From the NCBI GenBank assembly GCA_024280395.1, contig JAJRQG010000020.1:27956-91955 (forward strand): a DNA stretch of 64,000 nucleotides, in the 5' to 3' direction. The translations under genes and the position numbers were made by a program. Shown here piece after piece: positions 1-64,000 of this stretch. The first letter of the stretch is position 1. The number at the start of each line of letters is the position of its first letter. The notes under the pieces are model-generated. The model was not told the DNA's origin. It was given only the letters and a program-made list of their open reading frames with translations, and made no database searches. The DNA is from Gammaproteobacteria bacterium (GTDB lineage Bacteria > Pseudomonadota > Gammaproteobacteria > Xanthomonadales > Marinicellaceae).

Positions 1-3000
1 ATACACTCGAATTCTTACGGTTCAGATGGCGATGGTGCTTACTCATTTTCAGATTTACTGGTTGATGACACCTTACACGAACTTGAAGACATGTTAATAG
101 TATTTGCAGCTGGCAATGACGGTTCATTGGGCAGCAATTCCATTGGCTCTCCAGGCAATGGGAAAAACGTATTGACCGTTGGCGCTCTAACACATGGCAA
201 TGGTTCATCTGTTGTCCTTTTCTCAAGCAGGGGACCAACCGATGATGGAAGGTTGAAACCCGATATTATGGCAACAGGTGCCAGTATAGAGTCTGCAGCC
301 GATGATGGAGAAAATAGCACAACTATTTCCATGCCTGAAAGAAGTACAAAATCTGGAACCTCTATGGCTACTCCCATTACAGCTGGAGCATCAGCTCTGA
401 TGCGACAATATTATACAGATGGCTTTTACCCAACAGGCATTGCCAACCCTTCAGATGCACATATACCTACTGGTCCATTGATGAAAGCCACTTTAATTAA
501 TGGAGCAGGTATTACCAGTGGAGGTATCCAAGGAGATCACCACTTTGATTTTGATTACGGATGGGGACATGTATTTTTATCCAATTCAATTTTATTCGAT
601 GATTCTGATAAACAATTGCGTGTTTGGGAAGTAACCAATCCCAATGGTTTAAAAACAGGAGAAGACATAGAATTCAAGTTAGAAGTTAAATCTGGCCAAA
701 ACTTGGCAGTAACGTTAGTTTGGTATGATTTACCAGGGCCTTTTGGCAGTAGTAAAACATTAATTAATGATTTGGATTTAACTGTTACAGTTAATGGCAA
801 TACTTATAAGGGCAATGTTTTTAGTAGCACTGCCTCTTCAGGTACTGGCGGTACAAGAGACAGCATTAATACCGTTGAACAAGTAAGACTTCCAACCCCC
901 GAAGAAGGCCTTTACACTATAAGAGTTAATGCCAGCAATATTCCAGGTGATGGTTCATTAAACTCTATTCGACAAGGTTTTGCCCTAGTTGCAACAGGTA
1001 ATTTTGATAATATTGGTTCTTCACCTGCTGCCATGACTGATGTCACAAATTTGACAGCAAGTATGCAAAATGAAAATGGCGTTGCTTTAAGTTGGCAAGG
1101 AGGCAACAATGCAGATTACTTCGAAGTGTATAGAACCATTGGCAGTTGTGCGACAGCAGACTTTAAACAATTAAGATTCATTGGCAACTCTGAAGATGGT
1201 TCCTTTACTGACTTTAGAACCCTTAATGGAACAACCTATGCCTATAAAATTAGAGCAGGCCAATACAAAGAACTGGGAGATTTATCAAACACCTGTGCCG
1301 AAATAACTTCAGCACAAGCTTGTGATTTCCTTCCTTCTTTTGATCAAAGCTCTATAAAAATTGTAGATAACGTTGGCGACCTTTGTCACAACAAACTACA
1401 GTGGGACAGTGCTTCAAGTAATTGCCCTGCTAGTCCAAACATCAAATACAATATTTACAGATCAGAGGATAACGGATTTACACCAGGACCTGACAATCTA
1501 TTAACAACAGTAACAGGAACGAGTTTTGATGACATTAGAGCGCCTGATGAAGCTGCATATTATATTGTTAGAGCTGAAGACAATAGTCCAAATGGTGGCA
1601 CAGAAACTACAGGAACATCAAGACTTCGAAGCCAAGCTGTTGGTGTTGGATTTACATCAGGGTCATTACTTGAAGATGTGGACAATGTTGCTATTATGAA
1701 TTTAGAGTTTCCATGGCAAGTGGCCTCAAATAAAGCTGCCGATGGCACTTTAAGCTACAAGACAGGGGAAAGTACGAGAAACTATCCACCGAATCAATGT
1801 AAGAGTATTGTAACCAATACGATTTCTCTAGCAAGCGATGATCCAAATCCAAAGATAGAGTACAAAGCTTTGTATAATTTAGAAGAGAATTGGGATGGTG
1901 TAGTAGTTGAAATTTCTGTTGATGATGGCGTAACTTGGCAAGATTTCCCACCAGATTCTGGTTATCCTGGAGATTTTTCAGAGACAACAGCAGATCCTGT
2001 TAATGCGTGTAGATACCCAAGTACCCAAGGCGCATTTAGTGGTTCAAACAATGATACTTTTGAATCGTTCACACATGATTTAAGCGCATATGTAGGCTCT
2101 GACGTTAAAATCCGTTGGACACTGTCTTCAGACCCTGCTTCAGAATTTGAAGGATTCTACCTAGACAGCATCCAATACCCTAATATTGAAAGCCCCAACG
2201 CTTGTACTGTAAATACTGCACCGGACAAACCACAAGCTGGATTGTATTACGACCGAGGTCGCAATGGCCACGGATTTGTTGTTGAGCCTATTGCCAACAC
2301 GGATTTGTATTTTACTGTTTTTTATACGTACAAAGATGATGGCACACCTGAATGGTATACTTCATTGTCAACTTTAGAAAACAATGTGTTGAATATGAAT
2401 TTGGATAGCGATACATTGCTTCGAGTTACTCATGATTTCTCAGTTGACCCAACTGGTGCTGGAAACCCCAATACTATAGATACGTCAATTGGTACCAATG
2501 TACTGAAGATAGATTTCAACAGCGAAAGTGTGGCGAGTTCTAGTGCTTGTAATGATGGTGTAGCCAATAGAAAAGCTGACTCAGTGGCTCTTGCAACCTG
2601 GCAACTGGGCAATCAGCAAGGGGACTGGTGTATTGAACCACTTATTGCTCAAGACAAATATCCCAACCCTGATTTCGGCGGAACATGGTGGACAGGTATT
2701 GATGATGATGGCTGGGGATTGTCCTTGTCTTTTTCAGGTGATTTAATTGTTGTCACTATTTACTATTTTGATGCCAATGGACAACCCAGATGGGCACAAG
2801 GTCTAAAGAGTGGTTTCCAAGTAGGTCAACAAATCAGTGTTGATATGGCACAGTTTGATGGTTATGCCAGAGATGCTGCACCAACTGAGCTAACCAGTTC
2901 TGCAGCAGGCAATATTGTTTTAACCTTGAATAACAACATGAATAACAATACTCCAGATAATACTAATGGCACTATGTCTGTCAATATTAATTACCAAGGC

Positions 3001-3066
3001 AATGAAGGAGGATCATGGATGAGAACCAATGTTCCTGTGTCAATATTCACAGAACCTCATGATTAA
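1..3066 (+). CDS. Secreted S8 (subtilisin-like) serine peptidase, 5' end outside window
   Basis: The reading frame is open from base 1, so the gene starts before the window. The first internal ATG is at 91 but is not the true start. The frame shows the AAGND oxyanion-hole segment (about 106-120) and GTSMATP, whose catalytic Ser codon is at 361-363. The catalytic Asp and His must lie upstream of the window. After the catalytic domain come a beta-sandwich typical of secreted S8 proteases (about 620-1000), a fibronectin-III-like domain (about 1030-1310), and further beta-rich modules to the stop. I see no C-terminal anchor or sorting tail. The protein is probably an extracellular protease for nutrient acquisition. 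A terminator hairpin follows directly. The family is certain; the substrate is unknown. Confidence 0.9.
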   Translation: MHSNSYGSDGDGAYSFSDLLVDDTLHELEDMLIVFAAGNDGSLGSNSIGSPGNGKNVLTVGALTHGNGSSVVLFSSRGPTDDGRLKPDIMATGASIESAADDGENSTTISMPERSTKSGTSMATPITAGASALMRQYYTDGFYPTGIANPSDAHIPTGPLMKATLINGAGITSGGIQGDHHFDFDYGWGHVFLSNSILFDDSDKQLRVWEVTNPNGLKTGEDIEFKLEVKSGQNLAVTLVWYDLPGPFGSSKTLINDLDLTVTVNGNTYKGNVFSSTASSGTGGTRDSINTVEQVRLPTPEEGLYTIRVNASNIPGDGSLNSIRQGFALVATGNFDNIGSSPAAMTDVTNLTASMQNENGVALSWQGGNNADYFEVYRTIGSCATADFKQLRFIGNSEDGSFTDFRTLNGTTYAYKIRAGQYKELGDLSNTCAEITSAQACDFLPSFDQSSIKIVDNVGDLCHNKLQWDSASSNCPASPNIKYNIYRSEDNGFTPGPDNLLTTVTGTSFDDIRAPDEAAYYIVRAEDNSPNGGTETTGTSRLRSQAVGVGFTSGSLLEDVDNVAIMNLEFPWQVASNKAADGTLSYKTGESTRNYPPNQCKSIVTNTISLASDDPNPKIEYKALYNLEENWDGVVVEISVDDGVTWQDFPPDSGYPGDFSETTADPVNACRYPSTQGAFSGSNNDTFESFTHDLSAYVGSDVKIRWTLSSDPASEFEGFYLDSIQYPNIESPNACTVNTAPDKPQAGLYYDRGRNGHGFVVEPIANTDLYFTVFYTYKDDGTPEWYTSLSTLENNVLNMNLDSDTLLRVTHDFSVDPTGAGNPNTIDTSIGTNVLKIDFNSESVASSSACNDGVANRKADSVALATWQLGNQQGDWCIEPLIAQDKYPNPDFGGTWWTGIDDDGWGLSLSFSGDLIVVTIYYFDANGQPRWAQGLKSGFQVGQQISVDMAQFDGYARDAAPTELTSSAAGNIVLTLNNNMNNNTPDNTNGTMSVNINYQGNEGGSWMRTNVPVSIFTEPHD

Positions 3067-3092
3067 CTTTGTAGATTAACAAAACCCAATTA

Positions 3093-3117
3093 AGCCTCTT
3101 TAATCAGAGGCTTTTTT
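3093..3117 (+). terminator. Rho-independent terminator after the S8 peptidase
   Basis: A perfect 7-bp stem, AGCCTCT (3093-3099) with AGAGGCT (3106-3112), has a 6-nt loop and runs into TTTTTT. It lies 27 nt after the peptidase stop codon and separates it from the next gene. Confidence 0.85.
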
Positions 3118-3183
3118 ATGAATTTAAACTAAACCTAGCTTAGGTTATGTTATTATGCCTTTTTAATAAAATCTCCAACAAAC

Positions 3184-3954
3184 GTGGCCAAAGACTATTT
3201 ATTCCATCACCGAAACTCACCCATTCTAATATCAGTTCCACATGATGGCAGCTTTATACCTGAACAGATACAGTGCAACATGCATGGATTTGCGCACAAC
3301 ACACCTGATAGAGATTTCTTTGTGGCGCAGTTATTTAGTTTCGCTAAAGACTTTGATATCAGCTTGTTAAAAACCAACATCTCTCGGTATGTAATAGATA
3401 TGAACCGTCCTGCGGATGATTCTTGCTTGTATCCTGGAAAGTCAACAACAGGTTTGTGTCCAACCAGTAGCTTTGATAATAAAAAATTATATATAGAAGA
3501 ACCGACCGCCGAAGATATTCAACAACGCATTGTAAAATACTGGCAACCCTATCATCAAATTATCAAAGATAAGATTGCTGTGATTAAAGAACAACACGGG
3601 TTTGCTATTTTAATAGATGCACACAGCATTAAATCTAAAGTTGAGAGGTTCTTTGATGGCCAATTACCCGATATTAATATTGGCACAAATAGCGAACAAA
3701 GTTGTTCATCAGAAATTGAAAATAAAATCAGAGCTGTTTTAGAATCCCAAAACAAATTCTCCTTTGTTTTTAATCAAAGATTTAAAGGAGGTTATATCAC
3801 AAGAAATTATGGAGATCCTGGAAATAATATCCATGCTATACAAATAGAGTTATCACAAATAAATTATTTAGATGAAAACAATAATCGATATCTGTCTGAA
3901 AAAGCTGAAATACTAAAAACAGTCTTAATTAGATTGGTCAATAGTTTATGTTAA
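3184..3954 (+). CDS. N-formylglutamate amidohydrolase family protein (HutG-like)
   Basis: This 256-residue protein has the N-formylglutamate amidohydrolase pattern: an early ISVPHDG segment, a DRDFF segment, the MNRP segment before a PGKSTTGLCP stretch, and IDAHS in the middle (likely metal ligands). The family hydrolyses N-formyl-L-glutamate to glutamate and formate in one histidine degradation route. No other hut gene is nearby, so the true substrate may be another N-formyl or N-acyl amino acid. The start is GTG at 3184 with only a weak ribosome-binding site. The 3' end overlaps the ABC-F gene by 7 nt, which suggests translational coupling. Confidence 0.8.
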   Translation: MAKDYLFHHRNSPILISVPHDGSFIPEQIQCNMHGFAHNTPDRDFFVAQLFSFAKDFDISLLKTNISRYVIDMNRPADDSCLYPGKSTTGLCPTSSFDNKKLYIEEPTAEDIQQRIVKYWQPYHQIIKDKIAVIKEQHGFAILIDAHSIKSKVERFFDGQLPDINIGTNSEQSCSSEIENKIRAVLESQNKFSFVFNQRFKGGYITRNYGDPGNNIHAIQIELSQINYLDENNNRYLSEKAEILKTVLIRLVNSLC

Positions 3955-5831
3955 AGTTTAGCAATTTGTCATTGATGCGCGGGAAAAAAGAACTTTTTAC
4001 CGATGTCAATGTGACCATAAATCCAAAAACAAAGGTCGGCCTTACAGGAGCAAATGGCACTGGGAAAACTAGCTTAATTAAATTAATACTGGGGGATCTC
4101 CAAGCCGACACGGGTGAATTACACGTACCCAAGAAATTAATCCTAGCCCATGTTGCACAAGAAATAGCCAACTCGAATGAAACAGCGATAGATTATGTGA
4201 TCAATGGAGACAAAGAATTCAGGCAGTTAGAAAACACTTTAAGTATTGCTGAAAAAAACAATGATTCCAACAAGTTGGCAGGTATTTATGATCAATTACA
4301 ACATATTGACGGATACACAATTAAAGCCAGAGCATCTAAACTGCTGAATGGACTTGGCTTTACAGTTCAACAAGAGGACCACACTGTTAATTCTTTTTCT
4401 GGCGGTTGGAGAATGCGTTTAAATCTTGCACAAGCATTGATGTGTCGCTCCGATATCTTGCTGTTAGATGAGCCAACCAATCACCTTGATTTAGAAGCCA
4501 TTATTTGGCTAGAATCTTGGTTAAAGAAATATCTAGGCATTGTATTATTAATTTCGCATGACAGAGATTTTCTTAACTCGGTATGCAATCAAATAATCAA
4601 CATTGAAAACAATCAATTAACACAGTACACAGGCAACTACGATTCGTTTGAACAAGTACGAGCAGAAAAACTTAACCAACAACAATCGCAATACCAAAGT
4701 CAACAGCGCCAAATTAAGCACATGCAAAAATACATTGATAGATTTCGCTATCAAGCCACCAAAGCAAAGCAAGCTCAAAGTCGAATTAAGGCTTTAGATC
4801 GCATGGAAGTTATCAGTGCTGCACAGTTGGACTCGCCTTTTAATTTTAGTTTCGCTATTGAAGGGTTTATTCCACAGCAATTGATCAAAATTGACAAAGC
4901 AGATACAGGCTATGGCGATACGACCATTCTTAAAGATATCGGTCTTATGATTGAAAAAGGCGATAAAATTGGTTTATTGGGATTCAACGGCGCAGGCAAA
5001 TCTACTTTAATAAAATTATTAGCCAATGAATTGGCTGTATTCTCAGGTACAATTGAGCATGCTAAGGAAATAAAAATTGGTTATTTCGCACAACACCAGA
5101 TTGAACAGTTGCACATGGATCAAAGTCCCATCGATCACTTAAAAACACTAGACCCAATTATTAGCGAGCAAAAAGCCAGAAACTTTCTTGGAGGATTCGA
5201 TTTTCATAATGATATGGCAAAAGAAAGCATTGAGCATTTTTCAGGTGGTGAAAAAGCCAGATTGGTCTTGGCATTAACCGTCTATCAAAAACCCAATTTA
5301 TTGCTGCTTGATGAACCCACCAATCATTTGGATATTAAAATGCGCCATGCCATTAGTGTTGCACTCCAAAGTTTTGATGGTGCTATGATATTGGTTTCAC
5401 ATGACAGGCATTTACTGTCTACTGTCACTGATAAACTCATTCTTGTTGCTGATAGTAAAGTCACTAAATTTGATGGTGATTTACAAGATTACTATCATTG
5501 GGCAAATGAAACCAGAAAAAAAAGACTGGACTCAGTAAGTCCTGACTCCACAAAACAAAGCAATCAAAAGAAGCAACAACGCCAAAATTCAGCACTTATC
5601 CGCCAAAATCAAAAACCGTTAAGGCAAAAATTGAGAATCATAGAAAAGGAACTGAGTAAATTACAAAACATAGAACATAAAATCGATCTGATTTTACTTG
5701 ATGAATCCATCTACACTTCAGAGAACACTGAAAAACTTAAAGAGCATACCATCAAACAAACCCAAACAAAAAGAAAAATCATTGGGCTTGAAAATGATTG
5801 GTTGAATATTTCTGAACAATTAGAAATCTAG
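3948..5831 (+). CDS. ABC-F family ATPase, YheS-like
   Basis: The protein has 627 residues and two ABC ATPase domains without membrane segments, the ABC-F layout. Walker A motifs are GANGTGKTS (about residue 35) and GFNGAGKST (about 345). Signature motifs are SFSGGWRMR and HFSGGEKAR, and both halves carry LLLDEPTNHLD Walker B regions. A basic, Gln-rich interdomain linker (about 240-290) and a charged C-terminal coiled-coil extension are visible. Length and N-terminal sequence fit E. coli YheS (637 residues) better than Uup or EttA. ABC-F proteins bind the ribosomal E site and relieve stalled translation. The gene overlaps the preceding amidohydrolase gene by 7 nt. Confidence 0.88.
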   Translation: MLKFSNLSLMRGKKELFTDVNVTINPKTKVGLTGANGTGKTSLIKLILGDLQADTGELHVPKKLILAHVAQEIANSNETAIDYVINGDKEFRQLENTLSIAEKNNDSNKLAGIYDQLQHIDGYTIKARASKLLNGLGFTVQQEDHTVNSFSGGWRMRLNLAQALMCRSDILLLDEPTNHLDLEAIIWLESWLKKYLGIVLLISHDRDFLNSVCNQIINIENNQLTQYTGNYDSFEQVRAEKLNQQQSQYQSQQRQIKHMQKYIDRFRYQATKAKQAQSRIKALDRMEVISAAQLDSPFNFSFAIEGFIPQQLIKIDKADTGYGDTTILKDIGLMIEKGDKIGLLGFNGAGKSTLIKLLANELAVFSGTIEHAKEIKIGYFAQHQIEQLHMDQSPIDHLKTLDPIISEQKARNFLGGFDFHNDMAKESIEHFSGGEKARLVLALTVYQKPNLLLLDEPTNHLDIKMRHAISVALQSFDGAMILVSHDRHLLSTVTDKLILVADSKVTKFDGDLQDYYHWANETRKKRLDSVSPDSTKQSNQKKQQRQNSALIRQNQKPLRQKLRIIEKELSKLQNIEHKIDLILLDESIYTSENTEKLKEHTIKQTQTKRKIIGLENDWLNISEQLEI

Positions 5832-5860
5832 TAAAAAACTATAGACTAGACTTCTAATTG
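5817..5860. terminator. Bidirectional terminator-like hairpin between convergent genes
   Basis: Arms of 16 nt (5817-5832 and 5845-5860) pair with a single A/C mismatch around a 12-nt loop. The left arm covers the ABC-F stop codon. The convergent FHA gene ends at 5875. There is no long T-run, so this may be a stabilising 3' hairpin or a weak terminator for both strands. Confidence 0.55.
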
Positions 5861-5874
5861 TTAGAATATTTCAC

Positions 5875-6984
5875 TTATGTAGTTGGATTAAGGTACATAT
5901 AAATAAGGGCTGCCAATACAACCAGTATTAAAACCAATAATACTGGAACTACTGGAAATTTCTTGTTTATTTGCTGGGCTGAATTATTTATTTTAGTAGA
6001 TTTTGGAGCCGATTTTGCTGCTTTAAAAACCAAATTAACCGAACCCAAACCTATTTTATCTCCATCTGATAAGTATGTTGTTAATTTCTTTTGACCGTTA
6101 ATCATAATGCCATTAGTTGAAACCAAATTCACCATTTTCCATCTTCCATTTTGATGAATAATTTGTGCGTGACGATTAGAAACACTTCCATGTTCCAATA
6201 CAATATCACAAGTTGAATCTCTACCAATTTCCCAACCTGAAGCCTGTGCATAATCACCGATATTTAACTCGATTATCTCTTCTTCACCATCAATAAAACA
6301 ATGTAATCTAGCTATTTCAGAGTCATTCTTAATCACGGCATTGGCTCCTGCTCTAAGAGCTTCCAACTGCCCTACATCCATCATTCTTGTTCCATCAACA
6401 GCGCCTGTTTCCTCTACCCAGCTCTTAGGAATATTCTCTTCTTCACTTACAGAAGGCTTGAGACTTTGTTTCTGTTGTTCTTGTTCCGAGCTCTTTTCTT
6501 CTTCTATTATTTCTGGTACAGGAGGCTTTTCTTTTTTTGAAGCTGCTGTTAATTTTGCCAAATAATCTTCAGACATATCAACCACTGCTGTGTAATCACT
6601 TGTATCTTCCTCTTCTGATTCTTCATCGCAAACATTTTCATTGTCATCCTGAGCCATTGATATTTCAACCGTAAAAACATGCTTTTCAAAACTAATAGTA
6701 TCACCGTTTGTAAGATTTAACTCTTCGCTGACTTTGTTTCCATTCTTAAAAGTTCCATTACTTGAGCCAAGGTCTTTCAACAATAGTCTACCGTCTTTAA
6801 TATTGAGTTCTGCATGGTTTCTGGATATTTTTTTATCATCAATGAAAATATCACAATCCTTACCCCTTCCTACAATTTCACCACCTTCTATTAAATACTT
6901 TTTGCCTTTCTCTGAAATAATGGAATACACCAAATCTAGTGTCACTCCGCCTAATATTGTTTTGTCATCATCTTGACTATGCAT
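5875..6984 (-). CDS. Double FHA-domain protein with C-terminal membrane anchor
   Basis: The protein has 369 residues. A first canonical FHA domain (about 16-105) shows GRGKDCDIFI, SRNHAEL and SSNGTF. A second (about 235-320) shows GRDSTCDIVL, SNRHAQI and STNGIMING. Both keep the Arg, Ser and His used to bind phosphothreonine peptides. An acidic, low-complexity linker separates them, and one transmembrane helix (about 344-366) ends the protein, so both FHA domains should face the cytoplasm. It is the last gene of the run starting at 22141, 119 nt after the PP2C gene. The inferred role is a phosphopeptide-reading scaffold for the neighbouring electron-transfer complex. No Ser/Thr kinase is encoded in the window. 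Confidence 0.85.
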   Translation of the reverse strand: MHSQDDDKTILGGVTLDLVYSIISEKGKKYLIEGGEIVGRGKDCDIFIDDKKISRNHAELNIKDGRLLLKDLGSSNGTFKNGNKVSEELNLTNGDTISFEKHVFTVEISMAQDDNENVCDEESEEEDTSDYTAVVDMSEDYLAKLTAASKKEKPPVPEIIEEEKSSEQEQQKQSLKPSVSEEENIPKSWVEETGAVDGTRMMDVGQLEALRAGANAVIKNDSEIARLHCFIDGEEEIIELNIGDYAQASGWEIGRDSTCDIVLEHGSVSNRHAQIIHQNGRWKMVNLVSTNGIMINGQKKLTTYLSDGDKIGLGSVNLVFKAAKSAPKSTKINNSAQQINKKFPVVPVLLVLILVVLAALIYMYLNPTT

Positions 6985-7103
6985 TTTAATCTCTTATAAG
7001 TTGTTAAATTATACAAATGTATGTATTTAAGGAACATACAACCTTTAATTATACATGGGTTACTTTAAATAAATACTGCTACCAAGCCACAATGCTATTA
7101 AAT

Positions 7104-8063
7104 TTATAAATTTAGTGTTGTAATTATTAATATTAATATGATTACGCATACCAATAATATCATTTCTAATATATTTATTTTTTCTATTTTGGGTTTATCA
7201 TCTAAATCCATTTCTCTAGGAGCAATGCTTTTTACTCTCAAATCTTCAGGTAAAATTTCTTCTTTTTGTTCTTTCTCATCTACTGGAATACCAATAACAA
7301 CATCCCCTGTTTCTATATCAAACTCTCTGACAATCAATGGTTGAATTATTTTTTTCGCGTGTTTCGAATCTTCATCACTTTTGATTGTCAACAATGTAAT
7401 GTTATCTTTCCCTTCAGAATTAGCAGCATAATTGACCAACTTTGTTGTTAAACTTTTTATATTAACCATCTGGCCTAACTGCTTAATCACCTGGTCCTCT
7501 TGTGCAATTTCATAGAGCCCATCTGTGGAAAGCATTATTATTTGATCTTTCTCCAAAGTACCACTATTAGTAGCAACCCTTAATTTTTTCCTGTCGATCC
7601 CTAATGCTTGGGAGATTACATTTCTATCTGGATGAGTTTTCATTTGTTCAAAGGTGATATGGCCCGTTTCTAAAAGCAATTCTATGTAAGAGTGGTCTCT
7701 TGTAATCAACTTTAGTCCACCGTCCCACAAGTAGGCCCGAGAGTCCCCTACCCAAGCTAGTTCATATGCATTCGCATCAAACAGAGCTGCAACTACGGTA
7801 GATGCCATGCCTCTGAGCTCTTCATTTTGATTGGTTTCTTCAATAATTTTATTGTGTGCGGCTAACACAGCATCTTTTAATGATTTGCCTTCTTTAATAT
7901 TGTTGTAAATTATTTGACAGGCCAATTTACTGGCAACTTCTCCCTTCGCAAGACCTCCTACTCCATCAGCAACAATATATAAACCCAATTCTTCGTCAAT
8001 AAAAAAACTGTCTTCATTAACTTTTCTCTGTCCAATATTGGTTTTTGCAGAATACTGAATCAT
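7104..8063 (-). CDS. PP2C-family Ser/Thr protein phosphatase with C-terminal membrane helix
   Basis: The 319-residue protein carries bacterial PP2C (Stp/PrpC) motifs in order: NEDSF near residue 17, VADGVGG, GMASTVV, WVGDSRAYLW, LSTDGLYE and GKDNITLL near 225. The acidic residues that bind the two metal ions are present. A linker of about 60 residues follows, then one hydrophobic helix at the C terminus, so the enzyme is probably tethered to the cytoplasmic face of the inner membrane. The gene lies 25 nt after the pentaheme cytochrome gene and before the FHA gene. It presumably removes phosphate from targets read by the FHA domains. The matching kinase must be encoded elsewhere. Confidence 0.88.
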   Translation of the reverse strand: MIQYSAKTNIGQRKVNEDSFFIDEELGLYIVADGVGGLAKGEVASKLACQIIYNNIKEGKSLKDAVLAAHNKIIEETNQNEELRGMASTVVAALFDANAYELAWVGDSRAYLWDGGLKLITRDHSYIELLLETGHITFEQMKTHPDRNVISQALGIDRKKLRVATNSGTLEKDQIIMLSTDGLYEIAQEDQVIKQLGQMVNIKSLTTKLVNYAANSEGKDNITLLTIKSDEDSKHAKKIIQPLIVREFDIETGDVVIGIPVDEKEQKEEILPEDLRVKSIAPREMDLDDKPKIEKINILEMILLVCVIILILIITTLNL

Positions 8064-8088
8064 AGTATTAATACCTGTGGGAAAGTTA

Positions 8089-9378
8089 TCATTTATTTAA
8101 AACCTTTAAAAACAAGTTACAAACTACTTTAAACTGATCAGGGTAATATTTATCTTCATAGTCCAATGTTTCGTAAAGCTTATCTATCTGTTTAACATAT
8201 CTTTGTTCATCTTTTAAATCAATAGAAAGTGTATCTACGGCATAAATAATTTGTTCTGCACTGGTATAATCTCGAAATTTGTTTTTTGCTCCATCTGACA
8301 ACAATTGTTTTCTCATTAACTTTTTCTGTGCTGCAGAATATTTGGTTTCTATCAAAGATTTGGCAATTTTATCTAAAATAACCTTCATTGATTTTGCACT
8401 TTTAACGACCAATTCCTTATTCTTGGTACTTGATTTATGAAGCTGCTTTATGGCTTTCTTTAATTCTGATGAATTGGCATTACCAATTGCATCTAAAACC
8501 GATGTCAATATAACCATTGTTGCATCATCCAATCTTACTGTACCTGTTGCCACATTATTGCTTAAAGGCTCTATCGGCCATCTTGATGGTGACATCGCCC
8601 TGTGACAAGATTGACATTCATAAAATGCCAGTTCTGGAAATAAACCATGTTGCCTAAATTGATTAGATTGTAACAATTCCATTTGACTGCTTGCTTTGTA
8701 TATTAATCCAGTTAACCACATATTGACACTGCGAATAGAACCCTTCCTTTTTTCATAGTCAGCATCAATTGCATAATGTGCTGGTTGGTTCTGAGTATAG
8801 GACTCAAGTTCAAAACTCAATCGTGGATGACCTGCTCCCATAATTCTATGCGTAGCAAATTTATCTTTGGTTCCCAAATGGCAAGACAAACACAATTTGG
8901 CTCTATCTCTGGGTTTTTCAGATGGATAAAGACCAATTTTCATGTTCGTTGCATGAGTTGCTCCCTCTTCTTTGTGATCAGATAACCATCGCTCTGATCC
9001 ACCATGACAGGCTTCACAACTTACACCATCGCTAATTTGAAACCTTTTACCGCGTTTTTCTTTGGGCACATTGTCGGCATGACAATCTAAACATATCTTA
9101 GCAGTATGTGCACTGGGTAAGCCCAATTTTCGAGCCATTCTTTTTGATGCTGGTTTTAACAAAGTTTTATAGGCTCTGGCGTGGTCATCTTCTGCCAACC
9201 ATGTACGGTATTCATTCATTCTAACATTGTCTTTGGTACTTTCAGCACTTTGTCCATGACAAACTCCACTTGAACAAGTCGCTACGCCCATATGCTTATC
9301 TTGACTATACTCTGGTAAAGTAGCTTCTCCTAAAACTGTATTAACCAACAGAAATATCATTAATAGTATCTTATTCAT
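8089..9378 (-). CDS. Periplasmic pentaheme c-type cytochrome (cytochrome c554-like)
   Basis: ATG at 9378 is preferred over the upstream ATG at 9396. It overlaps the stop of the preceding gene as TAATG (translational coupling) and gives a clean signal peptide ending near VLGEA. The mature protein holds one CX4CH site (residues about 35-41) and four CXXCH sites (about 96-100, 121-125, 163-167 and 255-259), then a helical region of about 170 residues without heme sites. The GGSERWL and GAGHPRLSFE segments resemble the cytochrome c554 family. The inferred role is a soluble or peripheral electron carrier between the inner-membrane and outer-membrane components encoded upstream. Substrate or partner specificity cannot be read from the sequence. 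Confidence 0.8.
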   Translation of the reverse strand: MNKILLMIFLLVNTVLGEATLPEYSQDKHMGVATCSSGVCHGQSAESTKDNVRMNEYRTWLAEDDHARAYKTLLKPASKRMARKLGLPSAHTAKICLDCHADNVPKEKRGKRFQISDGVSCEACHGGSERWLSDHKEEGATHATNMKIGLYPSEKPRDRAKLCLSCHLGTKDKFATHRIMGAGHPRLSFELESYTQNQPAHYAIDADYEKRKGSIRSVNMWLTGLIYKASSQMELLQSNQFRQHGLFPELAFYECQSCHRAMSPSRWPIEPLSNNVATGTVRLDDATMVILTSVLDAIGNANSSELKKAIKQLHKSSTKNKELVVKSAKSMKVILDKIAKSLIETKYSAAQKKLMRKQLLSDGAKNKFRDYTSAEQIIYAVDTLSIDLKDEQRYVKQIDKLYETLDYEDKYYPDQFKVVCNLFLKVLNK

Positions 9379-12300
9379 TAATCTTCCACAAACCAAGGTT
9401 TTCCATTTTCGTCTAAATACATACGACGCATTTCTTCTAAATTCAACGGTCTTGATCCACGTCTACCAAATACTGCTACTTGTCCGCCCGTCTCATCAAC
9501 ACCTCTGTCTCTTTCTAACCCCCTAGAAAGTGCATAGGCTGGAGATTTAGTAGGATAACTGGCAATTAACAATGGATTGGGTTCTGGACTAAATCCATAA
9601 AACTTCGGTTGTAGGGTTGGCGATGTTAGTTGTACAATTTTTAAACCACCTGAGCCATCTGCCACATAAGCAAACAATGAAGCATTGGTTGTGGCTACAG
9701 TTACATCGTGAGCATCAACAATTTTTCCATCGGCATTGTAGTTTTTGAGCAACGTCATTTTCTCAGGGTTCTTTATATCGACTATACCGATACCGTCTTT
9801 GCCATTGGCCACATAAGCAAATGTTCTGGCCAAATGTAACTTTCTTGCTGAATTCATTTTGATGGTGTTATTGGCAACCAAAATAGGCTGTTCAGGGTTG
9901 GTCACATCTATTGTTTTTAAACCATCTGCATCAGTGACAAACAAATACCTAAATTGCTGTTGTACTGCTTGTGGTTTATTCATTGTGATGGTTTTAACAT
10001 GCACGGGTTTTGTTGGCTCATTTAAATTGACCACAACCAATGATCTATCAGTGACAATATAGGCGTAATATCCTCCCAGAACCATGTATTTAGCACCATT
10101 CAGTAATCCATTGGGATTCCAAGTTACTGCACGTGATATATTATTGTTCAGAGGATTTCCATCTGAGAATGTATTGGTATCAAACAATATCAACCCTTCG
10201 CTAGAATCTGTCACAACCGCATAATTATAAATAGGATGGAATGGTTGTTCTTGGTTTTTGATACGCATCAAATCGCCTTTATTTCTATCTGGGTGAATCG
10301 GCTGATTGGTTGGCAATACCAAACAAGTTGCATTGGTCGTTTTAATATGCGCATCATGACCTAAGGGACTAACAGGAGCAGTGATAATACGCTGTGAAAA
10401 TCCCTTGTTTGCAATAGAAGCAACATCATAAACCTGAACACCTTTCTTACCTTCTGCTACATACAAATATTCGCCACGCAATTGTAAACAATTTACGGGT
10501 CCAGTATTATGGGCATAACCTTCTTCTAGAACCTGTCCTTTCTCTTGATGATTATTAAAGAAATCAGGGTAAGCATATCTTTGCAAATAACTACCAATTA
10601 CAGCTTGCGGCTCTTCCCACTCAGTGACTTCTACACCCGTTATATGACCTTCGCCACCTACCCAAGCATAGTGCCCAATAAAATCGACAAACTTTGTACC
10701 ATACATCAATAATTGAGCCATGATGGCATTGTTGTCATTGGATTCTGATAAATGACAATCATTACAAGTTTTTGTCTCAGTCTTCCTGGTGGTATGAGGA
10801 AAATGTGGATTAAAAGCTTGTGAACTAAATCCACTAGCCGCAACAGGCGGTTGTTGCATGTATATTTTTTCTCGGTTGGCATTGGTAGATGATAAGACCA
10901 AAGCTGAAGTTGAACGAACGGGCGCAAATTTACCGCCTTTTGCAGTCTCACGTTTTCCAATCAAAAACATTTGATCTCGTGCCACTTGCGGGTTGTAGGT
11001 AGCAAAGTTACGAGATGCACCCCCTTCATAGTGATGTCTTTCAGTTTTGGCATTGGCCTCAATAGGCAAATGACAACCTCCGCAACTGGTCGTCCAAGAG
11101 GTATGACAAGCATAACATTCCATATTGTCATAAGAATGCGCCCAATCTTCTTTGGCTACTTCGTCCCCCCATTCTTTGGTATCTGTTTTACGGCTCATGG
11201 TTTTGGCCTTGGCCGCTTTGGCATTGTAGTGTTGGCTTTTGGGGTCAACAGCATCTTTTATTAAGCTCACTTTCCATTCCAATTCTGGATCCATAACAGA
11301 TCGCTGAATCAAATCATCTCCAATCCATTCAAAACGTTTCTTTCCATCTGGGTTACGTATTGCAGACAAATCCATACCACCATCCAAGGCAGCGGGGCCT
11401 GAGGTATATAAATTGGGATAAGCATCCGGTGTTCCATGACAATCTACACATGATATTTCAACCGCCGCTGCTACTTCTCCATACAAATGCCCATTGCCAT
11501 GTGAATCTTGGCCGTAGTGACAATCTACACAATGCATACCCGCATCTACATGTATTGAAGACAGATGTACTGCTTTTTTAAATTTCTTAGGATCTTTGTC
11601 TGAAACTTCTGCACCATCTTTGTCCAATAAATTACCATCTCTATCGCGTTTAAACACTGCTCTAAAATTCCATCCATGACCATGATAATCAGCAAATTGT
11701 GTGTCATTAAGTTGATCGTTCAATTCTGATACGCCTAGTACGAAGTCCATGTCTTTCCACTTGCCTCTGGGCGATGCTCCTTCAGGGTTTCTATCCAATG
11801 TATGTCTTTTTTCTTCTTCAGTTGGATAAAACTGTTTCTCTGGCCACATGAAAGGTGCATCAGATTCATAATCCCACATGGTATAACCCAAATAGGTATT
11901 CATGAACATATTGGGTTGATGCATGTGACAACTCATGCATTGACTGGTGGGAATAGCACGTGTAAATTTATGCTGCAAAGGATGTCCTGTTTCATCTTTG
12001 CTGATGGTATCATCTTTGGTTTGGGTTTTACCGGTATGGCCAAATTTAGCATATTTTCCGGAATGACGAGGATCTCTGTCATTGGCATAAACCACATGAC
12101 AACTGGCACAACCGGATGAACGGTAATCACCTGGCTGATCATTGGTTCCCATAAACCATGTATGCGGGTCATTTAATCGGGTTTTTGTGATATTCAATAC
12201 TGGAATTGATACCCGGCCACCTGTTCCTGGGCCGCGATTAGATTGTTTTAAATCGGGTTTTCCTGGTTTTTCTATGCGCTGTAATTGTCCCAATGAATTG

Positions 12301-13082
12301 GGCAAGCCTATTTCTGGAAACAAATTACTGATATTGCGACCACCACCTTCAAATACACGAAAAACATCACCTGGCTTAATGGTTTCCCAAGCTGGCAAGG
12401 GATAAATAGCTGGCATAATACTTCTATCTAGCATCTCTTGAGTGGGTTCAATTGGAGCAAGCAATTTAACGCCTTCTCCTTCTTTATTGTAAGCTTCGCC
12501 TAGTAAATATTGCTTGTAGGGCAATATGCCATTGTTATATGAAGCACCGCCCCATAGCATAGCAGTAGTGGCCATAATTGAACTTTCAGCAGCTTGAATC
12601 GTTTTTAAATGACAAGCACCACAAGCCTCTCTGGCAATTCGATAATCTGATGGATTGACGAAACGAATAAATTCAGGACTCTCTTTGTTTAACAAGGTAT
12701 AAGTTCGCTCAGGGTTGGCACTGGATGGAAAGTGCCATTTATCTGGAAACAAAGGCAATACATGTGCTTTTTCTAAGGTATGTTGGTAATCCTCTTCACC
12801 TTTGCGCGCTCCTTTGGCCACATGAACTTCTGCATTACCACCATGACAATCGGTACAACCCAATTTAATCGCAGGTGTTTCATGCATAGTTAATTCATCG
12901 GTATTTGTGTGACAGCTGATACACCCTTCACTTTTGGCATTCATTTGTGCTTTTGTTTGGGTTCTTGGAGCTGCTGGAAAAACTTCATATTCCCTTTCAA
13001 CTTTGTGCCCTTCATCAGATGCAAAAGTAACATTAAAGGCAAGTAGTATTCCAACTGCTATGATTATATTTCTTGTGTTCAT
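9378..13082 (-). CDS. Decaheme c-type cytochrome fused to an LVIVD-type beta-propeller
   Basis: This exported protein has 1234 residues and a signal peptide ending near FASDEG, without a lipobox. I count ten CXXCH sites: CISCH (54-58), CTDCH (76-80), CGACH (154-158), then CASCH, CMSCH, two CVDCH, CYACH, CGGCH and CNDCH up to about residue 780. Extra His residues could serve as distal ligands. From about 850 to 1190 the sequence turns into repeats with patterns such as LYVAEGKKGVQVYD and AYVANGKDGIGIVD, the LVIVD/beta-propeller type found on surface proteins. The C terminus (LNLEEMRRMYLDENGKP) is conserved in style but of unknown function. The gene lies 10 nt after the barrel gene. The inferred role is the large electron-transfer protein at or outside the outer membrane. 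Confidence 0.85.
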   Translation of the reverse strand: MNTRNIIIAVGILLAFNVTFASDEGHKVEREYEVFPAAPRTQTKAQMNAKSEGCISCHTNTDELTMHETPAIKLGCTDCHGGNAEVHVAKGARKGEEDYQHTLEKAHVLPLFPDKWHFPSSANPERTYTLLNKESPEFIRFVNPSDYRIAREACGACHLKTIQAAESSIMATTAMLWGGASYNNGILPYKQYLLGEAYNKEGEGVKLLAPIEPTQEMLDRSIMPAIYPLPAWETIKPGDVFRVFEGGGRNISNLFPEIGLPNSLGQLQRIEKPGKPDLKQSNRGPGTGGRVSIPVLNITKTRLNDPHTWFMGTNDQPGDYRSSGCASCHVVYANDRDPRHSGKYAKFGHTGKTQTKDDTISKDETGHPLQHKFTRAIPTSQCMSCHMHQPNMFMNTYLGYTMWDYESDAPFMWPEKQFYPTEEEKRHTLDRNPEGASPRGKWKDMDFVLGVSELNDQLNDTQFADYHGHGWNFRAVFKRDRDGNLLDKDGAEVSDKDPKKFKKAVHLSSIHVDAGMHCVDCHYGQDSHGNGHLYGEVAAAVEISCVDCHGTPDAYPNLYTSGPAALDGGMDLSAIRNPDGKKRFEWIGDDLIQRSVMDPELEWKVSLIKDAVDPKSQHYNAKAAKAKTMSRKTDTKEWGDEVAKEDWAHSYDNMECYACHTSWTTSCGGCHLPIEANAKTERHHYEGGASRNFATYNPQVARDQMFLIGKRETAKGGKFAPVRSTSALVLSSTNANREKIYMQQPPVAASGFSSQAFNPHFPHTTRKTETKTCNDCHLSESNDNNAIMAQLLMYGTKFVDFIGHYAWVGGEGHITGVEVTEWEEPQAVIGSYLQRYAYPDFFNNHQEKGQVLEEGYAHNTGPVNCLQLRGEYLYVAEGKKGVQVYDVASIANKGFSQRIITAPVSPLGHDAHIKTTNATCLVLPTNQPIHPDRNKGDLMRIKNQEQPFHPIYNYAVVTDSSEGLILFDTNTFSDGNPLNNNISRAVTWNPNGLLNGAKYMVLGGYYAYIVTDRSLVVVNLNEPTKPVHVKTITMNKPQAVQQQFRYLFVTDADGLKTIDVTNPEQPILVANNTIKMNSARKLHLARTFAYVANGKDGIGIVDIKNPEKMTLLKNYNADGKIVDAHDVTVATTNASLFAYVADGSGGLKIVQLTSPTLQPKFYGFSPEPNPLLIASYPTKSPAYALSRGLERDRGVDETGGQVAVFGRRGSRPLNLEEMRRMYLDENGKPWFVED

Positions 13083-13092
13083 TTCCTTCCCC

Positions 13093-14973
13093 TTAATACG
13101 TTAGAATAACATTGAATAACAGCGAATCAACATCGCCTTTTCCAAACAACTGTTCAAAACCATCTCCTGCAAATAATCTGGCATATGAGAGTCTCACCAC
13201 AACATTTTGTGAGTTCAAGGGTCTCCATATCAAAGCTGCTGACAAATCTAAACCTATTTCTTTATCAATATTGGCTTGCTGCCGGGCTATTTCTAATACT
13301 TCTGTCGTATCAAATTGTAAATAATTGGCATTCATAGAAAAACTTAATTCTGGAAGCAATTCCATATCCATTCCAATGCCCAATAAACCAATACCTGGAT
13401 TGGTAAAATTCGACTGTCCATGTTCTTTAGATGAACGTAACGAGTTCAAAATACCATTTCTGGCAGACAATGCTACTTTACCGCCGGCAATCAAGGGGTT
13501 GGCTTGACGAATCCAATAACTCGTATCGGCACCAGCAAACTGGGGGTTTTCAAAAATAGCATCAAAACCTTCTGATTTGTTATCAAAAGGATCATCGTCA
13601 CCACTGCCATATAAAAAAGAAGCGCTTAAACGTATCCAATCAAAATCCATTGATGCTTCTGCAGCTAAAAAATAAGCCCGGATGTCAGATTCAACATCAT
13701 TGTATGTTCCATGAGATTCATCACCAAAAGCATAATAGGCAGATGTAGTTAAATTTAATCGACCAAAGTGACCATCTCCATTATAGCCCACATAGGTCAC
13801 ATCATAAGTTCTGGGTCTTTCTGTGCCAATTGATGCAGGTCGTGCTATAAAACCATTATTATCATAATATAAATTGTCTTCACGGTTGCGGTTATAAATC
13901 AACGTAAATTGTGAGAAGAAACCCAATTTAGGCTTATCCTGCAAATACAAATTGGCAATAAACAGATCATCATTTCTTAAAGCTTTGCCCAAGTCATTGA
14001 GGCCACTATTGGTGTCTTTCTCAAAACGTCGGAACAAGGCTAAATTGTATTGATACTTGTTGTTGTCTCTGGTTCCGAATAATCTCACACCAAATGGAGC
14101 ATCTTGGAATAAAAACCCTCTAAAATCACTAGAAAATGGCTGAATACCAAATCTAATACTATCAAAATCATAGTTTGATGAAACATCTCTTAAATGTTTA
14201 TCAATAAACAAAGCTTGAATACCCACATGATTATCCGTTCTTGTTTGTCCTTCGGTCGGATCAACATTCAAACCCAATATTTCTTCAATTCTAGTATAAT
14301 TATAATTAAACACAGGTATAAAACGGTATTCATACTCAGGTGGTTTAAAAGTAGTGTCACCTTTGTAGTATACAAATTCTACTGCCAAATTTTCATTGAG
14401 AAGGCTTTGCTGGTATTGTCCAAAGACATCTAAATCACCAGGGTTATTGGTACTTTGCAAACCCACAGGAGTGGCTACTTCTCTGTCTTCATAAACCGTA
14501 TCAGAAATAACACCCAAATTAAAAAACCAATCATCGCCATGTACTGGTTTATCGGCTTTTAATACATTGCGGTTATACGGGTCATACCACCTGTCTTTGT
14601 ATCCCAAAGCATCAACAATTCTCCAACGATCTGGAATGGGAATCATGTCTTTAAAATCTTCTAAACCAGGCCTTGGAACGGGTGAAAATGATCGAGCCAA
14701 ATAAGTTCGTTGCTTGGCCTCAGGCTCCACAATTTTAACCACTTCAACATCGCCAGTTTCGGTATTTACCTTAACTACTTGCTTTTTACAATCCCGATTG
14801 GTTCCGCCTGGTCTTCTGCGTTTTTTCTTACCAGTTTTGTGAGAAGTTTGATCAACACAATCATTTTGATTCTGTGCTGTGACGTTGCTTGGTGTAAATA
14901 GTGTACCAAAAAACAAAGCAAAGGTAACAACTGAGATATTCATTGAAACTTTAATTGAGGTTTTAATATTCAT
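13093..14973 (-). CDS. Porin-like outer-membrane beta-barrel protein
   Basis: The start at 14973 is preferred over 14994. It follows an AGAGGT ribosome-binding site and lies just after the upstream stop, giving 626 residues with a normal signal peptide ending near VTAQ. A short basic segment (KKKRRR) between two Cys residues follows, then a region of about 100 residues, and then long alternating beta-strands with aromatic girdles to a C-terminal strand ending in LTY. This is typical of an outer-membrane barrel. I cannot assign it to the MtrB family by sequence. Placement between cytochrome genes suggests it is the barrel that lets a multiheme protein pass electrons through the outer membrane. 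An ordinary porin or substrate channel is the alternative. Confidence 0.75.
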   Translation of the reverse strand: MNIKTSIKVSMNISVVTFALFFGTLFTPSNVTAQNQNDCVDQTSHKTGKKKRRRPGGTNRDCKKQVVKVNTETGDVEVVKIVEPEAKQRTYLARSFSPVPRPGLEDFKDMIPIPDRWRIVDALGYKDRWYDPYNRNVLKADKPVHGDDWFFNLGVISDTVYEDREVATPVGLQSTNNPGDLDVFGQYQQSLLNENLAVEFVYYKGDTTFKPPEYEYRFIPVFNYNYTRIEEILGLNVDPTEGQTRTDNHVGIQALFIDKHLRDVSSNYDFDSIRFGIQPFSSDFRGFLFQDAPFGVRLFGTRDNNKYQYNLALFRRFEKDTNSGLNDLGKALRNDDLFIANLYLQDKPKLGFFSQFTLIYNRNREDNLYYDNNGFIARPASIGTERPRTYDVTYVGYNGDGHFGRLNLTTSAYYAFGDESHGTYNDVESDIRAYFLAAEASMDFDWIRLSASFLYGSGDDDPFDNKSEGFDAIFENPQFAGADTSYWIRQANPLIAGGKVALSARNGILNSLRSSKEHGQSNFTNPGIGLLGIGMDMELLPELSFSMNANYLQFDTTEVLEIARQQANIDKEIGLDLSAALIWRPLNSQNVVVRLSYARLFAGDGFEQLFGKGDVDSLLFNVILTY

Positions 14974-14974
14974 T

Positions 14975-17050
14975 TTATTTACCTCTACACACATTTTCTT
15001 CAGTGCTATTTAAAAATGGAGATTGTGGACATTGTACAAACCTTAACCGAATACCTTTGGGTGTTAAATTATCTGCTCTCATGTTAACAGGAGCATTATT
15101 GATTGAGCCATTCAACACAATCCCTGCATTGTGTATTCCTAAAAATGAAATCATATCATCCTGATCCACACCATCACCTGACACACCTATGCCTCCAATT
15201 AATTGGCCGCCTCTATATATCGGCACACTTCCTGGGAAAATTTGAATACCATTGGCTAATCTAGATGAATTTATTTCCGTACACACATTGCCTGTATCTA
15301 AAGCAGTCGCACCCGCGGCAAACAAAACATGTTCTATAACTTTATTCATAACCAAGTCCAACTGTAAACCTGTTGAAAATATACTCCATTTATCATCAGC
15401 AAAAGACTTGCTCAGTGGACCATTGGGATTACTCTCAATACCATCGGCATAAAATGGCCTAGAAAGATTGCCGCCTGCTCTATCTGAAAAAGCAGTACCA
15501 TCGTTTAATGCATCATTACCAACAAAGTTTTTAACTGCAGTAACATAATCGGGAATCGCTACGGTTTCCTTAACCATTAAATCGGTATCAAGATAGTTAG
15601 TTGGGATTGCAATATTATTCAAAAAATCTGCGGCGTTTGAATTAGAGAAAAATGCCGCTGTTCTGGCTTTTTGTAAAGACACGTCAGAGCCAAAAACAGG
15701 TGCATCTCTGGTTCTAACAATGCCCAATGGCACACCTTGTGTATCAACCACAGATATTGTCACTCTGGCTTTTGAACCCAATGGGCGTCTAATTTGTGCT
15801 CTGGCACGATTGGCAACATCTAAAGCCGATCTTAAAATTTCTCTAACTTCATTGGCAGACAATGCCGCCACTCCATTAATCAAACCTTCATCAGTTCCAG
15901 CTATCGGCGGATATCTCTCAACATTATTTCCATCAACAAAGACAAATGCATCTAACCCTACATAATCTTGTGTATCGGCACGCACTCCAGATTCCGCATC
16001 GGCAAATATGGCGCCTCTTTTTATAAAAGCATCTGTATACCCAGCAACTGTAACGAGGTTACCCGCAGTTAAACCGTCAAATTCTGTTGCAGATTGTGGT
16101 GTTATGGTTACATCATTAAATGTCGCATCGCTAAACCTTAAAGTCTTACCATCCACAGTAATTCGATTCGCTTTCACATCATCTATTGGCTCATAACCCA
16201 ATGTGGCTGCCAATGCGATAATTTCATCATTGTCAGTATCGAAGTCTAAAATAAATTTATCAATGCCATAATGATTATCTGAAATCGCTCCTACACCCCC
16301 CACTACTTCTCCATTTTTATATAATGGAAAACCACCTGAATCGGCGGACAAACCCAATGGCGATCTTTGAGGTCCTATGTTTTTCAAAGGATCATATCGT
16401 AAGGAAAAGTCTGAACAACCCAATTGACTAAATTGCACACCAAACAATGGGCCTGCTGGTTGATTATCTTCTCCAGGATTAAAGTGTTCTTGAATAATTT
16501 GTCCTGCAGTACGTGTAGTGAATGCATTGCCTGAACTGGATAAATATGCACCTGTAATGGCTTTAGAAATGGCTGCCAATGCATCACCATTGGCTCCAGT
16601 TGGCAAAACAATATTATCCAAACCTGACTCAACAGTAGCAGGTAAAGTTGAACTAATGGTTACTTGAGTATCAACACCATTCATGCGATAAACACCCAGC
16701 ACATTGCCTACTCTATCAACCACCGCAAATGTTGCCAACTGACCCAATGATTGCGCTTGACTAATGCCTTGTGCTAGGACTGATTTAACATCATCAACTG
16801 TAAGATGATTGCCATGAGCTTCTGCAATATTTATAGGAGTTGGTGCTGGAGTTTCTGACAATTGAGGTCCAAATGATTCTCCTTGAATATTCCAAGTAAA
16901 ATTAGAATCGATTCGTTCTGGGCTTTGCACTTGTTCTCGAACTGGACCCACTCCTTCAAAAGGTCTAATCGAGTCTCCTGCCAATAGCCCTCCATTAATC
17001 AATAGCCCTATTATAATTTTTGACGTTATTTTAGTTTTCTTTATCATCAT
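14975..17050 (-). CDS. Exported protein with tandem GlcG/HbpS heme-binding-type domains
   Basis: The 691-residue protein has an N-terminal signal peptide (about 1-26). Two regions match the GlcG/HbpS family. The first runs from about 70 to 270, with a VLAQGISQA helix, ATFAVVDRVGNVLGVYRM and GGVGAI segments. The second runs from about 395 to 660, with VREILRSALDVANRARAQ, VTISVVDTQG and GGQLIGGIGVSGDG. HbpS of this family binds heme outside the cell; other members have no proven function. No CXXCH is present. The gene sits inside a cytochrome operon, 1 nt before the barrel gene, so heme handling, redox sensing or a structural role in the complex are possible. The family assignment is good; the function is open. 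Confidence 0.78.
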   Translation of the reverse strand: MMIKKTKITSKIIIGLLINGGLLAGDSIRPFEGVGPVREQVQSPERIDSNFTWNIQGESFGPQLSETPAPTPINIAEAHGNHLTVDDVKSVLAQGISQAQSLGQLATFAVVDRVGNVLGVYRMNGVDTQVTISSTLPATVESGLDNIVLPTGANGDALAAISKAITGAYLSSSGNAFTTRTAGQIIQEHFNPGEDNQPAGPLFGVQFSQLGCSDFSLRYDPLKNIGPQRSPLGLSADSGGFPLYKNGEVVGGVGAISDNHYGIDKFILDFDTDNDEIIALAATLGYEPIDDVKANRITVDGKTLRFSDATFNDVTITPQSATEFDGLTAGNLVTVAGYTDAFIKRGAIFADAESGVRADTQDYVGLDAFVFVDGNNVERYPPIAGTDEGLINGVAALSANEVREILRSALDVANRARAQIRRPLGSKARVTISVVDTQGVPLGIVRTRDAPVFGSDVSLQKARTAAFFSNSNAADFLNNIAIPTNYLDTDLMVKETVAIPDYVTAVKNFVGNDALNDGTAFSDRAGGNLSRPFYADGIESNPNGPLSKSFADDKWSIFSTGLQLDLVMNKVIEHVLFAAGATALDTGNVCTEINSSRLANGIQIFPGSVPIYRGGQLIGGIGVSGDGVDQDDMISFLGIHNAGIVLNGSINNAPVNMRADNLTPKGIRLRFVQCPQSPFLNSTEENVCRGK

Positions 17051-17084
17051 TTTCCCCTATGTATTATCAATATTTTCCATTCCA

Positions 17085-18758
17085 TTATTGAGCAAAATGA
17101 AACTCATGGCACCTAATACAGGACAGTTCAACACTATTGTGTTGGTCTTGTTGGTGACATTCCAAACATTTATTTCTTTGTGGCATAGCTATATCAGATG
17201 AAACATCAGATTTTTCTACATCGTGACAAGTTAAACAAACTTCTTGCTCGTTTTTCTGTTTAACGCTTAAGTGACTTACATGATCAAACTGAGCTTTTGA
17301 ATACCAATCTGCATTGATTTTTATGGGCTTAACAAACCACTTACTCAAAATATCATCTGTATTATTATCAGTAACTTCATGACAAGTAATACAGCCACTT
17401 TTGGTAAATTGGAATTCTGCTTCTTTAAATGCTTCGGCTCGCCCACATTCCAAACCCGTCCCTTGACAATTTTGATTGTTCGTGTGCTTTCCAGGAATTC
17501 TTCTAATTTTCTTTCTCGCACGTTTCTGTCTTAAGTCAGGGTCTGTAAATTCACGAATATAGTGGGCTTGTAACATCACGGTAGCTGTTCGCAAATCTCC
17601 ATGTTGCAACTCTAAATCTGGATTAAACACATCAAATGTTAATTTGTGGCAACTTCTACAGTCCTTATCCATTGTGATGGGTTTAAAATGCTCTTGATCA
17701 TCTTTTAACTGGTGACAGTCATTACACACCAATTGATCTCCAGTCGATTCATCTTGAACTTTTTCATCATCCAAGTGAACTTCGTGAGAAAACTTCAAAT
17801 TTGATTGTTCTTTCAATGGATTGTCAAGATTAAATATTGGTCTAGAATTCACCCATTCATATTGACCATTTTCAAATAACGGATTCACCATAGTCAATCT
17901 AAATGGAGGGTGGTTTTGTGAGTTAAACCCATTAACTGCCCTTACAGAACTTTCATCTTTAGAAAAATTTTCAATATTACTATGACAATCGATACACAAA
18001 GAATCATCTGTTCTCGTGAGTTGCAGAGGTTCGTTGTGTTCTTTGTGACAGTTCTCACACATAAATTCATCTAACTCGTCAACAGCAGGATGATTGTTGG
18101 ACACATGCTCTCCTAAGTTTTGATGGCAACTCAAACATTGTTTGTCTTGTACTTTTTCAAAAGGTTTAACATGACAAACATTACAATTATCTCCTATTTC
18201 TGGGATTCTGTGCGCCATTGCTAACGGACCAGATGACCACGAACGGTCTGTAGGAATTGGCATTTCATCAAATTTTTGTTTTATCGATGGATTCTGAAAT
18301 CCCAAATAGGGAACAATCAAAAACAAAGCGATTATAGCAATAAATGCGAGATAGGAAACAGTTCGTATACTAAAACTACTTTTTCTTTGTACGAGAATAT
18401 ATAGCTTTTTACTTGCTGTAGATTTTCGCTTAGATCGAATAACATTGATTGCAAAATCAAAGCCAGTTGGGGGTTTAATCACTTCTAAATCATAAACACC
18501 TAAGCGATATACCACACCTTGTTTCAATTTTCCTGATTTTGCAAATTTATTCTCAATAGACAGATTCAGTTCACCAGTACAGCTAAACTGAGCGTTTGTT
18601 TGATTCAGTGCTTTTATGGTGAGGGTTCCTTCTTCTAAGTCTTCCAAAATTACATTGTTAGAATCGTTGGAACCTATCAACAATTCTTTGACGTCAAAAT
18701 CTAAATCCTGTAATTCATCCAGACTACCTAAAACTGATTTTCTTACTAAAAAAAACAT
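17085..18758 (-). CDS. Inner-membrane decaheme cytochrome c with cytoplasmic FHA-like N-terminal domain
   Basis: The protein has 557 residues. Residues 1-100 resemble a degenerate FHA domain (LLIGSNDSNNVILEDLE, then a beta-rich stretch to YDLEVI) without the canonical Ser-X-X-His. A basic stretch (RSKRKS, SKKLY) precedes a single transmembrane helix (about 133-154), which predicts the N terminus inside and the rest in the periplasm. The periplasmic part carries ten CXXCH sites: CNVCH (192-196), CLSCH, CENCH, CIDCH, CNDCH, CRSCH, CITCH, CLTCH, CLECH and CIRCH near the C terminus. The gene lies 10 nt after the cytochrome b-like gene. The inferred role is to take electrons from the membrane cytochrome b to periplasmic hemes while sensing cytoplasmic partners. 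Confidence 0.83.
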   Translation of the reverse strand: MFFLVRKSVLGSLDELQDLDFDVKELLIGSNDSNNVILEDLEEGTLTIKALNQTNAQFSCTGELNLSIENKFAKSGKLKQGVVYRLGVYDLEVIKPPTGFDFAINVIRSKRKSTASKKLYILVQRKSSFSIRTVSYLAFIAIIALFLIVPYLGFQNPSIKQKFDEMPIPTDRSWSSGPLAMAHRIPEIGDNCNVCHVKPFEKVQDKQCLSCHQNLGEHVSNNHPAVDELDEFMCENCHKEHNEPLQLTRTDDSLCIDCHSNIENFSKDESSVRAVNGFNSQNHPPFRLTMVNPLFENGQYEWVNSRPIFNLDNPLKEQSNLKFSHEVHLDDEKVQDESTGDQLVCNDCHQLKDDQEHFKPITMDKDCRSCHKLTFDVFNPDLELQHGDLRTATVMLQAHYIREFTDPDLRQKRARKKIRRIPGKHTNNQNCQGTGLECGRAEAFKEAEFQFTKSGCITCHEVTDNNTDDILSKWFVKPIKINADWYSKAQFDHVSHLSVKQKNEQEVCLTCHDVEKSDVSSDIAMPQRNKCLECHQQDQHNSVELSCIRCHEFHFAQ

Positions 18759-18768
18759 AATTAATTAA

Positions 18769-19644
18769 TCACCAATAAATAAATACAACTAAAATGTGCA
18801 CGATTAATGCTGCCAACAATGCGATTGTAATGGGAATATGAAAAATCAACCACGCTTTTAAATAAGCCTTTACTTGGAGAGTTCTCCTAATAATTTTTAA
18901 CAACCTTTGACGCCTTGAAAACAAAGTCAATATTTCATTTAAAGCACTAGCTTCTGCTTGTTTCTGGCTATTGGGGATAGCTGTAGACAGAATATCAATA
19001 ATTATTTCTTGATTTTTATTAGTTACCAATTGTTTTGATCCTGATTGTAGACGAATTTTTGACCCGTCTTTGCCTCTTAATTGTTTGAAAAGAGTACTAT
19101 CCAATTGTGTATTTTCAATGGCACTTAACACCATCAATCTAACACCAGTTCGGCAAGAGATTGCTAAATTTTTAATCTTTTCATCGATTTCCTGCAAGTC
19201 ATCAAACCATTGATCTTGTGAGGTTCCATTGTTATTAGAAGATAAAATTCTGGGGTAATGCATATAGGCAAAAAGACCGAAAAAGCCTGAAAAAATAACT
19301 GCAAGCATAAGTATATAGGCCAGGGTATGAACGTTCCAGCCCACTTGAAAAGCCGCATGCAAAGTAGTTATCAACAATAATGAGGTTCCTAGGAACACAT
19401 GGGCAGAAGTCCAGCCTTCAACTGTTCCCATATTTGAAGAATATGATCTTTTACGTATTCCCAAGAAAGTCAATAACAATATAAAGAAAGCAGAGGTAAT
19501 GCCAAGAATATAACCTTGTAATGTACCACCATTTGCTGGTTGGTCTTCACCCTGTGAAAAATAGAGTGCTATACTTGCAACAGCCAATACAAGAAATAAC
19601 TTTAAATATCTGTAATGTTTATATTTTAATAAATTTTGATGCAT
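18769..19644 (-). CDS. Cytochrome b-like integral membrane protein
   Basis: The start at 19644 is preferred over 19656: a GGAAG ribosome-binding site lies 7 nt upstream and the gene then begins directly after the preceding stop. The product has about 291 residues. Five hydrophobic helices are visible: four in the first half, and one at the extreme C terminus after a charged cytoplasmic domain of about 110 residues. Histidines sit in or at the edges of helices (SAHVFLG and TTLHAAF in helix 3, NVHTLAY before helix 4, IFHIP and LIVHIL in helix 5), which could ligate two b hemes. The inferred role is to pass electrons between the ferredoxin-containing flavoprotein encoded upstream and the decaheme protein encoded downstream. 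The family name is not certain. Confidence 0.7.
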   Translation of the reverse strand: MHQNLLKYKHYRYLKLFLVLAVASIALYFSQGEDQPANGGTLQGYILGITSAFFILLLTFLGIRKRSYSSNMGTVEGWTSAHVFLGTSLLLITTLHAAFQVGWNVHTLAYILMLAVIFSGFFGLFAYMHYPRILSSNNNGTSQDQWFDDLQEIDEKIKNLAISCRTGVRLMVLSAIENTQLDSTLFKQLRGKDGSKIRLQSGSKQLVTNKNQEIIIDILSTAIPNSQKQAEASALNEILTLFSRRQRLLKIIRRTLQVKAYLKAWLIFHIPITIALLAALIVHILVVFIYW

Positions 19645-19645
19645 A

Positions 19646-22141
19646 TTATCTTCCATCCACCAATTCTACAAAATCATTTGGACTTATTCTGATAGCCGCC
19701 CCAGTTGGACAAGCACGTACACAAGCAGGACCTCCTTTTAGATCCATGCAAGCATCACATTTGACGGCTTTTTTACCTTTGTCCTTGGCTTTCTTGTCAA
19801 TTGTTACTTTTTTTGGTTCTCCTGGACCACTACCAACTCCCATGAACATCCAAGCAAATAAACTAGGCTTCTTGGGCATGTCATAACTCATCTTAATTAC
19901 ATCATATGGACAATTAGTTTCACAGTTTCCACAACCAATACAAGAAGTATCAATAAACACTTCCCCACTTTCAGCACGGTGAATTGCATCTGCCGGACAA
20001 TCTTTCATACAGTGGGGTTGTTCGCAATGCCTACATGAAATTGGAATATGCAAACCGGCAAAAGAGGAACCCGACTCTCTATCAAGTCTAGAGATACCAT
20101 TGTGAGTTTCAGCACATGCAGTTTCACAATTATCACACGCCACACATAGAGTTTCATCTATCACCAGTGCATTGGTCGCTTCTCCCAATCCTTTATCTAG
20201 AAGAAAACTCACTGTTTCAGCCGCTTCAACAACAGATCCCATAGAGTTAGAGTTCTTCATCAATTCCGCTAAATTTTTTTGTAATACTTTAATTTCATCA
20301 GGGTTTGATTTCACTAATGTAATAAATTGCTGCCGGTTTATTTTTAAGGCCTCTACCCTAACAGCTGCTTTGGCAGTATGCAGCCTAACTGGATTACCCA
20401 TCAGTGCCATTTGACCAACCAAATCTCCAGATTGCAATTGTACAGTCACTACGTTTCCTTTTGATAAAGAGACTGTTCCCGAACGAATCAGGTACAATTC
20501 TGCACCTTTTTCCCCTTCCTTAAAAATCTCCTCATTGGCTTTAAACTCTAACATTTCTACAGTTCCAGCCAACTGTACTAGTTCTTTGTTTGGTAGTTTG
20601 GGACTAAATGCACCTTGTAGGGCACGGGTGATAAAAATCCTATTGATTCCTTCTGCCACCTCATCATTAGAATTCATCAACTTAATCATAATCCTTCTTG
20701 AAGTTTCAATCAAAATACAGTCACTGCTTGCTATGGCATGGGCTTTTCTTGGGCGACCAGACAATAGACTCATCTCTCCAAAAAATTGACCAGCACCAAC
20801 AGTGAATTTTTTACCCGTACCTGAATCTAGATAAACCTCTCCTTCAACAATGGTATAAAAAGAGTTAGAATAATCTCCCTTCTTAAAAATATAATCACCC
20901 GCTTTAATTAGCTTTGTTAATTTGCTTACGCCGGCATTTCTAGCAATTTTTTCTTCCTTTTGTGTCTCTGTATATAATTCTTCATCCAAGGCAATAACAA
21001 TATTGCTTTCAATGATAAGCTCTCTAAAAGCCAAGGCATTCATGCGCCTAAACATTGGGACTCTTTGTTGGTACAACTCCAATACTTTTTGCGCATCCAT
21101 CGCATAGGGGAGCAATTTAAACTGCTGCTCCAACAAAGGATGATCTGCAGGCTTAATCTCTTTACCATGAATAAATTCGATAACATCATAACCTTGATTC
21201 ATGGCTTGCTTAATCAAAGGGTAGCCACCCAATGCACCGATAATATAAAGGCCTTTGACATTGCTTTGATATTGATTATCTAAATCAGGGATTGAATCGG
21301 GTTTATCATTGGGAAATTGAACGCCACAAGATTCAACAAAACGGCGTGGAGCAATTGCACCCAATCTTGCAATAATACAATCACAAGCAATTTCTTTATC
21401 TCCATCAGGAGTATCTAAAACGATTGCTCCATTTTGGCCATTGCCATCCGGTAGTTGAACTGATTTCACATTGGTATTATAGCCACAATAAAATTCATTG
21501 GACTTACTATTGATCGCAGCCAAAACCGCATTTAAATTACCCTCTTTGGCACGGGCAAATTCATTTTTACGGTTAATGATGTGTACAGTGTTTTGCTGAG
21601 CTAGACCCAATGCGTTTTCAATTGCTGCATCACCTGCACCAATTACCACAATCGTTTTGTCCTCAAATTCCGCAGGGTCTTCCAAAGTATATCTGACGAA
21701 GTCTGATTCGTCATCTCCTGGCATACCAAGCTTTCGTGGATTTCCTTGCAAACCAATACTAAGTATCACATTTTCAGAGGTGATCTCATTGCCATTTTTG
21801 AGTTTGATTATAAAGTTTGGGTTTTCACCAGAAATAGAAACAACTTCAGTTTCATATTGGACATTGACTTCGCAGTTTTTTAAACCATCTTCCCAAGCCT
21901 GCAAAACTGTTTCTCTTTTGCCAGCAACAAATTCCATGGGACTACGCAAATCAAGAAACCCAGGTTCATCCATAACATGCTTGCCTTTTTGATACTGGAA
22001 AATTGTCTTGGCTGGGCTAGAAAAAGCCTCTAGTAATAGGTGTGAGGAACCCTCCTGACTATAATGCGCAGCTCTTGCAGCAGCACTCAACCCCGCAGGT
22101 CCGGAACCAATAATTACAACCTTATATTTGTGGCTATCCAT
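19646..22141 (-). CDS. Fusion flavoprotein: FAD/NAD(P) oxidoreductase, two cyclic-nucleotide-binding domains, four-cluster ferredoxin
   Basis: The protein has 831 residues and no signal peptide. Residues 1-340 form a thioredoxin-reductase-like fold with GSGPAG (FAD, about 12) and GAGDAAIENA (NAD(P), about 168), but I see no CXXC redox pair. Two cNMP-binding domains follow (about 405-490 with FGEMSLLSGRPRKA, and about 525-610 with VGQMALMGNP). Residues about 665-820 hold four cysteine groups: CVACDNCETAC, CRHCEQPHCMKDCP, CIGCGNCETNCP, and a CDAC group completed by CVRACP. This is the DmsB/NrfC-type four [4Fe-4S] arrangement. It is the first gene of the run. The inferred role is a cytoplasmic electron entry (or exit) module at the membrane, possibly gated by a cyclic nucleotide. 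The first cNMP domain keeps the Arg typical of the phosphate-binding cassette more clearly than the second. Confidence 0.85.
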   Translation of the reverse strand: MDSHKYKVVIIGSGPAGLSAAARAAHYSQEGSSHLLLEAFSSPAKTIFQYQKGKHVMDEPGFLDLRSPMEFVAGKRETVLQAWEDGLKNCEVNVQYETEVVSISGENPNFIIKLKNGNEITSENVILSIGLQGNPRKLGMPGDDESDFVRYTLEDPAEFEDKTIVVIGAGDAAIENALGLAQQNTVHIINRKNEFARAKEGNLNAVLAAINSKSNEFYCGYNTNVKSVQLPDGNGQNGAIVLDTPDGDKEIACDCIIARLGAIAPRRFVESCGVQFPNDKPDSIPDLDNQYQSNVKGLYIIGALGGYPLIKQAMNQGYDVIEFIHGKEIKPADHPLLEQQFKLLPYAMDAQKVLELYQQRVPMFRRMNALAFRELIIESNIVIALDEELYTETQKEEKIARNAGVSKLTKLIKAGDYIFKKGDYSNSFYTIVEGEVYLDSGTGKKFTVGAGQFFGEMSLLSGRPRKAHAIASSDCILIETSRRIMIKLMNSNDEVAEGINRIFITRALQGAFSPKLPNKELVQLAGTVEMLEFKANEEIFKEGEKGAELYLIRSGTVSLSKGNVVTVQLQSGDLVGQMALMGNPVRLHTAKAAVRVEALKINRQQFITLVKSNPDEIKVLQKNLAELMKNSNSMGSVVEAAETVSFLLDKGLGEATNALVIDETLCVACDNCETACAETHNGISRLDRESGSSFAGLHIPISCRHCEQPHCMKDCPADAIHRAESGEVFIDTSCIGCGNCETNCPYDVIKMSYDMPKKPSLFAWMFMGVGSGPGEPKKVTIDKKAKDKGKKAVKCDACMDLKGGPACVRACPTGAAIRISPNDFVELVDGR

Positions 22142-22204
22142 AAGTTATATTTGCCCCCATCAAAAAATCAACCTAATCTAACCTTTATATATTAACTTAT
22201 TTTC

Positions 22205-22232
22205 CTACTATAAATCAACCATAATTTGTCAA
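22205..22232 (-). promoter_or_regulatory. Candidate sigma-70 promoter of the electron-transfer operon
   Basis: On the minus strand a perfect TTGACA (22232-22227) lies 16 nt before TAGTAG (22210-22205), a weak -10. An overlapping TATAGT is a better -10 but leaves only a 14-nt spacer. The element is about 64 nt upstream of the first start codon. A weak -10 behind a perfect -35 would fit an activated promoter. Confidence 0.4.
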
Positions 22233-22250
22233 TTCAAATTTTTAATGGAG

Positions 22251-22258
22251 TCACGTGA
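22251..22258. promoter_or_regulatory. TCACGTGA palindrome upstream of the operon promoter
   Basis: A perfect 8-bp palindrome sits within GAGTCACGTGAGTCAC, which also contains the direct repeat GAGTCAC. It lies 19 nt upstream of the candidate -35, a position suited to an activator site, in the gap between divergent genes. The factor is unknown; this is suggestive only. Confidence 0.3.
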
Positions 22259-22355
22259 GTCACACCGCCTATCATTCTGCCAGAATTTGTAAAATAATGT
22301 TACTGACCAACATTTTAGCAAACAATAATGTGCAATTGTGCTAAAATTATCGACT

Positions 22356-22772
22356 ATGAATAAACACAAACATATTGTTGACCCAACATTTTTAAGAGAT
22401 TCAGATTACTCATATGTCGAATATGATGATAGCCAGTTGGCTTCCATTCTATGTTTCTCCATAGCTAGACATAATAAAGACTTAATATTGCATCAACAAC
22501 GGATCGAATTGTTCTCAAAAACCCAAGAATTTCGATTATTATTTAGCGCTATTGTTGATTTATTTGTTTCACTTGGGGACAAAGGCATTGACTATAAGCT
22601 ACGGATATTTAATAAATACAAACCTCAATTAACTCCTGTACAAACCTTAACTCTTAGCAATACTTTAAGTCGACAATTAAAAGCTTCACATGCCATTCAA
22701 GATTTAACTCAATCAATTTTAAGTCTAGGCTTACAAGGTGAGCTACTCTCATCAACTCACTTAGGCAAATGA
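22356..22772 (+). CDS. Hypothetical protein, helical, about 138 residues
   Basis: I do not recognise the family. The start at ATG 22356 is chosen over an in-frame GTG at 22338. The product is soluble, with no signal peptide or membrane helix, and is mostly predicted alpha-helical (LASILCFSIARHNKDLILHQQRIELF, shown here only by its first and last segments LASILCF and QRIELF). It stands divergently from the electron-transfer operon and just upstream of the Roadblock/GTPase island. Ordinary codon use and lack of overlap support a real gene. Confidence 0.6.
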   Translation: MNKHKHIVDPTFLRDSDYSYVEYDDSQLASILCFSIARHNKDLILHQQRIELFSKTQEFRLLFSAIVDLFVSLGDKGIDYKLRIFNKYKPQLTPVQTLTLSNTLSRQLKASHAIQDLTQSILSLGLQGELLSSTHLGK

Positions 22773-22925
22773 ATGATAGCACCGCTATTGCCTCAGACTA
22801 TGGCGATATTATTCTTAAGAATAAGACCAGAATTTACCTTTGCAACACAAGTGTACAAAAAAACATGTTGAGCTTATGGTCAAACATTACTCTATATTGT
22901 AAATCCTAAACTAACTAATTAAATT

Positions 22926-23561
22926 ATGAATTCAGAACAACCAAAATTCTTACTCCCAACTCCAGCTGGAGCTTATTATTTTTCTCAAGAGAAATCCAAT
23001 TGTTGGCAAAGAGACGTACTAAGCAAACTTTTTTCTCAACCTGAAACACCACCACTATCAAATGAAACACTAATTGATTTATTTGACATAGATGACCCAA
23101 ACAATCTAGAAGAGAAGTTAAGAGAATGTGAAGCTTTAAAACTCATTCAAGTTGTTGATCAAAAAATTAACGCACCAGACGGTGACCTTGTAGACAATAT
23201 AAAAGACATCATTCCTGTTTTTTCAAAAAACAACAAAGTACTTCTATCAGACTCTCAAGGGTTTTGCATCACCAATGTCGGCTTTCCTGATGACATGGTA
23301 GAAGAAATTTCCGTACTTTCTGCTGATATTGCCATTATGCACAAAAGAAGAGCACTAGAAATCAATAAGAACCTAGGTCTAACTTCTCAGGCTTGGTCAA
23401 TTGTTGATGCATCTGGAAATAGCTGTCTTGGTTTTTGGCCTATCAATATTAATGAAGAAGTTTTCGTTTTGGCTATCGAAGGCACACCTTTCTTTAATCA
23501 TCCTTCCATCATCACTTTGATTTGGATGCTATATTTAAGGTATGGAAGATCTGAAGAATAA
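22926..23561 (+). CDS. Hypothetical protein with Roadblock/LC7-like C-terminal half
   Basis: The 211-residue soluble protein has an N-terminal third (about 15-90) that looks helical and could form a small winged-helix-type module. The C-terminal half (about 100-205) follows a Roadblock/longin rhythm: KVLLSDSQGFCITNVGFP, then a helix with EEISVLSADIA, then WSIVDASGN and VFVLAIEG strands. The assignment rests on pattern and on neighbours, since three other Roadblock genes lie within 5 kb. The gene ends 32 nt before a strong hairpin. Start ATG 22926 has no strong ribosome-binding site. It may be a subunit or reader of the GTPase/Roadblock system. Confidence 0.6.
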   Translation: MNSEQPKFLLPTPAGAYYFSQEKSNCWQRDVLSKLFSQPETPPLSNETLIDLFDIDDPNNLEEKLRECEALKLIQVVDQKINAPDGDLVDNIKDIIPVFSKNNKVLLSDSQGFCITNVGFPDDMVEEISVLSADIAIMHKRRALEINKNLGLTSQAWSIVDASGNSCLGFWPININEEVFVLAIEGTPFFNHPSIITLIWMLYLRYGRSEE

Positions 23562-23592
23562 TAAAATATCAGACCTACACTGTTGGCTTAAT

Positions 23593-23620
23593 ATTACCTG
23601 CGGTTTTGATCGCAGGTAAT
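23593..23620. terminator. Hairpin between convergent genes
   Basis: A perfect 10-bp stem, ATTACCTGCG (23593-23602) with CGCAGGTAAT (23611-23620), has an 8-nt loop. It lies between the Roadblock-like gene (+) and the PhnD-like gene (-). The T-tract is short on both sides, but the position suits a shared terminator. Confidence 0.6.
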
Positions 23621-23630
23621 TTCCATCTTA

Positions 23631-24377
23631 CTATGTGATCAACGTATCCATTAAATCAATCATAAATTCAGCATCTTCTTGTTCCTGGTTTACCCAATGC
23701 TCAAAACCCAAAGATGCCAATACACCGGGACCTTTTTCAAGGTTATGCATGTCATTTAATAATTTTCTAATGTCATCAACGCGATTGATTAACTGTGGAC
23801 CGACCAAAAAACTGTGCGTAATCACGGATATTTCACTGGCAATAATCGGCCTTATTTGACTTTTTATAAATTTAGACATATTGTCATAGGATTCTTTTAG
23901 AAAAAATCCCACATCTGACTGTTGATTAATTAAACTTTTAGCAACCATCACATAATTACTTAACTCACTTATATTAACATTGCCTTTATTTAAATCAGCA
24001 GGCTCTAACATAATCATGCCAATGGTATTGACTTCAGGATCATCTGCCATTGAGACATTGCAGTTTTCTTTAAGGTCCTCAACGCAAGAAATATCAGAAT
24101 CAGTGCCTACACAAATCACCGCTTCATCCGCTTTTCCTGATGGTGCGGCTACAGCAATAAAGCCCTTGTCTCTAATCAAAGTTGAAGCATCATAGGGATT
24201 GGCAAAAATCAAGTCGATTTTATCTTCTTGGATTTCTTTTCTTTGATCATCAAATGAGTCAAATAATTCCAAGTGAATCGCTTCACTCAGTTGGTTCTGT
24301 AACCAAGTATTGAATATATACCAACCCGCGATAAAATCTGGTGAAAAATCAGGGCTAACTGTCATTCTATAAGTCAT
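23631..24377 (-). CDS. PhnD-like binding protein without signal peptide
   Basis: The 248-residue protein resembles PhnD-type phosphate/phosphonate-binding proteins, with the IDLIFANPYDASTLI segment that lines the ligand pocket and later DVGFFLKESYD. It starts MTYRMTVSPDF, with no signal peptide and no lipobox, so it should stay in the cytoplasm. No ABC permease or ATPase gene is near. The 5' end overlaps the PAS gene by 4 nt, which indicates an operon with PAS and Roadblock genes. The inferred role is a ligand sensor rather than an uptake protein. A paralogue with the same features lies at 25354-26097. Confidence 0.72.
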   Translation of the reverse strand: MTYRMTVSPDFSPDFIAGWYIFNTWLQNQLSEAIHLELFDSFDDQRKEIQEDKIDLIFANPYDASTLIRDKGFIAVAAPSGKADEAVICVGTDSDISCVEDLKENCNVSMADDPEVNTIGMIMLEPADLNKGNVNISELSNYVMVAKSLINQQSDVGFFLKESYDNMSKFIKSQIRPIIASEISVITHSFLVGPQLINRVDDIRKLLNDMHNLEKGPGVLASLGFEHWVNQEQEDAEFMIDLMDTLIT

Positions 24378-24829
24378 TGTTCATTCTCCTGGGCCAACAT
24401 GGTTTTATACAACTCTGTACACTCGTCGATTTTAGTTCTAGAAGGCTTTCTTCTTACCGATGCATAACCCACAACTTTTCCTTTGCGAATATTGGGGACA
24501 ACAACCGCATAGACCCAGTAATATTTGCCGTCTTTTCGTAAGTTTTTTACATAACCATTCCATTTGCTTTTTGATTCTATTGTTTCCCACAGATCTTTGA
24601 ATGCCGCGGCAGGCATGTCTGGATGTCTTAGTAAATGATGTGGCTTTCCAATAATCTCACTCTCACTAAAAGCTGATATATCAACAAAAGCTTGATTACA
24701 ATGAGTAATCACGCCTTTTGCGTCAGTTCTAGATACAATGAGCTTGCCCTCAGGAAAAGGAACTTCTTCATCTATGACGTTCCTATTATCAGATGTTCCA
24801 TCATGATAATTGAGTTGAATATCAGTCAT
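24374..24829 (-). CDS. Single PAS-domain protein (Aer-like)
   Basis: The 151-residue protein is nearly a lone PAS domain: SRTDAKGVITHCNQAFVDIS, then GKPHHLLRHPDMPAAAF, then WNGYVKNLRKDGKYYWV, close in style to the PAS domain of aerotaxis receptor Aer, which binds FAD. The protein has no transmitter, methyl-accepting or GGDEF output, so it must act through a partner. It is followed by a PhnD-like gene with a 4-nt overlap and preceded at 11 nt by a Roadblock gene. The inferred role is a redox- or ligand-sensing module of the Roadblock/GTPase island. Whether it holds a cofactor cannot be judged. Confidence 0.8.
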   Translation of the reverse strand: MTDIQLNYHDGTSDNRNVIDEEVPFPEGKLIVSRTDAKGVITHCNQAFVDISAFSESEIIGKPHHLLRHPDMPAAAFKDLWETIESKSKWNGYVKNLRKDGKYYWVYAVVVPNIRKGKVVGYASVRRKPSRTKIDECTELYKTMLAQENEQ

Positions 24830-24840
24830 GATAATTACTC

Positions 24841-25203
24841 CTAAATCAATTCGGCAGTTTTCTTGGCTGCACGTTTGACATCTAAAAATATCAAGCCTAA
24901 TTTTGCATTGGCTTTTGCCATCACTGTCAGAACTGCATCATCACCTGCTTTCAACATTAAAACGTAACCATTTCCACCTTTAATCAGCACTTGATCCAAG
25001 CTTCCTCGTTCAAGTTCTTGGGCTGTTCTATCACCCAATGATAACATCGCAGCACTCATAGCTCCCACTCTGTCTTCATCAATACTGGTTGGCAATTGAG
25101 ATGCCATAATGAGACCATCTGTTGAGATGATTGCCGATGCTTCAACATCCGCTGATGAACTGTTTAACTCGTTCAATATGTTGTTTAACATATCAATTCG
25201 CAT
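24841..25203 (-). CDS. Roadblock/LC7 (MglB-like) protein, copy 1
   Basis: The 120-residue Roadblock/LC7 protein has the typical ASAIISTDGLIMASQLP strand-turn-strand, a helix with MSAAMLSLGDRTAQEL, then VLIKGGNGYVLMLKAG and the AKLGLIFLDVKRAA helix. Roadblock proteins dimerise and act as GTPase-activating or scaffold partners of MglA/CvnD-type GTPases. The start ATG at 25203 has an AGGAGAG ribosome-binding site. It differs from copy 2 (26115-26477) at only two residues, although about 50 codons differ. It leads the PAS and PhnD-like genes. Confidence 0.9.
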   Translation of the reverse strand: MRIDMLNNILNELNSSSADVEASAIISTDGLIMASQLPTSIDEDRVGAMSAAMLSLGDRTAQELERGSLDQVLIKGGNGYVLMLKAGDDAVLTVMAKANAKLGLIFLDVKRAAKKTAELI

Positions 25204-25353
25204 AATACTCTCCTGAAGAAACTTCTGAAAAATAGAGAATTTCTATTTTTAAGGCTTCTTTATGTTGTTATAAAGAAAGAGCATTATGCACGTGAATTTT
25301 TAAGACAAACTTGATCTATATCAAGTATTTTTTGATGTAACAATCGTTAACAA

Positions 25354-26097
25354 TTATTCCATAATTCCAGACTCTAAATCCAATAAAGATTTAAAATTTA
25401 ACACCTCTTCTTTTGTAACAGGAATGAATTTCTCAACATTGACAGCATTCAGAGTTTCACTGCCTTTAACTTTTCTGTGGGCATCCAATAAAATCTCAGT
25501 AACCGCTTGTGCCTTATCCAAATGTTCTTCTTTGATAAAAACCGAATGAAAGATACTTTTCTCTGAAGTTTCCCCCAACTTAGTTACCATACTCTGGCTT
25601 AATTTATTTAAACCATCATAAAAATCTTTATAAACAAACCCATAAGGTTTTTCACCTTGGCTAACCGCTTTAACAACAGCCATCCAATTATCCTTGGAAT
25701 AAATTTTCTTGGGTTTTATTCCCTGCTCAACTAAACCTTTGATACCTATTCTTGTTACCATCATGCCATTACAACTCAAACATTCACTGTCATTTAACAC
25801 AGACAATGAACCACTATCAGCATCATTGTTAGCAATAAACACAATTTCATCATACAAATTGGTTGAATGTACCAAGGGAACGTAATCAAATTTTTCCAAC
25901 AACTCTAAAGAATCTTGTGGATTGGCGTAAACCAAATCCGCTTCGGACATTTTTTGATGAAACTCTACAAAATCCAAACACTTGTAATACTTTGTACTGG
26001 CTTTACAATACTTGGTTAAATATTGAGCAAACTGAAACCACTTGATTGGATCACCAGCCGTATCATGTGGACAAACCATTAATGTCATACTTTGCAT
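25354..26097 (-). CDS. PhnD-like binding protein without signal peptide, second copy
   Basis: The 247-residue protein follows the PhnD-like fold: MTLMVCPHDTAGD start, SEADLVYANPQDSLELL pocket segment, and KPYGFVYKDFYDGLN. Like its neighbour at 23631 it lacks a signal peptide and any transporter partner. It follows Roadblock copy 2 by 17 nt, so each Roadblock copy is paired with a PhnD-like gene. The two PhnD-like proteins are strongly diverged in sequence, in contrast to the two Roadblock proteins. The inferred role is a cytoplasmic ligand sensor. The ligand is unknown. Confidence 0.7.
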   Translation of the reverse strand: MQSMTLMVCPHDTAGDPIKWFQFAQYLTKYCKASTKYYKCLDFVEFHQKMSEADLVYANPQDSLELLEKFDYVPLVHSTNLYDEIVFIANNDADSGSLSVLNDSECLSCNGMMVTRIGIKGLVEQGIKPKKIYSKDNWMAVVKAVSQGEKPYGFVYKDFYDGLNKLSQSMVTKLGETSEKSIFHSVFIKEEHLDKAQAVTEILLDAHRKVKGSETLNAVNVEKFIPVTKEEVLNFKSLLDLESGIME

Positions 26098-26114
26098 AAT
26101 TTTCCCCCGATGAT

Positions 26115-26477
26115 TTAGATAAGTTCTGCTGTTTTCTTAGCTGCTCGTTTTACATCTAAAAAAATCAATCCCAATTTAGCGTTGGCTTTTGCCATTACAG
26201 TGAGTACTGCATCTTCTCCAGCTTTCAGCATCAATACATAACCATTGCCACCTTTAATAAGTACTTGATCTAGACCTCCTCGCTCTAGTTCTTGTGCCGT
26301 TCTATCACCCAATGACAACATCGCAGCACTCATAGCACCCACTCTGTCTTCATCAATACTGGTTGGAAGCTGTGATGCCATAATTAAACCGTCAGTTGAA
26401 ATAATCGCAGATGCTTCAACATCCGCTGATGAGCTATTCAACTCATTTAATATGTTGTTCAACATATCAATTCTCAT
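26115..26477 (-). CDS. Roadblock/LC7 (MglB-like) protein, copy 2
   Basis: The start at 26477 is chosen over an in-frame upstream codon at 26510. It has the ribosome-binding site AAAGGAGAA and gives the same 120-residue length as copy 1. The two proteins differ only by Ser/Gly (RGGLDQ here) and Asp/Glu (AGEDAV here). It is the first gene of its transcription unit and is followed by a PhnD-like gene. Function as for copy 1: probable homo- or heterodimeric regulator of a small GTPase. Confidence 0.9.
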   Translation of the reverse strand: MRIDMLNNILNELNSSSADVEASAIISTDGLIMASQLPTSIDEDRVGAMSAAMLSLGDRTAQELERGGLDQVLIKGGNGYVLMLKAGEDAVLTVMAKANAKLGLIFLDVKRAAKKTAELI

Positions 26478-26896
26478 AATATTCTCCTTTAAAAAACAAT
26501 AAAAATGCATGTTACCCTAATTTTATTGTATTACAAATTATATGAGGTCAAAACCATCTGTTTGAATGTCAATAATTGTTACGAATCTAATCATATTGAG
26601 AAATGCAAGGCTAGTTAAAATAATAATGACATGATGTATGTGACTTCATACTCTAACTGACAATAATTGACACCTTATCTTCCTTTGCCTGGAAAATTTA
26701 GAAGGAAATGTCAATTATTAGGAACAATCAAGATGTCTAGATAATTAACTTTAGAGTTGACAATTCGTAACAATTGACACACTGCATTAAGTTGACTTAT
26801 TAGTGTTTACTAATATAATTCAAAATATCAAGAAAGCTGTTCCTTTCTAAAACAATAAGAAATTTAAAAATTTCAATTAAAGAAGGAGAGAGCTTT
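26478..26896. promoter_or_regulatory. Divergent regulatory region with spaced inverted repeats
   Basis: This 419-bp gap separates Roadblock copy 2 (-) and the GTPase gene (+). It holds a long spaced inverted repeat: 26567-26586 pairs with 26763-26779 (ATTCGTAACAATTGACA), identical apart from a 3-nt insertion in the first arm. A second pair, AATAATTGACA (26662-26672) and TGTCAATTATT (26709-26719), lies between them. Further TTGACA-like copies occur at about 26757 and 26791. The GTPase gene has a strong AAGGAGAGAG ribosome-binding site. This could be a multi-site operator. Confidence 0.5.
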
Positions 26897-27994
26897 ATGA
26901 AAACAAACAGAATAATGTCAACAGCAGGTGTTTGTCCAAAAAACGCCACAAAATTAAGAAGTTATTGTAACTTGATGCAGAGCAGTTTAGATGACAAATG
27001 GCTGTTTGCAGATGACTTTGTTGAAAGCCATGTTTGTGTAATAATCGACGATTATTTAAACAATATGGACAAAGACAAAATGAATATGTCACAAGTGATG
27101 ATTGTCATTAATCAGTCCAATAAGCCTTTAAATCACAAATATCAAATTTCACTCCCTTTAAATGCAGCTAAAATTAAAAATATTTTAAATCGCATCTCTG
27201 AAGAGAGTAAATTTACACCATTAAATTTAACCAAGACTGAATCAAAAACTGTGGTTAATAAATTCAAATCTGCTTTTTCAAAAATTCGTAAAAATTTCTT
27301 TGGCAATCGTGGAAGAAAGATGGCTGCATTAAAACAAACCAACCGGGACCAATTTATTTCAAGAATCACAAAAAAAATCAATCCAAATATTACACCGTCA
27401 ATTAAGATAGTATTGTTAGGAAGCCCAGGCTCTGGTAAGACAACTGCTATTCAATCTGCAAGTCATGGAAAGGCATTAAATTCAGATGTTTCGGCGACTG
27501 ACTCAGTAGCAAATGATAAAGCAAAAACCACAGTGGGAATAGATTATGCAGACATCCTTATTCCTGATGATATAGGAATAATGAATAAAAAAATAACACT
27601 TTTTGGCACTCCTGGACAAATCAAATTTAACTTTATATGGGATGTTGTTGGTAAGACAGCGGATGCGTTTATTATTTTATTGGATTTATCACGTCCAGAG
27701 CCATTATCCTATTTGAAATTTTATCAAAGATTTTTACGTGATGAGTTAGGTAAGGACTCACAAGTCTTTTGTGCTTTGACACACAGTGAAAAATACCCTG
27801 GTGATCTCAATAGTTTCATGGATTGCATAGAAAGTGAATTCCAGAAGCTCAAAGGTGTTTACAAAATTGATGCCAGGAAAACCGATGACATAACTATTTT
27901 ATTGAGCGATATTTACCCGCAAATCATATCCCATAAAAAGAGTATTCTTACATCAAAAGAACATTTATCTTTACTTAAACTTAAGCAAGGATAA
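26897..27994 (+). CDS. CvnD-like (COG2229) small GTPase with extra N-terminal domain
   Basis: The protein has 365 residues. The C-terminal part is a Ras-like GTPase: G1 GSPGSGKT (about 175-182), a TVGIDYADILI switch region, LFGTPGQIKF in place of DTAGQ (typical of COG2229/CvnD), FIILLDLSRPEPLSYL, ALTHSEK at the G4 position (canonical NKXD not kept) and IDARK as G5. Residues 1-110 form a separate domain (STAGVCP, YCNLMQSSLDDKW, DDFVESHV) shared with the protein at 37402-38391 and unknown to me. A Roadblock gene starts 3 nt downstream, the usual GTPase/GAP pairing. The role is inferred to be a cytoplasmic polarity or signalling switch. Confidence 0.82.
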   Translation: MKTNRIMSTAGVCPKNATKLRSYCNLMQSSLDDKWLFADDFVESHVCVIIDDYLNNMDKDKMNMSQVMIVINQSNKPLNHKYQISLPLNAAKIKNILNRISEESKFTPLNLTKTESKTVVNKFKSAFSKIRKNFFGNRGRKMAALKQTNRDQFISRITKKINPNITPSIKIVLLGSPGSGKTTAIQSASHGKALNSDVSATDSVANDKAKTTVGIDYADILIPDDIGIMNKKITLFGTPGQIKFNFIWDVVGKTADAFIILLDLSRPEPLSYLKFYQRFLRDELGKDSQVFCALTHSEKYPGDLNSFMDCIESEFQKLKGVYKIDARKTDDITILLSDIYPQIISHKKSILTSKEHLSLLKLKQG

Positions 27995-27997
27995 ATT

Positions 27998-28392
27998 ATG
28001 TCAGAAAGAGATTTACTGGATGAGTTGCAAGACTCATTAGATGGTTACTTGGGCAGTGTTAATGGCTCACAATCTATATTCATTGCCACCTTGGATGGAC
28101 ATTTGTTGGTAGAAAAAAACCGCAACATACATCCTGTAGATCAGTTAGTGCCTATGGCTGGTTCTGTATTGGGTATTTCTGAAACGTTGTCGAGTCAATT
28201 ATTACAACAAAAGTTATTAGACAACATCATCATCATGGAAAAGCACATATTGGGTTTATTCAAATACAAGACAAAGAAGATTCGTTGTTTTTGGGTGTCA
28301 TATGTGATCGTTTAACAAATTTAGGTAAAATGATTAACTTTGCTAAACTAACCATAAAAGATATCAATAAAATCCTTGTTGAGCTGTCATAA
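27998..28392 (+). CDS. Roadblock/LC7 protein split by a -1 frame change
   Basis: The zero frame stops at 28313-28315, giving 105 residues whose last third does not look like a Roadblock protein. From 28258 the -1 frame continues as IQIQDKEDSLFLGVICDR to a TAA at 28390-28392, giving the expected Roadblock length of about 131 residues and the expected final strand and helix. The frames join at G GGT TTA (28252-28258), phased exactly like an X XXY YYZ slippery heptamer. Either this is programmed -1 frameshifting, or the gene is a recent one-base mutant, or the base is a sequencing error. The gene follows the GTPase gene by 3 nt, so it probably encodes that GTPase's own Roadblock partner. Confidence 0.7.
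28252..28258 (+). other. Candidate -1 slippery heptamer GGGTTTA
   Basis: In the reading frame the bases fall as G GGT TTA, so tRNAs on GGT and TTA could re-pair on GGG and TTT one base back. Nine bases downstream a weak 7-bp stem (28268-28274 with 28285-28291, one G-U pair, 10-nt loop) is possible. The stem is poor, so a programmed event is unproven. Confidence 0.4.
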
Positions 28393-28412
28393 GTTTAACA
28401 ACTTAAGTATAT

Positions 28413-30059
28413 TCATTCTACACTTTTAACGACCTTGTATAAAAACCAAGAAGTTAAGACTGTACTCGACCATGCAGGTAGAGATAGTCCAAACGAATGA
28501 GTTGCGGATGATTCTAACGCATATAAAACAGCCGTAACAATGGCAAATCCTGACGCCAAAATAGCATAGCTTTTCTTGTTTTCTCGTTGCTGATCAAGCT
28601 TAACATCTTTGGCTTGTTCTATTTGTTGGAGCTTAGAAAGAGGTCTAGTTTTAAGGCTTAACAACTCATGAACCAATTGTGGTATTTCACTGGTTTGTTC
28701 TAACCACTTTGGCAAGTTTTTCTTAATCGTGTCAAAAGCACCATCAACACCATAATTTTTCTTCATGATACTGGCCAGTACAGGTTTGGAGGTTTGCCAA
28801 ATATCCAATTCAGGATAAAGCTGACGGCCCAACCCTTCAATATTCAACAATGTTTTCTGTAGCAAAATAAATTCTGGCTGTATAACCAATTGAAACTTGC
28901 GGGCCATTTCAAATGTTTTGAGCATTACCTCGCCAAAAGATATTTCGCTTATTGGGCGAGAAAAATAAGGTTCACAAATGGTTCTTGTGGCAGATTCCAA
29001 CTCATCCACACGGGTATCAGCAGGAACCCAACCTGCTTCAATGTGCAATTCTGCAATACGGCGATAATCTTGATTAAAAAATGCCATAAAATTATTGGCT
29101 AAATCCAGTTTATGGCCTTTGGGCAATGAACCGCATATACCAAAGTCCAATAAAATGATTTGTGGGTTTTCTGGGTTGGCTGGATTGACAAATATATTGC
29201 CCGGGTGCATATCTGCATGGAAAAAATTGTCTCGAAATACCTGTGTATAAAACAACCTTAATCCTTTTTCTGCCAATACTTGTAAGTTAATATTCGCAGT
29301 TTTCAACTTTTCGAATTGCCCAATAGGAATGGCATAAACCCGTTCCATCACCATCACTTTTTCTTTACAAAACTCCCAATATATCTCAGGGATGTATAAA
29401 TCTTCTGAGTTTAAGAAATTCTTGCGCAATACTGATGCATTGGCTGCTTCTCGTTGCAAATCCAATTCATCATAAATGGTTTTTTCAAATTCTGCGACTA
29501 TTTCAACAGGATCAACTTGCACACCAGGATTACCAAATGTACGGGCAAGCTTTGCCACTGAACGCATCAACTCCAAATCCCTCTTAACCATCTTTTTAAT
29601 GCCTGGACGCAAAACTTTGATGACCACTTCTCGACCATCTTTTAGTTCTGCCGCATGTACTTGAGCCACCGATGCTGATGCCAATGGTATTTCATCGATA
29701 GAGTTAAATATTTCATCCAAAGGTTGATCAAGTTGCTCTTCAATAAACTCCCGCGCGTCTTTCCATGCAAAAGGCTCAACGTCATCTTGCAACTTCGATA
29801 ACTCTTTAGTGATATCCGAAGGAATCATATCGGGACGTGTTGATAAAACCTGTCCGAATTTAACAAAAATCGGGCCCAATGATTCCAAGGCTTTGCGTAA
29901 TTTTTCAGGGTCGCTTTTACACTGTTTTCCTTTTAATGCCAATGGCGATAACAAACGCAATAAATGGATACGTTTTTTGCGTTTGTTCTTTGGCAAAATA
30001 TCTTTGACCCGATAATTGGCAAAAGTATGTAGGATTTTAGTTAAACGAAATAAATTCAT
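28413..30059 (-). CDS. ubiB: UbiB, atypical kinase-like ubiquinone biosynthesis factor
   Basis: The 548-residue ABC1/UbiB family protein has the KFGQ signature region (FVKFGQVLSTRPD), the Ala-rich loop ASASVAQVHAAEL, HADMHPGNIF and LDFGICGSLP. Two hydrophobic helices close the C terminus (about 495-545). UbiB supports ubiquinone synthesis at the inner membrane, probably by ATP-driven handling of lipophilic intermediates. It overlaps ubiJ by 4 nt and is the last gene of the ubiE-ubiJ-ubiB unit, the standard gammaproteobacterial order. Confidence 0.95.
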   Translation of the reverse strand: MNLFRLTKILHTFANYRVKDILPKNKRKKRIHLLRLLSPLALKGKQCKSDPEKLRKALESLGPIFVKFGQVLSTRPDMIPSDITKELSKLQDDVEPFAWKDAREFIEEQLDQPLDEIFNSIDEIPLASASVAQVHAAELKDGREVVIKVLRPGIKKMVKRDLELMRSVAKLARTFGNPGVQVDPVEIVAEFEKTIYDELDLQREAANASVLRKNFLNSEDLYIPEIYWEFCKEKVMVMERVYAIPIGQFEKLKTANINLQVLAEKGLRLFYTQVFRDNFFHADMHPGNIFVNPANPENPQIILLDFGICGSLPKGHKLDLANNFMAFFNQDYRRIAELHIEAGWVPADTRVDELESATRTICEPYFSRPISEISFGEVMLKTFEMARKFQLVIQPEFILLQKTLLNIEGLGRQLYPELDIWQTSKPVLASIMKKNYGVDGAFDTIKKNLPKWLEQTSEIPQLVHELLSLKTRPLSKLQQIEQAKDVKLDQQRENKKSYAILASGFAIVTAVLYALESSATHSFGLSLPAWSSTVLTSWFLYKVVKSVE

Positions 30060-30694
30060 ACTTTACTTTGTTTCAATACATTGATTTGCTGTTCCAGTCT
30101 TGCTGTATCGGCTTTCAAGTCATCCACATCATCTAGAAAGTCTTCCATTTCTGATGGTGCAATTAAATCTCTTGATTCTTCGACCAAATATTCACTGGTA
30201 TTATCAATCATCGAACTTTTGAATCGTTGCCCAAAGTCTAACAGGCCTTTTGCAATATTTGAAGCTCTTACGCCCATGCCATCACCCAACAGATCACACC
30301 ATGCTTCTTCCCAATCGGGTTTAATATTTTTCATCCATTTGGCAAAAAATTGCCCTGTATTGGCATCTCCAAATATTTCAACATTCTTTATTCCAGAAAT
30401 GGGTTCATCGGCACTCATAGCAAATAATGATATTGGTGTGCCTTTTATGGTGGTATCTACGTCTCCAACATGTAATTTATCAATTGTAATTTTCCTGTCA
30501 TTGATCTCGATATAAAATTCAAAAGGTGTAGAGAGCAATTCAACTTGAATAACCTTTTTATCAAAAGCATCCAATTTTTTTACCGAGACCAAGTCATAGG
30601 ATAGGCTTTTATTCATGGCTTTATTAACAGACTTAAGGATGAAGTTTTCAAACCAAGTATTGTTGTTTTCTTGTTTTAAATTTTCTGCGTTCAT
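30056..30694 (-). CDS. ubiJ: UbiJ, SCP2-domain accessory factor
   Basis: The 212-residue protein has an SCP2-like lipid-binding domain in its first 110 residues (DRKITIDKLHVGDVDTTI, KGTPISLFAM) and a C-terminal coiled coil (about 175-210, DDLKADTARLEQQINVLK). UbiJ organises the late ubiquinone enzymes in a soluble complex. It overlaps both neighbours by 4 nt (ubiE upstream, ubiB downstream). Length matches E. coli UbiJ (201 residues). Confidence 0.92.
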   Translation of the reverse strand: MNAENLKQENNNTWFENFILKSVNKAMNKSLSYDLVSVKKLDAFDKKVIQVELLSTPFEFYIEINDRKITIDKLHVGDVDTTIKGTPISLFAMSADEPISGIKNVEIFGDANTGQFFAKWMKNIKPDWEEAWCDLLGDGMGVRASNIAKGLLDFGQRFKSSMIDNTSEYLVEESRDLIAPSEMEDFLDDVDDLKADTARLEQQINVLKQSKV

Positions 30695-31446
30695 GTTTTA
30701 TATCCGGTGTGAATAGCAACAATGCCACCACTCATATTTTCAACTTTGCACAACTCAAAACCAGCAATTTCTAACATGTCCTTGAGTTTATCTTGATTGG
30801 GATGCTTGCGAATAGATTCTGCTAAATATTGATAGGAATCGCGGTCTTTGGCAATAATTTCACCAATTTCTGGCAAGATTTTAAACGAATAAAAATCATA
30901 TATCTTGGCTAAAAACTTTAAATTCACTTGGGTAAATTCAAGAACCATCAGCTTTCCACCAGGCTTTAACACACGATTCATATCATTCAAGGCTTTTTGT
31001 TGATCCGTCACATTGCGCAAACCAAATGCCATGGTGATTAAATCAAAGGTATCGTCTTCAAACGGCAATTCCTCGGCATTCATCTGTTGTGTCGTGACCA
31101 ATCCATACAAACCGGCATCAATCAACCTGTCTTTACCCACATCTAACATGCCCTGATTAATATCACCTACAATGATATGTCCGGACTTTGTTACTTTGGG
31201 AGCCAATAGTTTTGCAATGTCTCCTGTTCCACCCGCCAAATCTAAAACCTTGGCACCTTTTTCAATACCGCTGGTTAGTACAAAATGTCTTTTCCACAAC
31301 CTATGTACGCCCATAGACATAAAGTCATTCATGATGTCATACTTGGCTGCAACTGAAGTAAATACTTCACCAACCATCTTAACTTTGTCTTCTGTGGCTA
31401 CCGTTTTGTAGCCAAAATGAGTGGTTTTTTGCGTAGATTCATTCAT
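30691..31446 (-). CDS. ubiE: UbiE, demethylmenaquinone/2-methoxy-6-polyprenyl-1,4-benzoquinol methyltransferase
   Basis: The 251-residue class I SAM methyltransferase has the UbiE signatures YDIMNDFMSMGVHRLWK, VLDLAGGTGDIA (SAM-binding loop) and LRNVTDQQKALNDMNRVLKPGG. It carries out the C-methylation step of ubiquinone (and menaquinone) synthesis. The length equals that of E. coli UbiE (251). It overlaps ubiJ by 4 nt and follows the dehydrogenase gene by 3 nt. Confidence 0.95.
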   Translation of the reverse strand: MNESTQKTTHFGYKTVATEDKVKMVGEVFTSVAAKYDIMNDFMSMGVHRLWKRHFVLTSGIEKGAKVLDLAGGTGDIAKLLAPKVTKSGHIIVGDINQGMLDVGKDRLIDAGLYGLVTTQQMNAEELPFEDDTFDLITMAFGLRNVTDQQKALNDMNRVLKPGGKLMVLEFTQVNLKFLAKIYDFYSFKILPEIGEIIAKDRDSYQYLAESIRKHPNQDKLKDMLEIAGFELCKVENMSGGIVAIHTGYKT

Positions 31447-31449
31447 AGC

Positions 31450-32364
31450 TTATTCTTCTGTGTTTGCTTCTTTATCATTGTGGAATTGTTCGCGCTTAAT
31501 CTTTATTAATGCAGAAATATCCAAGTCACCATCACCTACATCCAATAACTCACCGTATTCTTTGATGCCTCGGTTAACAATTTGTGATTCTTCATTTTCT
31601 TTCTCCAACGAATCTCGAATAATTTTTAAATCCTTGTGCAACAAAGACAGTTTAAATCCTTTTACAAATTCATTCCTGGTCATGGTAATACCACGCTTAT
31701 CCAAAAACCAATTGCCCGCAGCACCTGCTGACAAGACTTCGATTACTTTTTCCATCGGCAGATTGCATTTTTCAGCATATGCCAAAGATTCGGTCACTGC
31801 TTGGGCCACACCTGCTACCAACACCTGGTTAACAGCCTTGGTGGCTTGCCCTTGACCCACTTTACCCATATACGTGACTTGTGATCCAATAGAATGAAAT
31901 AAATCATCAGCCCGTTTATAGGTCTTAAAATCGGCTCCTACCATAACTGACAATGTGCCATTTTTGGCGCCTTCTACACCGCCAGAAATAGGTGCATCCA
32001 TAAAACCTATTGCGGATTTAGCCAAGTCTTCGGCAATAGATTTTGCTGTTTCTGCACTAACTGTAGAACAGTCTATGACCACAGATCCAGGATTTAACTT
32101 GCCTTTAAATTCATCAACAATATCCAGCAAATCTTGATCTGCTGATACGCATGTCAATACACAATCAGCTTGAGTATATAATTGTTCATCATCCTCAAAC
32201 TCTGTCAAGTTCAATTCATTGATTATTCCTGTAGCCACACCACTGGTGCGATTTCTTACGCCCAACAACAAACCATGTTCATGAAGGTTTCGTGCAATCG
32301 GTCGGCCCATTGCACCTAAGCCATAGACCACAACGTTCTTTAATAAAGGTAACTTGGTTGTCAT
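31450..32364 (-). CDS. NAD(P)-dependent beta-hydroxyacid dehydrogenase family oxidoreductase
   Basis: The 304-residue protein has an N-terminal Rossmann fold (VVYGLGAMGRPIA), the family DAPISGGVEGAKNGTL segment and the catalytic-Lys segment GQGQATKAVNQ. It is related to 3-hydroxyisobutyrate dehydrogenase, tartronate semialdehyde reductase and GLYR-type reductases; which substrate is used cannot be read. It stands first in a tight unit with ubiE-ubiJ-ubiB (3-nt spacing). I know of no ubiquinone step for it, so co-transcription may be incidental. Confidence 0.85.
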   Translation of the reverse strand: MTTKLPLLKNVVVYGLGAMGRPIARNLHEHGLLLGVRNRTSGVATGIINELNLTEFEDDEQLYTQADCVLTCVSADQDLLDIVDEFKGKLNPGSVVIDCSTVSAETAKSIAEDLAKSAIGFMDAPISGGVEGAKNGTLSVMVGADFKTYKRADDLFHSIGSQVTYMGKVGQGQATKAVNQVLVAGVAQAVTESLAYAEKCNLPMEKVIEVLSAGAAGNWFLDKRGITMTRNEFVKGFKLSLLHKDLKIIRDSLEKENEESQIVNRGIKEYGELLDVGDGDLDISALIKIKREQFHNDKEANTEE

Positions 32365-32439
32365 ATTTATGATATATTTTTGATTTAACGCTCGCTATTA
32401 TAACTTTTTGAGAAAATTTATTCTAAATCATTTGTAAAA

Positions 32440-33282
32440 CTATTGATATCTTCTGCTACTTCCCACCATTTCCGAGGCTTCCATGATAATCATCAATGCA
32501 TCTTTATCGATACCCAACACCAATTCTCTTAGCTGAATAATACTTTTGACATTAATGACAACAAAAACAATTGATTTATCGTGCTCTCTGGATAAATTCT
32601 GCCCAGAAACAATGGTTCCATCACGGTCTAATTCGTTTCTAATCGCCATTGAAATTTCATCGGTTTTTTCTGAAACTATATTCACTAATTTTTCTGAAAT
32701 CCCACCCACTACAATCTTATCAATCACAATTGAGGAAACATAAATACTGATAATGCTCCACAACACGCCTTCAAAATTCTTGAAAATAATACCGACACTG
32801 ATAATAATGATGGCATCTAAAATCATAATGACACTGCCTGGTTTTAATTGTGTTTTACTGGCTATGATTCTGGCAATAATGGTAGTTCCACCAGCCGATG
32901 CATTGGCTTTTAAAACTAACCCAATGCCTAAACCTACACAAACTCCACCATACAATGTGGCAATCAGCAAACTCTTAATAACTGGAAAATCAACATAATA
33001 AACCAGTAAATCCACCATAATTGACGTGACCAACATGGCATAAATGGTTCTGATGGCAAAACTAGTCTTCAAATAACCTTTGCCCAAAATAAGCAAAGGT
33101 ATGTTTATCGCCAACATAGCTTTACCAATGGAAATATCTGTTAAATAATGAGCGAGCAAACCCAAACCAGGAGTACCGCCCGTGATTATCTTTGCGGGAT
33201 ATAGGAAAAACACCACGCCTGCTGCTAAAAATGATGAACCAATGGTGATTAATATAAAGTTTTTAATTTCTTGTTTATTCAT
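32440..33282 (-). CDS. YitT family membrane protein (DUF161 plus DUF2179)
   Basis: The 280-residue protein has five to six hydrophobic helices in the first 190 residues, including GGTPGLGLLAHYL and LKANASAGGTTIIA, typical of the YitT/DUF161 repeat. The C-terminal soluble domain (about 200-275), with DRDGTIVSGQNLS and VVINVKSIIQL, is a DUF2179 ferredoxin-like fold. The transported or sensed compound of the family is not known. It stands alone between a hydroxyacid dehydrogenase and an HTH regulator gene. Confidence 0.88.
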   Translation of the reverse strand: MNKQEIKNFILITIGSSFLAAGVVFFLYPAKIITGGTPGLGLLAHYLTDISIGKAMLAINIPLLILGKGYLKTSFAIRTIYAMLVTSIMVDLLVYYVDFPVIKSLLIATLYGGVCVGLGIGLVLKANASAGGTTIIARIIASKTQLKPGSVIMILDAIIIISVGIIFKNFEGVLWSIISIYVSSIVIDKIVVGGISEKLVNIVSEKTDEISMAIRNELDRDGTIVSGQNLSREHDKSIVFVVINVKSIIQLRELVLGIDKDALMIIMEASEMVGSSRRYQ

Positions 33283-33398
33283 TCAATGAAACCGTTTAGT
33301 ATATTTTGATGTTGATATTATAAGACATATCCAAATATGTGTTTGACCTGAGTCAAAAATTAGCCTGATTGCATTTTATTTAGTTAAATCAAATCAAA

Positions 33399-33430
33399 TC
33401 AAAAGGCACTCCCACAAGAATCCCTTTTGA
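33399..33430 (-). terminator. Terminator after the HTH regulator gene
   Basis: An 8-bp stem (TCAAAAGG at 33399-33406, CCTTTTGA at 33423-33430) is followed, on the minus strand, by a T-rich TTTGATTTGATTT run made of three TTTGA-type repeats. It lies just past the stop at 33441. Confidence 0.5.
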
Positions 33431-33440
33431 AAAGAAGTTA

Positions 33441-34190
33441 TTACAGCTTAAATCGCTTATTGAATGAAAAGGTCATGAAACCAGAAACCAACAGCATAAC
33501 TCCAATAATAAGTATAAACAAATTGATTTGTACATTAACAAACTGAATCTTTTCCTTAAAAGCATAGTATCTTCTGCCCTTTCCACCATCTACTATTTCA
33601 ATAAAAAAATTTCCTTTGTTAATATCCAGGCTTTTATATACAACATTAAAACGTTCTTTCATACTTGAAATTCTCTCATCTTTTTCTTTGGTACTTTCTC
33701 CATATTCTCTTAACCATATATTACTATATTGTAAATCACTTTCATCTGGTTTAATAACACCCTTTGATTGATACTTATAGCTAGTATGTGGATAACTTAA
33801 GCCAATGAAGCCAAGAACTATGGAACCTATTCCCGTTACAATAAAAAAAGCAGCTATTATGAATCTTTTTTTCAAAGCTGACTCTCTTTTTTCTTTTAAC
33901 ACAGCATATTCTGCAGCAATTTCAGGTATATGTGATAATTTTCCTTCAACATAAGACTGGCTTAAACTGTTAATCAACTCCATACCAGTGCAATCCAACA
34001 CCATAGATATGCGATTAATAATATCAAATGATGGAACGGCCTTATCGTTCTCTAATTTTGAAAGATACGATTGCTCTATGCCTGCTTTTTGTGCCAATTC
34101 TGGTTGAGTTAACTCCTTTTCTGTTCTAAGTAATTTAATTTTTTCGCCTAACTTCATATTTTTATCTCTGTGGTTATAATGAGCCTCCAT
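33441..34190 (-). CDS. XRE-type HTH regulator with two membrane helices
   Basis: The 249-residue protein (237 if it starts at the in-frame ATG at 34154, giving MKLGEKIKLLR) has a clear XRE helix-turn-helix in its first 70 residues (LTQPELAQKAGIEQSYLSKLEN). Two transmembrane helices follow (about 110-132 and 220-243) with a periplasmic loop of about 85 residues between them. The DNA-binding domain should therefore be tethered at the inner membrane, with a periplasmic part able to sense the envelope. No target operator can be named. The next gene is the divergently unrelated VIT/vWA gene upstream on the same strand. Confidence 0.82.
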   Translation of the reverse strand: MEAHYNHRDKNMKLGEKIKLLRTEKELTQPELAQKAGIEQSYLSKLENDKAVPSFDIINRISMVLDCTGMELINSLSQSYVEGKLSHIPEIAAEYAVLKEKRESALKKRFIIAAFFIVTGIGSIVLGFIGLSYPHTSYKYQSKGVIKPDESDLQYSNIWLREYGESTKEKDERISSMKERFNVVYKSLDINKGNFFIEIVDGGKGRRYYAFKEKIQFVNVQINLFILIIGVMLLVSGFMTFSFNKRFKL

Positions 34191-34300
34191 TCTTGTTGAG
34201 AATAATAGGAATAGACAGTTGAATATTCGGTAATATTTAAGAATATTAGGAATTCAAACGGTATTATTGATCATAATGTTACAGATTGAACCAATTATAA

Positions 34301-37300
34301 CTATTTTTTGTAATTAATGGTACCAACCAAATAATCTTCACCGGCATTTTCTAACCGCAAACTCATGGTCTGTTTTTGTTGGTTCTCTCTACCATAATTG
34401 GTAAACACATCAACATAAAGCGTGGTCGCACCAGAAAGTTCGGGTGAGTTATTCCCGTAAAAATGTACTTTAACTGTATAATCACCCACAGGTGCCCGAT
34501 GAATAAGGTACTCTTCTGGTCCATAGCCACCTGTAAAATCTTCGTGGAACATTCCACCTACTCCTGAAAGCACCTTGTTATAAGTAACTTTTTCACCACT
34601 GGGTTCTATTACCCATAAATCAATGTCGGTCATATCGCTATCCCAACCCAAGACTATGCGTACATCCACATCCAATAAAGCAATTAATTTTTCATCAATA
34701 TAAGAGTAATCAATATTAAATTTATGCAATTGTGGAATCATTTGATTGATCTCCATCAATACTGTCACTTCAATGCCATTAAATCTATCCCATTTTGTGG
34801 TAATCACCTTATACAATAACTCTATGCCTTCTTGATAATCCTTGTTGCTGTCAGATGATGTGTTATTAACCACCCTCTGTTGCAGAGCCAAAGCCAAATC
34901 ACGGTAAGATTGCGGTTCTTCAGGGCGGTCATTCAATACTTTGCGGTAAGCTTGAATACTTAAATCAATATAATCATGCTCTTTAAGTTTCATCGCCATG
35001 GTGCGCAATAGTCGACTGTCTTGAATTTTTAGTTCAGCAATATTGGACAAAATTTGTAAGCCAAAATCTTTCTGTTGATTCTTAAAGAAAAAATTTGCAC
35101 TGTCAAAATAGAAAGCGGGAGAATTGAAGTAATCCCTCTTCAACTGATAATACAAGGCCGATCTTTTTGATTGCTTGGATTTTTTCAAAGCTTTTAAATA
35201 AGGCGTATCTGGGTCCCATTCGCTGATTTTCACTGATGCGGTAAAGTCACTATTCGATTTTTCCTTTTTCATTTCAGGAGCTACACTGGGTGATTCCATC
35301 ATCGCCATTTCTTCCATGTCCTCTGCTCTAATATGAGATCCCGTTGTTACAACTCTGTCTAATGCTACGTCATCATCATAATTAGAACTACTATTTGAGA
35401 CTCTACGCTTTACATTTTTTACTATGATTTTAGGAGGGGCTTTAGGAAAAACTTTATTCCACCAAGTTTTGCGTGTTTCCCACATAGCGATAACTTGTTG
35501 AATTTTATCTTTTTCTATATTGTATTTATTTATTTTGGTTTGTTTTACTTGAGCAAAATAACCATTGCGCATCTGTACTAATGATTTGGGTGGTTCAATT
35601 TCATGCTCAAGATATTGTGCTAAATTCTCTAAGACTATCAAAGAAGTAAAATCACTGACCAAATCATACTTTTGGCTTAAAGAGATGATAGATGCCCTAT
35701 TCTCTTTGGCATTCTTTTCTAAATATAATAAACGCTGTTGTGCCCAAATTAATTCTGGTAATTTATTGTCTACAGCTTTTTGTTTATTAATCTTAACCTT
35801 GATAGATTGTTTAATGACTCCTGAAATACCATAATTAAGGGTTAAACTGACTGTATCAGATAGCAATTGAGCTGTTATAGGTTGCTGATTAGAACTGAGA
35901 TAATAAGGAAATTCTGGTAATTTTTTTACTTGTCCTTTGTTCACAACAATAGAAATCAACTGTGGAACTACTGAACCAATTTGGGCAACTAAATCTTTTG
36001 GCTCTATTTGACTAGACAACTGAAATGATTGCCCATTATTTTGTTCCGCCAACTGTTGTGCATAAGCCGTATTTCCAGACAAATCACTGGTAAACACATA
36101 CATGGGCGCAGAAAGACTGACTTTTTGTTTATTTGAGAAAGTATGTAAACCATCGCTAAACAATAAAATATAATCTGCCTTGCTTGAATTATTAATCTTA
36201 TTTAACTGGGTAAAATTAGTCGCCCCATCGTATTGAACGGCTTCTAACCTTTTCTTCAAATCATTCCATTGACCATTATTAACGACATAATTTTTCTCAA
36301 ATAATAGTTGATTACGCAATAAATACAACTCAACTTCTATATGTTTGTATTTATTGAAAAAGGCTTTCAATAAATCTAACTCTAATTGATGATCCGCTGT
36401 AAAACGTGAATGAGAAGCATCCCAGATCAATTGAATCTTGTTGATTTTATTTGGTTTTGTTGCAGTGCTAGTTAACTTATCTTTCAACTGTGGTTTAATA
36501 GAGAAATAGAATTCATCCGCTGAATTTTTACCCACAATCACTAAATTGTCTGCTAATTTGGGTACTTCAATAGTGATAGGCTTATCAATGGTGAAATCTT
36601 TTTTATTGAATTCAGTCACATAAACATTGTTCCATTGTGAAAAATCCAACCCTTTGAATTGACCAGAAGTGATAATGGGCTTGATTGCCACATTCATAGC
36701 CTGAATTTTCAGACTGAAATCATTGACCAACTGCCCAGACATCAAGGGTATTTGGTAGTCATAAGTATCACCCTGCTGACTCAACAACGATGAAAAGTGT
36801 ATACGAATGGTTCTTTTCTGTTTAGCTGCCAATGGATATATACGTGCCCTAAAAACATTGCCAGCGACTTTCTCAATCAATCCTGGATCAATGCCTTGGC
36901 GTACTATCTTTTCAAAAGTGACACGCGCCTTATTTTTCTCAACAGCCACACCATCAACCATCGCTCCTCCTATGTCCAGTGCATAACCATTGATGCTTGA
37001 ATTTATTGGAATAGGAAAGATAAAATCTGCTGAGACATCTCTATTATTGGGATTGTAGAAGCTTATAATTAGGGTGGTTTGAGCTAAATTACCATATATC
37101 TTACTGTCAACACTAAATGATGAAACCTCAATCTCTTTTTCTATGCGTTTAACTGGCACAATGATGATTGGAGGCAATGGTAGTCTTGGCACTATTGATA
37201 TTTTACGCCCGCAGTCACTCACTACAGAAACAGGTTCTAATGCAATGTCATCATCACACTCTTGGGCATGACTTGAAATACTAGATAATAACGATAAGGC

Positions 37301-37336
37301 TAAGACTAAAAAAATTGGTCGAATGATTGTATTCAC
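34301..37336 (-). CDS. Exported VIT / von Willebrand A / DUF2135 protein
   Basis: The 1011-residue protein has a signal peptide (about 1-24). A VIT domain (about 65-195) contains IYGNLAQTTLIISFYNP and ARVTFEKIVRQGIDPGLIE. It is followed by a vWA-like region (about 300-455, LIWDASHSRF and ILLFSDGLHTF, with a partly changed metal site). A long linker holds VVTTGSHIRAEDME, which looks like the plug box of TonB receptors. TPR-like helices (about 755-840) and a C-terminal DUF2135 domain (about 885-1005, LGWDSDMTDIDLWVIEPSGE) end it. The family acts at the cell envelope; its exact role is unknown. Confidence 0.82.
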   Translation of the reverse strand: MNTIIRPIFLVLALSLLSSISSHAQECDDDIALEPVSVVSDCGRKISIVPRLPLPPIIIVPVKRIEKEIEVSSFSVDSKIYGNLAQTTLIISFYNPNNRDVSADFIFPIPINSSINGYALDIGGAMVDGVAVEKNKARVTFEKIVRQGIDPGLIEKVAGNVFRARIYPLAAKQKRTIRIHFSSLLSQQGDTYDYQIPLMSGQLVNDFSLKIQAMNVAIKPIITSGQFKGLDFSQWNNVYVTEFNKKDFTIDKPITIEVPKLADNLVIVGKNSADEFYFSIKPQLKDKLTSTATKPNKINKIQLIWDASHSRFTADHQLELDLLKAFFNKYKHIEVELYLLRNQLLFEKNYVVNNGQWNDLKKRLEAVQYDGATNFTQLNKINNSSKADYILLFSDGLHTFSNKQKVSLSAPMYVFTSDLSGNTAYAQQLAEQNNGQSFQLSSQIEPKDLVAQIGSVVPQLISIVVNKGQVKKLPEFPYYLSSNQQPITAQLLSDTVSLTLNYGISGVIKQSIKVKINKQKAVDNKLPELIWAQQRLLYLEKNAKENRASIISLSQKYDLVSDFTSLIVLENLAQYLEHEIEPPKSLVQMRNGYFAQVKQTKINKYNIEKDKIQQVIAMWETRKTWWNKVFPKAPPKIIVKNVKRRVSNSSSNYDDDVALDRVVTTGSHIRAEDMEEMAMMESPSVAPEMKKEKSNSDFTASVKISEWDPDTPYLKALKKSKQSKRSALYYQLKRDYFNSPAFYFDSANFFFKNQQKDFGLQILSNIAELKIQDSRLLRTMAMKLKEHDYIDLSIQAYRKVLNDRPEEPQSYRDLALALQQRVVNNTSSDSNKDYQEGIELLYKVITTKWDRFNGIEVTVLMEINQMIPQLHKFNIDYSYIDEKLIALLDVDVRIVLGWDSDMTDIDLWVIEPSGEKVTYNKVLSGVGGMFHEDFTGGYGPEEYLIHRAPVGDYTVKVHFYGNNSPELSGATTLYVDVFTNYGRENQQKQTMSLRLENAGEDYLVGTINYKK

Positions 37337-37401
37337 ATGCTACTCCTACTGATGTATATTTATGATAACTTATAAATCGAATCATTAGCTTAAAAGGGTT
37401 A

Positions 37402-38391
37402 TTATTTATAAATATTTTCCAGTAATTTTATAACTGTGCCTTTTTTTCGTGCATCCATGTGATTGATGCCTGACAACTCAGAGTATTTTGACTTTATTTT
37501 TAGAACCAATTCATGCATTGAGCCAAGATTTTTGTCGCAATGAGTAAAGCAGCAATAAAGGGGACAATCTATTTTTTGCTTTTTTATGAAGCCCAGATAA
37601 TAGTCTAGATAAGACAGGGGATCTGGTCGCGACAAGTCCAATAAAATGACTATAGCATTGGCTTGTTTGGTTAAAATTCGCCATTCTTCATCATTTTTAA
37701 TCTTACTTGGAGCGCCGATTAGTTTGACTTTTTTAGATTTCAATGTCTTTTCGCCATAATCAATATTTATTACGGTGTTGCCACCTGATACATAAATATC
37801 GGTATTGATTGAACTGCCTTCACAAACAACTTCTATAGTACTTGATTTTCCTGACCGAGGGCTTCCTATAAAGACCAGTTGATTTGTTTCTGGTGTTAAC
37901 ACAGACAATCTTTCAGTAACTATCTTCTTGTACTTATTATTGATGTTTTTATTTAAATCTATTTTTGTTTGCTCTTTATCTCTAAATAAAGATTTTCCAA
38001 AACCAAGCAATGTTGATGCAAAATTGGATTGACTATCACCAGCTGAATTATTGTTTGATCCCAATGGTTTAAAGGTGTGGTTTTTAGATATATTATTAAG
38101 CAAATCTTTCACATTATTGGTCGTAAACGGAAGGTTAATATGGTATTTATGTTTTTTTATTTTCTTATCGTTTTTAGTGACAATTACATCAACTTGAGAA
38201 CGTGATTTAAAGTTTTTGCTCTGATTATTAAAAAATTCAAAATCAATAAACACCACATGACTATCAACAAACTCATCCTCAAATTGCCATTGATCAATAA
38301 GGCTGTCCTGCATCAGGCTGCAATATGTTTTCAGCCTATTGGACTCAGATATTCCTAAGCCCGCTGTGGATAGAAACTTAGTATCTTTCAT
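37402..38391 (-). CDS. GTPase-like paralogue of the 26897 protein, partly degenerate
   Basis: The 329-residue protein aligns along its length with the GTPase at 26897-27994: STAGLGIS, TYCSLMQDSLIDQW and DEFVDSHV in the N-terminal domain, then G1 GSPRSGKS, ILLDLSRPDPLSYLDYY, CFTHCDK and MDARKKG. The G3 region reads LIGAPSKIK where the paralogue has LFGTPGQIK, so the switch-II glycine and glutamine are lost. It may bind nucleotide without normal hydrolysis. It lies 10 kb from its paralogue and has no Roadblock gene beside it. Confidence 0.75.
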   Translation of the reverse strand: MKDTKFLSTAGLGISESNRLKTYCSLMQDSLIDQWQFEDEFVDSHVVFIDFEFFNNQSKNFKSRSQVDVIVTKNDKKIKKHKYHINLPFTTNNVKDLLNNISKNHTFKPLGSNNNSAGDSQSNFASTLLGFGKSLFRDKEQTKIDLNKNINNKYKKIVTERLSVLTPETNQLVFIGSPRSGKSSTIEVVCEGSSINTDIYVSGGNTVINIDYGEKTLKSKKVKLIGAPSKIKNDEEWRILTKQANAIVILLDLSRPDPLSYLDYYLGFIKKQKIDCPLYCCFTHCDKNLGSMHELVLKIKSKYSELSGINHMDARKKGTVIKLLENIYK

Positions 38392-38512
38392 TTGAAGTTA
38401 TTAAATTGGTCATTATTATAGTTATTTTATTCTATTTGTTTCGTGTATTTTTCATGGCAAAAATCTTTTGATCTTAAATTTACCATTCATCATTTATAAT
38501 TCAGAATTTACT

Positions 38513-40207
38513 TTAGTATCCCGCCGCTTGTCCATCTTTGCGAGACTCTGATGCCCCCCAATAAACGCCATCTTTGACCTGTATCGCTTGATAGCCCCCA
38601 TAAGGGCCATTGGCGAACTGGACTTTGTGGCCCAGTCGCATTAAACCCCTAATGGTTGAATAGGAAAAACCTGATTCAAGATTAAGTATCCCACCATCGG
38701 TCATCTTTTCACCCGTGGGCTCTGATGAACCTGTGTGATGAATACGTGGCGCATCACCCGCTTCTTGTACATCCATACCAAAATCTATCATATTGATGAC
38801 TATTTGTGCATGGCCTTGAGGTTGCATGGCACCACCCATTAAGCCAAAGCTCATCCATGGCTTATCATCTTTACTGATAAATGCAGGGATAATGGTGTGA
38901 AATGGACGCTTACCGCCTTCAAATGTATTAAAATGGTTTTCTTGCAATGTAAACAACTCACCTCGATCTTGCAATATGAAGCCTAAACCTGGAGGTGTCA
39001 TGCCTGAACCCATACCGCGGTAATTGCTTTGAATTAGTGATACCATATTACCTTCTTTATCTGCCACAGTTAAATAAATAGTATCGCCCTGCTCCAATGC
39101 TGGATTACCTGCGGGGTAACTTCTGCCGGCTTTCTTGGCATTGAACAATTTCATTCTTTTATTCGCATAGGATTTAGAAATCAATGATTTAATCGGCAAT
39201 TGATTAAAATCTGGATCGGCATAAAATTTGGCTCGGTCTTCAAAAGCAATTTTCTTGGCTTCGGTAAACAAATGTACATACTCTGGCGAATCCAAGCCCA
39301 TCTTTGCTATATCAAATGGTTCAAGCATATTGAGAATTTGTAAGGCCGCGATGCCCTGCCCGTTAGGTGGTAATTCCCATACATCATAACCTCGGTAATT
39401 GGTGCTTTCTGGCTCGACCCACTCGCCTTTGTGACTGGCTAAATCTTCATAATTGATGAAACCACCCTGTTCTTTCATATAATCAGCAATCGTGTGTGCA
39501 ATTTTGCCTTTATAAAAAGCATCACGACCACCTTTAGCAATCGCTTTAAGTGTCTTGGCAAGATTGGGATTCTTCCAAATTTGCCCTTCTTTGGGTGCTT
39601 TTCCATTGATGGTATATTGCTCAATGAATCCTGGATATTTGCTCAATCTTGGTACTGACAAGTTCCAATAATAAGCAATCAACTGAGTAATCGGCGCGCC
39701 ATTTTCAGCATAACTGATTGCTGGAGCCAATAGTTTCTTCATGGACTTTGAACCAAACCGTTCGTGCATCATGAACCAGCCATCCACTGCCCCTGGCACA
39801 GAAACAGGCAAAGGCCCATGTGATGGTATTTTATCATAACCATTATCAACAAACCATTGACGACTCAATGACTTAGGAGAACGTCCTGAAGCATTTAATC
39901 CATACAGTTTCTTTGTCTTGACATCCCAAATAATGGCAAATAAATCACCTCCCATGCCATTGCCAGTAGGTTCAACCAAGCCCAACATGGCATTGGCTGC
40001 AATGGCTGCATCAATAGCATTACCGCCAGATTTAAGAATATCTAACGCTACCTGAGTTGCCAAAGGTTGTGAAGTTGCTGCCATCCCATGAGTTGCGATT
40101 ACCGGTGAACGTGTGACAAACGATTGACCTGTGACTCTATCCCCTGCATAAGCCGAGGAACAAATAAACAGGGTCAACGCGATTATTATTGTACTGAAAT
40201 GCTTCAT
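38513..40207 (-). CDS. ggt: Gamma-glutamyltransferase
   Basis: The 564-residue precursor has a signal peptide ending at AYAGD, so it is periplasmic. Family motifs are seen in order: [53 protein letters not shown], and the autocleavage site with catalytic Thr in [14 protein letters not shown], followed by NYRGMGSGM. The enzyme cleaves the gamma-glutamyl bond of glutathione and related peptides and is activated by self-cleavage before that Thr. It stands alone, divergent from the YaiI gene. Confidence 0.92.
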
Positions 40208-40307
40208 GAAAATTCACCAAAATTATATTTTCAAGAATTATACACCTATTTCACTTTGCAAATCTCACTTAAATTACTATCATGTTATTTTTGCTGTTGG
40301 ATTGATC

Positions 40308-40754
40308 ATGAAAATTTGGGTGGATGCAGATGCGTGTCCAAATGTTATTAAAGAAATTATTTTTCGTGCTGCCAATCGCACAGGCACATACGTTACCTTG
40401 GTGGCCAATCAATATGTGGCTACACCTCCTTCAAAATACATCAATGCCATTCAAGTTCATCAAGGATTTGATGTGGCTGATGATGAAATTGTTAAACAAT
40501 TGAATGATGGTGATTTGGTAATTACCGCTGACATACCATTGGCTTCAGATGCCATTGCCAAAGGTGCAATCGCTTTAAATCCCCGTGGTGAATTATATAC
40601 AACAGAAAACATAAAAGCCCGTTTACAAATGCGCAATTTTATGGAAACCCTGCGCAACAGTGGCGTTGATACAGGCGGACCCAAAGCATTAAACCACAAA
40701 GACCGAGAAAAATTTGCCAATTGTTTGGATAAGCTGTTGCTAAATAACAGTTGA
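40308..40754 (+). CDS. YaiI/YqxD family protein (DUF188)
   Basis: ATG at 40308 is preferred over an in-frame ATG at 40206. The upstream stretch is antisense to the ggt start, and the shorter form begins [16 protein letters not shown] exactly as the family does. The product has 148 residues (E. coli YaiI has 152). The family has an NYN/PIN-like Asp-rich fold ([15 protein letters not shown]) with unproven activity, possibly a nuclease. Gene alone. Confidence 0.88.
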
Positions 40755-40905
40755 ATATCAAACCTCTAGGTATCAATTGTTATACTTAACACTGACAAAA
40801 ACAAAGGGGAAATTCAATTGAAAAATTAAACAATTAAGAATATTTGTCACCAAAATTCCAATTACAACGTACTTAAATAATAAGCACATAATTTTGGAAT
40901 TTATA

Positions 40906-42675
40906 ATGAAACTATTTTTACTCGTTTGTTTATTGGCATCTTCTTCAATCGCACTTGCAAAAAACAAAGACTATTTAACTTTATACAATCAATATAAACA
41001 CATATTTACCAATCAAAAATCATTAAAAGGCGCATCTTCTTTTGCTTCTGTCGGAGATGATGCTGCATGTGGATATGCAACCATACAAGGAGCCATTGAC
41101 AGTGGTGTAGATGAAGTTCGCATCAAAAGATTCTTAACGTTCACTGAAAATTTAACCATTCAAAACCAAAGCATTAATTTAATTGGTGGTTATACAAATT
41201 GCTTTGAAGCAAATAGTGGATTCGCTCCAGTAAACGAAACAATTATTGATGGGAATGATTTGGCACCTGTGATCAATATCGATAATGATAATTCAGTTTA
41301 TGAAATCAACATAAATAATTTATGGATTCAAAATGGCAACAGCGGAAACACGTTCTTTGGTGGTGGTTTAGAAGCCAAAGGAGTATCAACTTCAATTAAC
41401 ATAAATAATATAAGAGTATATAACAACACAGGCAGTGGAATAAGTGTTGAAGGTGTTTCTCAGTTGAATATTAAAGATGCGTATATTAATAACAACACTG
41501 CTGTTATTGGAGGTGGTATCGCTTGTTCTAATACTTTTGTAACCGTCTACGGGACTTCATTTATTAGCAGTAATTCAGCCTCTTCTGGCGGTGGTGGTAT
41601 ATATGCCTACAATCAATGTAATTTCTCCTTCTTTTCAGGACAACCTCATCCTGCAACTGCATCAGGTGGAATACAAGGCAATACAACTATGGGTCAAGGT
41701 GCAGGTATCTATGCCTATGATGGGGCAACTATCAATTTAAATGGAATAGAATTGGACTTTGGCAATGGCAATATTCTTGGCGACTCAACAATGCCTGTTA
41801 CATTATTAAACAATACAGCTAGTTCTAATGGGGGAGGACTATTCATATCAGGTGTAAATACACAAGCTAATTTAACAGGTGTTCGCTTCCAATCTAATTT
41901 AACTCCTTCAGGAAATGGAGGAGGAATAGCTGTACTTGATCAAGCTACATTGGTTGTAACAAGGTATAATTTTCCTTGTTGGAATGATATCAAGTGCAAT
42001 TATTTCTTCTTTAATTACTCGGGATCTGGTGCTGTAGATGGAGGAGCTATTTATGCCGAAGCCAATTCTGTTATTGGTATAGGAAATGCTTATTTTGAAA
42101 AAAATACAGCATCTTTTGGATCTGCCATTTGGATTACTGGAGGTACAAAAGCTACTATTGAAGGTTCTGTTTTTACAAATAACAACTCTCAAATTGGCCG
42201 CTTAGGTAATTATGTCATCGGAGTAGAAACAGGATCAGAACTAATTTTGGGATTTAATACATTTGTAGACAATCTCGCAACAACAACTACCATTGCATTA
42301 TTTAATTCAACAATGACCAATGTAGGCAATCTGTTTTACGAATATGAATTAGAGTCGATCCTTTCCCAAACAGCATCCACAGTTACTAACAATTGTATTG
42401 TTTCTAGAAATACCACAGGCTTAATTGGTACAAATATTACACAAACTACCTTCGACCCATTTGTAGACAGAGACATTCAGGATTTTCACCTTGACGAAAT
42501 ATCTGGAGGGGTTGCTGTTGATTTATGCGACACCAGTGTTTATACCCCCAGTTTAAAGGACATGGATCATGAACCAAGAGGAATTGATTTACCCATTATG
42601 AATACAGATGGTCCATATGATGTTGGAGCAGATGAATTTTTTATTGATGAATTGTTTGCTAACGGATTTGAATAA
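40906..42675 (+). CDS. Secreted right-handed beta-helix protein with FANGFE C-terminal tail
   Basis: ATG at 40906 is preferred over TTG at 40894 and yields the signal peptide KLFLLVCLLASSSIALA. The mature protein (about 570 residues) contains many short Asn- and Gly-rich beta-helix coils (NNTASSNGGGLFI, NNTAVIGGGIAC), typical of parallel beta-helix or polymorphic outer-membrane repeat proteins. The C terminus ends DELFANGFE, a short tail I associate with secreted proteins of Marinicella and Xanthomonadales-like bacteria. No catalytic residues of a known polysaccharide lyase are recognisable. A strong terminator follows. Confidence 0.82.
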   Translation: MKLFLLVCLLASSSIALAKNKDYLTLYNQYKHIFTNQKSLKGASSFASVGDDAACGYATIQGAIDSGVDEVRIKRFLTFTENLTIQNQSINLIGGYTNCFEANSGFAPVNETIIDGNDLAPVINIDNDNSVYEININNLWIQNGNSGNTFFGGGLEAKGVSTSININNIRVYNNTGSGISVEGVSQLNIKDAYINNNTAVIGGGIACSNTFVTVYGTSFISSNSASSGGGGIYAYNQCNFSFFSGQPHPATASGGIQGNTTMGQGAGIYAYDGATINLNGIELDFGNGNILGDSTMPVTLLNNTASSNGGGLFISGVNTQANLTGVRFQSNLTPSGNGGGIAVLDQATLVVTRYNFPCWNDIKCNYFFFNYSGSGAVDGGAIYAEANSVIGIGNAYFEKNTASFGSAIWITGGTKATIEGSVFTNNNSQIGRLGNYVIGVETGSELILGFNTFVDNLATTTTIALFNSTMTNVGNLFYEYELESILSQTASTVTNNCIVSRNTTGLIGTNITQTTFDPFVDRDIQDFHLDEISGGVAVDLCDTSVYTPSLKDMDHEPRGIDLPIMNTDGPYDVGADEFFIDELFANGFE

Positions 42676-42722
42676 ATAGAATCCGATTATCTTTTAGCCA
42701 CATATCAACCTTACCGAACAAT

Positions 42723-42752
42723 AAAACAAGGCAATTGTAATTGCCTTGTTTT
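42723..42752. terminator. Strong symmetrical terminator after the beta-helix gene
   Basis: A perfect 14-bp inverted repeat, AAAACAAGGCAATT (42723-42736) and its complement (42739-42752), has a 2-nt centre and a T-rich end (TTTTATTT). It separates the beta-helix gene from the HMG-CoA lyase gene. Confidence 0.85.
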
Positions 42753-42801
42753 ATTTAGTAGAAGTGAATACATGTTATAATCAGTTTTTTTATTTATTCA
42801 A

Positions 42802-43713
42802 ATGTACAACATGTCACAACTGCCAAAAAAAGTTAAAATTGTTGAAGTTTCTGCTCGTGACGGACTACAAAATGAAAAGCAAATCATTGATTTAAATACG
42901 AAACTTGAATTAATTAAAAGGCTTGCTCAATCAGGAATTAATAATATTGAAGTCACAGGATTTGTCAGTCCTAAGTGGGTTCCTCAGTTGGCCGATTCTT
43001 CACAGTTGTGTGAACTGCTGCATAAGCTTGACGGTGTTAATTACTCAGCATTGGTTCCGAACATCAAAGGGATGGAATTGGCTATTGCAGGAAATATTCA
43101 AGAAGTCGCTGTTTTTACTGCCGCCAGTGAAAGTTTTACTCAAAAAAATATCAATTGTACGATTGATGAATCTTTAGAAAGGTTTATACCCGTAATTGAA
43201 CTGGCCAAACAACACAATATCAAAGTTCGAGGATACATTTCTTGTGTGCTAGGTTGCCCTTATGAAGGCGCAATTGATGCCAACAAAGTAGCTCAAGTAA
43301 CCAAACAATTGTTCAAACTGGGTTGTTACGAAGTATCCTTAGGCGACACCATTGGTACAGGAACACCAGAGGCAGCGCAAACAATGTTGCAAGCCTGCAT
43401 GACTATCGCTCCAGTAGAAAATCTGGCTTTACACTTTCACAATACCTATGGCCAAGCACTGGCCAATATCTATGCTTGCTTGGAGCTGGGTGCAAGTATC
43501 ATTGATGCATCTGTTGCCGGACTCGGTGGATGCCCTTATGCTAAAGGTGCAAGTGGCAATGTATCCACTGAAGATGTGATTTACATGCTTAATGGCATGG
43601 GCATAGAATCAGGAATTGACATTGTTCAATTGGTTGAAACGGGCAATTGGATTAGCCAACAATTAAATAAATCCAATAATTCACAAGTCGGAAATGCGCT
43701 TAACAATGACTAA
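42802..43713 (+). CDS. mvaB: Hydroxymethylglutaryl-CoA lyase
   Basis: The 303-residue HMGL-like TIM barrel has EVSARDGLQNEK (catalytic Arg and Asp) near the start, VSLGDTIGTGTP in the middle, LHFHNTYGQALAN (metal His residues) and the HMG-CoA lyase signature GLGGCPYAKGASGNVSTED with the catalytic Cys. It cleaves HMG-CoA to acetoacetate and acetyl-CoA, the last step of leucine degradation. The other leucine-degradation genes are not in this window. The next gene overlaps its 3' end by 8 nt. Confidence 0.92.
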   Translation: MYNMSQLPKKVKIVEVSARDGLQNEKQIIDLNTKLELIKRLAQSGINNIEVTGFVSPKWVPQLADSSQLCELLHKLDGVNYSALVPNIKGMELAIAGNIQEVAVFTAASESFTQKNINCTIDESLERFIPVIELAKQHNIKVRGYISCVLGCPYEGAIDANKVAQVTKQLFKLGCYEVSLGDTIGTGTPEAAQTMLQACMTIAPVENLALHFHNTYGQALANIYACLELGASIIDASVAGLGGCPYAKGASGNVSTEDVIYMLNGMGIESGIDIVQLVETGNWISQQLNKSNNSQVGNALNND

Positions 43714-44467
43714 GAAATCAGGATTATTTTTATTGCTTATTTTGATCATTTCAGTGCTAGCATTTCTATGGATTAAAGAGGAGTACGATGAAAAACAGTT
43801 AACAAAGTGCATTGATGAAATAATTATTTCTCAGCAAATAAATAGCATACAAGCAACAATCAAAAACCGGGGTAAAAAACCAATTCTCAAAGGATTTCTC
43901 ACCCAAGAAAAGAAAAATAAAATAATAGATTCCATAAACAATCAATGCCAAATTGCTGAAATACAAGATTTTATTGAAATCATTGAACCGTCAGAAACAA
44001 TTGCTTCTTCATTAAATTTCAAGATTGATTATGTCAACAATATCCTTTATATTTCAGGCTTAGTTAAAAGCCAACAACAAATTGATAATATTTTAGACAG
44101 TTTTAAGACCGCCATAAAAGACAACTTCCCACCTTCGGATTTAGATTGGACTCTTTCCCCTGATATTTCGGTAGATGCAAACGCCCAAGCAACTGACTAT
44201 GCAATTTATATTACCCTTCTTTTTACTGTCATCGATAATATCAAACTGGCCGATATTACACTTGAAAACAATCAATTAATTCTGAAAGGCCTTGTTAGAG
44301 ACACTGTTCGTGAAAATGAAACATTATCTGGTATTAGGCGTCTTTTCGATGACGAGTTCACCATTGATAATCAATTAGAGCTTGTGGTTAAATTCAAACC
44401 CGATATTCAAGGCATTGAGTTTGAAAAACTAGCCCCGCCAAAGCTTGCTAATCCCAACGACAATTAA
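43706..44467 (+). CDS. Membrane-anchored protein with BON-like repeats
   Basis: ATG at 43706 (MTKKSG) is used; an in-frame ATG at 43694 is also possible. The protein has about 253 residues with one N-terminal transmembrane helix (about 5-25) and the remainder probably periplasmic. Three regions, each of beta-strand then helix, resemble BON-type repeats (KKPILKGFLTQEKKNKIIDSI, NNILYISGLVKSQQQIDNIL, NNQLILKGLVRDTVRENETL given here by their core strands). No OmpA domain follows. Similarity is to envelope stress or OmpA-linked BON proteins, but the role is unknown. Overlap with mvaB suggests co-transcription. Confidence 0.6.
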   Translation: MTKKSGLFLLLILIISVLAFLWIKEEYDEKQLTKCIDEIIISQQINSIQATIKNRGKKPILKGFLTQEKKNKIIDSINNQCQIAEIQDFIEIIEPSETIASSLNFKIDYVNNILYISGLVKSQQQIDNILDSFKTAIKDNFPPSDLDWTLSPDISVDANAQATDYAIYITLLFTVIDNIKLADITLENNQLILKGLVRDTVRENETLSGIRRLFDDEFTIDNQLELVVKFKPDIQGIEFEKLAPPKLANPNDN

Positions 44468-44676
44468 TCAAAAGAGCGTAATTCTCCTCTTAATAAACCT
44501 TGTCGAAGGAAATGAATTTTTTTAAGAATTTCAAAATACTGTTCGGTTACATTGTCTTCTGCAAAACTCAATACTACTAATTGCCGCTGATAGGATTTAA
44601 TCTGTGAATTGACATCGACATTAATAATAGATTTTCGCTCTCTAATTCTTTGCGCGTGGGACTGAGATATGCTCAT
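44464..44676 (-). CDS. Small hypothetical protein, 70 residues
   Basis: The protein starts MSISQSHAQRIRERKSI and ends LLRGELRSFD. It is basic, helical and lacks membrane segments. It overlaps the convergent BON-like gene by 4 nt, and its stop lies in the gap. No family is recognised. The lack of another explanation for the stretch and its normal composition support it moderately. Confidence 0.5.
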   Translation of the reverse strand: MSISQSHAQRIRERKSIINVDVNSQIKSYQRQLVVLSFAEDNVTEQYFEILKKIHFLRQGLLRGELRSFD

Positions 44677-44753
44677 AGTATTATTTTCTTAGTGGGATAA
44701 GAATCTATTGTATCAATTATTCAAACGGCTTTATGTGAACCAATTCAAATAAT

Positions 44754-47700
44754 TTAACAATCACTATTGGACAATAAGCACTCCTTCTTCCTCAACATCA
44801 ACCTATACAAAGCTGGCACGACAAGTAAAGACATAAAAGTCGAGACCAATAACCCTGAGATAATAGTCCAAGCCAATGGTGGCCACAAGGTACTTTTAGT
44901 AATTACCAATGGAAATAATCCAGCTACAGTAGTGATGGTTGTTAATAAAATAGGCCTGGCTCGTCTTTTGACCGCCTCAACAATGGCTTGGTTGAACTCA
45001 ATGGATTTATCTAGGTTTTTCTGAATCAAATCCAACAGAACAATGGCATTATTAACCACGATTCCGATCAATGCCAATACGCCCAAAATTGCGGTAAAAC
45101 CAAAAGTAGTGTTGGTTAACAACAAACCAATAGGCACACCAGCAAAAGCCAAAGGAATGGTGATCAGAATAATCCCAATTTTCATGAAGGAGTTAAATTC
45201 AATCAATAAAAACATCAACAATAAGATCATTCCAATGGGCAAAGCTCCACCCAAAGATTTGTTTGCTTTTTCTGACTCTTCAGATGTTCCTGCTACTTTT
45301 ATTCTAACACCGTTTGCTAAATTCAACTCTTTCAAGCGAGGTCTTAATTCTTGTAATATTTTTGCATAAGTAGTGTCCTCTTGTGTTTCAGAAAATACCG
45401 ATGCGGTCCTTTGTGAATCATAATGATGAATTGCAGCAGGCAACCATTTTAAATTGATATCAACCAGTTCTCTTAATGGAATACTTTTACCTTGCAATTG
45501 CAGTTCTATATTTTCCAATTGTTCAAGTGGAAAATTTATGCCCCGTTCATCTCGTACCACAATATTGATGGGATCTAAGGCTCTACGATATTGACCTACA
45601 ATTAAACCGCCTGTTGCTAAACCAATGGATTGTGACAACTGTTTGCGGGTTATTTGATAATGATTCAACATTTCATCATTAAAATCGAACTGATAACTGG
45701 GTAAACCTATGCCCAGATTATTGCGTACATCTCGAGTTCCTTGAGTTTGTTCAATCACTTGTTGAACCTGATGAATGGTTTTACTCAAAATCTCACGGTC
45801 ATTTGCAAACACCTTAATCTCAATTGGTGCCGTCACTGGAGGTCCTTGACCCAGGCGATTGGCAATGATTTCCACATTGGGATACATCGGTTTTACTTTT
45901 TCATCAATCCATTTGATTAATGCAGTTGCATTACTGGATGATTCCAATTCAACATCAATCCGAGATAAATTAGGAGACCGAGGTTTTTCTATCAAATTGT
46001 AATAAAAATTGGGGCCTGAATTGCCACTAAAAGCATAAGCGTGTCGTACATGTGGTTGTTTTAATATCGCCAAGGATAATTCTCTTGCCATCGCACTGTT
46101 GTGTGCAAGATTGGTTCCTTCAGTAAATGTTATATCCACAACAATTTGATTTCTATCGGTACTGGGAAAAAAATCCTTTTTGACAAAACCAAACAACAAC
46201 ATAGATACAACAATAAATCCAAATGCCACCAACAAAACATTGACAGGGTTGTTGGTCGCTAACTTACCGAATTTTTCACCCATTGTCATGATTTTGGATT
46301 CTTTTGAATGGTCACTGGCTTTAAGAAACAGGTGACTAAATGATGGCGTAACAAAGATAGAGTAGATGTAACTAATGGCGATAGATAGCATAATTACCAC
46401 AGGTATAGCACCAGTAAAATCACCGGTGTTGCCTTTGGCCATCAACATCGGAATAAATGCTGCCAATGTTGTTCCCGTAGCTGAAAACAATGAAAAGGAC
46501 AACTCACGAACAGCCACAATTGAAGCTTCTGATTTGCGCATTCCATGGTCGATGTGATACTGAATATTCTCTACCATGACTATGGCGTTATCGACCAGCA
46601 TCCCGAGAGCTATCACCATGCCAGAAATGGCCATTTGGTGTAGTACATTGCCAGAAAAATTATAGATGGCAAGTGCTGTAAAGGTGACCAGAGGAATAAC
46701 ACTAGCAACCACTAATCCAGGTCTTAAACCCAAGAAAAAGGTCAATACAATACTCACCAAAAACATGCCCATCAATAAAGATTGACCCAGTTCAGATATC
46801 CTGTTTTTCACTCTATCAGGTTGAAAAAATAAGGGTTTAATCTCTACTCTTGGATAATCCTTGGCGTATTGATCCATAATTTTGCGGATTTTCTCTCCAA
46901 AAACAACCACATTCATTTGGTTAACGGGAACAAACAACCCTATGCCTATTGCCCGTTGTCCATCTAGCCAGAATACCGATGATGCATCGTGTTTTGCTCC
47001 GTAGCTTACTTTTGCTAAAGTTGATAAAGGCAAACTAGAATTATCAGGCAGGGTAATCAATGTATTCTTTATGTCTTGAATGGACTGAAATTCAGATTTC
47101 GCATTCAATATCACTTGGCGACTGTCAGATTGCAATGACTGCAAAGGCACTACTTCTGTTTTATTGATGACTTGTCTAACAATGTACTCGGCATTTATAC
47201 CCAATTGTTTTAATGTTTCATTGTTGGGTTCTATTGATATTTCTTCTTCGGCTTGTGAATATAGCCTTATTTTTGACAGCTCTGCAACACTCAACAATTT
47301 ACTTTTTAAATCCTCAGCTACCCATCGCATGTGCATAATGTCACTGGAACCAGTAATCGCATAAACTACCAATGGAGTATCAATTATCCGGTCATTTAAC
47401 TGGGGCTGAGAAACACCTTGTGGAAATTTCAATTGTGCCCTTTGTATGGCTTCTCGTATATGATTCCAACCTGTATTGGTATCATAGATGTATTCTTTCA
47501 TCTTGATCGTAACTTGGGCAAACCCAGCTCTGGCAATGCCTCTGATTTGATCCACTTCTTCTATTTGAGAAATTTCTTGCTCTAGCGGCCTGAGTACCAA
47601 GTTTTCGATGTCTTCAACACTTGCTCCAGGATATTGGGTTAAGACAAAACCATTGCGGTAAGGGAAAAAAGGGTCCTCTTGGCGATTCATATTGAACCAC

Positions 47701-47783
47701 GCAAAAGCACCTGCTGCCGCAAATAATATTGCAGTGCTGAGGATTAAACGTTTCTGATTAACCAATAATTTAACTAAATTCAT
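44754..47783 (-). CDS. RND-family efflux permease
   Basis: The 1009-residue protein has the RND plan: one helix, a large periplasmic loop, helices 2-7, a second large loop, and helices 8-12. Features include an N-terminal IEEVDQIRGIARAG loop, GMVIALGMLVDNAIVMVENIQYH in helix 4 (Asp of the proton relay) and GIVVNNAIVLLDLI in helix 10. Related to the heavy-drug HAE-type and unclassified RND permeases; the substrate cannot be inferred. It follows the adaptor gene by 2 nt. No outer-membrane TolC-type gene is present in the operon, so it must use one encoded elsewhere. Confidence 0.9.
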   Translation of the reverse strand: MNLVKLLVNQKRLILSTAILFAAAGAFAWFNMNRQEDPFFPYRNGFVLTQYPGASVEDIENLVLRPLEQEISQIEEVDQIRGIARAGFAQVTIKMKEYIYDTNTGWNHIREAIQRAQLKFPQGVSQPQLNDRIIDTPLVVYAITGSSDIMHMRWVAEDLKSKLLSVAELSKIRLYSQAEEEISIEPNNETLKQLGINAEYIVRQVINKTEVVPLQSLQSDSRQVILNAKSEFQSIQDIKNTLITLPDNSSLPLSTLAKVSYGAKHDASSVFWLDGQRAIGIGLFVPVNQMNVVVFGEKIRKIMDQYAKDYPRVEIKPLFFQPDRVKNRISELGQSLLMGMFLVSIVLTFFLGLRPGLVVASVIPLVTFTALAIYNFSGNVLHQMAISGMVIALGMLVDNAIVMVENIQYHIDHGMRKSEASIVAVRELSFSLFSATGTTLAAFIPMLMAKGNTGDFTGAIPVVIMLSIAISYIYSIFVTPSFSHLFLKASDHSKESKIMTMGEKFGKLATNNPVNVLLVAFGFIVVSMLLFGFVKKDFFPSTDRNQIVVDITFTEGTNLAHNSAMARELSLAILKQPHVRHAYAFSGNSGPNFYYNLIEKPRSPNLSRIDVELESSSNATALIKWIDEKVKPMYPNVEIIANRLGQGPPVTAPIEIKVFANDREILSKTIHQVQQVIEQTQGTRDVRNNLGIGLPSYQFDFNDEMLNHYQITRKQLSQSIGLATGGLIVGQYRRALDPINIVVRDERGINFPLEQLENIELQLQGKSIPLRELVDINLKWLPAAIHHYDSQRTASVFSETQEDTTYAKILQELRPRLKELNLANGVRIKVAGTSEESEKANKSLGGALPIGMILLLMFLLIEFNSFMKIGIILITIPLAFAGVPIGLLLTNTTFGFTAILGVLALIGIVVNNAIVLLDLIQKNLDKSIEFNQAIVEAVKRRARPILLTTITTVAGLFPLVITKSTLWPPLAWTIISGLLVSTFMSLLVVPALYRLMLRKKECLLSNSDC

Positions 47784-47785
47784 GA

Positions 47786-48868
47786 TTAATCCTTTAGTTG
47801 CCTATTTTGAAGGCGCATGCCACTAGAAATTTTACTTTGCCCTTTGATCACCACTTCACCTTTGATGGGTGTAGTAGTATTAAAAACGATATTGTCGACT
47901 TCAATATACAGTGGTTGAATGAGATTTTTTTGGGCAGTACCGTCTATAGAAGTAAATATATAAGGCCGATTGATGCCATCATCAACAATCACTTCTAACG
48001 GCAATTGATATACATCGGGGTATGTTTCTGGAATATGCAACAATATCTGTTGCCCAATAGCATTATCGATTGAAACATTCAACTTTAATATTACTTTCAT
48101 TAAGTGTGATTGTGAATCTGCAGTCTGTGCCAACTCAACAACAGACAGTTCTAGATCATGGTTTTGATAGGTAGCCTTAATAACATCACCCAATTTTAAT
48201 GATTTCCACAAATTATGGGTAATATTGACTTCAACTTCCAAATCATCCGTTTGATTGATGGTCAGGACTACTTGCCCTGATCCAATGAACTCGCCTTGTT
48301 GTTTTTTGATGGCCACAATTACACCATCAAATGGGGCTTTAATGATGGATTCAGATTGGTTAGCAATGGCCAAATCAATTTGTGCATTGATTGATTTTTG
48401 CTGAGCTACTAAATCTTTTAAATCCGTTTCCTTGTGTTCAAAAGCCGTCTTACTGGTTGAGTTATTTTTACGCAATTCTCTTAGATTGGCCACATCACGT
48501 TTAACTTGTACAATTTTGGCTTTTATAGATTCTAGTTGCGCAAGGTTGGACTCTAATGCTGGATCAATATTGGGATTGTACAAACTCATTAAAGCTAGAT
48601 CTTGTTCTACCTTTTCCCCAATTTTCACCATCACATGATCAACAGTACCTGATAATTGAAAAGCCAAATCTGCACGTTTGGTGGCCAAGATAACTGCGGG
48701 TATTTGGTGAATCCTAACAGCACTGTCTTTCGTGATTAAAGTGGTTTCAACTATGGTAGCAATGTCTCGTGATTCATCGCTGTCATTTTCTTGATTGCCT
48801 TTACAAGATACCAGTGCGATTATTAACACGCCAAAGAAAATAACAATGATTGTATTTACATTTTTCAT
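47786..48868 (-). CDS. RND periplasmic adaptor lipoprotein (MFP/HlyD family)
   Basis: The 360-residue protein has an N-terminal lipobox (ALVSC, Cys about 22), then a lipoyl-like strand ([24 protein letters not shown]), a coiled-coil hairpin (about 105-175, [16 protein letters not shown] to AQIDLAI given by its ends), a second lipoyl strand ([20 protein letters not shown]) and a beta-barrel. It links the RND permease to an outer-membrane channel. It overlaps the tetR stop by 4 nt. Confidence 0.9.
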
Positions 48869-49440
48869 GCTTTAACTCCATTAATAATAAAACCAATGAA
48901 ATCATCCACAAATGTAGATTCATCTGAATACAGATCATCTGACCATTGGCTAAAATGTGATTTGGCATTCATATAAGCATTGATTGCTGATATAAATGAA
49001 ACGATTAAATTGACCGGTTTAAAATCATTTCGAAAAATCCCCGCATCTTGTGCCTGCTTGATTAATTTTGAACCTTGTTCAATTAACGGCTTGTCAAATT
49101 TTCCACAACTGGTATCGCCATACAAGTGACTCCATGCATACATGCGCAAAATATCGGGATTGTTTTTTAGAAATTCAAAATACTTTCGTATAGACTCAGT
49201 AATTAATTCAACCGGACTTTGTGCCTGCTCAAACAAATCCAACTGTTGTTCTGCAAACGCTGAAAATACCGTTTCTTTTACTTCTTCCCACAGTTCTTGC
49301 TTGCTGTCAAAATGGTGAAAAATTAGACTTTTTGCCACATCCGATTGTTTTGCGATTTGCGCTATAGAGACATGGCTGAATCCTTTTTCTGAGAACAATT
49401 CAAAAGCTGTTTTTAATATTTTTTCTTTATTCGATAACAT
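48865..49440 (-). CDS. TetR/AcrR family transcriptional regulator
   Basis: The 191-residue protein has the TetR N-terminal HTH (about 10-55): [20 protein letters not shown] followed by [15 protein letters not shown]. The helical ligand-binding domain follows. It lies between the hemolysin III gene (1-nt gap) and the adaptor gene (4-nt overlap), and a TGACCG-type palindrome overlaps the promoter of this operon at 50134-50147. It very probably represses its own operon. The inducer is unknown. Confidence 0.9.
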
Positions 49441-49441
49441 G

Positions 49442-50095
49442 CTAAACCTCTAAGACATAAAAATAAACAGATACAAAATGACAAAAACTGCCCATCAAAA
49501 CGAACATATGGAAAATGGCATGGTTAAGTTTGATTTTTGGAATCGCATAAATAATGGCTCCAACTGTATATGAAACTCCACCGGCAATCAGCCAATAAAG
49601 CCCCTCACTGGATAAATTTTCTACCAATGGATCAAGTACAAATATCACAATCCAACCCATCAACACATATGCCAAAGTAGACAACAAATTAAATCGACCT
49701 GTAAAAAACAACTTCAGCACTATGCCTATCAATGCAATTCCCCAAGAAAGGCCAAATAGGATCCAGCCTACTTCACCGTTTAATGTCACCAACGCATAAG
49801 GTGTATAAGATCCAGCAATCAACACATAGATTGCCGCATGGTCAAATATCTTTAAATGTTTTCTAACTTTTTGATCTTTTGCTCTATGATAAAATGTTGA
49901 AGCGGCATAAAGTATAACCAAACTTGAACCATATATACTAAAACTGACAATGTGCCATACATCTCCATGTAGCGATGATTTTATCACCAAAAGCACCAAA
50001 GCAAAGACACTCAGAATCAATCCAAAAGCATGGGAACCAATATTTATGGCTTCTTCCAAAGGCGAATAATATTTAACAGGTTTATCCTTATGCAT
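49442..50095 (-). CDS. Hemolysin III family membrane protein (PAQR/TrhA-like)
   Basis: The 217-residue protein has seven hydrophobic helices and the family His/Asp pattern: [25 protein letters not shown] and the late [16 protein letters not shown], which together bind a zinc ion in PAQR relatives. E. coli TrhA (YqfA) is the closest kind of protein. The role is linked to membrane fluidity or lipid homeostasis; hemolysis itself is not implied. It is the first gene of the unit with tetR and the RND pump, an unusual pairing that may link membrane state and efflux. Confidence 0.85.
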
Positions 50096-50120
50096 ATATT
50101 TTTCACTTAATAAAAATTCA

Positions 50121-50148
50121 ATTATACACTGACTGACCGCTCGGTCAA
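50121..50148 (-). promoter_or_regulatory. Strong sigma-70 promoter of the hemolysin III-tetR-RND operon
   Basis: On the minus strand TTGACC (50148-50143) is followed, 16 nt later, by a perfect TATAAT (50126-50121). The distance to the first start codon (50095) is 25 nt, so the leader is short. The palindromic operator sits on the -35 and spacer. Confidence 0.8.
50134..50147. promoter_or_regulatory. TetR-type operator palindrome
   Basis: TGACCG (50134-50139), CT, CGGTCA (50142-50147) form a perfect inverted repeat overlapping the -35 box and the start of the spacer. This is the expected location for a repressor of the TetR family, encoded two genes downstream. Confidence 0.75.
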
Positions 50149-50457
50149 TATTTAATTAGAATTTTTAAACACATTAATGCCCATTGATAATTACCTTACA
50201 ATGGCTAAAACAATAGGTTTTTAAAGAAAAAAGCATTATTTTACATTATTGATTGCAATCTTTTAGTGTAGTTGAGTTAAAATGCACTCGCTGGTAAAAC
50301 AACAGCTAATATTTATGTTTACGCAATTATGATGTTCCAATAGTTACATTCTATTTTTAAGTTTTTCGTAAGTAATTCCTGCACAAGTTTCAGCACCACA
50401 ACAACCGAGTGAGTTTTTTGCTTGGTTAAAATTTAAAATTTAGATTGGAGATATTCA
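50149..50457 (+). other. Cold-shock gene leader and regulatory gap
   Basis: About 310 bp between the hlyIII/RND promoter and the cold-shock gene hold no ORF. The sequence is AT-rich with a possible long leader before the csp start, as seen in cspA-type genes where the 5' UTR acts as a cold thermosensor. The ribosome-binding site TTGGAG precedes the ATG. I cannot fix the transcription start or a fold by eye. Confidence 0.4.
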
Positions 50458-50664
50458 ATGAGTAAGACTACTGGAAAAGTAAAATGGTTTGATGAGAAGA
50501 AAGGTTTCGGTTTTATCGAACGTGAAGGCGGAAGCGATGTATTTGTACATTTCAAAGCCATAGCTAGCGATGGATTCAAAACTTTGTCTGACGGGCAAGC
50601 TGTTGAATTTGACGTAGAAGATGGCCAGAAAGGTCCTCAAGCGGCAAACGTAACTGTTATGTAA
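50458..50664 (+). CDS. CspA-family cold-shock protein
   Basis: The 68-residue single cold-shock domain has both RNA-binding motifs: GFGFIE (RNP1-like KGFGFI) and DVFVHF (RNP2-like). Such proteins bind single-stranded RNA/DNA and act as RNA chaperones. The start ATG follows TTGGAGATATTCA. It stands alone with its own terminator. Which csp paralogue it is cannot be said. Confidence 0.93.
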
Positions 50665-50684
50665 CTTAACCGTTAAACAGATTC

Positions 50685-50716
50685 AAAAAAAGGATGACCT
50701 AGGTTGTCCTTTTTTT
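50685..50716 (+). terminator. Rho-independent terminator of the cold-shock gene
   Basis: A 15-bp stem (50685-50699 with 50702-50716), with two G-U pairs and a 2-nt centre, ends in a run of eight T. It lies 21 nt after the csp stop codon. Confidence 0.85.
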
Positions 50717-50773
50717 TGGACTAAATAAGTGGTAATATAGTTATACCACAATAAAAAAATCAATAAGTTAAGC

Positions 50774-51940
50774 ATGAAAATATTCAAATCCGTATTGCCC
50801 TTGCTGATTATTTCGATCTTTACACTGTATGCAAGGCAATATTATCTACAGCTCCCAGACTCAATCATGAATGCCTTGCAGTATTTACCTGTTTTATTAA
50901 TCGTGTTTGTTTCAGCAGTATCTTTACACTTCAACCAAAGACGAATATTTTTATACTTAATTATTCTCTCAATCCTATATTTCATTTTAAAATACCAAGT
51001 TTTAGATAACTCTCTTAGTTACAACCTCTTTGCGACATTAACACCAGCGGTATTATTTCTAACGATGTATGTTAAGCAACAAGGTGTCTTTACCATTCGG
51101 GCATTGCCTCTTTATTTATTGTTTGTGTTTACCTTTCTATTTTCTCTGTGGACAATTCGAGAAGTACCAACTTGGGCCATCTATTATTTATCAAATCAAT
51201 GGTTACCTATTCAATATTTTGACTGGACACAGATTTCACAAACCAGCCTAGCAGTGTTAGTTTCAGTTTTTATCGGCATCATTGCTTTATTGTCCATCCG
51301 ACAAGACCATTTAACCGCTACAGGATTTGGGGTCTTTTTCATTGTTTTAATTGGTTTACAATACCTTCCCAACGACCAGGATTTAATTCTCCTAACCATC
51401 TCGGGCCTTTTATTGTGTTTAGTTAACGTATTACAAGAATCTTGGCGAATGGCGTATTTAGATGAATTAACCCAATTACCCGGTCGAAGAGCAATGCGAG
51501 AAAAATTACAAAGTTTGGTTGGACTCTATACCTTGGTCATGGTTGATATTGATTTCTTTAAAAAATTCAATGACAACTATGGCCACGAAACTGGAGACGA
51601 TGCATTGCGAATGATTGCAGCGAAATTACAAAAAGTAACTGGCGGTGGATTGGTATACAGATACGGTGGTGAAGAATTCACTATAGTCTTTACAAACAAA
51701 AGTGTTGATCAAGTCAAAAATTATTTAGAAACACTCAGAGCAGACATCGCTAGTTCGCCATTTGTTGTCAACCGCAGGACCAGAAATGGCAAAAGGTTGA
51801 AAGATAAATCTGTTGAGATCACGGTATCTATAGGTACCGCCGATTCAATAGGCATCAGTACTGCCGAAGAAACACTTAAAAAGGCCGATAAAGCTTTATA
51901 CAGAGCCAAGAAAAAAGGCCGAAACTGTATTATGGATTAA
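50774..51940 (+). CDS. Membrane-bound GGDEF diguanylate cyclase
   Basis: The 388-residue protein has about seven to eight hydrophobic helices in the first 220 residues and a C-terminal GGDEF domain with DELTQLPGRRAM at its entry, the metal Asp in VMVDIDFFKKFND, and the active-site motif GGEEF (RYGGEEFTIVF). It should make cyclic di-GMP. I see no clear RXXD inhibitory site upstream of GGEEF. The N-terminal helices may sense a membrane or small-molecule signal. A terminator hairpin follows. Confidence 0.92.
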   Translation: MKIFKSVLPLLIISIFTLYARQYYLQLPDSIMNALQYLPVLLIVFVSAVSLHFNQRRIFLYLIILSILYFILKYQVLDNSLSYNLFATLTPAVLFLTMYVKQQGVFTIRALPLYLLFVFTFLFSLWTIREVPTWAIYYLSNQWLPIQYFDWTQISQTSLAVLVSVFIGIIALLSIRQDHLTATGFGVFFIVLIGLQYLPNDQDLILLTISGLLLCLVNVLQESWRMAYLDELTQLPGRRAMREKLQSLVGLYTLVMVDIDFFKKFNDNYGHETGDDALRMIAAKLQKVTGGGLVYRYGGEEFTIVFTNKSVDQVKNYLETLRADIASSPFVVNRRTRNGKRLKDKSVEITVSIGTADSIGISTAEETLKKADKALYRAKKKGRNCIMD

Positions 51941-51966
51941 TCTTTTAAAGGTTATATTTGTATTTG

Positions 51967-51988
51967 CATGAAAGAAAAAACTTTCGTG
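51967..51988 (+). terminator. Terminator after the diguanylate cyclase gene
   Basis: An 8-bp stem, CATGAAAG (51967-51974) with CTTTCGTG (51981-51988), one G-T pair, has a 6-nt A loop and is followed by ATTTTTATT. Confidence 0.6.
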
Positions 51989-52175
51989 ATTTTTATTCGC
52001 AACATCTATAATTATAACCTTCTTCTATGATTTTTAATCTGAAAAAATACTGGAAATGATAATACATATAGACGCGTTTGTTACAATATATGGATGCCTG
52101 GAATCAAAATATTTCCATAATATATTTTGTGCAATAAAACCTGTGTATTTTCTCAGATTAGTGGATAATACGTAT

Positions 52176-53207
52176 ATGAATCCAAATTTCAATCAACTCT
52201 TTCCAACTCTTAACGAGATTACTGCTAGTGGACAGATTCGTTCAACGCCCAGAGATTTCGAAGTCACTGAGTTGAATGATATTGAACTTTCTGGCGACGG
52301 TGAGCATTTGTGGTTGTATATTAAAAAGATAGGATGCAATACCAATTGGGTAGCCAAACAATTGTCTAATGTATGTCAAGTTCCTCAAAGACAAGTGGGA
52401 TATGCTGGATTGAAAGACAGACATGCAGTGACTCAGCAGTGGTTTAGTGTACAACTGCCTAAAATATCAGATGTTGGAAGAATTGAATCCGCACTTCCAA
52501 ACGAAGTGACTATTGTGCAATCAAGTCGCCACAATAGAAAAATAAAAACAGGCCAATTGGATGTCAATCAATTTGAAATAATGATTCGAAATATTGATGG
52601 TGACAAACAACAAATTGAACAAAATATCATTAACATTATTACTAATGGCGTGCCCAATTACTTTGGAGAACAACGGTTTGGGCATGATATGGGCAACATT
52701 CAAAAGTGTCAGGATTGGTTTTCTGGCACTTATAAAGTTAAATCAAGAAACGTTAAAAGTCTTTTAATATCAACTGCCCGCAGTCATATCTTTAATTTAA
52801 TTCTGGCTCAAAGAATAAAGGGTGATATTTGGGATAAGCCCATATCAGGCGATATATTGCAATTAAATAAGAGTCACTCATGGTTCCCTGCCAGTGATGC
52901 CACAGCAGATGAAATTGACAAGCGTTTAAATGAATTTGATATTCATCTTACCGCAGCCATGTGGGGAGAAGATGCTGTACAAAGCATGGATGGTTGTGCC
53001 AATCTTGAAAATGCCATTGCTGAACAATTTCCCGTCTATCAACAAGGATTTGAAAAATTCAGACTCAAACAAGATCGTAGATCCATGCGAATTTGCCCAA
53101 TTGATTTTTCTTATGAATGGCTTGATGATGATCTAAAGTTAAAGTTTAAGCTACTCCCAGGGGCTTATGCTACAGGTATAGTAAGTGAATTAATTAAGAT
53201 TAGTTAA
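52176..53207 (+). CDS. truD: TruD, tRNA pseudouridine(13) synthase
   Basis: ATG at 52176 (MNPNFNQLFPTLNE) is chosen over the in-frame ATG at 52056: the 40 extra residues are not family-like and 343 residues matches TruD (E. coli 349). The catalytic Asp lies in GYAGLKDRHAVTQQW, with the family FRVTE-like RDFEVTEL near the N terminus and NYFGEQRFGHDMGNI later. It isomerises uridine 13 of some tRNAs. In many gammaproteobacteria truD sits near ispF and surE, which are absent here. Confidence 0.92.
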   Translation: MNPNFNQLFPTLNEITASGQIRSTPRDFEVTELNDIELSGDGEHLWLYIKKIGCNTNWVAKQLSNVCQVPQRQVGYAGLKDRHAVTQQWFSVQLPKISDVGRIESALPNEVTIVQSSRHNRKIKTGQLDVNQFEIMIRNIDGDKQQIEQNIINIITNGVPNYFGEQRFGHDMGNIQKCQDWFSGTYKVKSRNVKSLLISTARSHIFNLILAQRIKGDIWDKPISGDILQLNKSHSWFPASDATADEIDKRLNEFDIHLTAAMWGEDAVQSMDGCANLENAIAEQFPVYQQGFEKFRLKQDRRSMRICPIDFSYEWLDDDLKLKFKLLPGAYATGIVSELIKIS

Positions 53208-53229
53208 CCAATTAATATCTACATAAAAA

Positions 53230-53254
53230 AACCTGACATTAATACCATCAGGTT
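53230..53254. terminator. Shared terminator between truD and the convergent gene
   Basis: AACCTGA (53230-53236) pairs with TCAGGTT (53248-53254) around an 11-nt loop. A runs precede it and CTTTTA follows, so it can serve both converging transcripts. Confidence 0.65.
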
Positions 53255-53277
53255 CTTTTAACAACTTAATTTCAGGC

Positions 53278-54033
53278 TTAGTTAGATAAGCGCATACGTA
53301 GAGTTACAAATAACATTCCTGCAAACAATAATAATAAACCCAATAAACTTAAAGATGGAATAGTTGTAGGAATAATACTTCCATGCACGGCCATAATAAT
53401 ATGCATACCAGGAGAACCAAGTGTACTGATATCAGTTGGTTCAACAGCACCACAAGTAGCCGATAATATAAAGCTAGGAGCAGATTGTCCATTTGCATTA
53501 GAGCCTATGAAATAGGTTGTACCGTTTAGTGTATCATTGGCAACAATTTCAACAACCAAATCATCTGTCAGACCATTAAGTGTACCTGTAATGACAGCAC
53601 TTTGCACTGTGGCCACTCCATCTGCAACACTAATTGTAGTCGTACCAATCAACGTCAAATTGGCCAATTCTAAAAGACTGGCATTATTGATAGAATACAA
53701 ATTAACTATTAAATCCTGTACCCCACCAATACCTGTAGAAGTTTCAGTGGCAAAATCAACGCCTAATACGTTGAAATTAGAGTTGATGCCATGGTCAACA
53801 TCTAAATCGAATCGTCTATAGTAACTGTCGTTATCTGCAGGACAAGCCACAGAGTTTTGTGCAATAATTGTAGCCAAGTCAGTACTTTGTGTGATTAAAG
53901 TGCCACCCAATACACTACTAATATTCAAACCAGAGTTTACATCGCCAAAAGAAATTCCTGATGTTGTGAAATTTTGAGCATTAATTGTCAAACTAAAAAA
54001 AATTACTAAAGAACCTATGAATTTATGAAACAT
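53278..54033 (-). CDS. Secreted protein with IPTL-CTERM-like sorting signal
   Basis: The 251-residue protein has a signal peptide (about 1-19) and a beta-rich middle with DNDSYYRRFDLDVDHGI and LNGTTYFIGSNANGQ. The C terminus reads IPSLSLLGLLLLFAGMLFVTLRMRL, here given by its parts: a Pro-Ser-Leu-Ser motif, a hydrophobic helix and an Arg-rich end. This tripartite tail is the IPTL-CTERM type processed by an exosortase-like system. The function of the body is unknown. Confidence 0.75.
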   Translation of the reverse strand: MFHKFIGSLVIFFSLTINAQNFTTSGISFGDVNSGLNISSVLGGTLITQSTDLATIIAQNSVACPADNDSYYRRFDLDVDHGINSNFNVLGVDFATETSTGIGGVQDLIVNLYSINNASLLELANLTLIGTTTISVADGVATVQSAVITGTLNGLTDDLVVEIVANDTLNGTTYFIGSNANGQSAPSFILSATCGAVEPTDISTLGSPGMHIIMAVHGSIIPTTIPSLSLLGLLLLFAGMLFVTLRMRLSN

Positions 54034-54160
54034 TATTTCTACCCCTACAATAGATAATATAAAACATTAGAATATACAGGAAAAAACAAATGATTAAAAG
54101 AAACAATTAGAAATTTAAAATACATTGTTGTAAACGTTAGATTCATAAAAAACATATAAA

Positions 54161-55120
54161 CTACCAATAATGATTAATGGATAGACCTATGAACTTTAAA
54201 TCATCATAAATAAACTGGCCGTAGGGTGATTTTCCATCATAGAATTCAAACATAAATTGCAATGGTTGATCTAGAAAACCATAAAATTCAACCCCGGCCT
54301 TGATACTGGTATTGATTGTCCAGTCGGTTTCACCCCAAGCTTTAAAACCTACACCAAATAGTGGCGTAAACCATTGACGTTTTTTTCCGTGGTATTGAAA
54401 ACCTGTTTGTATTTTAAACTTATCCAGTCCACCAGGTTCAGCTCTAACAATAAAACTACCACCAGCATAAACGCCCCACTGATTAAACTTTCTAAAACCC
54501 AATAAATCCAATGTTTCATAAGACAGATTAACCCTATTATCTAAATAAAAGGGATTATCAATCAAGAATTCATCGCCCAAATGATAACTCTGATGTGCAT
54601 ATTTTAGACGCAAACTGCCTTGTCTAAAGTTTTTAACTAACTCTCCTCCCACTACAAAATCGGTATTGATTAATGCGCCACCACGGTTATTCCGAGTATC
54701 TAACTGACTGACATCAAATTGTGATTTAATCATCCCTATTACATTGAAATCTACCGATTGATTTATGCGAGGAATGTCAATGGTCTTAAGCTTGGCACGA
54801 GTTCCAATGCCCAACAACACTACATCGATGTCGTGATTTAAAAAATCCATGCTGCCAAAAGCTCCAAACAAACGTGGCTCTTCTAGATCAGCCAATAATA
54901 CTGGCATATTTAACAAAGATAGTTCTGACTGATTATCGTCACTGCTGCTAGTACCGGTTAAACCTTGATACTTTCCAATATTGTCATAACAGGCCAAACG
55001 TATTTGACTGTCTTGTAGCAGTCTACAATCGCTCAATGAATGTTGTATATTTTTATTTTGTGTGTGGCCAATACTACTGAGAAGCAATAAACCGAACAAA
55101 TGAATGATGACTAATTTCAT
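54161..55120 (-). CDS. Outer-membrane beta-barrel protein, possibly DUF1207-like
   Basis: The 319-residue protein has a signal peptide (about 1-20), then DCRLLQDSQIRLACYDNIGK, a short motif common near the N terminus of some outer-membrane and secretion proteins. The rest is rich in alternating beta-strands and aromatic residues, and it ends with LSINHYW, the aromatic terminal strand expected for BAM-dependent barrels. The LADLEEPRLFGAFG segment resembles DUF1207 proteins, but I am not sure. No enzymatic motif is visible. Confidence 0.6.
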   Translation of the reverse strand: MKLVIIHLFGLLLLSSIGHTQNKNIQHSLSDCRLLQDSQIRLACYDNIGKYQGLTGTSSSDDNQSELSLLNMPVLLADLEEPRLFGAFGSMDFLNHDIDVVLLGIGTRAKLKTIDIPRINQSVDFNVIGMIKSQFDVSQLDTRNNRGGALINTDFVVGGELVKNFRQGSLRLKYAHQSYHLGDEFLIDNPFYLDNRVNLSYETLDLLGFRKFNQWGVYAGGSFIVRAEPGGLDKFKIQTGFQYHGKKRQWFTPLFGVGFKAWGETDWTINTSIKAGVEFYGFLDQPLQFMFEFYDGKSPYGQFIYDDLKFIGLSINHYW

Positions 55121-55194
55121 GGGACTCCCAAAAAGTTTACCCTAAAAGTATGTAATTAAGACAGATAAACCAAAATGATTCTTTCAACTGATTT

Positions 55195-55563
55195 TCATTT
55201 TACCTGTTGCATCAACTCAGTGCGATTATTCCAGTAATCAAAGAATGAAAAACGCATGAATTCTCCAACATTTTGCTGTTCTATGACTTGGATATTTTCT
55301 GAAATTAGGTAAGATTTAATTTCATCCAACGATTCTACTTCAAATGCAGGATGGCGCTTTGAAGTACTTTGCATGTCTTCAGTACCAATATGAATCTGTA
55401 CATCTGCAATTTCCACCCAAAAACCACCAGCTGCTTTCATTCGTTCGGGTTTTTCAACTTCATTCAATCCCAGAATTCCACAATAAAACGCACGCCCTTT
55501 GTCTTCTTCACCATGAGGAATACAGATTTGTATGTGGTTAAGTCTTTTGAATTGAATTTTCAT
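55195..55563 (-). CDS. VOC-superfamily (glyoxalase/dioxygenase fold) protein
   Basis: The 122-residue single VOC module starts NHIQICIPHGEEDKGRAFYC, with GFWVEIADVQIHIG in the middle and NRTELM near the end. The His near the N terminus, the His in VQIHIG and the Glu in TEL are placed as metal ligands of the fold. The substrate is unknown; relatives include glyoxalase I and fosfomycin-resistance-like proteins. It overlaps the ABM gene by 4 nt. Confidence 0.85.
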   Translation of the reverse strand: MKIQFKRLNHIQICIPHGEEDKGRAFYCGILGLNEVEKPERMKAAGGFWVEIADVQIHIGTEDMQSTSKRHPAFEVESLDEIKSYLISENIQVIEQQNVGEFMRFSFFDYWNNRTELMQQVK

Positions 55564-55883
55564 AAAGTTTCATCAGCAAAGACTTCATAATGAACGACTT
55601 TATCTTCAAACTCCAATAAAAACTGTTTGTCTTTGGCATAATATTTGGGTGTTTCATAATCTTCACCGGCAAAATTCTTAATCACTTCCAAATTTTCCCA
55701 ATAAGTAATCAAAGTAAAATGCGCAATATCGCCTTCATCGTGTTGTAAAAAAGACAACTTCACAAAACCATCGGTACTTTTGTAATCAGGCACAGCCTTA
55801 TCTTTCATAAACTGTGTGTATTCTTCTTTGTCAGACAATTTGGTTGTGCCATGCCATATTCTTGCTATCATATTGGTATTCAC
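55560..55883 (-). CDS. Antibiotic biosynthesis monooxygenase-fold (ABM) protein
   Basis: The 107-residue protein has a dimeric alpha/beta-barrel-like fold: MIARIWHGTTKL at the start, PGF-like DGFVKLSFL in the middle and FTLITYWENLEVIKNFAGED near the end, typical of ABM-domain proteins. Members include small quinone or heme-degrading monooxygenases and many without known activity. It is translationally coupled to the VOC gene (4-nt overlap), so the two may act on one compound. Confidence 0.82.
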   Translation of the reverse strand: MNTNMIARIWHGTTKLSDKEEYTQFMKDKAVPDYKSTDGFVKLSFLQHDEGDIAHFTLITYWENLEVIKNFAGEDYETPKYYAKDKQFLLEFEDKVVHYEVFADETL

Positions 55884-55920
55884 TATTAATTTCAGATATT
55901 AAATCATAAAATTAAAAAGA

Positions 55921-55996
55921 AGTAACGCGAAGAGCGCAAAGTAGGTGCAAAGTTCGCAAAGGTGAAATGTATTGTTGTAGGGTGGGCTTGCCCACC
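55921..55996. repeat. Composite REP-like repeat
   Basis: A stretch of CGCAAAG-type units (about 55927-55962) is followed by the palindrome GGTGGGC-TT-GCCCACC (55981-55996) with TTGTAG before it. Both kinds of motif are common dispersed intergenic repeats in many bacterial genomes. They lie between the ABM gene and the hypothetical gene below, outside any ORF. Confidence 0.55.
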
Positions 55997-56058
55997 GCAA
56001 TTTAATACTCCTTTGTATATCGAAGCAACTTAAACACGAATGAATTTTGCTCATCTTA

Positions 56059-56460
56059 CTACTTATCAACTTCAAAAATTAAATCTAAAACCTTCTCCCC
56101 TAAATCCGTTGGAGAAATTTCATAAGAGATGGTTTTATCATTTGGATCTCTATATTGTTTCCAGCTAATTGATTTCGAAATATGCATATTAATTTCATTT
56201 AGAGTCATGGTGGAAGTATCGTTAACTTCGTAAGTATAATTTATTGTATTTTTTGGTGTAAGTTTACAAAGGGCAACAAGTCCTTTATCAATTAAACTCT
56301 TAAGAACATCCTTCGTTATTTGTAATTGTTCACCTTCAGTTAATTCAGGATGATAAGAACGTACTTCCATTAACGTCAAGCTCAGTGGAATACCAGAATC
56401 TGATAATTCAGCAAACAATCTTCTTTCATCATTAGTAAGTACAAACTGTTCTAAATTCAC
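56059..56460 (-). CDS. Hypothetical protein, about 133 residues, possibly winged-helix
   Basis: GTG at 56460 (MNLEQFVLTNDERR) is preferred over ATG at 56511, because the latter abuts the long inverted repeat and adds 17 non-family residues. The product is soluble, with a helix-strand pattern (TKDVLKSLIDKGLVALCKL) resembling a winged-helix domain followed by a beta-rich end. No family is recognised and no signal peptide is present. It may be a small regulator, but this is weak. Confidence 0.5.
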   Translation of the reverse strand: MNLEQFVLTNDERRLFAELSDSGIPLSLTLMEVRSYHPELTEGEQLQITKDVLKSLIDKGLVALCKLTPKNTINYTYEVNDTSTMTLNEINMHISKSISWKQYRDPNDKTISYEISPTDLGEKVLDLIFEVDK

Positions 56461-56513
56461 AATAATACCTATATTGCTAATGTCAACGTATATGCTGAAA
56501 CAAGAATTCATAT

Positions 56514-56568
56514 CGGGTAGTTGGCTTTAGTCAACACTTTTAAAAGGTTGACTAAAGCCAACTACCCG
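56514..56568. repeat. Long near-perfect inverted repeat (REP/MITE-like)
   Basis: Arms of 22 nt (56514-56535, beginning CGGGTAGTTGGCTTTAG, and 56547-56568) are perfect complements. The 11-nt centre contains CTTTTAAAAG, so the hairpin continues with only one unpaired A (56536). It lies next to the start of the hypothetical gene at 56059-56460 and is unrelated to the gene's codons. No transposase is present. It is likely a dispersed palindromic element. Confidence 0.75.
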
Positions 56569-56648
56569 TATGAGTTTATTTAATCACTCATCGTTTGAGT
56601 GTAATCTTTAATTTTTCCAAAAAATTATTTAATAAAATCTTTACGTTA

Positions 56649-58277
56649 TCAACCTAAAAACGGATATTTATAATCTGTCGGCGGAACAAAAGTTTCCTTA
56701 ACAGTTCTTGGTGACATCCAACGATACAAATTCAATGCAGAACCGGCTTTATCATTAGTTCCTGATGCACGTCCACCTCCAAAAGGTTGTTGCCCGACGA
56801 CTGCACCTGTTGGTTTGTCGTTGATGTAAAAGTTACCAGCTGCGAATCTTAACTTATCTGCCATGTGGTTTATTACATATCTATCTTGAGCTAAGATAGC
56901 ACCTGTTAGTGCATAAGGTGAACCCTTGTCACAGATATCCAACGTTTCATCCAGTTTAATATCGTCATACACAAAAATGGTTAAAACAGGGCCGAAGATT
57001 TCTTCAACCATGGTTTTAAAGTTTGGATTTGTGGTTAATATGACCGTAGGCTCGATAAAATAACCTACTGATTTGTCACAACCACCACCCATTATCACTT
57101 CGGCATCATCTGCATCTTTGGCGTACTGAATGAATGCTTCAATCTTATCGAATGAACGCTCGTCAATCACGGCATTGATGAAATTGCCAAAATCTCGTGT
57201 TGTGCCCATTTTAAAATCGGCTAAATCAGCAGCTAAATAATCTTTTACTGCATCCCATTGTGAGGCAGGAACATAAGCCCGACTTGCTGCTGAACATTTC
57301 TGCCCTTGGTATTCAAAAGCACCACGTGACATGGCTGTTGATACGGCTTTTGGATCAGCTGAGTTATGTGCAAAGATAAAATCTTTACCTCCTGTTTCCC
57401 CTACCATTCTAGGATAGGTACGATAACGATCAATGTTACCGCCAACTTCTTTGTAAATGTGCTGAAAAGTAGCCGTTGAACCTGTGAAATGTACACCTGA
57501 TAATTCAGGGCGTGGCAACAATACTCGACCGGCATCAGGCCCGTCGGCTGCAACCATATTAATTACTCCATCCGGTAAGCCCGCTTCTTTGAATACTTGC
57601 ATAATTATATGAGCCGATAACATTTGTGTGCCTGAAGGTTTCCACACCACGGTATTTCCACACATGGCCGGAGTAGCGGGCAAATTGCCGGCAATCGCCG
57701 TAAAATTAAACGGTGTAATCGCCAACACAAAACCTTCGAGTGGACGCCAATCCAATTGATTCCACACGCCTTCTGATGAAACCGGCTGTTGTGACATGAT
57801 CTGCTGATAAAAATAAGCATTAAAGCGCAAGAAATCAATAAATTCACACGCCGCATCGATTTCAGCTTGCATACAATTCTTGGATTGTCCTAACATGGTC
57901 GCTGCATTAATGGTATTGCGATAAGGCCCTGCCAACAAGTCGGCCGCTCTTAAAAATACAGCTGTACGAGACTGCCAAGGCATCTCTCGCCATTTTTCTT
58001 GAGCGGCTATTGCAGCATCAGCTGCTGCATTGAGTTCTTTGTCACCTGCAAGAAACGATACGCCTAATGTATGTGCGTGTTTGTGTGGCATAACGACATT
58101 TTCAGTTGTATCGGTGAATACATCCTTGCCATTAATCACACAAGGAATTTCATATTTAATCGCAGCCATTCTATCCCATTCGGCGGCTAATGAAATCGCT
58201 TCTGCAGAATTGGGTGCGTATTGCTTTATTGGCTCGTTTATCGGAGCTGGGACATTTGGAATATGTGAACTTATCAT
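56649..58277 (-). CDS. L-glutamate gamma-semialdehyde (1-pyrroline-5-carboxylate) dehydrogenase
   Basis: The 542-residue aldehyde dehydrogenase is of the ALDH4 type. The catalytic Glu is in MVGETGGKD and the catalytic Cys in EYQGQKCSAASR. FTGSTATF and EIFGPVLTIFVYD match the NAD-binding and active-site regions, and an early PHKHAHTLG plus FNFTAIAGNLP are typical of stand-alone P5C dehydrogenases. It oxidises glutamate semialdehyde to glutamate in proline breakdown. No fused proline dehydrogenase domain is present and no PRODH gene is in the window. Confidence 0.92.
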   Translation of the reverse strand: MISSHIPNVPAPINEPIKQYAPNSAEAISLAAEWDRMAAIKYEIPCVINGKDVFTDTTENVVMPHKHAHTLGVSFLAGDKELNAAADAAIAAQEKWREMPWQSRTAVFLRAADLLAGPYRNTINAATMLGQSKNCMQAEIDAACEFIDFLRFNAYFYQQIMSQQPVSSEGVWNQLDWRPLEGFVLAITPFNFTAIAGNLPATPAMCGNTVVWKPSGTQMLSAHIIMQVFKEAGLPDGVINMVAADGPDAGRVLLPRPELSGVHFTGSTATFQHIYKEVGGNIDRYRTYPRMVGETGGKDFIFAHNSADPKAVSTAMSRGAFEYQGQKCSAASRAYVPASQWDAVKDYLAADLADFKMGTTRDFGNFINAVIDERSFDKIEAFIQYAKDADDAEVIMGGGCDKSVGYFIEPTVILTTNPNFKTMVEEIFGPVLTIFVYDDIKLDETLDICDKGSPYALTGAILAQDRYVINHMADKLRFAAGNFYINDKPTGAVVGQQPFGGGRASGTNDKAGSALNLYRWMSPRTVKETFVPPTDYKYPFLG

Positions 58278-58303
58278 TGTCGATTACCTTTTGAATTTCT
58301 ATA

Positions 58304-58374
58304 TGTCATTCTTGTGAAAACAGGAAGCCAGTAAGTTACAGAACTGTGGATCTCCGCCTTTGTGAGGATGACAA
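58304..58374. repeat. Degenerate dispersed repeat (GTCATTC...GGATGAC type)
   Basis: The sequence from GTCATTCTTGTGAAAACAGG to GTGAGGATGAC reads like a decayed copy of the widespread repeat that begins GTCATTCCCGCGAAAGCGGG and ends GCGGGGATGAC. It lies in the 223-bp gap between the P5C dehydrogenase and Sel1 genes, where I see no gene. Confidence 0.5.
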
Positions 58375-58500
58375 GATTATTTTTTACATTGTAAGACTTG
58401 CTATTTTAGTTTATCTGGCAACTTATCTGCAAGCAGAATATTTTAGATATGCTTTTAATTTTTTTCTCATGGTTTTCATCTGGTCCAGCTTTTAATTTAA

Positions 58501-60855
58501 TTATCTTTTGTACCGATAACCAGAAACTTTTTCAATTCTATCGTTCATTTTTCTTTTAAACACCTCTAAATGATTTGGTTGCCACCCTGGTAATGACTTT
58601 GGTTTCCAGTCATCAAGAGCATAAGTACGAGAATTATTTTGTTGGTTTACAACACCACTTAAGAATGAGCTCCAAGACCAGAATTTTTTCTTGGGTTTGG
58701 GGTAAGAGAAGGTAGGTAGTGATGTAATGTAGGCTTGTTTAGCCTTGTCCTGTCTATTTTGTTCGACCGCAATTTTTGTTGATTTTTTAGTTCTCGCTCT
58801 TTCAGCTCGTTTAACTCTTAACTGTGATTTCCTCAGTTGTTCTTTTTCAATACGTAATTCACTTTGAGCAGTTTGTTTATAGGCTTTTGCTATTTCATCT
58901 CCTGCGGCTTCAGCTCTGGCATATAAGGCAATAGTTTTATTCTGGTCTTGAATGACGCCTTCCCCACTGGAGTATAACAGCGCAAGGGCCATTAAAGCGT
59001 CAACATGCTCAACTTGAGTTGCTTTACTGTACCATGAGGCGGCTTGTTGAGGATCGTTATAACTGTACTGATATAAAAAGCCAAGGTTATATTGTGCTTC
59101 AGCTTCTATTTCTTGAAGACTAATATCCTGAGTTGCTGTTGCGGCTTTTTTAAGATAGTTCATCGATTGTTGTTTAGATTTAGCCACACCACGACCAAAA
59201 TTATATAATTTTCCCATGATATTTTGAGCATATTTATTTCCGATATCTGCATAGGGTTTGGCAAGTGTAAATGTCAATTTATAATTCCCATTGACATAGG
59301 CGTTTATGGCTCGAGTAACCACTGCTCTGGATTTCATGGTTTTACTGGCCAATTTTTTGTACAAATCATCTGACCGATTATCATTGTTATGAGCATAAAT
59401 TTCAGCTAACTCAAGCATGGCATCAGGATGATTTTGTGCAGCTGATTTTATTAGCCATGATCTTGCTTGTGATTCAGATTTATTAACTCCATCACCATAT
59501 TTATAAGCTTGAGCCAACGCATATTGTGCTTTAGAATCTCCATTCTTGGCTAGTTTTTGTGCCATTTGGAATGATTCTTTTTTGAAGGCTAGTTGCTCTT
59601 CTTTACTCATAGACATGACACATTCTTGTCCACCCATTCTGGCACACTGCTTGAACCAATAGTGTGCTTTTACTAAAGATTTTTCCACACCACGTCCCGT
59701 CTTGTAATTGTAGCCAACGGTATAAATGGCATAATGAAAGCCATTTTTCGCTGATTTCAAAAACCAGTGCATTGATTTTTCTAAATCAACAGGAATAAAT
59801 TTTTCCTTTTTAAAAGCGCTAGAATTTCCTTCATATATTAACCCCATCATTGCTTGTGCCTCAGGATAGCCAAGTTCTGCAGCTTTTTTATACTTTTTAA
59901 ATGCGGCATCTAAATTTCCCCAAGTTTCGTTTATTTCACCTAGAGCATAGATTGATTTTAGATCACCCAAATTGGCTGCCTCTTGATAATACTCAAAGGC
60001 TTTTGATTTTGATTTTGGATAAAATAATCCTTTCAAATGAAGTGTGGCGGTAAATTGATATGCATTACTATAATTTTGTGCCAAGGCTTTGTTCAGCCAG
60101 AAAAGGGCTTTATCTTTACTCAATTCTGTACCCACACCATAACTGTATTGTATGCTTAAGTTGGTTTGTGCAACGGCATCACCTGCTTGAGCTGCTTTTG
60201 ACCATATTTCAAAGGATTTCGAGTAATCACCAGAATTATAGGCCAAATACCCTTTATGTACAATTTCAATGATTTCAGCTTGAGTTAGTGTTTTATTTTC
60301 TTTACTAGAACCCTTACTTTTGTATAAACTAAAACCTTTGGGGATGGTTGTAGGTTGAAGTTCCTTTAGCTTCTTTGTGGCATCTTCAATACCAAGTGCG
60401 GCTGCTTTTTCAAACCACTTTATTGCATTAGCAGTAGATTTTTCAACACCAGAACCATTTAAATACTGCCGAGCTAAATTATATTGGGCATCTGCATAGC
60501 CTTGTTCTGCCGCCATTTGATAGTATCTTGTGGCTTGTTTATTTGAGGAATCAACGCCATAACCCATGACAAATAAAAAACCAACCATGTTTTGAGATTT
60601 TGGATCTCCACTGTCTGCCAATGGTTTTAATATCTCAAAAGCTTTTGCATCTTGACCAGAATTAAAGGCTGCAATACCTTCTTCGTAATTATTAGCGTAA
60701 ATTTGTATTGGAAGGATCAAGTATAAAGCCATCAACCACCTAAATTTAAATGAGCAGATTGGTTGCATAATGACACCAATTACAGGGATAACTACATGCC
60801 CCGTATGTATTGGTTTGGTTTGCAAACCGTGGTTGTTTTTTATTTTTTTACCCAT
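58501..60855 (-). CDS. Exported Sel1-like repeat protein
   Basis: The protein has 784 residues if started at ATG 60855; a start at 60768 (MQPICSFKFRWLMALY) would give a normal signal peptide (YLILPIQIYA) and is a good alternative. Many Sel1-type TPR repeats follow (ADAQYNLARQYLNGSGVEKS, DAVAQTNLSIQYSYGVG, SKAQYALAQAYKYGDGVNKS). The C terminus is basic and coiled, then Pro/Lys rich. Sel1 proteins scaffold protein interactions; relatives include regulators of surface and flagellar assembly. It starts 5 nt after the cystathionine beta-synthase stop, so it may be co-transcribed. Confidence 0.82.
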   Translation of the reverse strand: MGKKIKNNHGLQTKPIHTGHVVIPVIGVIMQPICSFKFRWLMALYLILPIQIYANNYEEGIAAFNSGQDAKAFEILKPLADSGDPKSQNMVGFLFVMGYGVDSSNKQATRYYQMAAEQGYADAQYNLARQYLNGSGVEKSTANAIKWFEKAAALGIEDATKKLKELQPTTIPKGFSLYKSKGSSKENKTLTQAEIIEIVHKGYLAYNSGDYSKSFEIWSKAAQAGDAVAQTNLSIQYSYGVGTELSKDKALFWLNKALAQNYSNAYQFTATLHLKGLFYPKSKSKAFEYYQEAANLGDLKSIYALGEINETWGNLDAAFKKYKKAAELGYPEAQAMMGLIYEGNSSAFKKEKFIPVDLEKSMHWFLKSAKNGFHYAIYTVGYNYKTGRGVEKSLVKAHYWFKQCARMGGQECVMSMSKEEQLAFKKESFQMAQKLAKNGDSKAQYALAQAYKYGDGVNKSESQARSWLIKSAAQNHPDAMLELAEIYAHNNDNRSDDLYKKLASKTMKSRAVVTRAINAYVNGNYKLTFTLAKPYADIGNKYAQNIMGKLYNFGRGVAKSKQQSMNYLKKAATATQDISLQEIEAEAQYNLGFLYQYSYNDPQQAASWYSKATQVEHVDALMALALLYSSGEGVIQDQNKTIALYARAEAAGDEIAKAYKQTAQSELRIEKEQLRKSQLRVKRAERARTKKSTKIAVEQNRQDKAKQAYITSLPTFSYPKPKKKFWSWSSFLSGVVNQQNNSRTYALDDWKPKSLPGWQPNHLEVFKRKMNDRIEKVSGYRYKR

Positions 60856-60860
60856 CTGAG

Positions 60861-62240
60861 CTATTGATTTTTATCTCTTCTTCTTAAGTAGTTTAGTAAA
60901 TCTATTCTGGTTATTAGCCCTAAAAATCTACCGTCATCGTCTTTAACGATGGCTATTCTGCCCTGATCGAATATAGGCAATAATTTTGCCAACGGGCTAG
61001 TGACAGGCATGAATTCAAGATTTGCGGTCATCGCTTTGCTCACAGGATCTTCAAATTTATCATTGTTATCATAAACATACATCATTACATCGGATTCATC
61101 GATGATACCCACAATTTCATCACCATCCATAATTGGCAACTGTGAAACATCGTATAATTTCATGCGTTGATATACAGTAGACAGTGTTTCTTGAGGACGC
61201 ATAACAATTAAATCATTGCTTTGGTAAGGACGTGAAATCAAATCACGTAAATCTCCATGTTGTTCTACATCGATAAATCCATTGTCCATCATCCAATAAT
61301 CGTTATACATCTTGGAAAGATATTTATTGCCAGTATCAGCAACAAGTGCAACCACACGTTTTTTCTCTGTTTGTTCTTGGCAATATTTGAGAGCGGCTGT
61401 AATCACTGTTCCTGTTGATGAACCACCCAATACGCCTTCTTTGGCCAACAATTCACGCCCGGCTTCGAAGCTTTCCTTGTCTGAAACTGCATAAGCTTTT
61501 GTGACCAATGAAAAATCTGAAATACTGGGCAAGAAATCTTCGCCAATGCCTTCGACTTTCCAAGAACCACTATCAGTGGATAAATTGCCTTCATTGATGT
61601 ATTCCGTCAAGATACTGCCTACTGGATCTGCCAATATCATTTGCATATTGGGGGCTTTTTCTTTAAAAAACTCAGTCAAGCCTGTCATGGTTCCGCTTGA
61701 ACCCACACCAAATACAATAGCATCCATGTTATTGTCCATTTGTTGCAAGATTTCTGGACCAGTCGTGTTCTTATGGGCTGCGGGGTTATCAGGATTGCCA
61801 AATTGATTTATAAAATAAGCACCTGGTGTTTCTTCAGAGATGGTTTTGGCTAAATCTTGATAATATTGCGGATGACCTTTGGCAACATCTGAGCGGGTTA
61901 GGACAATTTCTGCACCCATGGCTTTGAGATTAAATATCTTTTCTTTGCTCATTTTATCAGGAATAACCAAAATCAATTTGTAGCCTTTTTGAGCTGCTAC
62001 CAGAGCAAGACCAATACCTGTGTTACCAGCCGTTCCTTCAACCAATGTTGCACCTGGTTTTAAATCACCTCGGTCTTCAGCGGCTTGAATCATGGACAAT
62101 CCAATTCTGTCCTTTATTGAGCCACCTGGATTTTGATTTTCAAGTTTGAGATATAAATCACAAACACCTGTGTCTAGGTGGTTAACTTTGAGCATTGGCG
62201 TATTACCAATCAATTCGAGTACCGAATTAACTATTTTCAT
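60861..62240 (-). CDS. Cystathionine beta-synthase (PLP enzyme with CBS domains)
   Basis: The 459-residue protein has the PLP-binding Lys in PGGSIKDRIGLSM and EGTAGNTGIGLALVAA for substrate carboxylate binding (TAGNT). VFGVGSSGTMTG and GGSSTGTV bind the phosphate. Two C-terminal CBS domains (about 335-455) contain LIVMRPQETLSTVYQRM and RIAIVKDDDGRFLGLITR. This layout is that of bacterial cystathionine beta-synthase, which condenses serine and homocysteine; O-acetylserine-type cysteine synthases lack the CBS pair. The partner gamma-lyase gene is not seen. Confidence 0.9.
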   Translation of the reverse strand: MKIVNSVLELIGNTPMLKVNHLDTGVCDLYLKLENQNPGGSIKDRIGLSMIQAAEDRGDLKPGATLVEGTAGNTGIGLALVAAQKGYKLILVIPDKMSKEKIFNLKAMGAEIVLTRSDVAKGHPQYYQDLAKTISEETPGAYFINQFGNPDNPAAHKNTTGPEILQQMDNNMDAIVFGVGSSGTMTGLTEFFKEKAPNMQMILADPVGSILTEYINEGNLSTDSGSWKVEGIGEDFLPSISDFSLVTKAYAVSDKESFEAGRELLAKEGVLGGSSTGTVITAALKYCQEQTEKKRVVALVADTGNKYLSKMYNDYWMMDNGFIDVEQHGDLRDLISRPYQSNDLIVMRPQETLSTVYQRMKLYDVSQLPIMDGDEIVGIIDESDVMMYVYDNNDKFEDPVSKAMTANLEFMPVTSPLAKLLPIFDQGRIAIVKDDDGRFLGLITRIDLLNYLRRRDKNQ

Positions 62241-62260
62241 ATTGTCCCCTTAAATGAGTA

Positions 62261-63232
62261 TTACTGTAGAATGATTATTTCTACACGTCTATTTTTGGCT
62301 TTCCCTGCATTTGTAGTGTTTTCGGCAATTGGGAATTCTTCGCCCATACCTAATGCTTCAATTTGATTAGATTTTATTCCATTTTTGATTAACAAAGATT
62401 TGACCGCATCTGCTCGTCTTTGAGATAATTTTACATTCAATTGATTTGAACCACTACTATCGGTGTGCCCTTCTATCCTTACATTATTACTTGGATAAGT
62501 ATTAATAAAATCAATAACTTTAGAGAAATTATCAACCGCTTCTTGTTTAATGGTCGATTTGCCAGAATCAAAAACGAAATCCCCAAGTGTCATCATCAAA
62601 CCTTTGTCGGTTTGTTCGGTTGCTATGGAATTGAGTTTTCTTCGCAAAGACTCTGCTTCTTCAATGGCCAACTCTGCTTCTTGTTTAGCTAAACTGGCTT
62701 CTTCAGCTTGAGCTTGTGCATATCTTTTTGCTGCCTCTGACTCTTGTTTAGATAAGTTGGCTTGTTCTATACTATTTTGTGCAATCAACTCAGCTTGAGT
62801 AGCGCGTGCATCCGCCCTTTTTGCTTCTTCTTTTTGTGCTATTAACATCATTCTTGCGACTTCAGCATCATGTCTCGCAATTTCAGCTTCTGTTTTGGAT
62901 ATGCTTATTTCAAGTTTATGGGCGCGTTCATTTTCCAATACTATTTCATTGTTCATCCAGGCACATTCAGCTGCCAAACGAGCATAAGCAATTTTATTTC
63001 TAGCGACATAGATGGCTTGCTCTACATTTTTACGCTTAACTTGGCCGTTCATCAGTGCTTCGATTCGTTTCTTGGCTGAAATTTTTTCAGCCTTAGCGTA
63101 AGGTTTATATTTTTCATCGTTGATGAGGTTGTTATAATCTTTTTCAAGACTGGCATAGGCCAAAGGTTTAGATTTTCTAGCATCACTTAGGCCATAAGAG
63201 AGTAACAATATAATAGTTAATAATACTTTCAT
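62261..63232 (-). CDS. OmpA-family lipid/peptidoglycan-linked protein with DUF4398-like region
   Basis: The 323-residue protein has a signal peptide (about 1-18). A helical region (about 20-190) with many Ala/Glu/Gln resembles DUF4398 and coiled coils. The C-terminal OmpA domain (about 210-320) contains FDSGKSTIKQEA, RIEGHTDSSGSNQLN, LSQRRADAVK and NRRVEI, including the Asp and Arg that bind diaminopimelate. It ties the outer envelope to the peptidoglycan. It is co-transcribed with the small gene just upstream (stop and start touch at 63232). Confidence 0.9.
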   Translation of the reverse strand: MKVLLTIILLLSYGLSDARKSKPLAYASLEKDYNNLINDEKYKPYAKAEKISAKKRIEALMNGQVKRKNVEQAIYVARNKIAYARLAAECAWMNNEIVLENERAHKLEISISKTEAEIARHDAEVARMMLIAQKEEAKRADARATQAELIAQNSIEQANLSKQESEAAKRYAQAQAEEASLAKQEAELAIEEAESLRRKLNSIATEQTDKGLMMTLGDFVFDSGKSTIKQEAVDNFSKVIDFINTYPSNNVRIEGHTDSSGSNQLNVKLSQRRADAVKSLLIKNGIKSNQIEALGMGEEFPIAENTTNAGKAKNRRVEIIILQ

Positions 63233-63603
63233 TATAATTGTCCTTTTAATTCATCTAAAACCTTTTTAGATTCTAAGTTCTTTTGTTGTATTTTCTTTAG
63301 CTTATCGTACAAAAGGTTAGCTTCATAGCGCTTTTTAACAATAGTAAAATCTACTTTAATTTCTTCTATTAATTTCACAAACTGCTTCTTTTTCCTTGAA
63401 TCTTTGGCTGTCCTTGCTGCAATGACTTTTTTCTCAATCGCTTCCATTTCTATAGGTGCTGCATTTACATAGCCCAATTTGTATGCTTGATTGATTTTAT
63501 CTTGCATCAATTGTATTTCATCAACTTTTGGTGTCCTCGCTTGGGCATTCAAAACAACAAAAAAAATGATGTAAACAATGGTAATAGTTTTAAGTTTTGG
63601 CAT
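63232..63603 (-). CDS. Small exported DUF4398-like helical protein
   Basis: The 123-residue protein has a signal peptide (about 1-21, VVLNAQA) and then an all-helical basic region (INQAYKLGYVNAAPIEM, VKLIEEIKVDFTIVKKRYE) ending in LDELKGQL. It resembles the N-terminal helical part of the OmpA protein beside it. It overlaps that gene by 1 nt. The inferred role is a periplasmic companion of the OmpA protein. Confidence 0.7.
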   Translation of the reverse strand: MPKLKTITIVYIIFFVVLNAQARTPKVDEIQLMQDKINQAYKLGYVNAAPIEMEAIEKKVIAARTAKDSRKKKQFVKLIEEIKVDFTIVKKRYEANLLYDKLKKIQQKNLESKKVLDELKGQL

Positions 63604-63704
63604 ATAGGGTTAATTCATTAACAAATCTTGTCTATTTTCTTGTTTATTCGACTATAATTCAAGCATATAATTCAAATGCTGGGCATTTCAACTAAAATAA
63701 AAGC

Positions 63705-64000
63705 ATGAATCGTCACTTTATAATTTTAATTTTTTCTTGTTTTGTTTGCCATACTTTGTTTGCTAAGTCATTGAAGGTCTACAAACATGTTGATAACAAA
63801 GGTGTAACGCACTATTCTTCAAAGAAACCAAAGGGTGTGAATTTTAAAATATTAAATATTCGTTGCCCCGAGTGTGTCTGGAAGAATACAGTCAACTGGC
63901 ATACTACTCCATTGATTCTTGATAAATACGAACTAGATATTCAAAAATATGCAAGGCGATTCAACCTTAAACCATCATTGATTAAAGCCATTATTCATGC
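63705..64000 (+). CDS. Lytic transglycosylase with N-terminal DUF4124, 3' end outside window
   Basis: The frame opens at ATG 63705 and runs to the window edge (98 codons). After a signal peptide (SCFVCHTLFA) comes VYKHVDNKGVTHYSSKKP, the DUF4124 pattern. A CPECVW segment follows, then LDKYELDIQKYARRFNLKPS and LIKAIIHA, the start of an SLT lysozyme-like domain (the catalytic Glu should be just beyond the edge). It would cleave peptidoglycan glycan strands. Too short in the window to be placed in a subfamily. Confidence 0.8.
   Translation, partial: MNRHFIILIFSCFVCHTLFAKSLKVYKHVDNKGVTHYSSKKPKGVNFKILNIRCPECVWKNTVNWHTTPLILDKYELDIQKYARRFNLKPSLIKAIIH

Follow-up and report, generated by a model that had tools for sequence, protein, structure and literature searches.

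A conserved multiheme cytochrome operon of Gamma- and Alphaproteobacteria and its possible role in carrying electrons from NADPH to the outer membrane

Relation to described porin–cytochrome clusters

PCC4 is a tentative porin–cytochrome cluster, uncharacterised as described by He et al. 2017 (PMC5566968). That description gives it a porin, multiheme cytochromes and an inner membrane protein (IMP) that carries SGXXG and a pair of WX3HX13H motifs, all of which are also found in the operon analysed here, and in PCC4 subgroup II, as in the operon, a PF13247 Fe-S gene lies directly upstream of the IMP gene (PMC5566968). In the window, the 64-kb stretch of DNA analysed, the IMP shows the PCC4 trait of five transmembrane (TM) helices (by hydropathy) with the same motifs. 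The donor protein encoded upstream matched Fer4_11 (PF13247) with 44.2 bits against a cut-off of 26.2, and its gene overlaps that of the IMP by 11 nt. Heme numbers are 4, 5 and 10 in the published PCC4 (PMC5566968) and 10, 10 and 5 in the operon. PCC4 was compared through its published description, together with three loci (L181, L186 and L188) that probably represent it. Heme numbers close to those of PCC4 are seen in L188 (5, 3 and 10) and L181 (4 and 10), where the protein encoded upstream of the IMP gene likewise combines cNMP-binding with Fe-S domains, whereas the FAD/NAD(P) domain of the operon donor is absent from the donors of all three loci. The operon further differs from PCC4 in its outer half, with a GlcG protein, an AlgE-type barrel and a decaheme–propeller, and in its PP2C and FHA genes. 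The barrel profile retrieved no match at E 1e-3 among the ORFs listed in the three loci.

PCC3 was described from Gallionellaceae (PMC5566968), with 21 to 27 hemes given for its periplasmic cytochrome and 10 to 35 for the extracellular one (PMC10734462). It has the IMP motif set in common with the operon, and our IMP profile remotely matched IMPs encoded beside 24- and 27-heme cytochromes in locus L184 (E 3e-11). Identity with PCC3 was rejected, as no protein of the operon has more than 10 heme sites. The inner half is related to its counterpart in PCC3 and PCC4, which are published but uncharacterised clusters, and has the same cytochrome b motif set; the outer half (GlcG/HbpS protein, barrel and decaheme–propeller) is different. 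A sequence-only reading of this DNA had proposed a conduit of unfamiliar type, which is partly supported; in the comparison with Mtr, Ext and PCC3 that it called for, all three were rejected as identities by heme counts and curated cut-offs.

MtrCAB and MtoAB resemble the operon as an idea, a barrel plus decaheme cytochromes. Identity with MtrAB, MtoAB or PioAB was rejected, since matches to DmsE-family MtrA (TIGR03508) reached 15 to 34.5 bits against a cut-off of 192.2. The nine proteins gave no Pfam match to MtrB. The MtrB barrel has 26 strands, whereas that of the operon is predicted to have 18. Uet of Candidatus Tenderia also combines a barrel, multiheme cytochromes and a propeller-type repeat protein (NHL in Uet, LVIVD in the operon) (PMC10734462). 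It was rejected because, among the matches listed, the nine proteins include no counterpart of the published undecaheme (UetJ), trihemes (UetDEG) or PPIase (UetB) (PMC10734462). No description of the operon was found in the literature searched.

Layout and conservation of the operon

Nine co-directional ORFs on the minus strand cover exactly positions 5875–22141 of the window (Table 1, in 5'–3' order). Three overlaps (11, 20 and 19 nt) occur among the genes and the largest gap is 119 nt, in agreement with the outer coordinates, same-strand arrangement and gap limit given by the sequence-only reading. Its tally of 25 c-type heme sites, a flavin and four Fe-S clusters likewise agrees with motif counts and domain matches: the heme sites comprise 24 CXXCH motifs and one CX4CH, with ten CXXCH each in the inner-membrane (IM) decaheme and the decaheme–propeller, and four plus the CX4CH in the pentaheme. 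Pfam domains over the nine proteins were Pyr_redox, cNMP_binding (two stretches), Fer4 families, HbpS-like, LVIVD, PP2C and FHA (two stretches).

Table 1. Features of the operon in window coordinates
Feature	Position	Strand	Basis
Donor protein, 831 aa, cytoplasmic: FAD/NAD(P) oxidoreductase, two cNMP-binding domains, cysteines for four [4Fe-4S]	19646..22141	-	Pfam, cysteine count, conserved residues
NAD(P)-binding stretch, aa 164-202, NR(R/K)xEFxRAK, predicted NADPH type	21536..21652	-	Alignment
cNMP-binding domain 1, about aa 410-490 (borders approximate, judged from sequence)	20672..20914	-	Pfam second stretch
cNMP-binding domain 2, aa 532-613	20303..20548	-	Pfam
Fe-S domain, cysteines for four [4Fe-4S] clusters, about aa 660-815	19697..20164	-	Pfam, cysteine count, alignment
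Cytochrome b-like inner membrane protein (IMP), 295 aa	18769..19656	-	Two WX3HX13H, one SGXXG
IM decaheme, 557 aa: N-terminal domain, one predicted TM helix (about aa 127-145), ten heme sites	17085..18758	-	CXXCH count, family alignment
FHA-like N-terminal domain of IM decaheme, about aa 1-115, degenerate in window copy	18414..18758	-	Pfam on relatives
Tandem HbpS/GlcG-like protein, 691 aa	14975..17050	-	Pfam
Outer-membrane beta-barrel, 633 aa, 18 strands predicted	13093..14994	-	Structure model
Decaheme with C-terminal LVIVD beta-propeller, 1234 aa	9378..13082	-	Pfam, heme count
LVIVD beta-propeller domain, about aa 865-1200	9483..10490	-	Pfam; structure model
Exported pentaheme, cytochrome c554-like, 435 aa	8089..9396	-	Pfam, heme count, PDB
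PP2C Ser/Thr phosphatase, C-terminal TM helix, 319 aa	7104..8063	-	Pfam, NCBIfam, sequence features
Two-FHA-domain protein, C-terminal TM helix, 369 aa	5875..6984	-	Pfam, sequence features

The operon is not a chance arrangement, because its gene order is kept in other genomes. The cytochrome b gene followed the FAD gene in 72 of 75 loci and was itself followed by the IM decaheme in 69/69; GlcG came next in 62/64, the barrel in 56/57 and the decaheme–propeller in 54/55, with each count restricted to loci that have the gene before it and omitting 5, 3, 6, 6 and 2 loci, respectively, whose sequence ended too soon. All six genes lay on one strand and in order in 51 of the 54 loci having at least 9.8 kb after the FAD gene, and the pentaheme was found in 43/43 searched genomes or records. 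Seven of the genes make up a core that is conserved in both Gamma- and Alphaproteobacteria, while PP2C and FHA are additions in some lineages: of 42 genomes, 20 have both and 17 have neither. These 42 genomes were picked by eye for sequence extent from the best 80 of 392 relatives and are not a random sample; they include non-independent members (three Marinobacter, three Pseudoteredinibacter-like and several Lysobacter-like), and in the flank counts four of the genomes (G400, G420, G421 and G435) have less than 4 kb of downstream sequence.

The decaheme–propeller was detected in 11 of 398 sampled Pseudomonadota genomes, all of which also encode the IMP (E 1e-75 or better), and the two co-occur even where the halves lie apart (G349, G214 and G396). 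Within one Alphaproteobacteria family, 52 of 149 sampled genomes carry the system. In G154, GlcG and the barrel reach the contig end, so the absent decaheme–propeller may be a gap. A tRNA-His call within the GlcG gene was taken as false.

Features of the encoded proteins

Between aa 666 and 811 the donor protein has 16 cysteines, arranged as four sets of four and sufficient to hold four [4Fe-4S] clusters. Its NADP, cNMP and Fe-S residues were scored in an alignment of 82 sequences, window copy included. At the NAD(P) site, R191 and K199 are present in 82/82, R197 in 81/82 and R or K at position 192 in 70/82; basic residues here presumably denote NADPH (thioredoxin-reductase fold), and the protein looks NADPH-type rather than NADH-type. 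E456 and R465 of cNMP domain 1 are found in all 82 sequences. In domain 2, R586 occurs in 80/82 and position 577 is E in 54, Q in 27 and D in one. The predicted cyclic-nucleotide-binding residues are thus kept.

The IMP scored 16.1 bits against Pfam PF01292, below the cut-off of 30.1. The cytochrome b assignment, already made by the sequence-only reading, is nevertheless supported by its two WX3HX13H motifs and SGXXG; W82, H86, H100, W269, H273 and H287 are invariant in 12 aligned rows, and five hydropathic stretches are putative TM helices. The topology of the IM decaheme was also judged from hydropathy. At E 0.01, Pfam FHA was retrieved in 38 and YscD_cpl in 41 of 54 aligned family members, and neither in the window copy. 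Relatives of the GlcG/HbpS protein have a lipobox-like N-terminus in 37/58 cases, by a pattern of our own making; the window copy has no cysteine before aa 212.

The barrel model fits 18-strand channels best (AlgE/OprD-type fold). With the barrel predicted as such a channel, an MtrAB-like sheath is unlikely. The alginate export family (Alginate_exp, PF13372) was its sole Pfam match at E 0.1, with 19.1 bits and below the gathering score of 25.2; MtrB was not among the structures listed for the barrel model, which is in itself no proof against an MtrB type. The decaheme–propeller, whose location is suggested by its export signal, is 62–88% identical to its aligned relatives, and 317 of its 1234 columns are at least 97% identical in 51 sequences, a higher proportion than in any other widely sampled gene of the operon. 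Its propeller is well predicted and its cytochrome part poorly (mean pLDDT 58), with no active site seen in the model, and a fold search with this model listed propellers only. Five of the nine proteins were compared with the PDB by sequence: neither the decaheme–propeller nor the barrel had a match, and the three others, among them the pentaheme (1bvb, E 4.5e-4), gave weak or partial matches only.

Proposed electron path, gating and alternatives

With evenly balanced confidence, we read the conserved operon as one electron chain from NADPH to an outer-membrane reductase, probably gated by cyclic nucleotide and Ser/Thr phosphorylation. Cytoplasmic NADPH would give electrons to the flavin/Fe-S donor protein, from which they would cross the inner membrane and periplasm via the cytochrome b-like protein and three multiheme cytochromes, ending at a putative reductase formed by the decaheme–propeller, the barrel and the GlcG/HbpS protein. 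The decaheme–propeller may be the terminal reductase, because its strong conservation would suit an enzyme better than a wire, and the barrel may be a substrate port instead of a sheath that surrounds hemes. The flow would be outward, given the low potential of NADPH as a donor and an inside-negative membrane potential that favours outward electron movement. The full path between NAD(P)H or quinone and the outside that had been proposed from the DNA is partly supported: the genes, their order and the heme and cysteine motifs are shown, while we infer NADPH rather than NADH and the outward direction.

Control by cyclic nucleotide and phosphopeptide modules had also been proposed. Relatives' loci hold Ser/Thr kinases, CHASE2 cyclases and a CpdA-like phosphodiesterase. 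Kinases occurred in the flanks of 12 of the 42 genomes against 1.25 expected, although the two figures come from different searches (BLAST from kinases of these loci and Pfam at E 1e-8, respectively). In the Alphaproteobacteria family, the CpdA-like phosphodiesterase was present in 51/52 system-bearing and 6/97 system-free genomes, within 3 kb of the decaheme–propeller in 27 of the 51. The 64-kb window encodes no cyclase, phosphodiesterase or kinase of the tested kinds. The kept cNMP residues, the nearby signalling genes, the presence of PP2C and FHA in 20 genomes and the FHA domain of the IM decaheme in 38 of 54 members are in line with such control, which is probable; the absence of both PP2C and FHA from 17 genomes and the degenerate FHA domain of the window copy speak against the model.

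A glutamate dehydrogenase (GDH) may be connected with the chain. In the same family, its close form was found in 46/52 system-bearing and 1/97 system-free genomes (Fisher 1.3e-30, relatedness ignored), where the 790-bit threshold that separates the close form from the others was set once the list had been seen; any form was found in 47/52 and 14/97 (Fisher 1.8e-20, relatedness ignored). The glutamate synthase control was present in 49/52 and 92/97. The GDH matched the NCBIfam NADP-specific model (732 bits, cut-off 536) and lay away from the decaheme–propeller in 36 of the 46 genomes having both. At E 1e-30 the GDH search gave 41/54, probably 40/53 as G368 and G436, which yield an identical match at an identical position, are probably a single genome, and no GDH in the window's own genome.

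NADPH oxidases and ferric reductases move electrons outward through NADPH, flavin and two b hemes, under phosphorylation control. The operon would be similar in all these respects, but would place four Fe-S clusters between the flavin and the b hemes, has a b protein from a different family and adds 25 c hemes beyond it. As a somewhat doubtful extension, we tentatively suggest a new architecture of electron transfer across the bacterial envelope, comparable to an NADPH oxidase spread over two membranes. An NADPH:flavin:Fe-S protein gated by cAMP and an FHA decaheme that reads phosphothreonine would push electrons outward to a conserved decaheme–propeller reductase with an AlgE-type substrate channel. 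NADP-specific GDH would be the NADPH partner in many lineages, and the system would be widespread among bacteria that are not known to respire extracellularly. If this is right, many Gamma- and Alphaproteobacteria spend NADPH on electron transport as far as the outer membrane and switch it by a second messenger and protein phosphorylation. This would link the cell surface to redox balance and also, in many of these bacteria, to glutamate metabolism; no such chain was described for these organisms in the papers found. The dehydrogenase and the phosphodiesterase that co-occur with the system offer direct genetic tests.

Alternatively, although we consider it unlikely, the operon may be a true extracellular conduit like MtrCAB, with the decaheme–propeller acting through or onto the barrel on insoluble or large outside acceptors. 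A barrel, multiheme cytochromes and an inner-membrane half do occur together, and remote IMP relatives adjoin 21- to 34-heme cytochromes in PCC3-like clusters (L183, L184 and L185), but the predicted barrel is narrow for a decaheme. Surface wire cytochromes vary strongly, unlike the decaheme–propeller.

A reverse flow, in which electrons of an outside donor would reduce NADP+ and GDH would consume the NADPH, seems improbable. PCC4, with its related inner half, was proposed to carry electrons inward from a donor to the quinone pool, as described in PMC5566968, and the NADP specificity of the GDH fits this direction too. Such a flow would however run uphill, against the membrane potential and towards the low potential of NADPH, although the operon seems to encode no subunit for energy coupling, and signalling gates would be odd for an energy source. 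Lower still is the probability of a redox sensor, whose FHA, cNMP and PP2C parts would read the redox state of the chain, electron flow being the signal only: FHA domains on IM decahemes and nearby kinases and cyclases are compatible with it, but a sensor would need far less than 25 hemes, a donor of the NADPH type and a large, conserved module at the outer membrane. An operon for selenite/tellurite reduction akin to Geobacter Ext deserves almost no credence and was rejected, as the decaheme–propeller's match to NCBIfam ExtM (69.7 bits) falls short of the cut-off of 800, ExtN (20.1) and ExtO (20.5) miss theirs of 200, and the other eight proteins have no Ext model among the matches listed.

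Upstream of the FAD gene (81 sequences), boxes for Fur, FNR, OxyR and RpoN-like sites were near chance, and CRP-like boxes (at least 8/10 matches) were found in 20% against 9% in single-base shuffles.

Gene order and the conserved core

All nine genes lie on the minus strand, with three overlaps and gaps of at most 119 nt, and the inventory of parts given by the sequence-only reading was right. The operon carries 25 c-type heme sites (10 + 10 + 4 CXXCH and one CX4CH). Its first product, the donor protein, combines one flavin/NAD(P) domain, two cyclic-nucleotide-binding (cNMP) domains and 16 clustered cysteines for four [4Fe-4S] clusters. The other products include a cytochrome b-like inner membrane protein (IMP), a tandem HbpS-like protein (GlcG/HbpS), a barrel, a PP2C and a two-FHA protein. 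A tRNA-His (anticodon atg) called by ARAGORN within the GlcG/HbpS gene was rejected as a false positive because its stretch is conserved coding sequence. The gene group upstream of the operon is reminiscent of an MglA/MglB-type module.

Features with coordinates
Feature	Location	Positions	Strand
Nine-gene operon	Window	5875-22141	-
Rejected tRNA-His call	Window	15292-15383	-
Upstream group: Roadblock/LC7 protein, PAS protein, two phosphonate-binding-like proteins, one protein matching Roc/GTPase weakly, under the cut-off	Window	22926-28315	
Donor-IMP fusion, one ORF of ~1120 aa	Locus L178	3052-6423	
Donor-IMP fusion, one ORF of ~1120 aa	Locus L179	5850-9206	
Pyr_redox-Fe-S protein lacking a cNMP domain, close to an IMP relative and a cytochrome of 34 hemes	Locus L183	82-1731 and 4844-10909	

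Gene order was compared in the best 80 of 392 donor relatives in GTDB contigs, leaving out loci that ended too soon (5, 3, 6, 6 and 2 for IMP, inner-membrane decaheme, GlcG/HbpS, barrel and decaheme with LVIVD beta-propeller, respectively). The IMP gene followed the donor in 72 of 75 loci and the inner-membrane decaheme came after it in 69/69, with GlcG/HbpS (62/64), the barrel (56/57) and the decaheme-propeller (54/55) each next in order. All six were on one strand and in the same order in 51 of the 54 loci whose sequence continued for 9.8 kb or more past the donor. The pentaheme was present in 43/43 genomes or records searched. Among 42 genomes picked for long contigs, both PP2C and FHA were downstream of the pentaheme in 20, at least one was found in 25 (including G427, with PP2C on the opposite strand) and neither in 17. 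The core therefore comprises seven genes, PP2C and FHA being an addition of some lineages.

In the decaheme-propeller, 317 of 1234 columns were at least 97% identical (51 sequences), including all ten CXXCH, the highest share among the six genes for which 50 or more sequences were aligned (donor 0.20, barrel 0.20, GlcG/HbpS 0.19, IMP 0.12, inner-membrane decaheme 0.09). A protein search retrieved at least 7962 relatives at E 0.001 among 7998 scored candidates.

Downstream of the donor-IMP fusions lies a relative of the inner-membrane decaheme with nine hemes, and no barrel match was found in the stretch fetched around them. Loci L065 and L047 hold donor copies without cytochrome b behind them; in L065 the copy comes immediately after an NADP-type glutamate dehydrogenase. 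Exported proteins of ~700-950 aa and of ~420-650 aa were each encoded near the operon in 10 genomes of relatives (examples L027, L138, L139, L026, L035 and L144). In the alphaproteobacterial loci L192 and L193, cytochrome c maturation-like genes, judged by eye, lie nearby.

Donor protein and glutamate dehydrogenase

Across 82 aligned donors, the window's own included, the NAD(P) site follows the pattern N-R-(R/K)-x-E-F-x-R-A-K, with R191 in 82, R or K at 192 in 70, R197 in 81 and K199 in 82. Within the thioredoxin reductase fold, basic residues at such places mark NADPH use. E456 and R465 of the first cNMP domain are invariant (82/82 each); in the second, R586 occurs in 80 of the 82, and residue 577 varies between E (54), Q (27) and D (1). 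Judged by these residues, both predicted sites appear capable of binding.

NADP-specific glutamate dehydrogenase (two copies scanned for this assignment, both above cut-off) was encoded near the operon, or inside it in L191, at 12 loci. It was present in 41 of 54 genomes, two of which (G368 and G436) are probably one; a genome search did not find it in the window's own genome nor in the near relative G398. In a sphingomonad-like family (that of G301), so judged from its resemblance to the Sphingobium plasmid locus L005, carriers of the system were 52 of 149 genomes and 38 of 96 genera. A close form of the enzyme (at least 790 bits, a line set after the list was seen) occurred in 46/52 carriers versus 1/97 non-carriers (Fisher 1.3e-30, relatedness ignored), and any form (E 1e-100) in 47/52 versus 14/97 (Fisher 1.8e-20, relatedness again ignored). 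Of the 46 carriers with the close form, 10 have it no more than 13 kb from the decaheme-propeller and 36 do not. Glutamate synthase, the control, was found in 141/149 genomes (49/52 carriers and 92/97 others), so the dehydrogenase is an extra beside it, not a replacement.

Signalling genes and distribution

Of 54 inner-membrane decahemes, 38 have an FHA domain at the N-terminus and 41 a YscD-type FHA (E 0.01); the window's copy is degenerate. Ser/Thr kinases flank the operon in 12/42 genomes versus 1.25 expected from genome-wide numbers, the two figures coming from different search methods, with rounded genome sizes and close relatives among the 42. Across 193 loci, CHASE2-type cyclases were nearby in 12 genomes (L045, L049, L050, L051, L052, L053, L055, L056, L067, L152, L161 and L192), being partial in L051 and L052 and having both Pfam domains in L152 and L192. 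A CpdA-like phosphodiesterase, whose sole NCBIfam match at E 1e-20 is SpdA (140.9 bits, below the cut-off of 400), occurred in 51/52 carriers of the G301 family versus 6/97 non-carriers. In 27 of the 51 its distance from the decaheme-propeller is at most 3 kb, and in L193 its gene is part of the operon. A search at E 1e-8 gave 24 Pkinase matches in the window's own genome; its single class III cyclase match has a stop inside.

In an even sample of Pseudomonadota, 11 of 398 genomes had the decaheme-propeller, and each of these 11 also had an IMP match no weaker than E 1e-75. Four genomes (G154, G153, G001 and G034) gave a strong IMP match (E 1e-59 at the weakest) and none to the decaheme-propeller; the G154 contig stops after the barrel. 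Several Alphaproteobacteria (G349, G214 and G396) retain both halves at widely separated places on their genomes. Among the named carriers are Kineobactrum, Haliea, Marinobacter, Colwellia, Lysobacter, Alcanivorax, Oceanibacterium and Sphingobium.

The inner half, its relatives and a model

The IMP contains SGXXG and two WX3HX13H, the same motif set given in PMC5566968 for inner membrane proteins of the tentative porin-cytochrome clusters PCC3 and PCC4. Its profile weakly matches both proteins beside cytochromes of 24 and 27 (L184), 21 (L185) and 34 hemes (L183) and proteins whose clusters (L181, L186 and L188) encode c554-like, decaheme and cNMP/Fe-S proteins. Both WX3HX13H were found in 9/9 relatives checked and SGXXG in 8/9. 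The multihemes of L188 have 5, 3 and 10 CXXCH, near the 4, 5 and 10 of PCC4. Ahead of the IMP, L181, L186 and L188 encode a protein that combines cNMP and Fe-S domains and has no FAD domain. An inner half linked to cNMP therefore occurs outside this operon too, and the distinguishing part is the outer half (GlcG/HbpS, barrel and decaheme-propeller), possibly of new function. The nine-gene operon stands as an observation, and its earlier reading as a regulated transenvelope electron conduit is supported in part.

From the genes, motifs, conservation and association observed, we infer direction, gating, location and substrate in the simplest model that fits. NADPH, tied to glutamate dehydrogenase in many lineages, would reduce the donor flavin, and electrons would pass through the Fe-S clusters, two b hemes, the FHA-decaheme and the pentaheme to the decaheme-propeller. 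This last protein, placed at the outer membrane, would reduce a substrate let in by the AlgE-type barrel and perhaps bound by GlcG/HbpS, while cyclic nucleotide and phosphorylation would gate the inner half. One row of a table in PMC10734462 names a 'Forkhead-associated protein' of 10 hemes and gives the number 27; going by that row, the two features had already been tabulated together in one protein.
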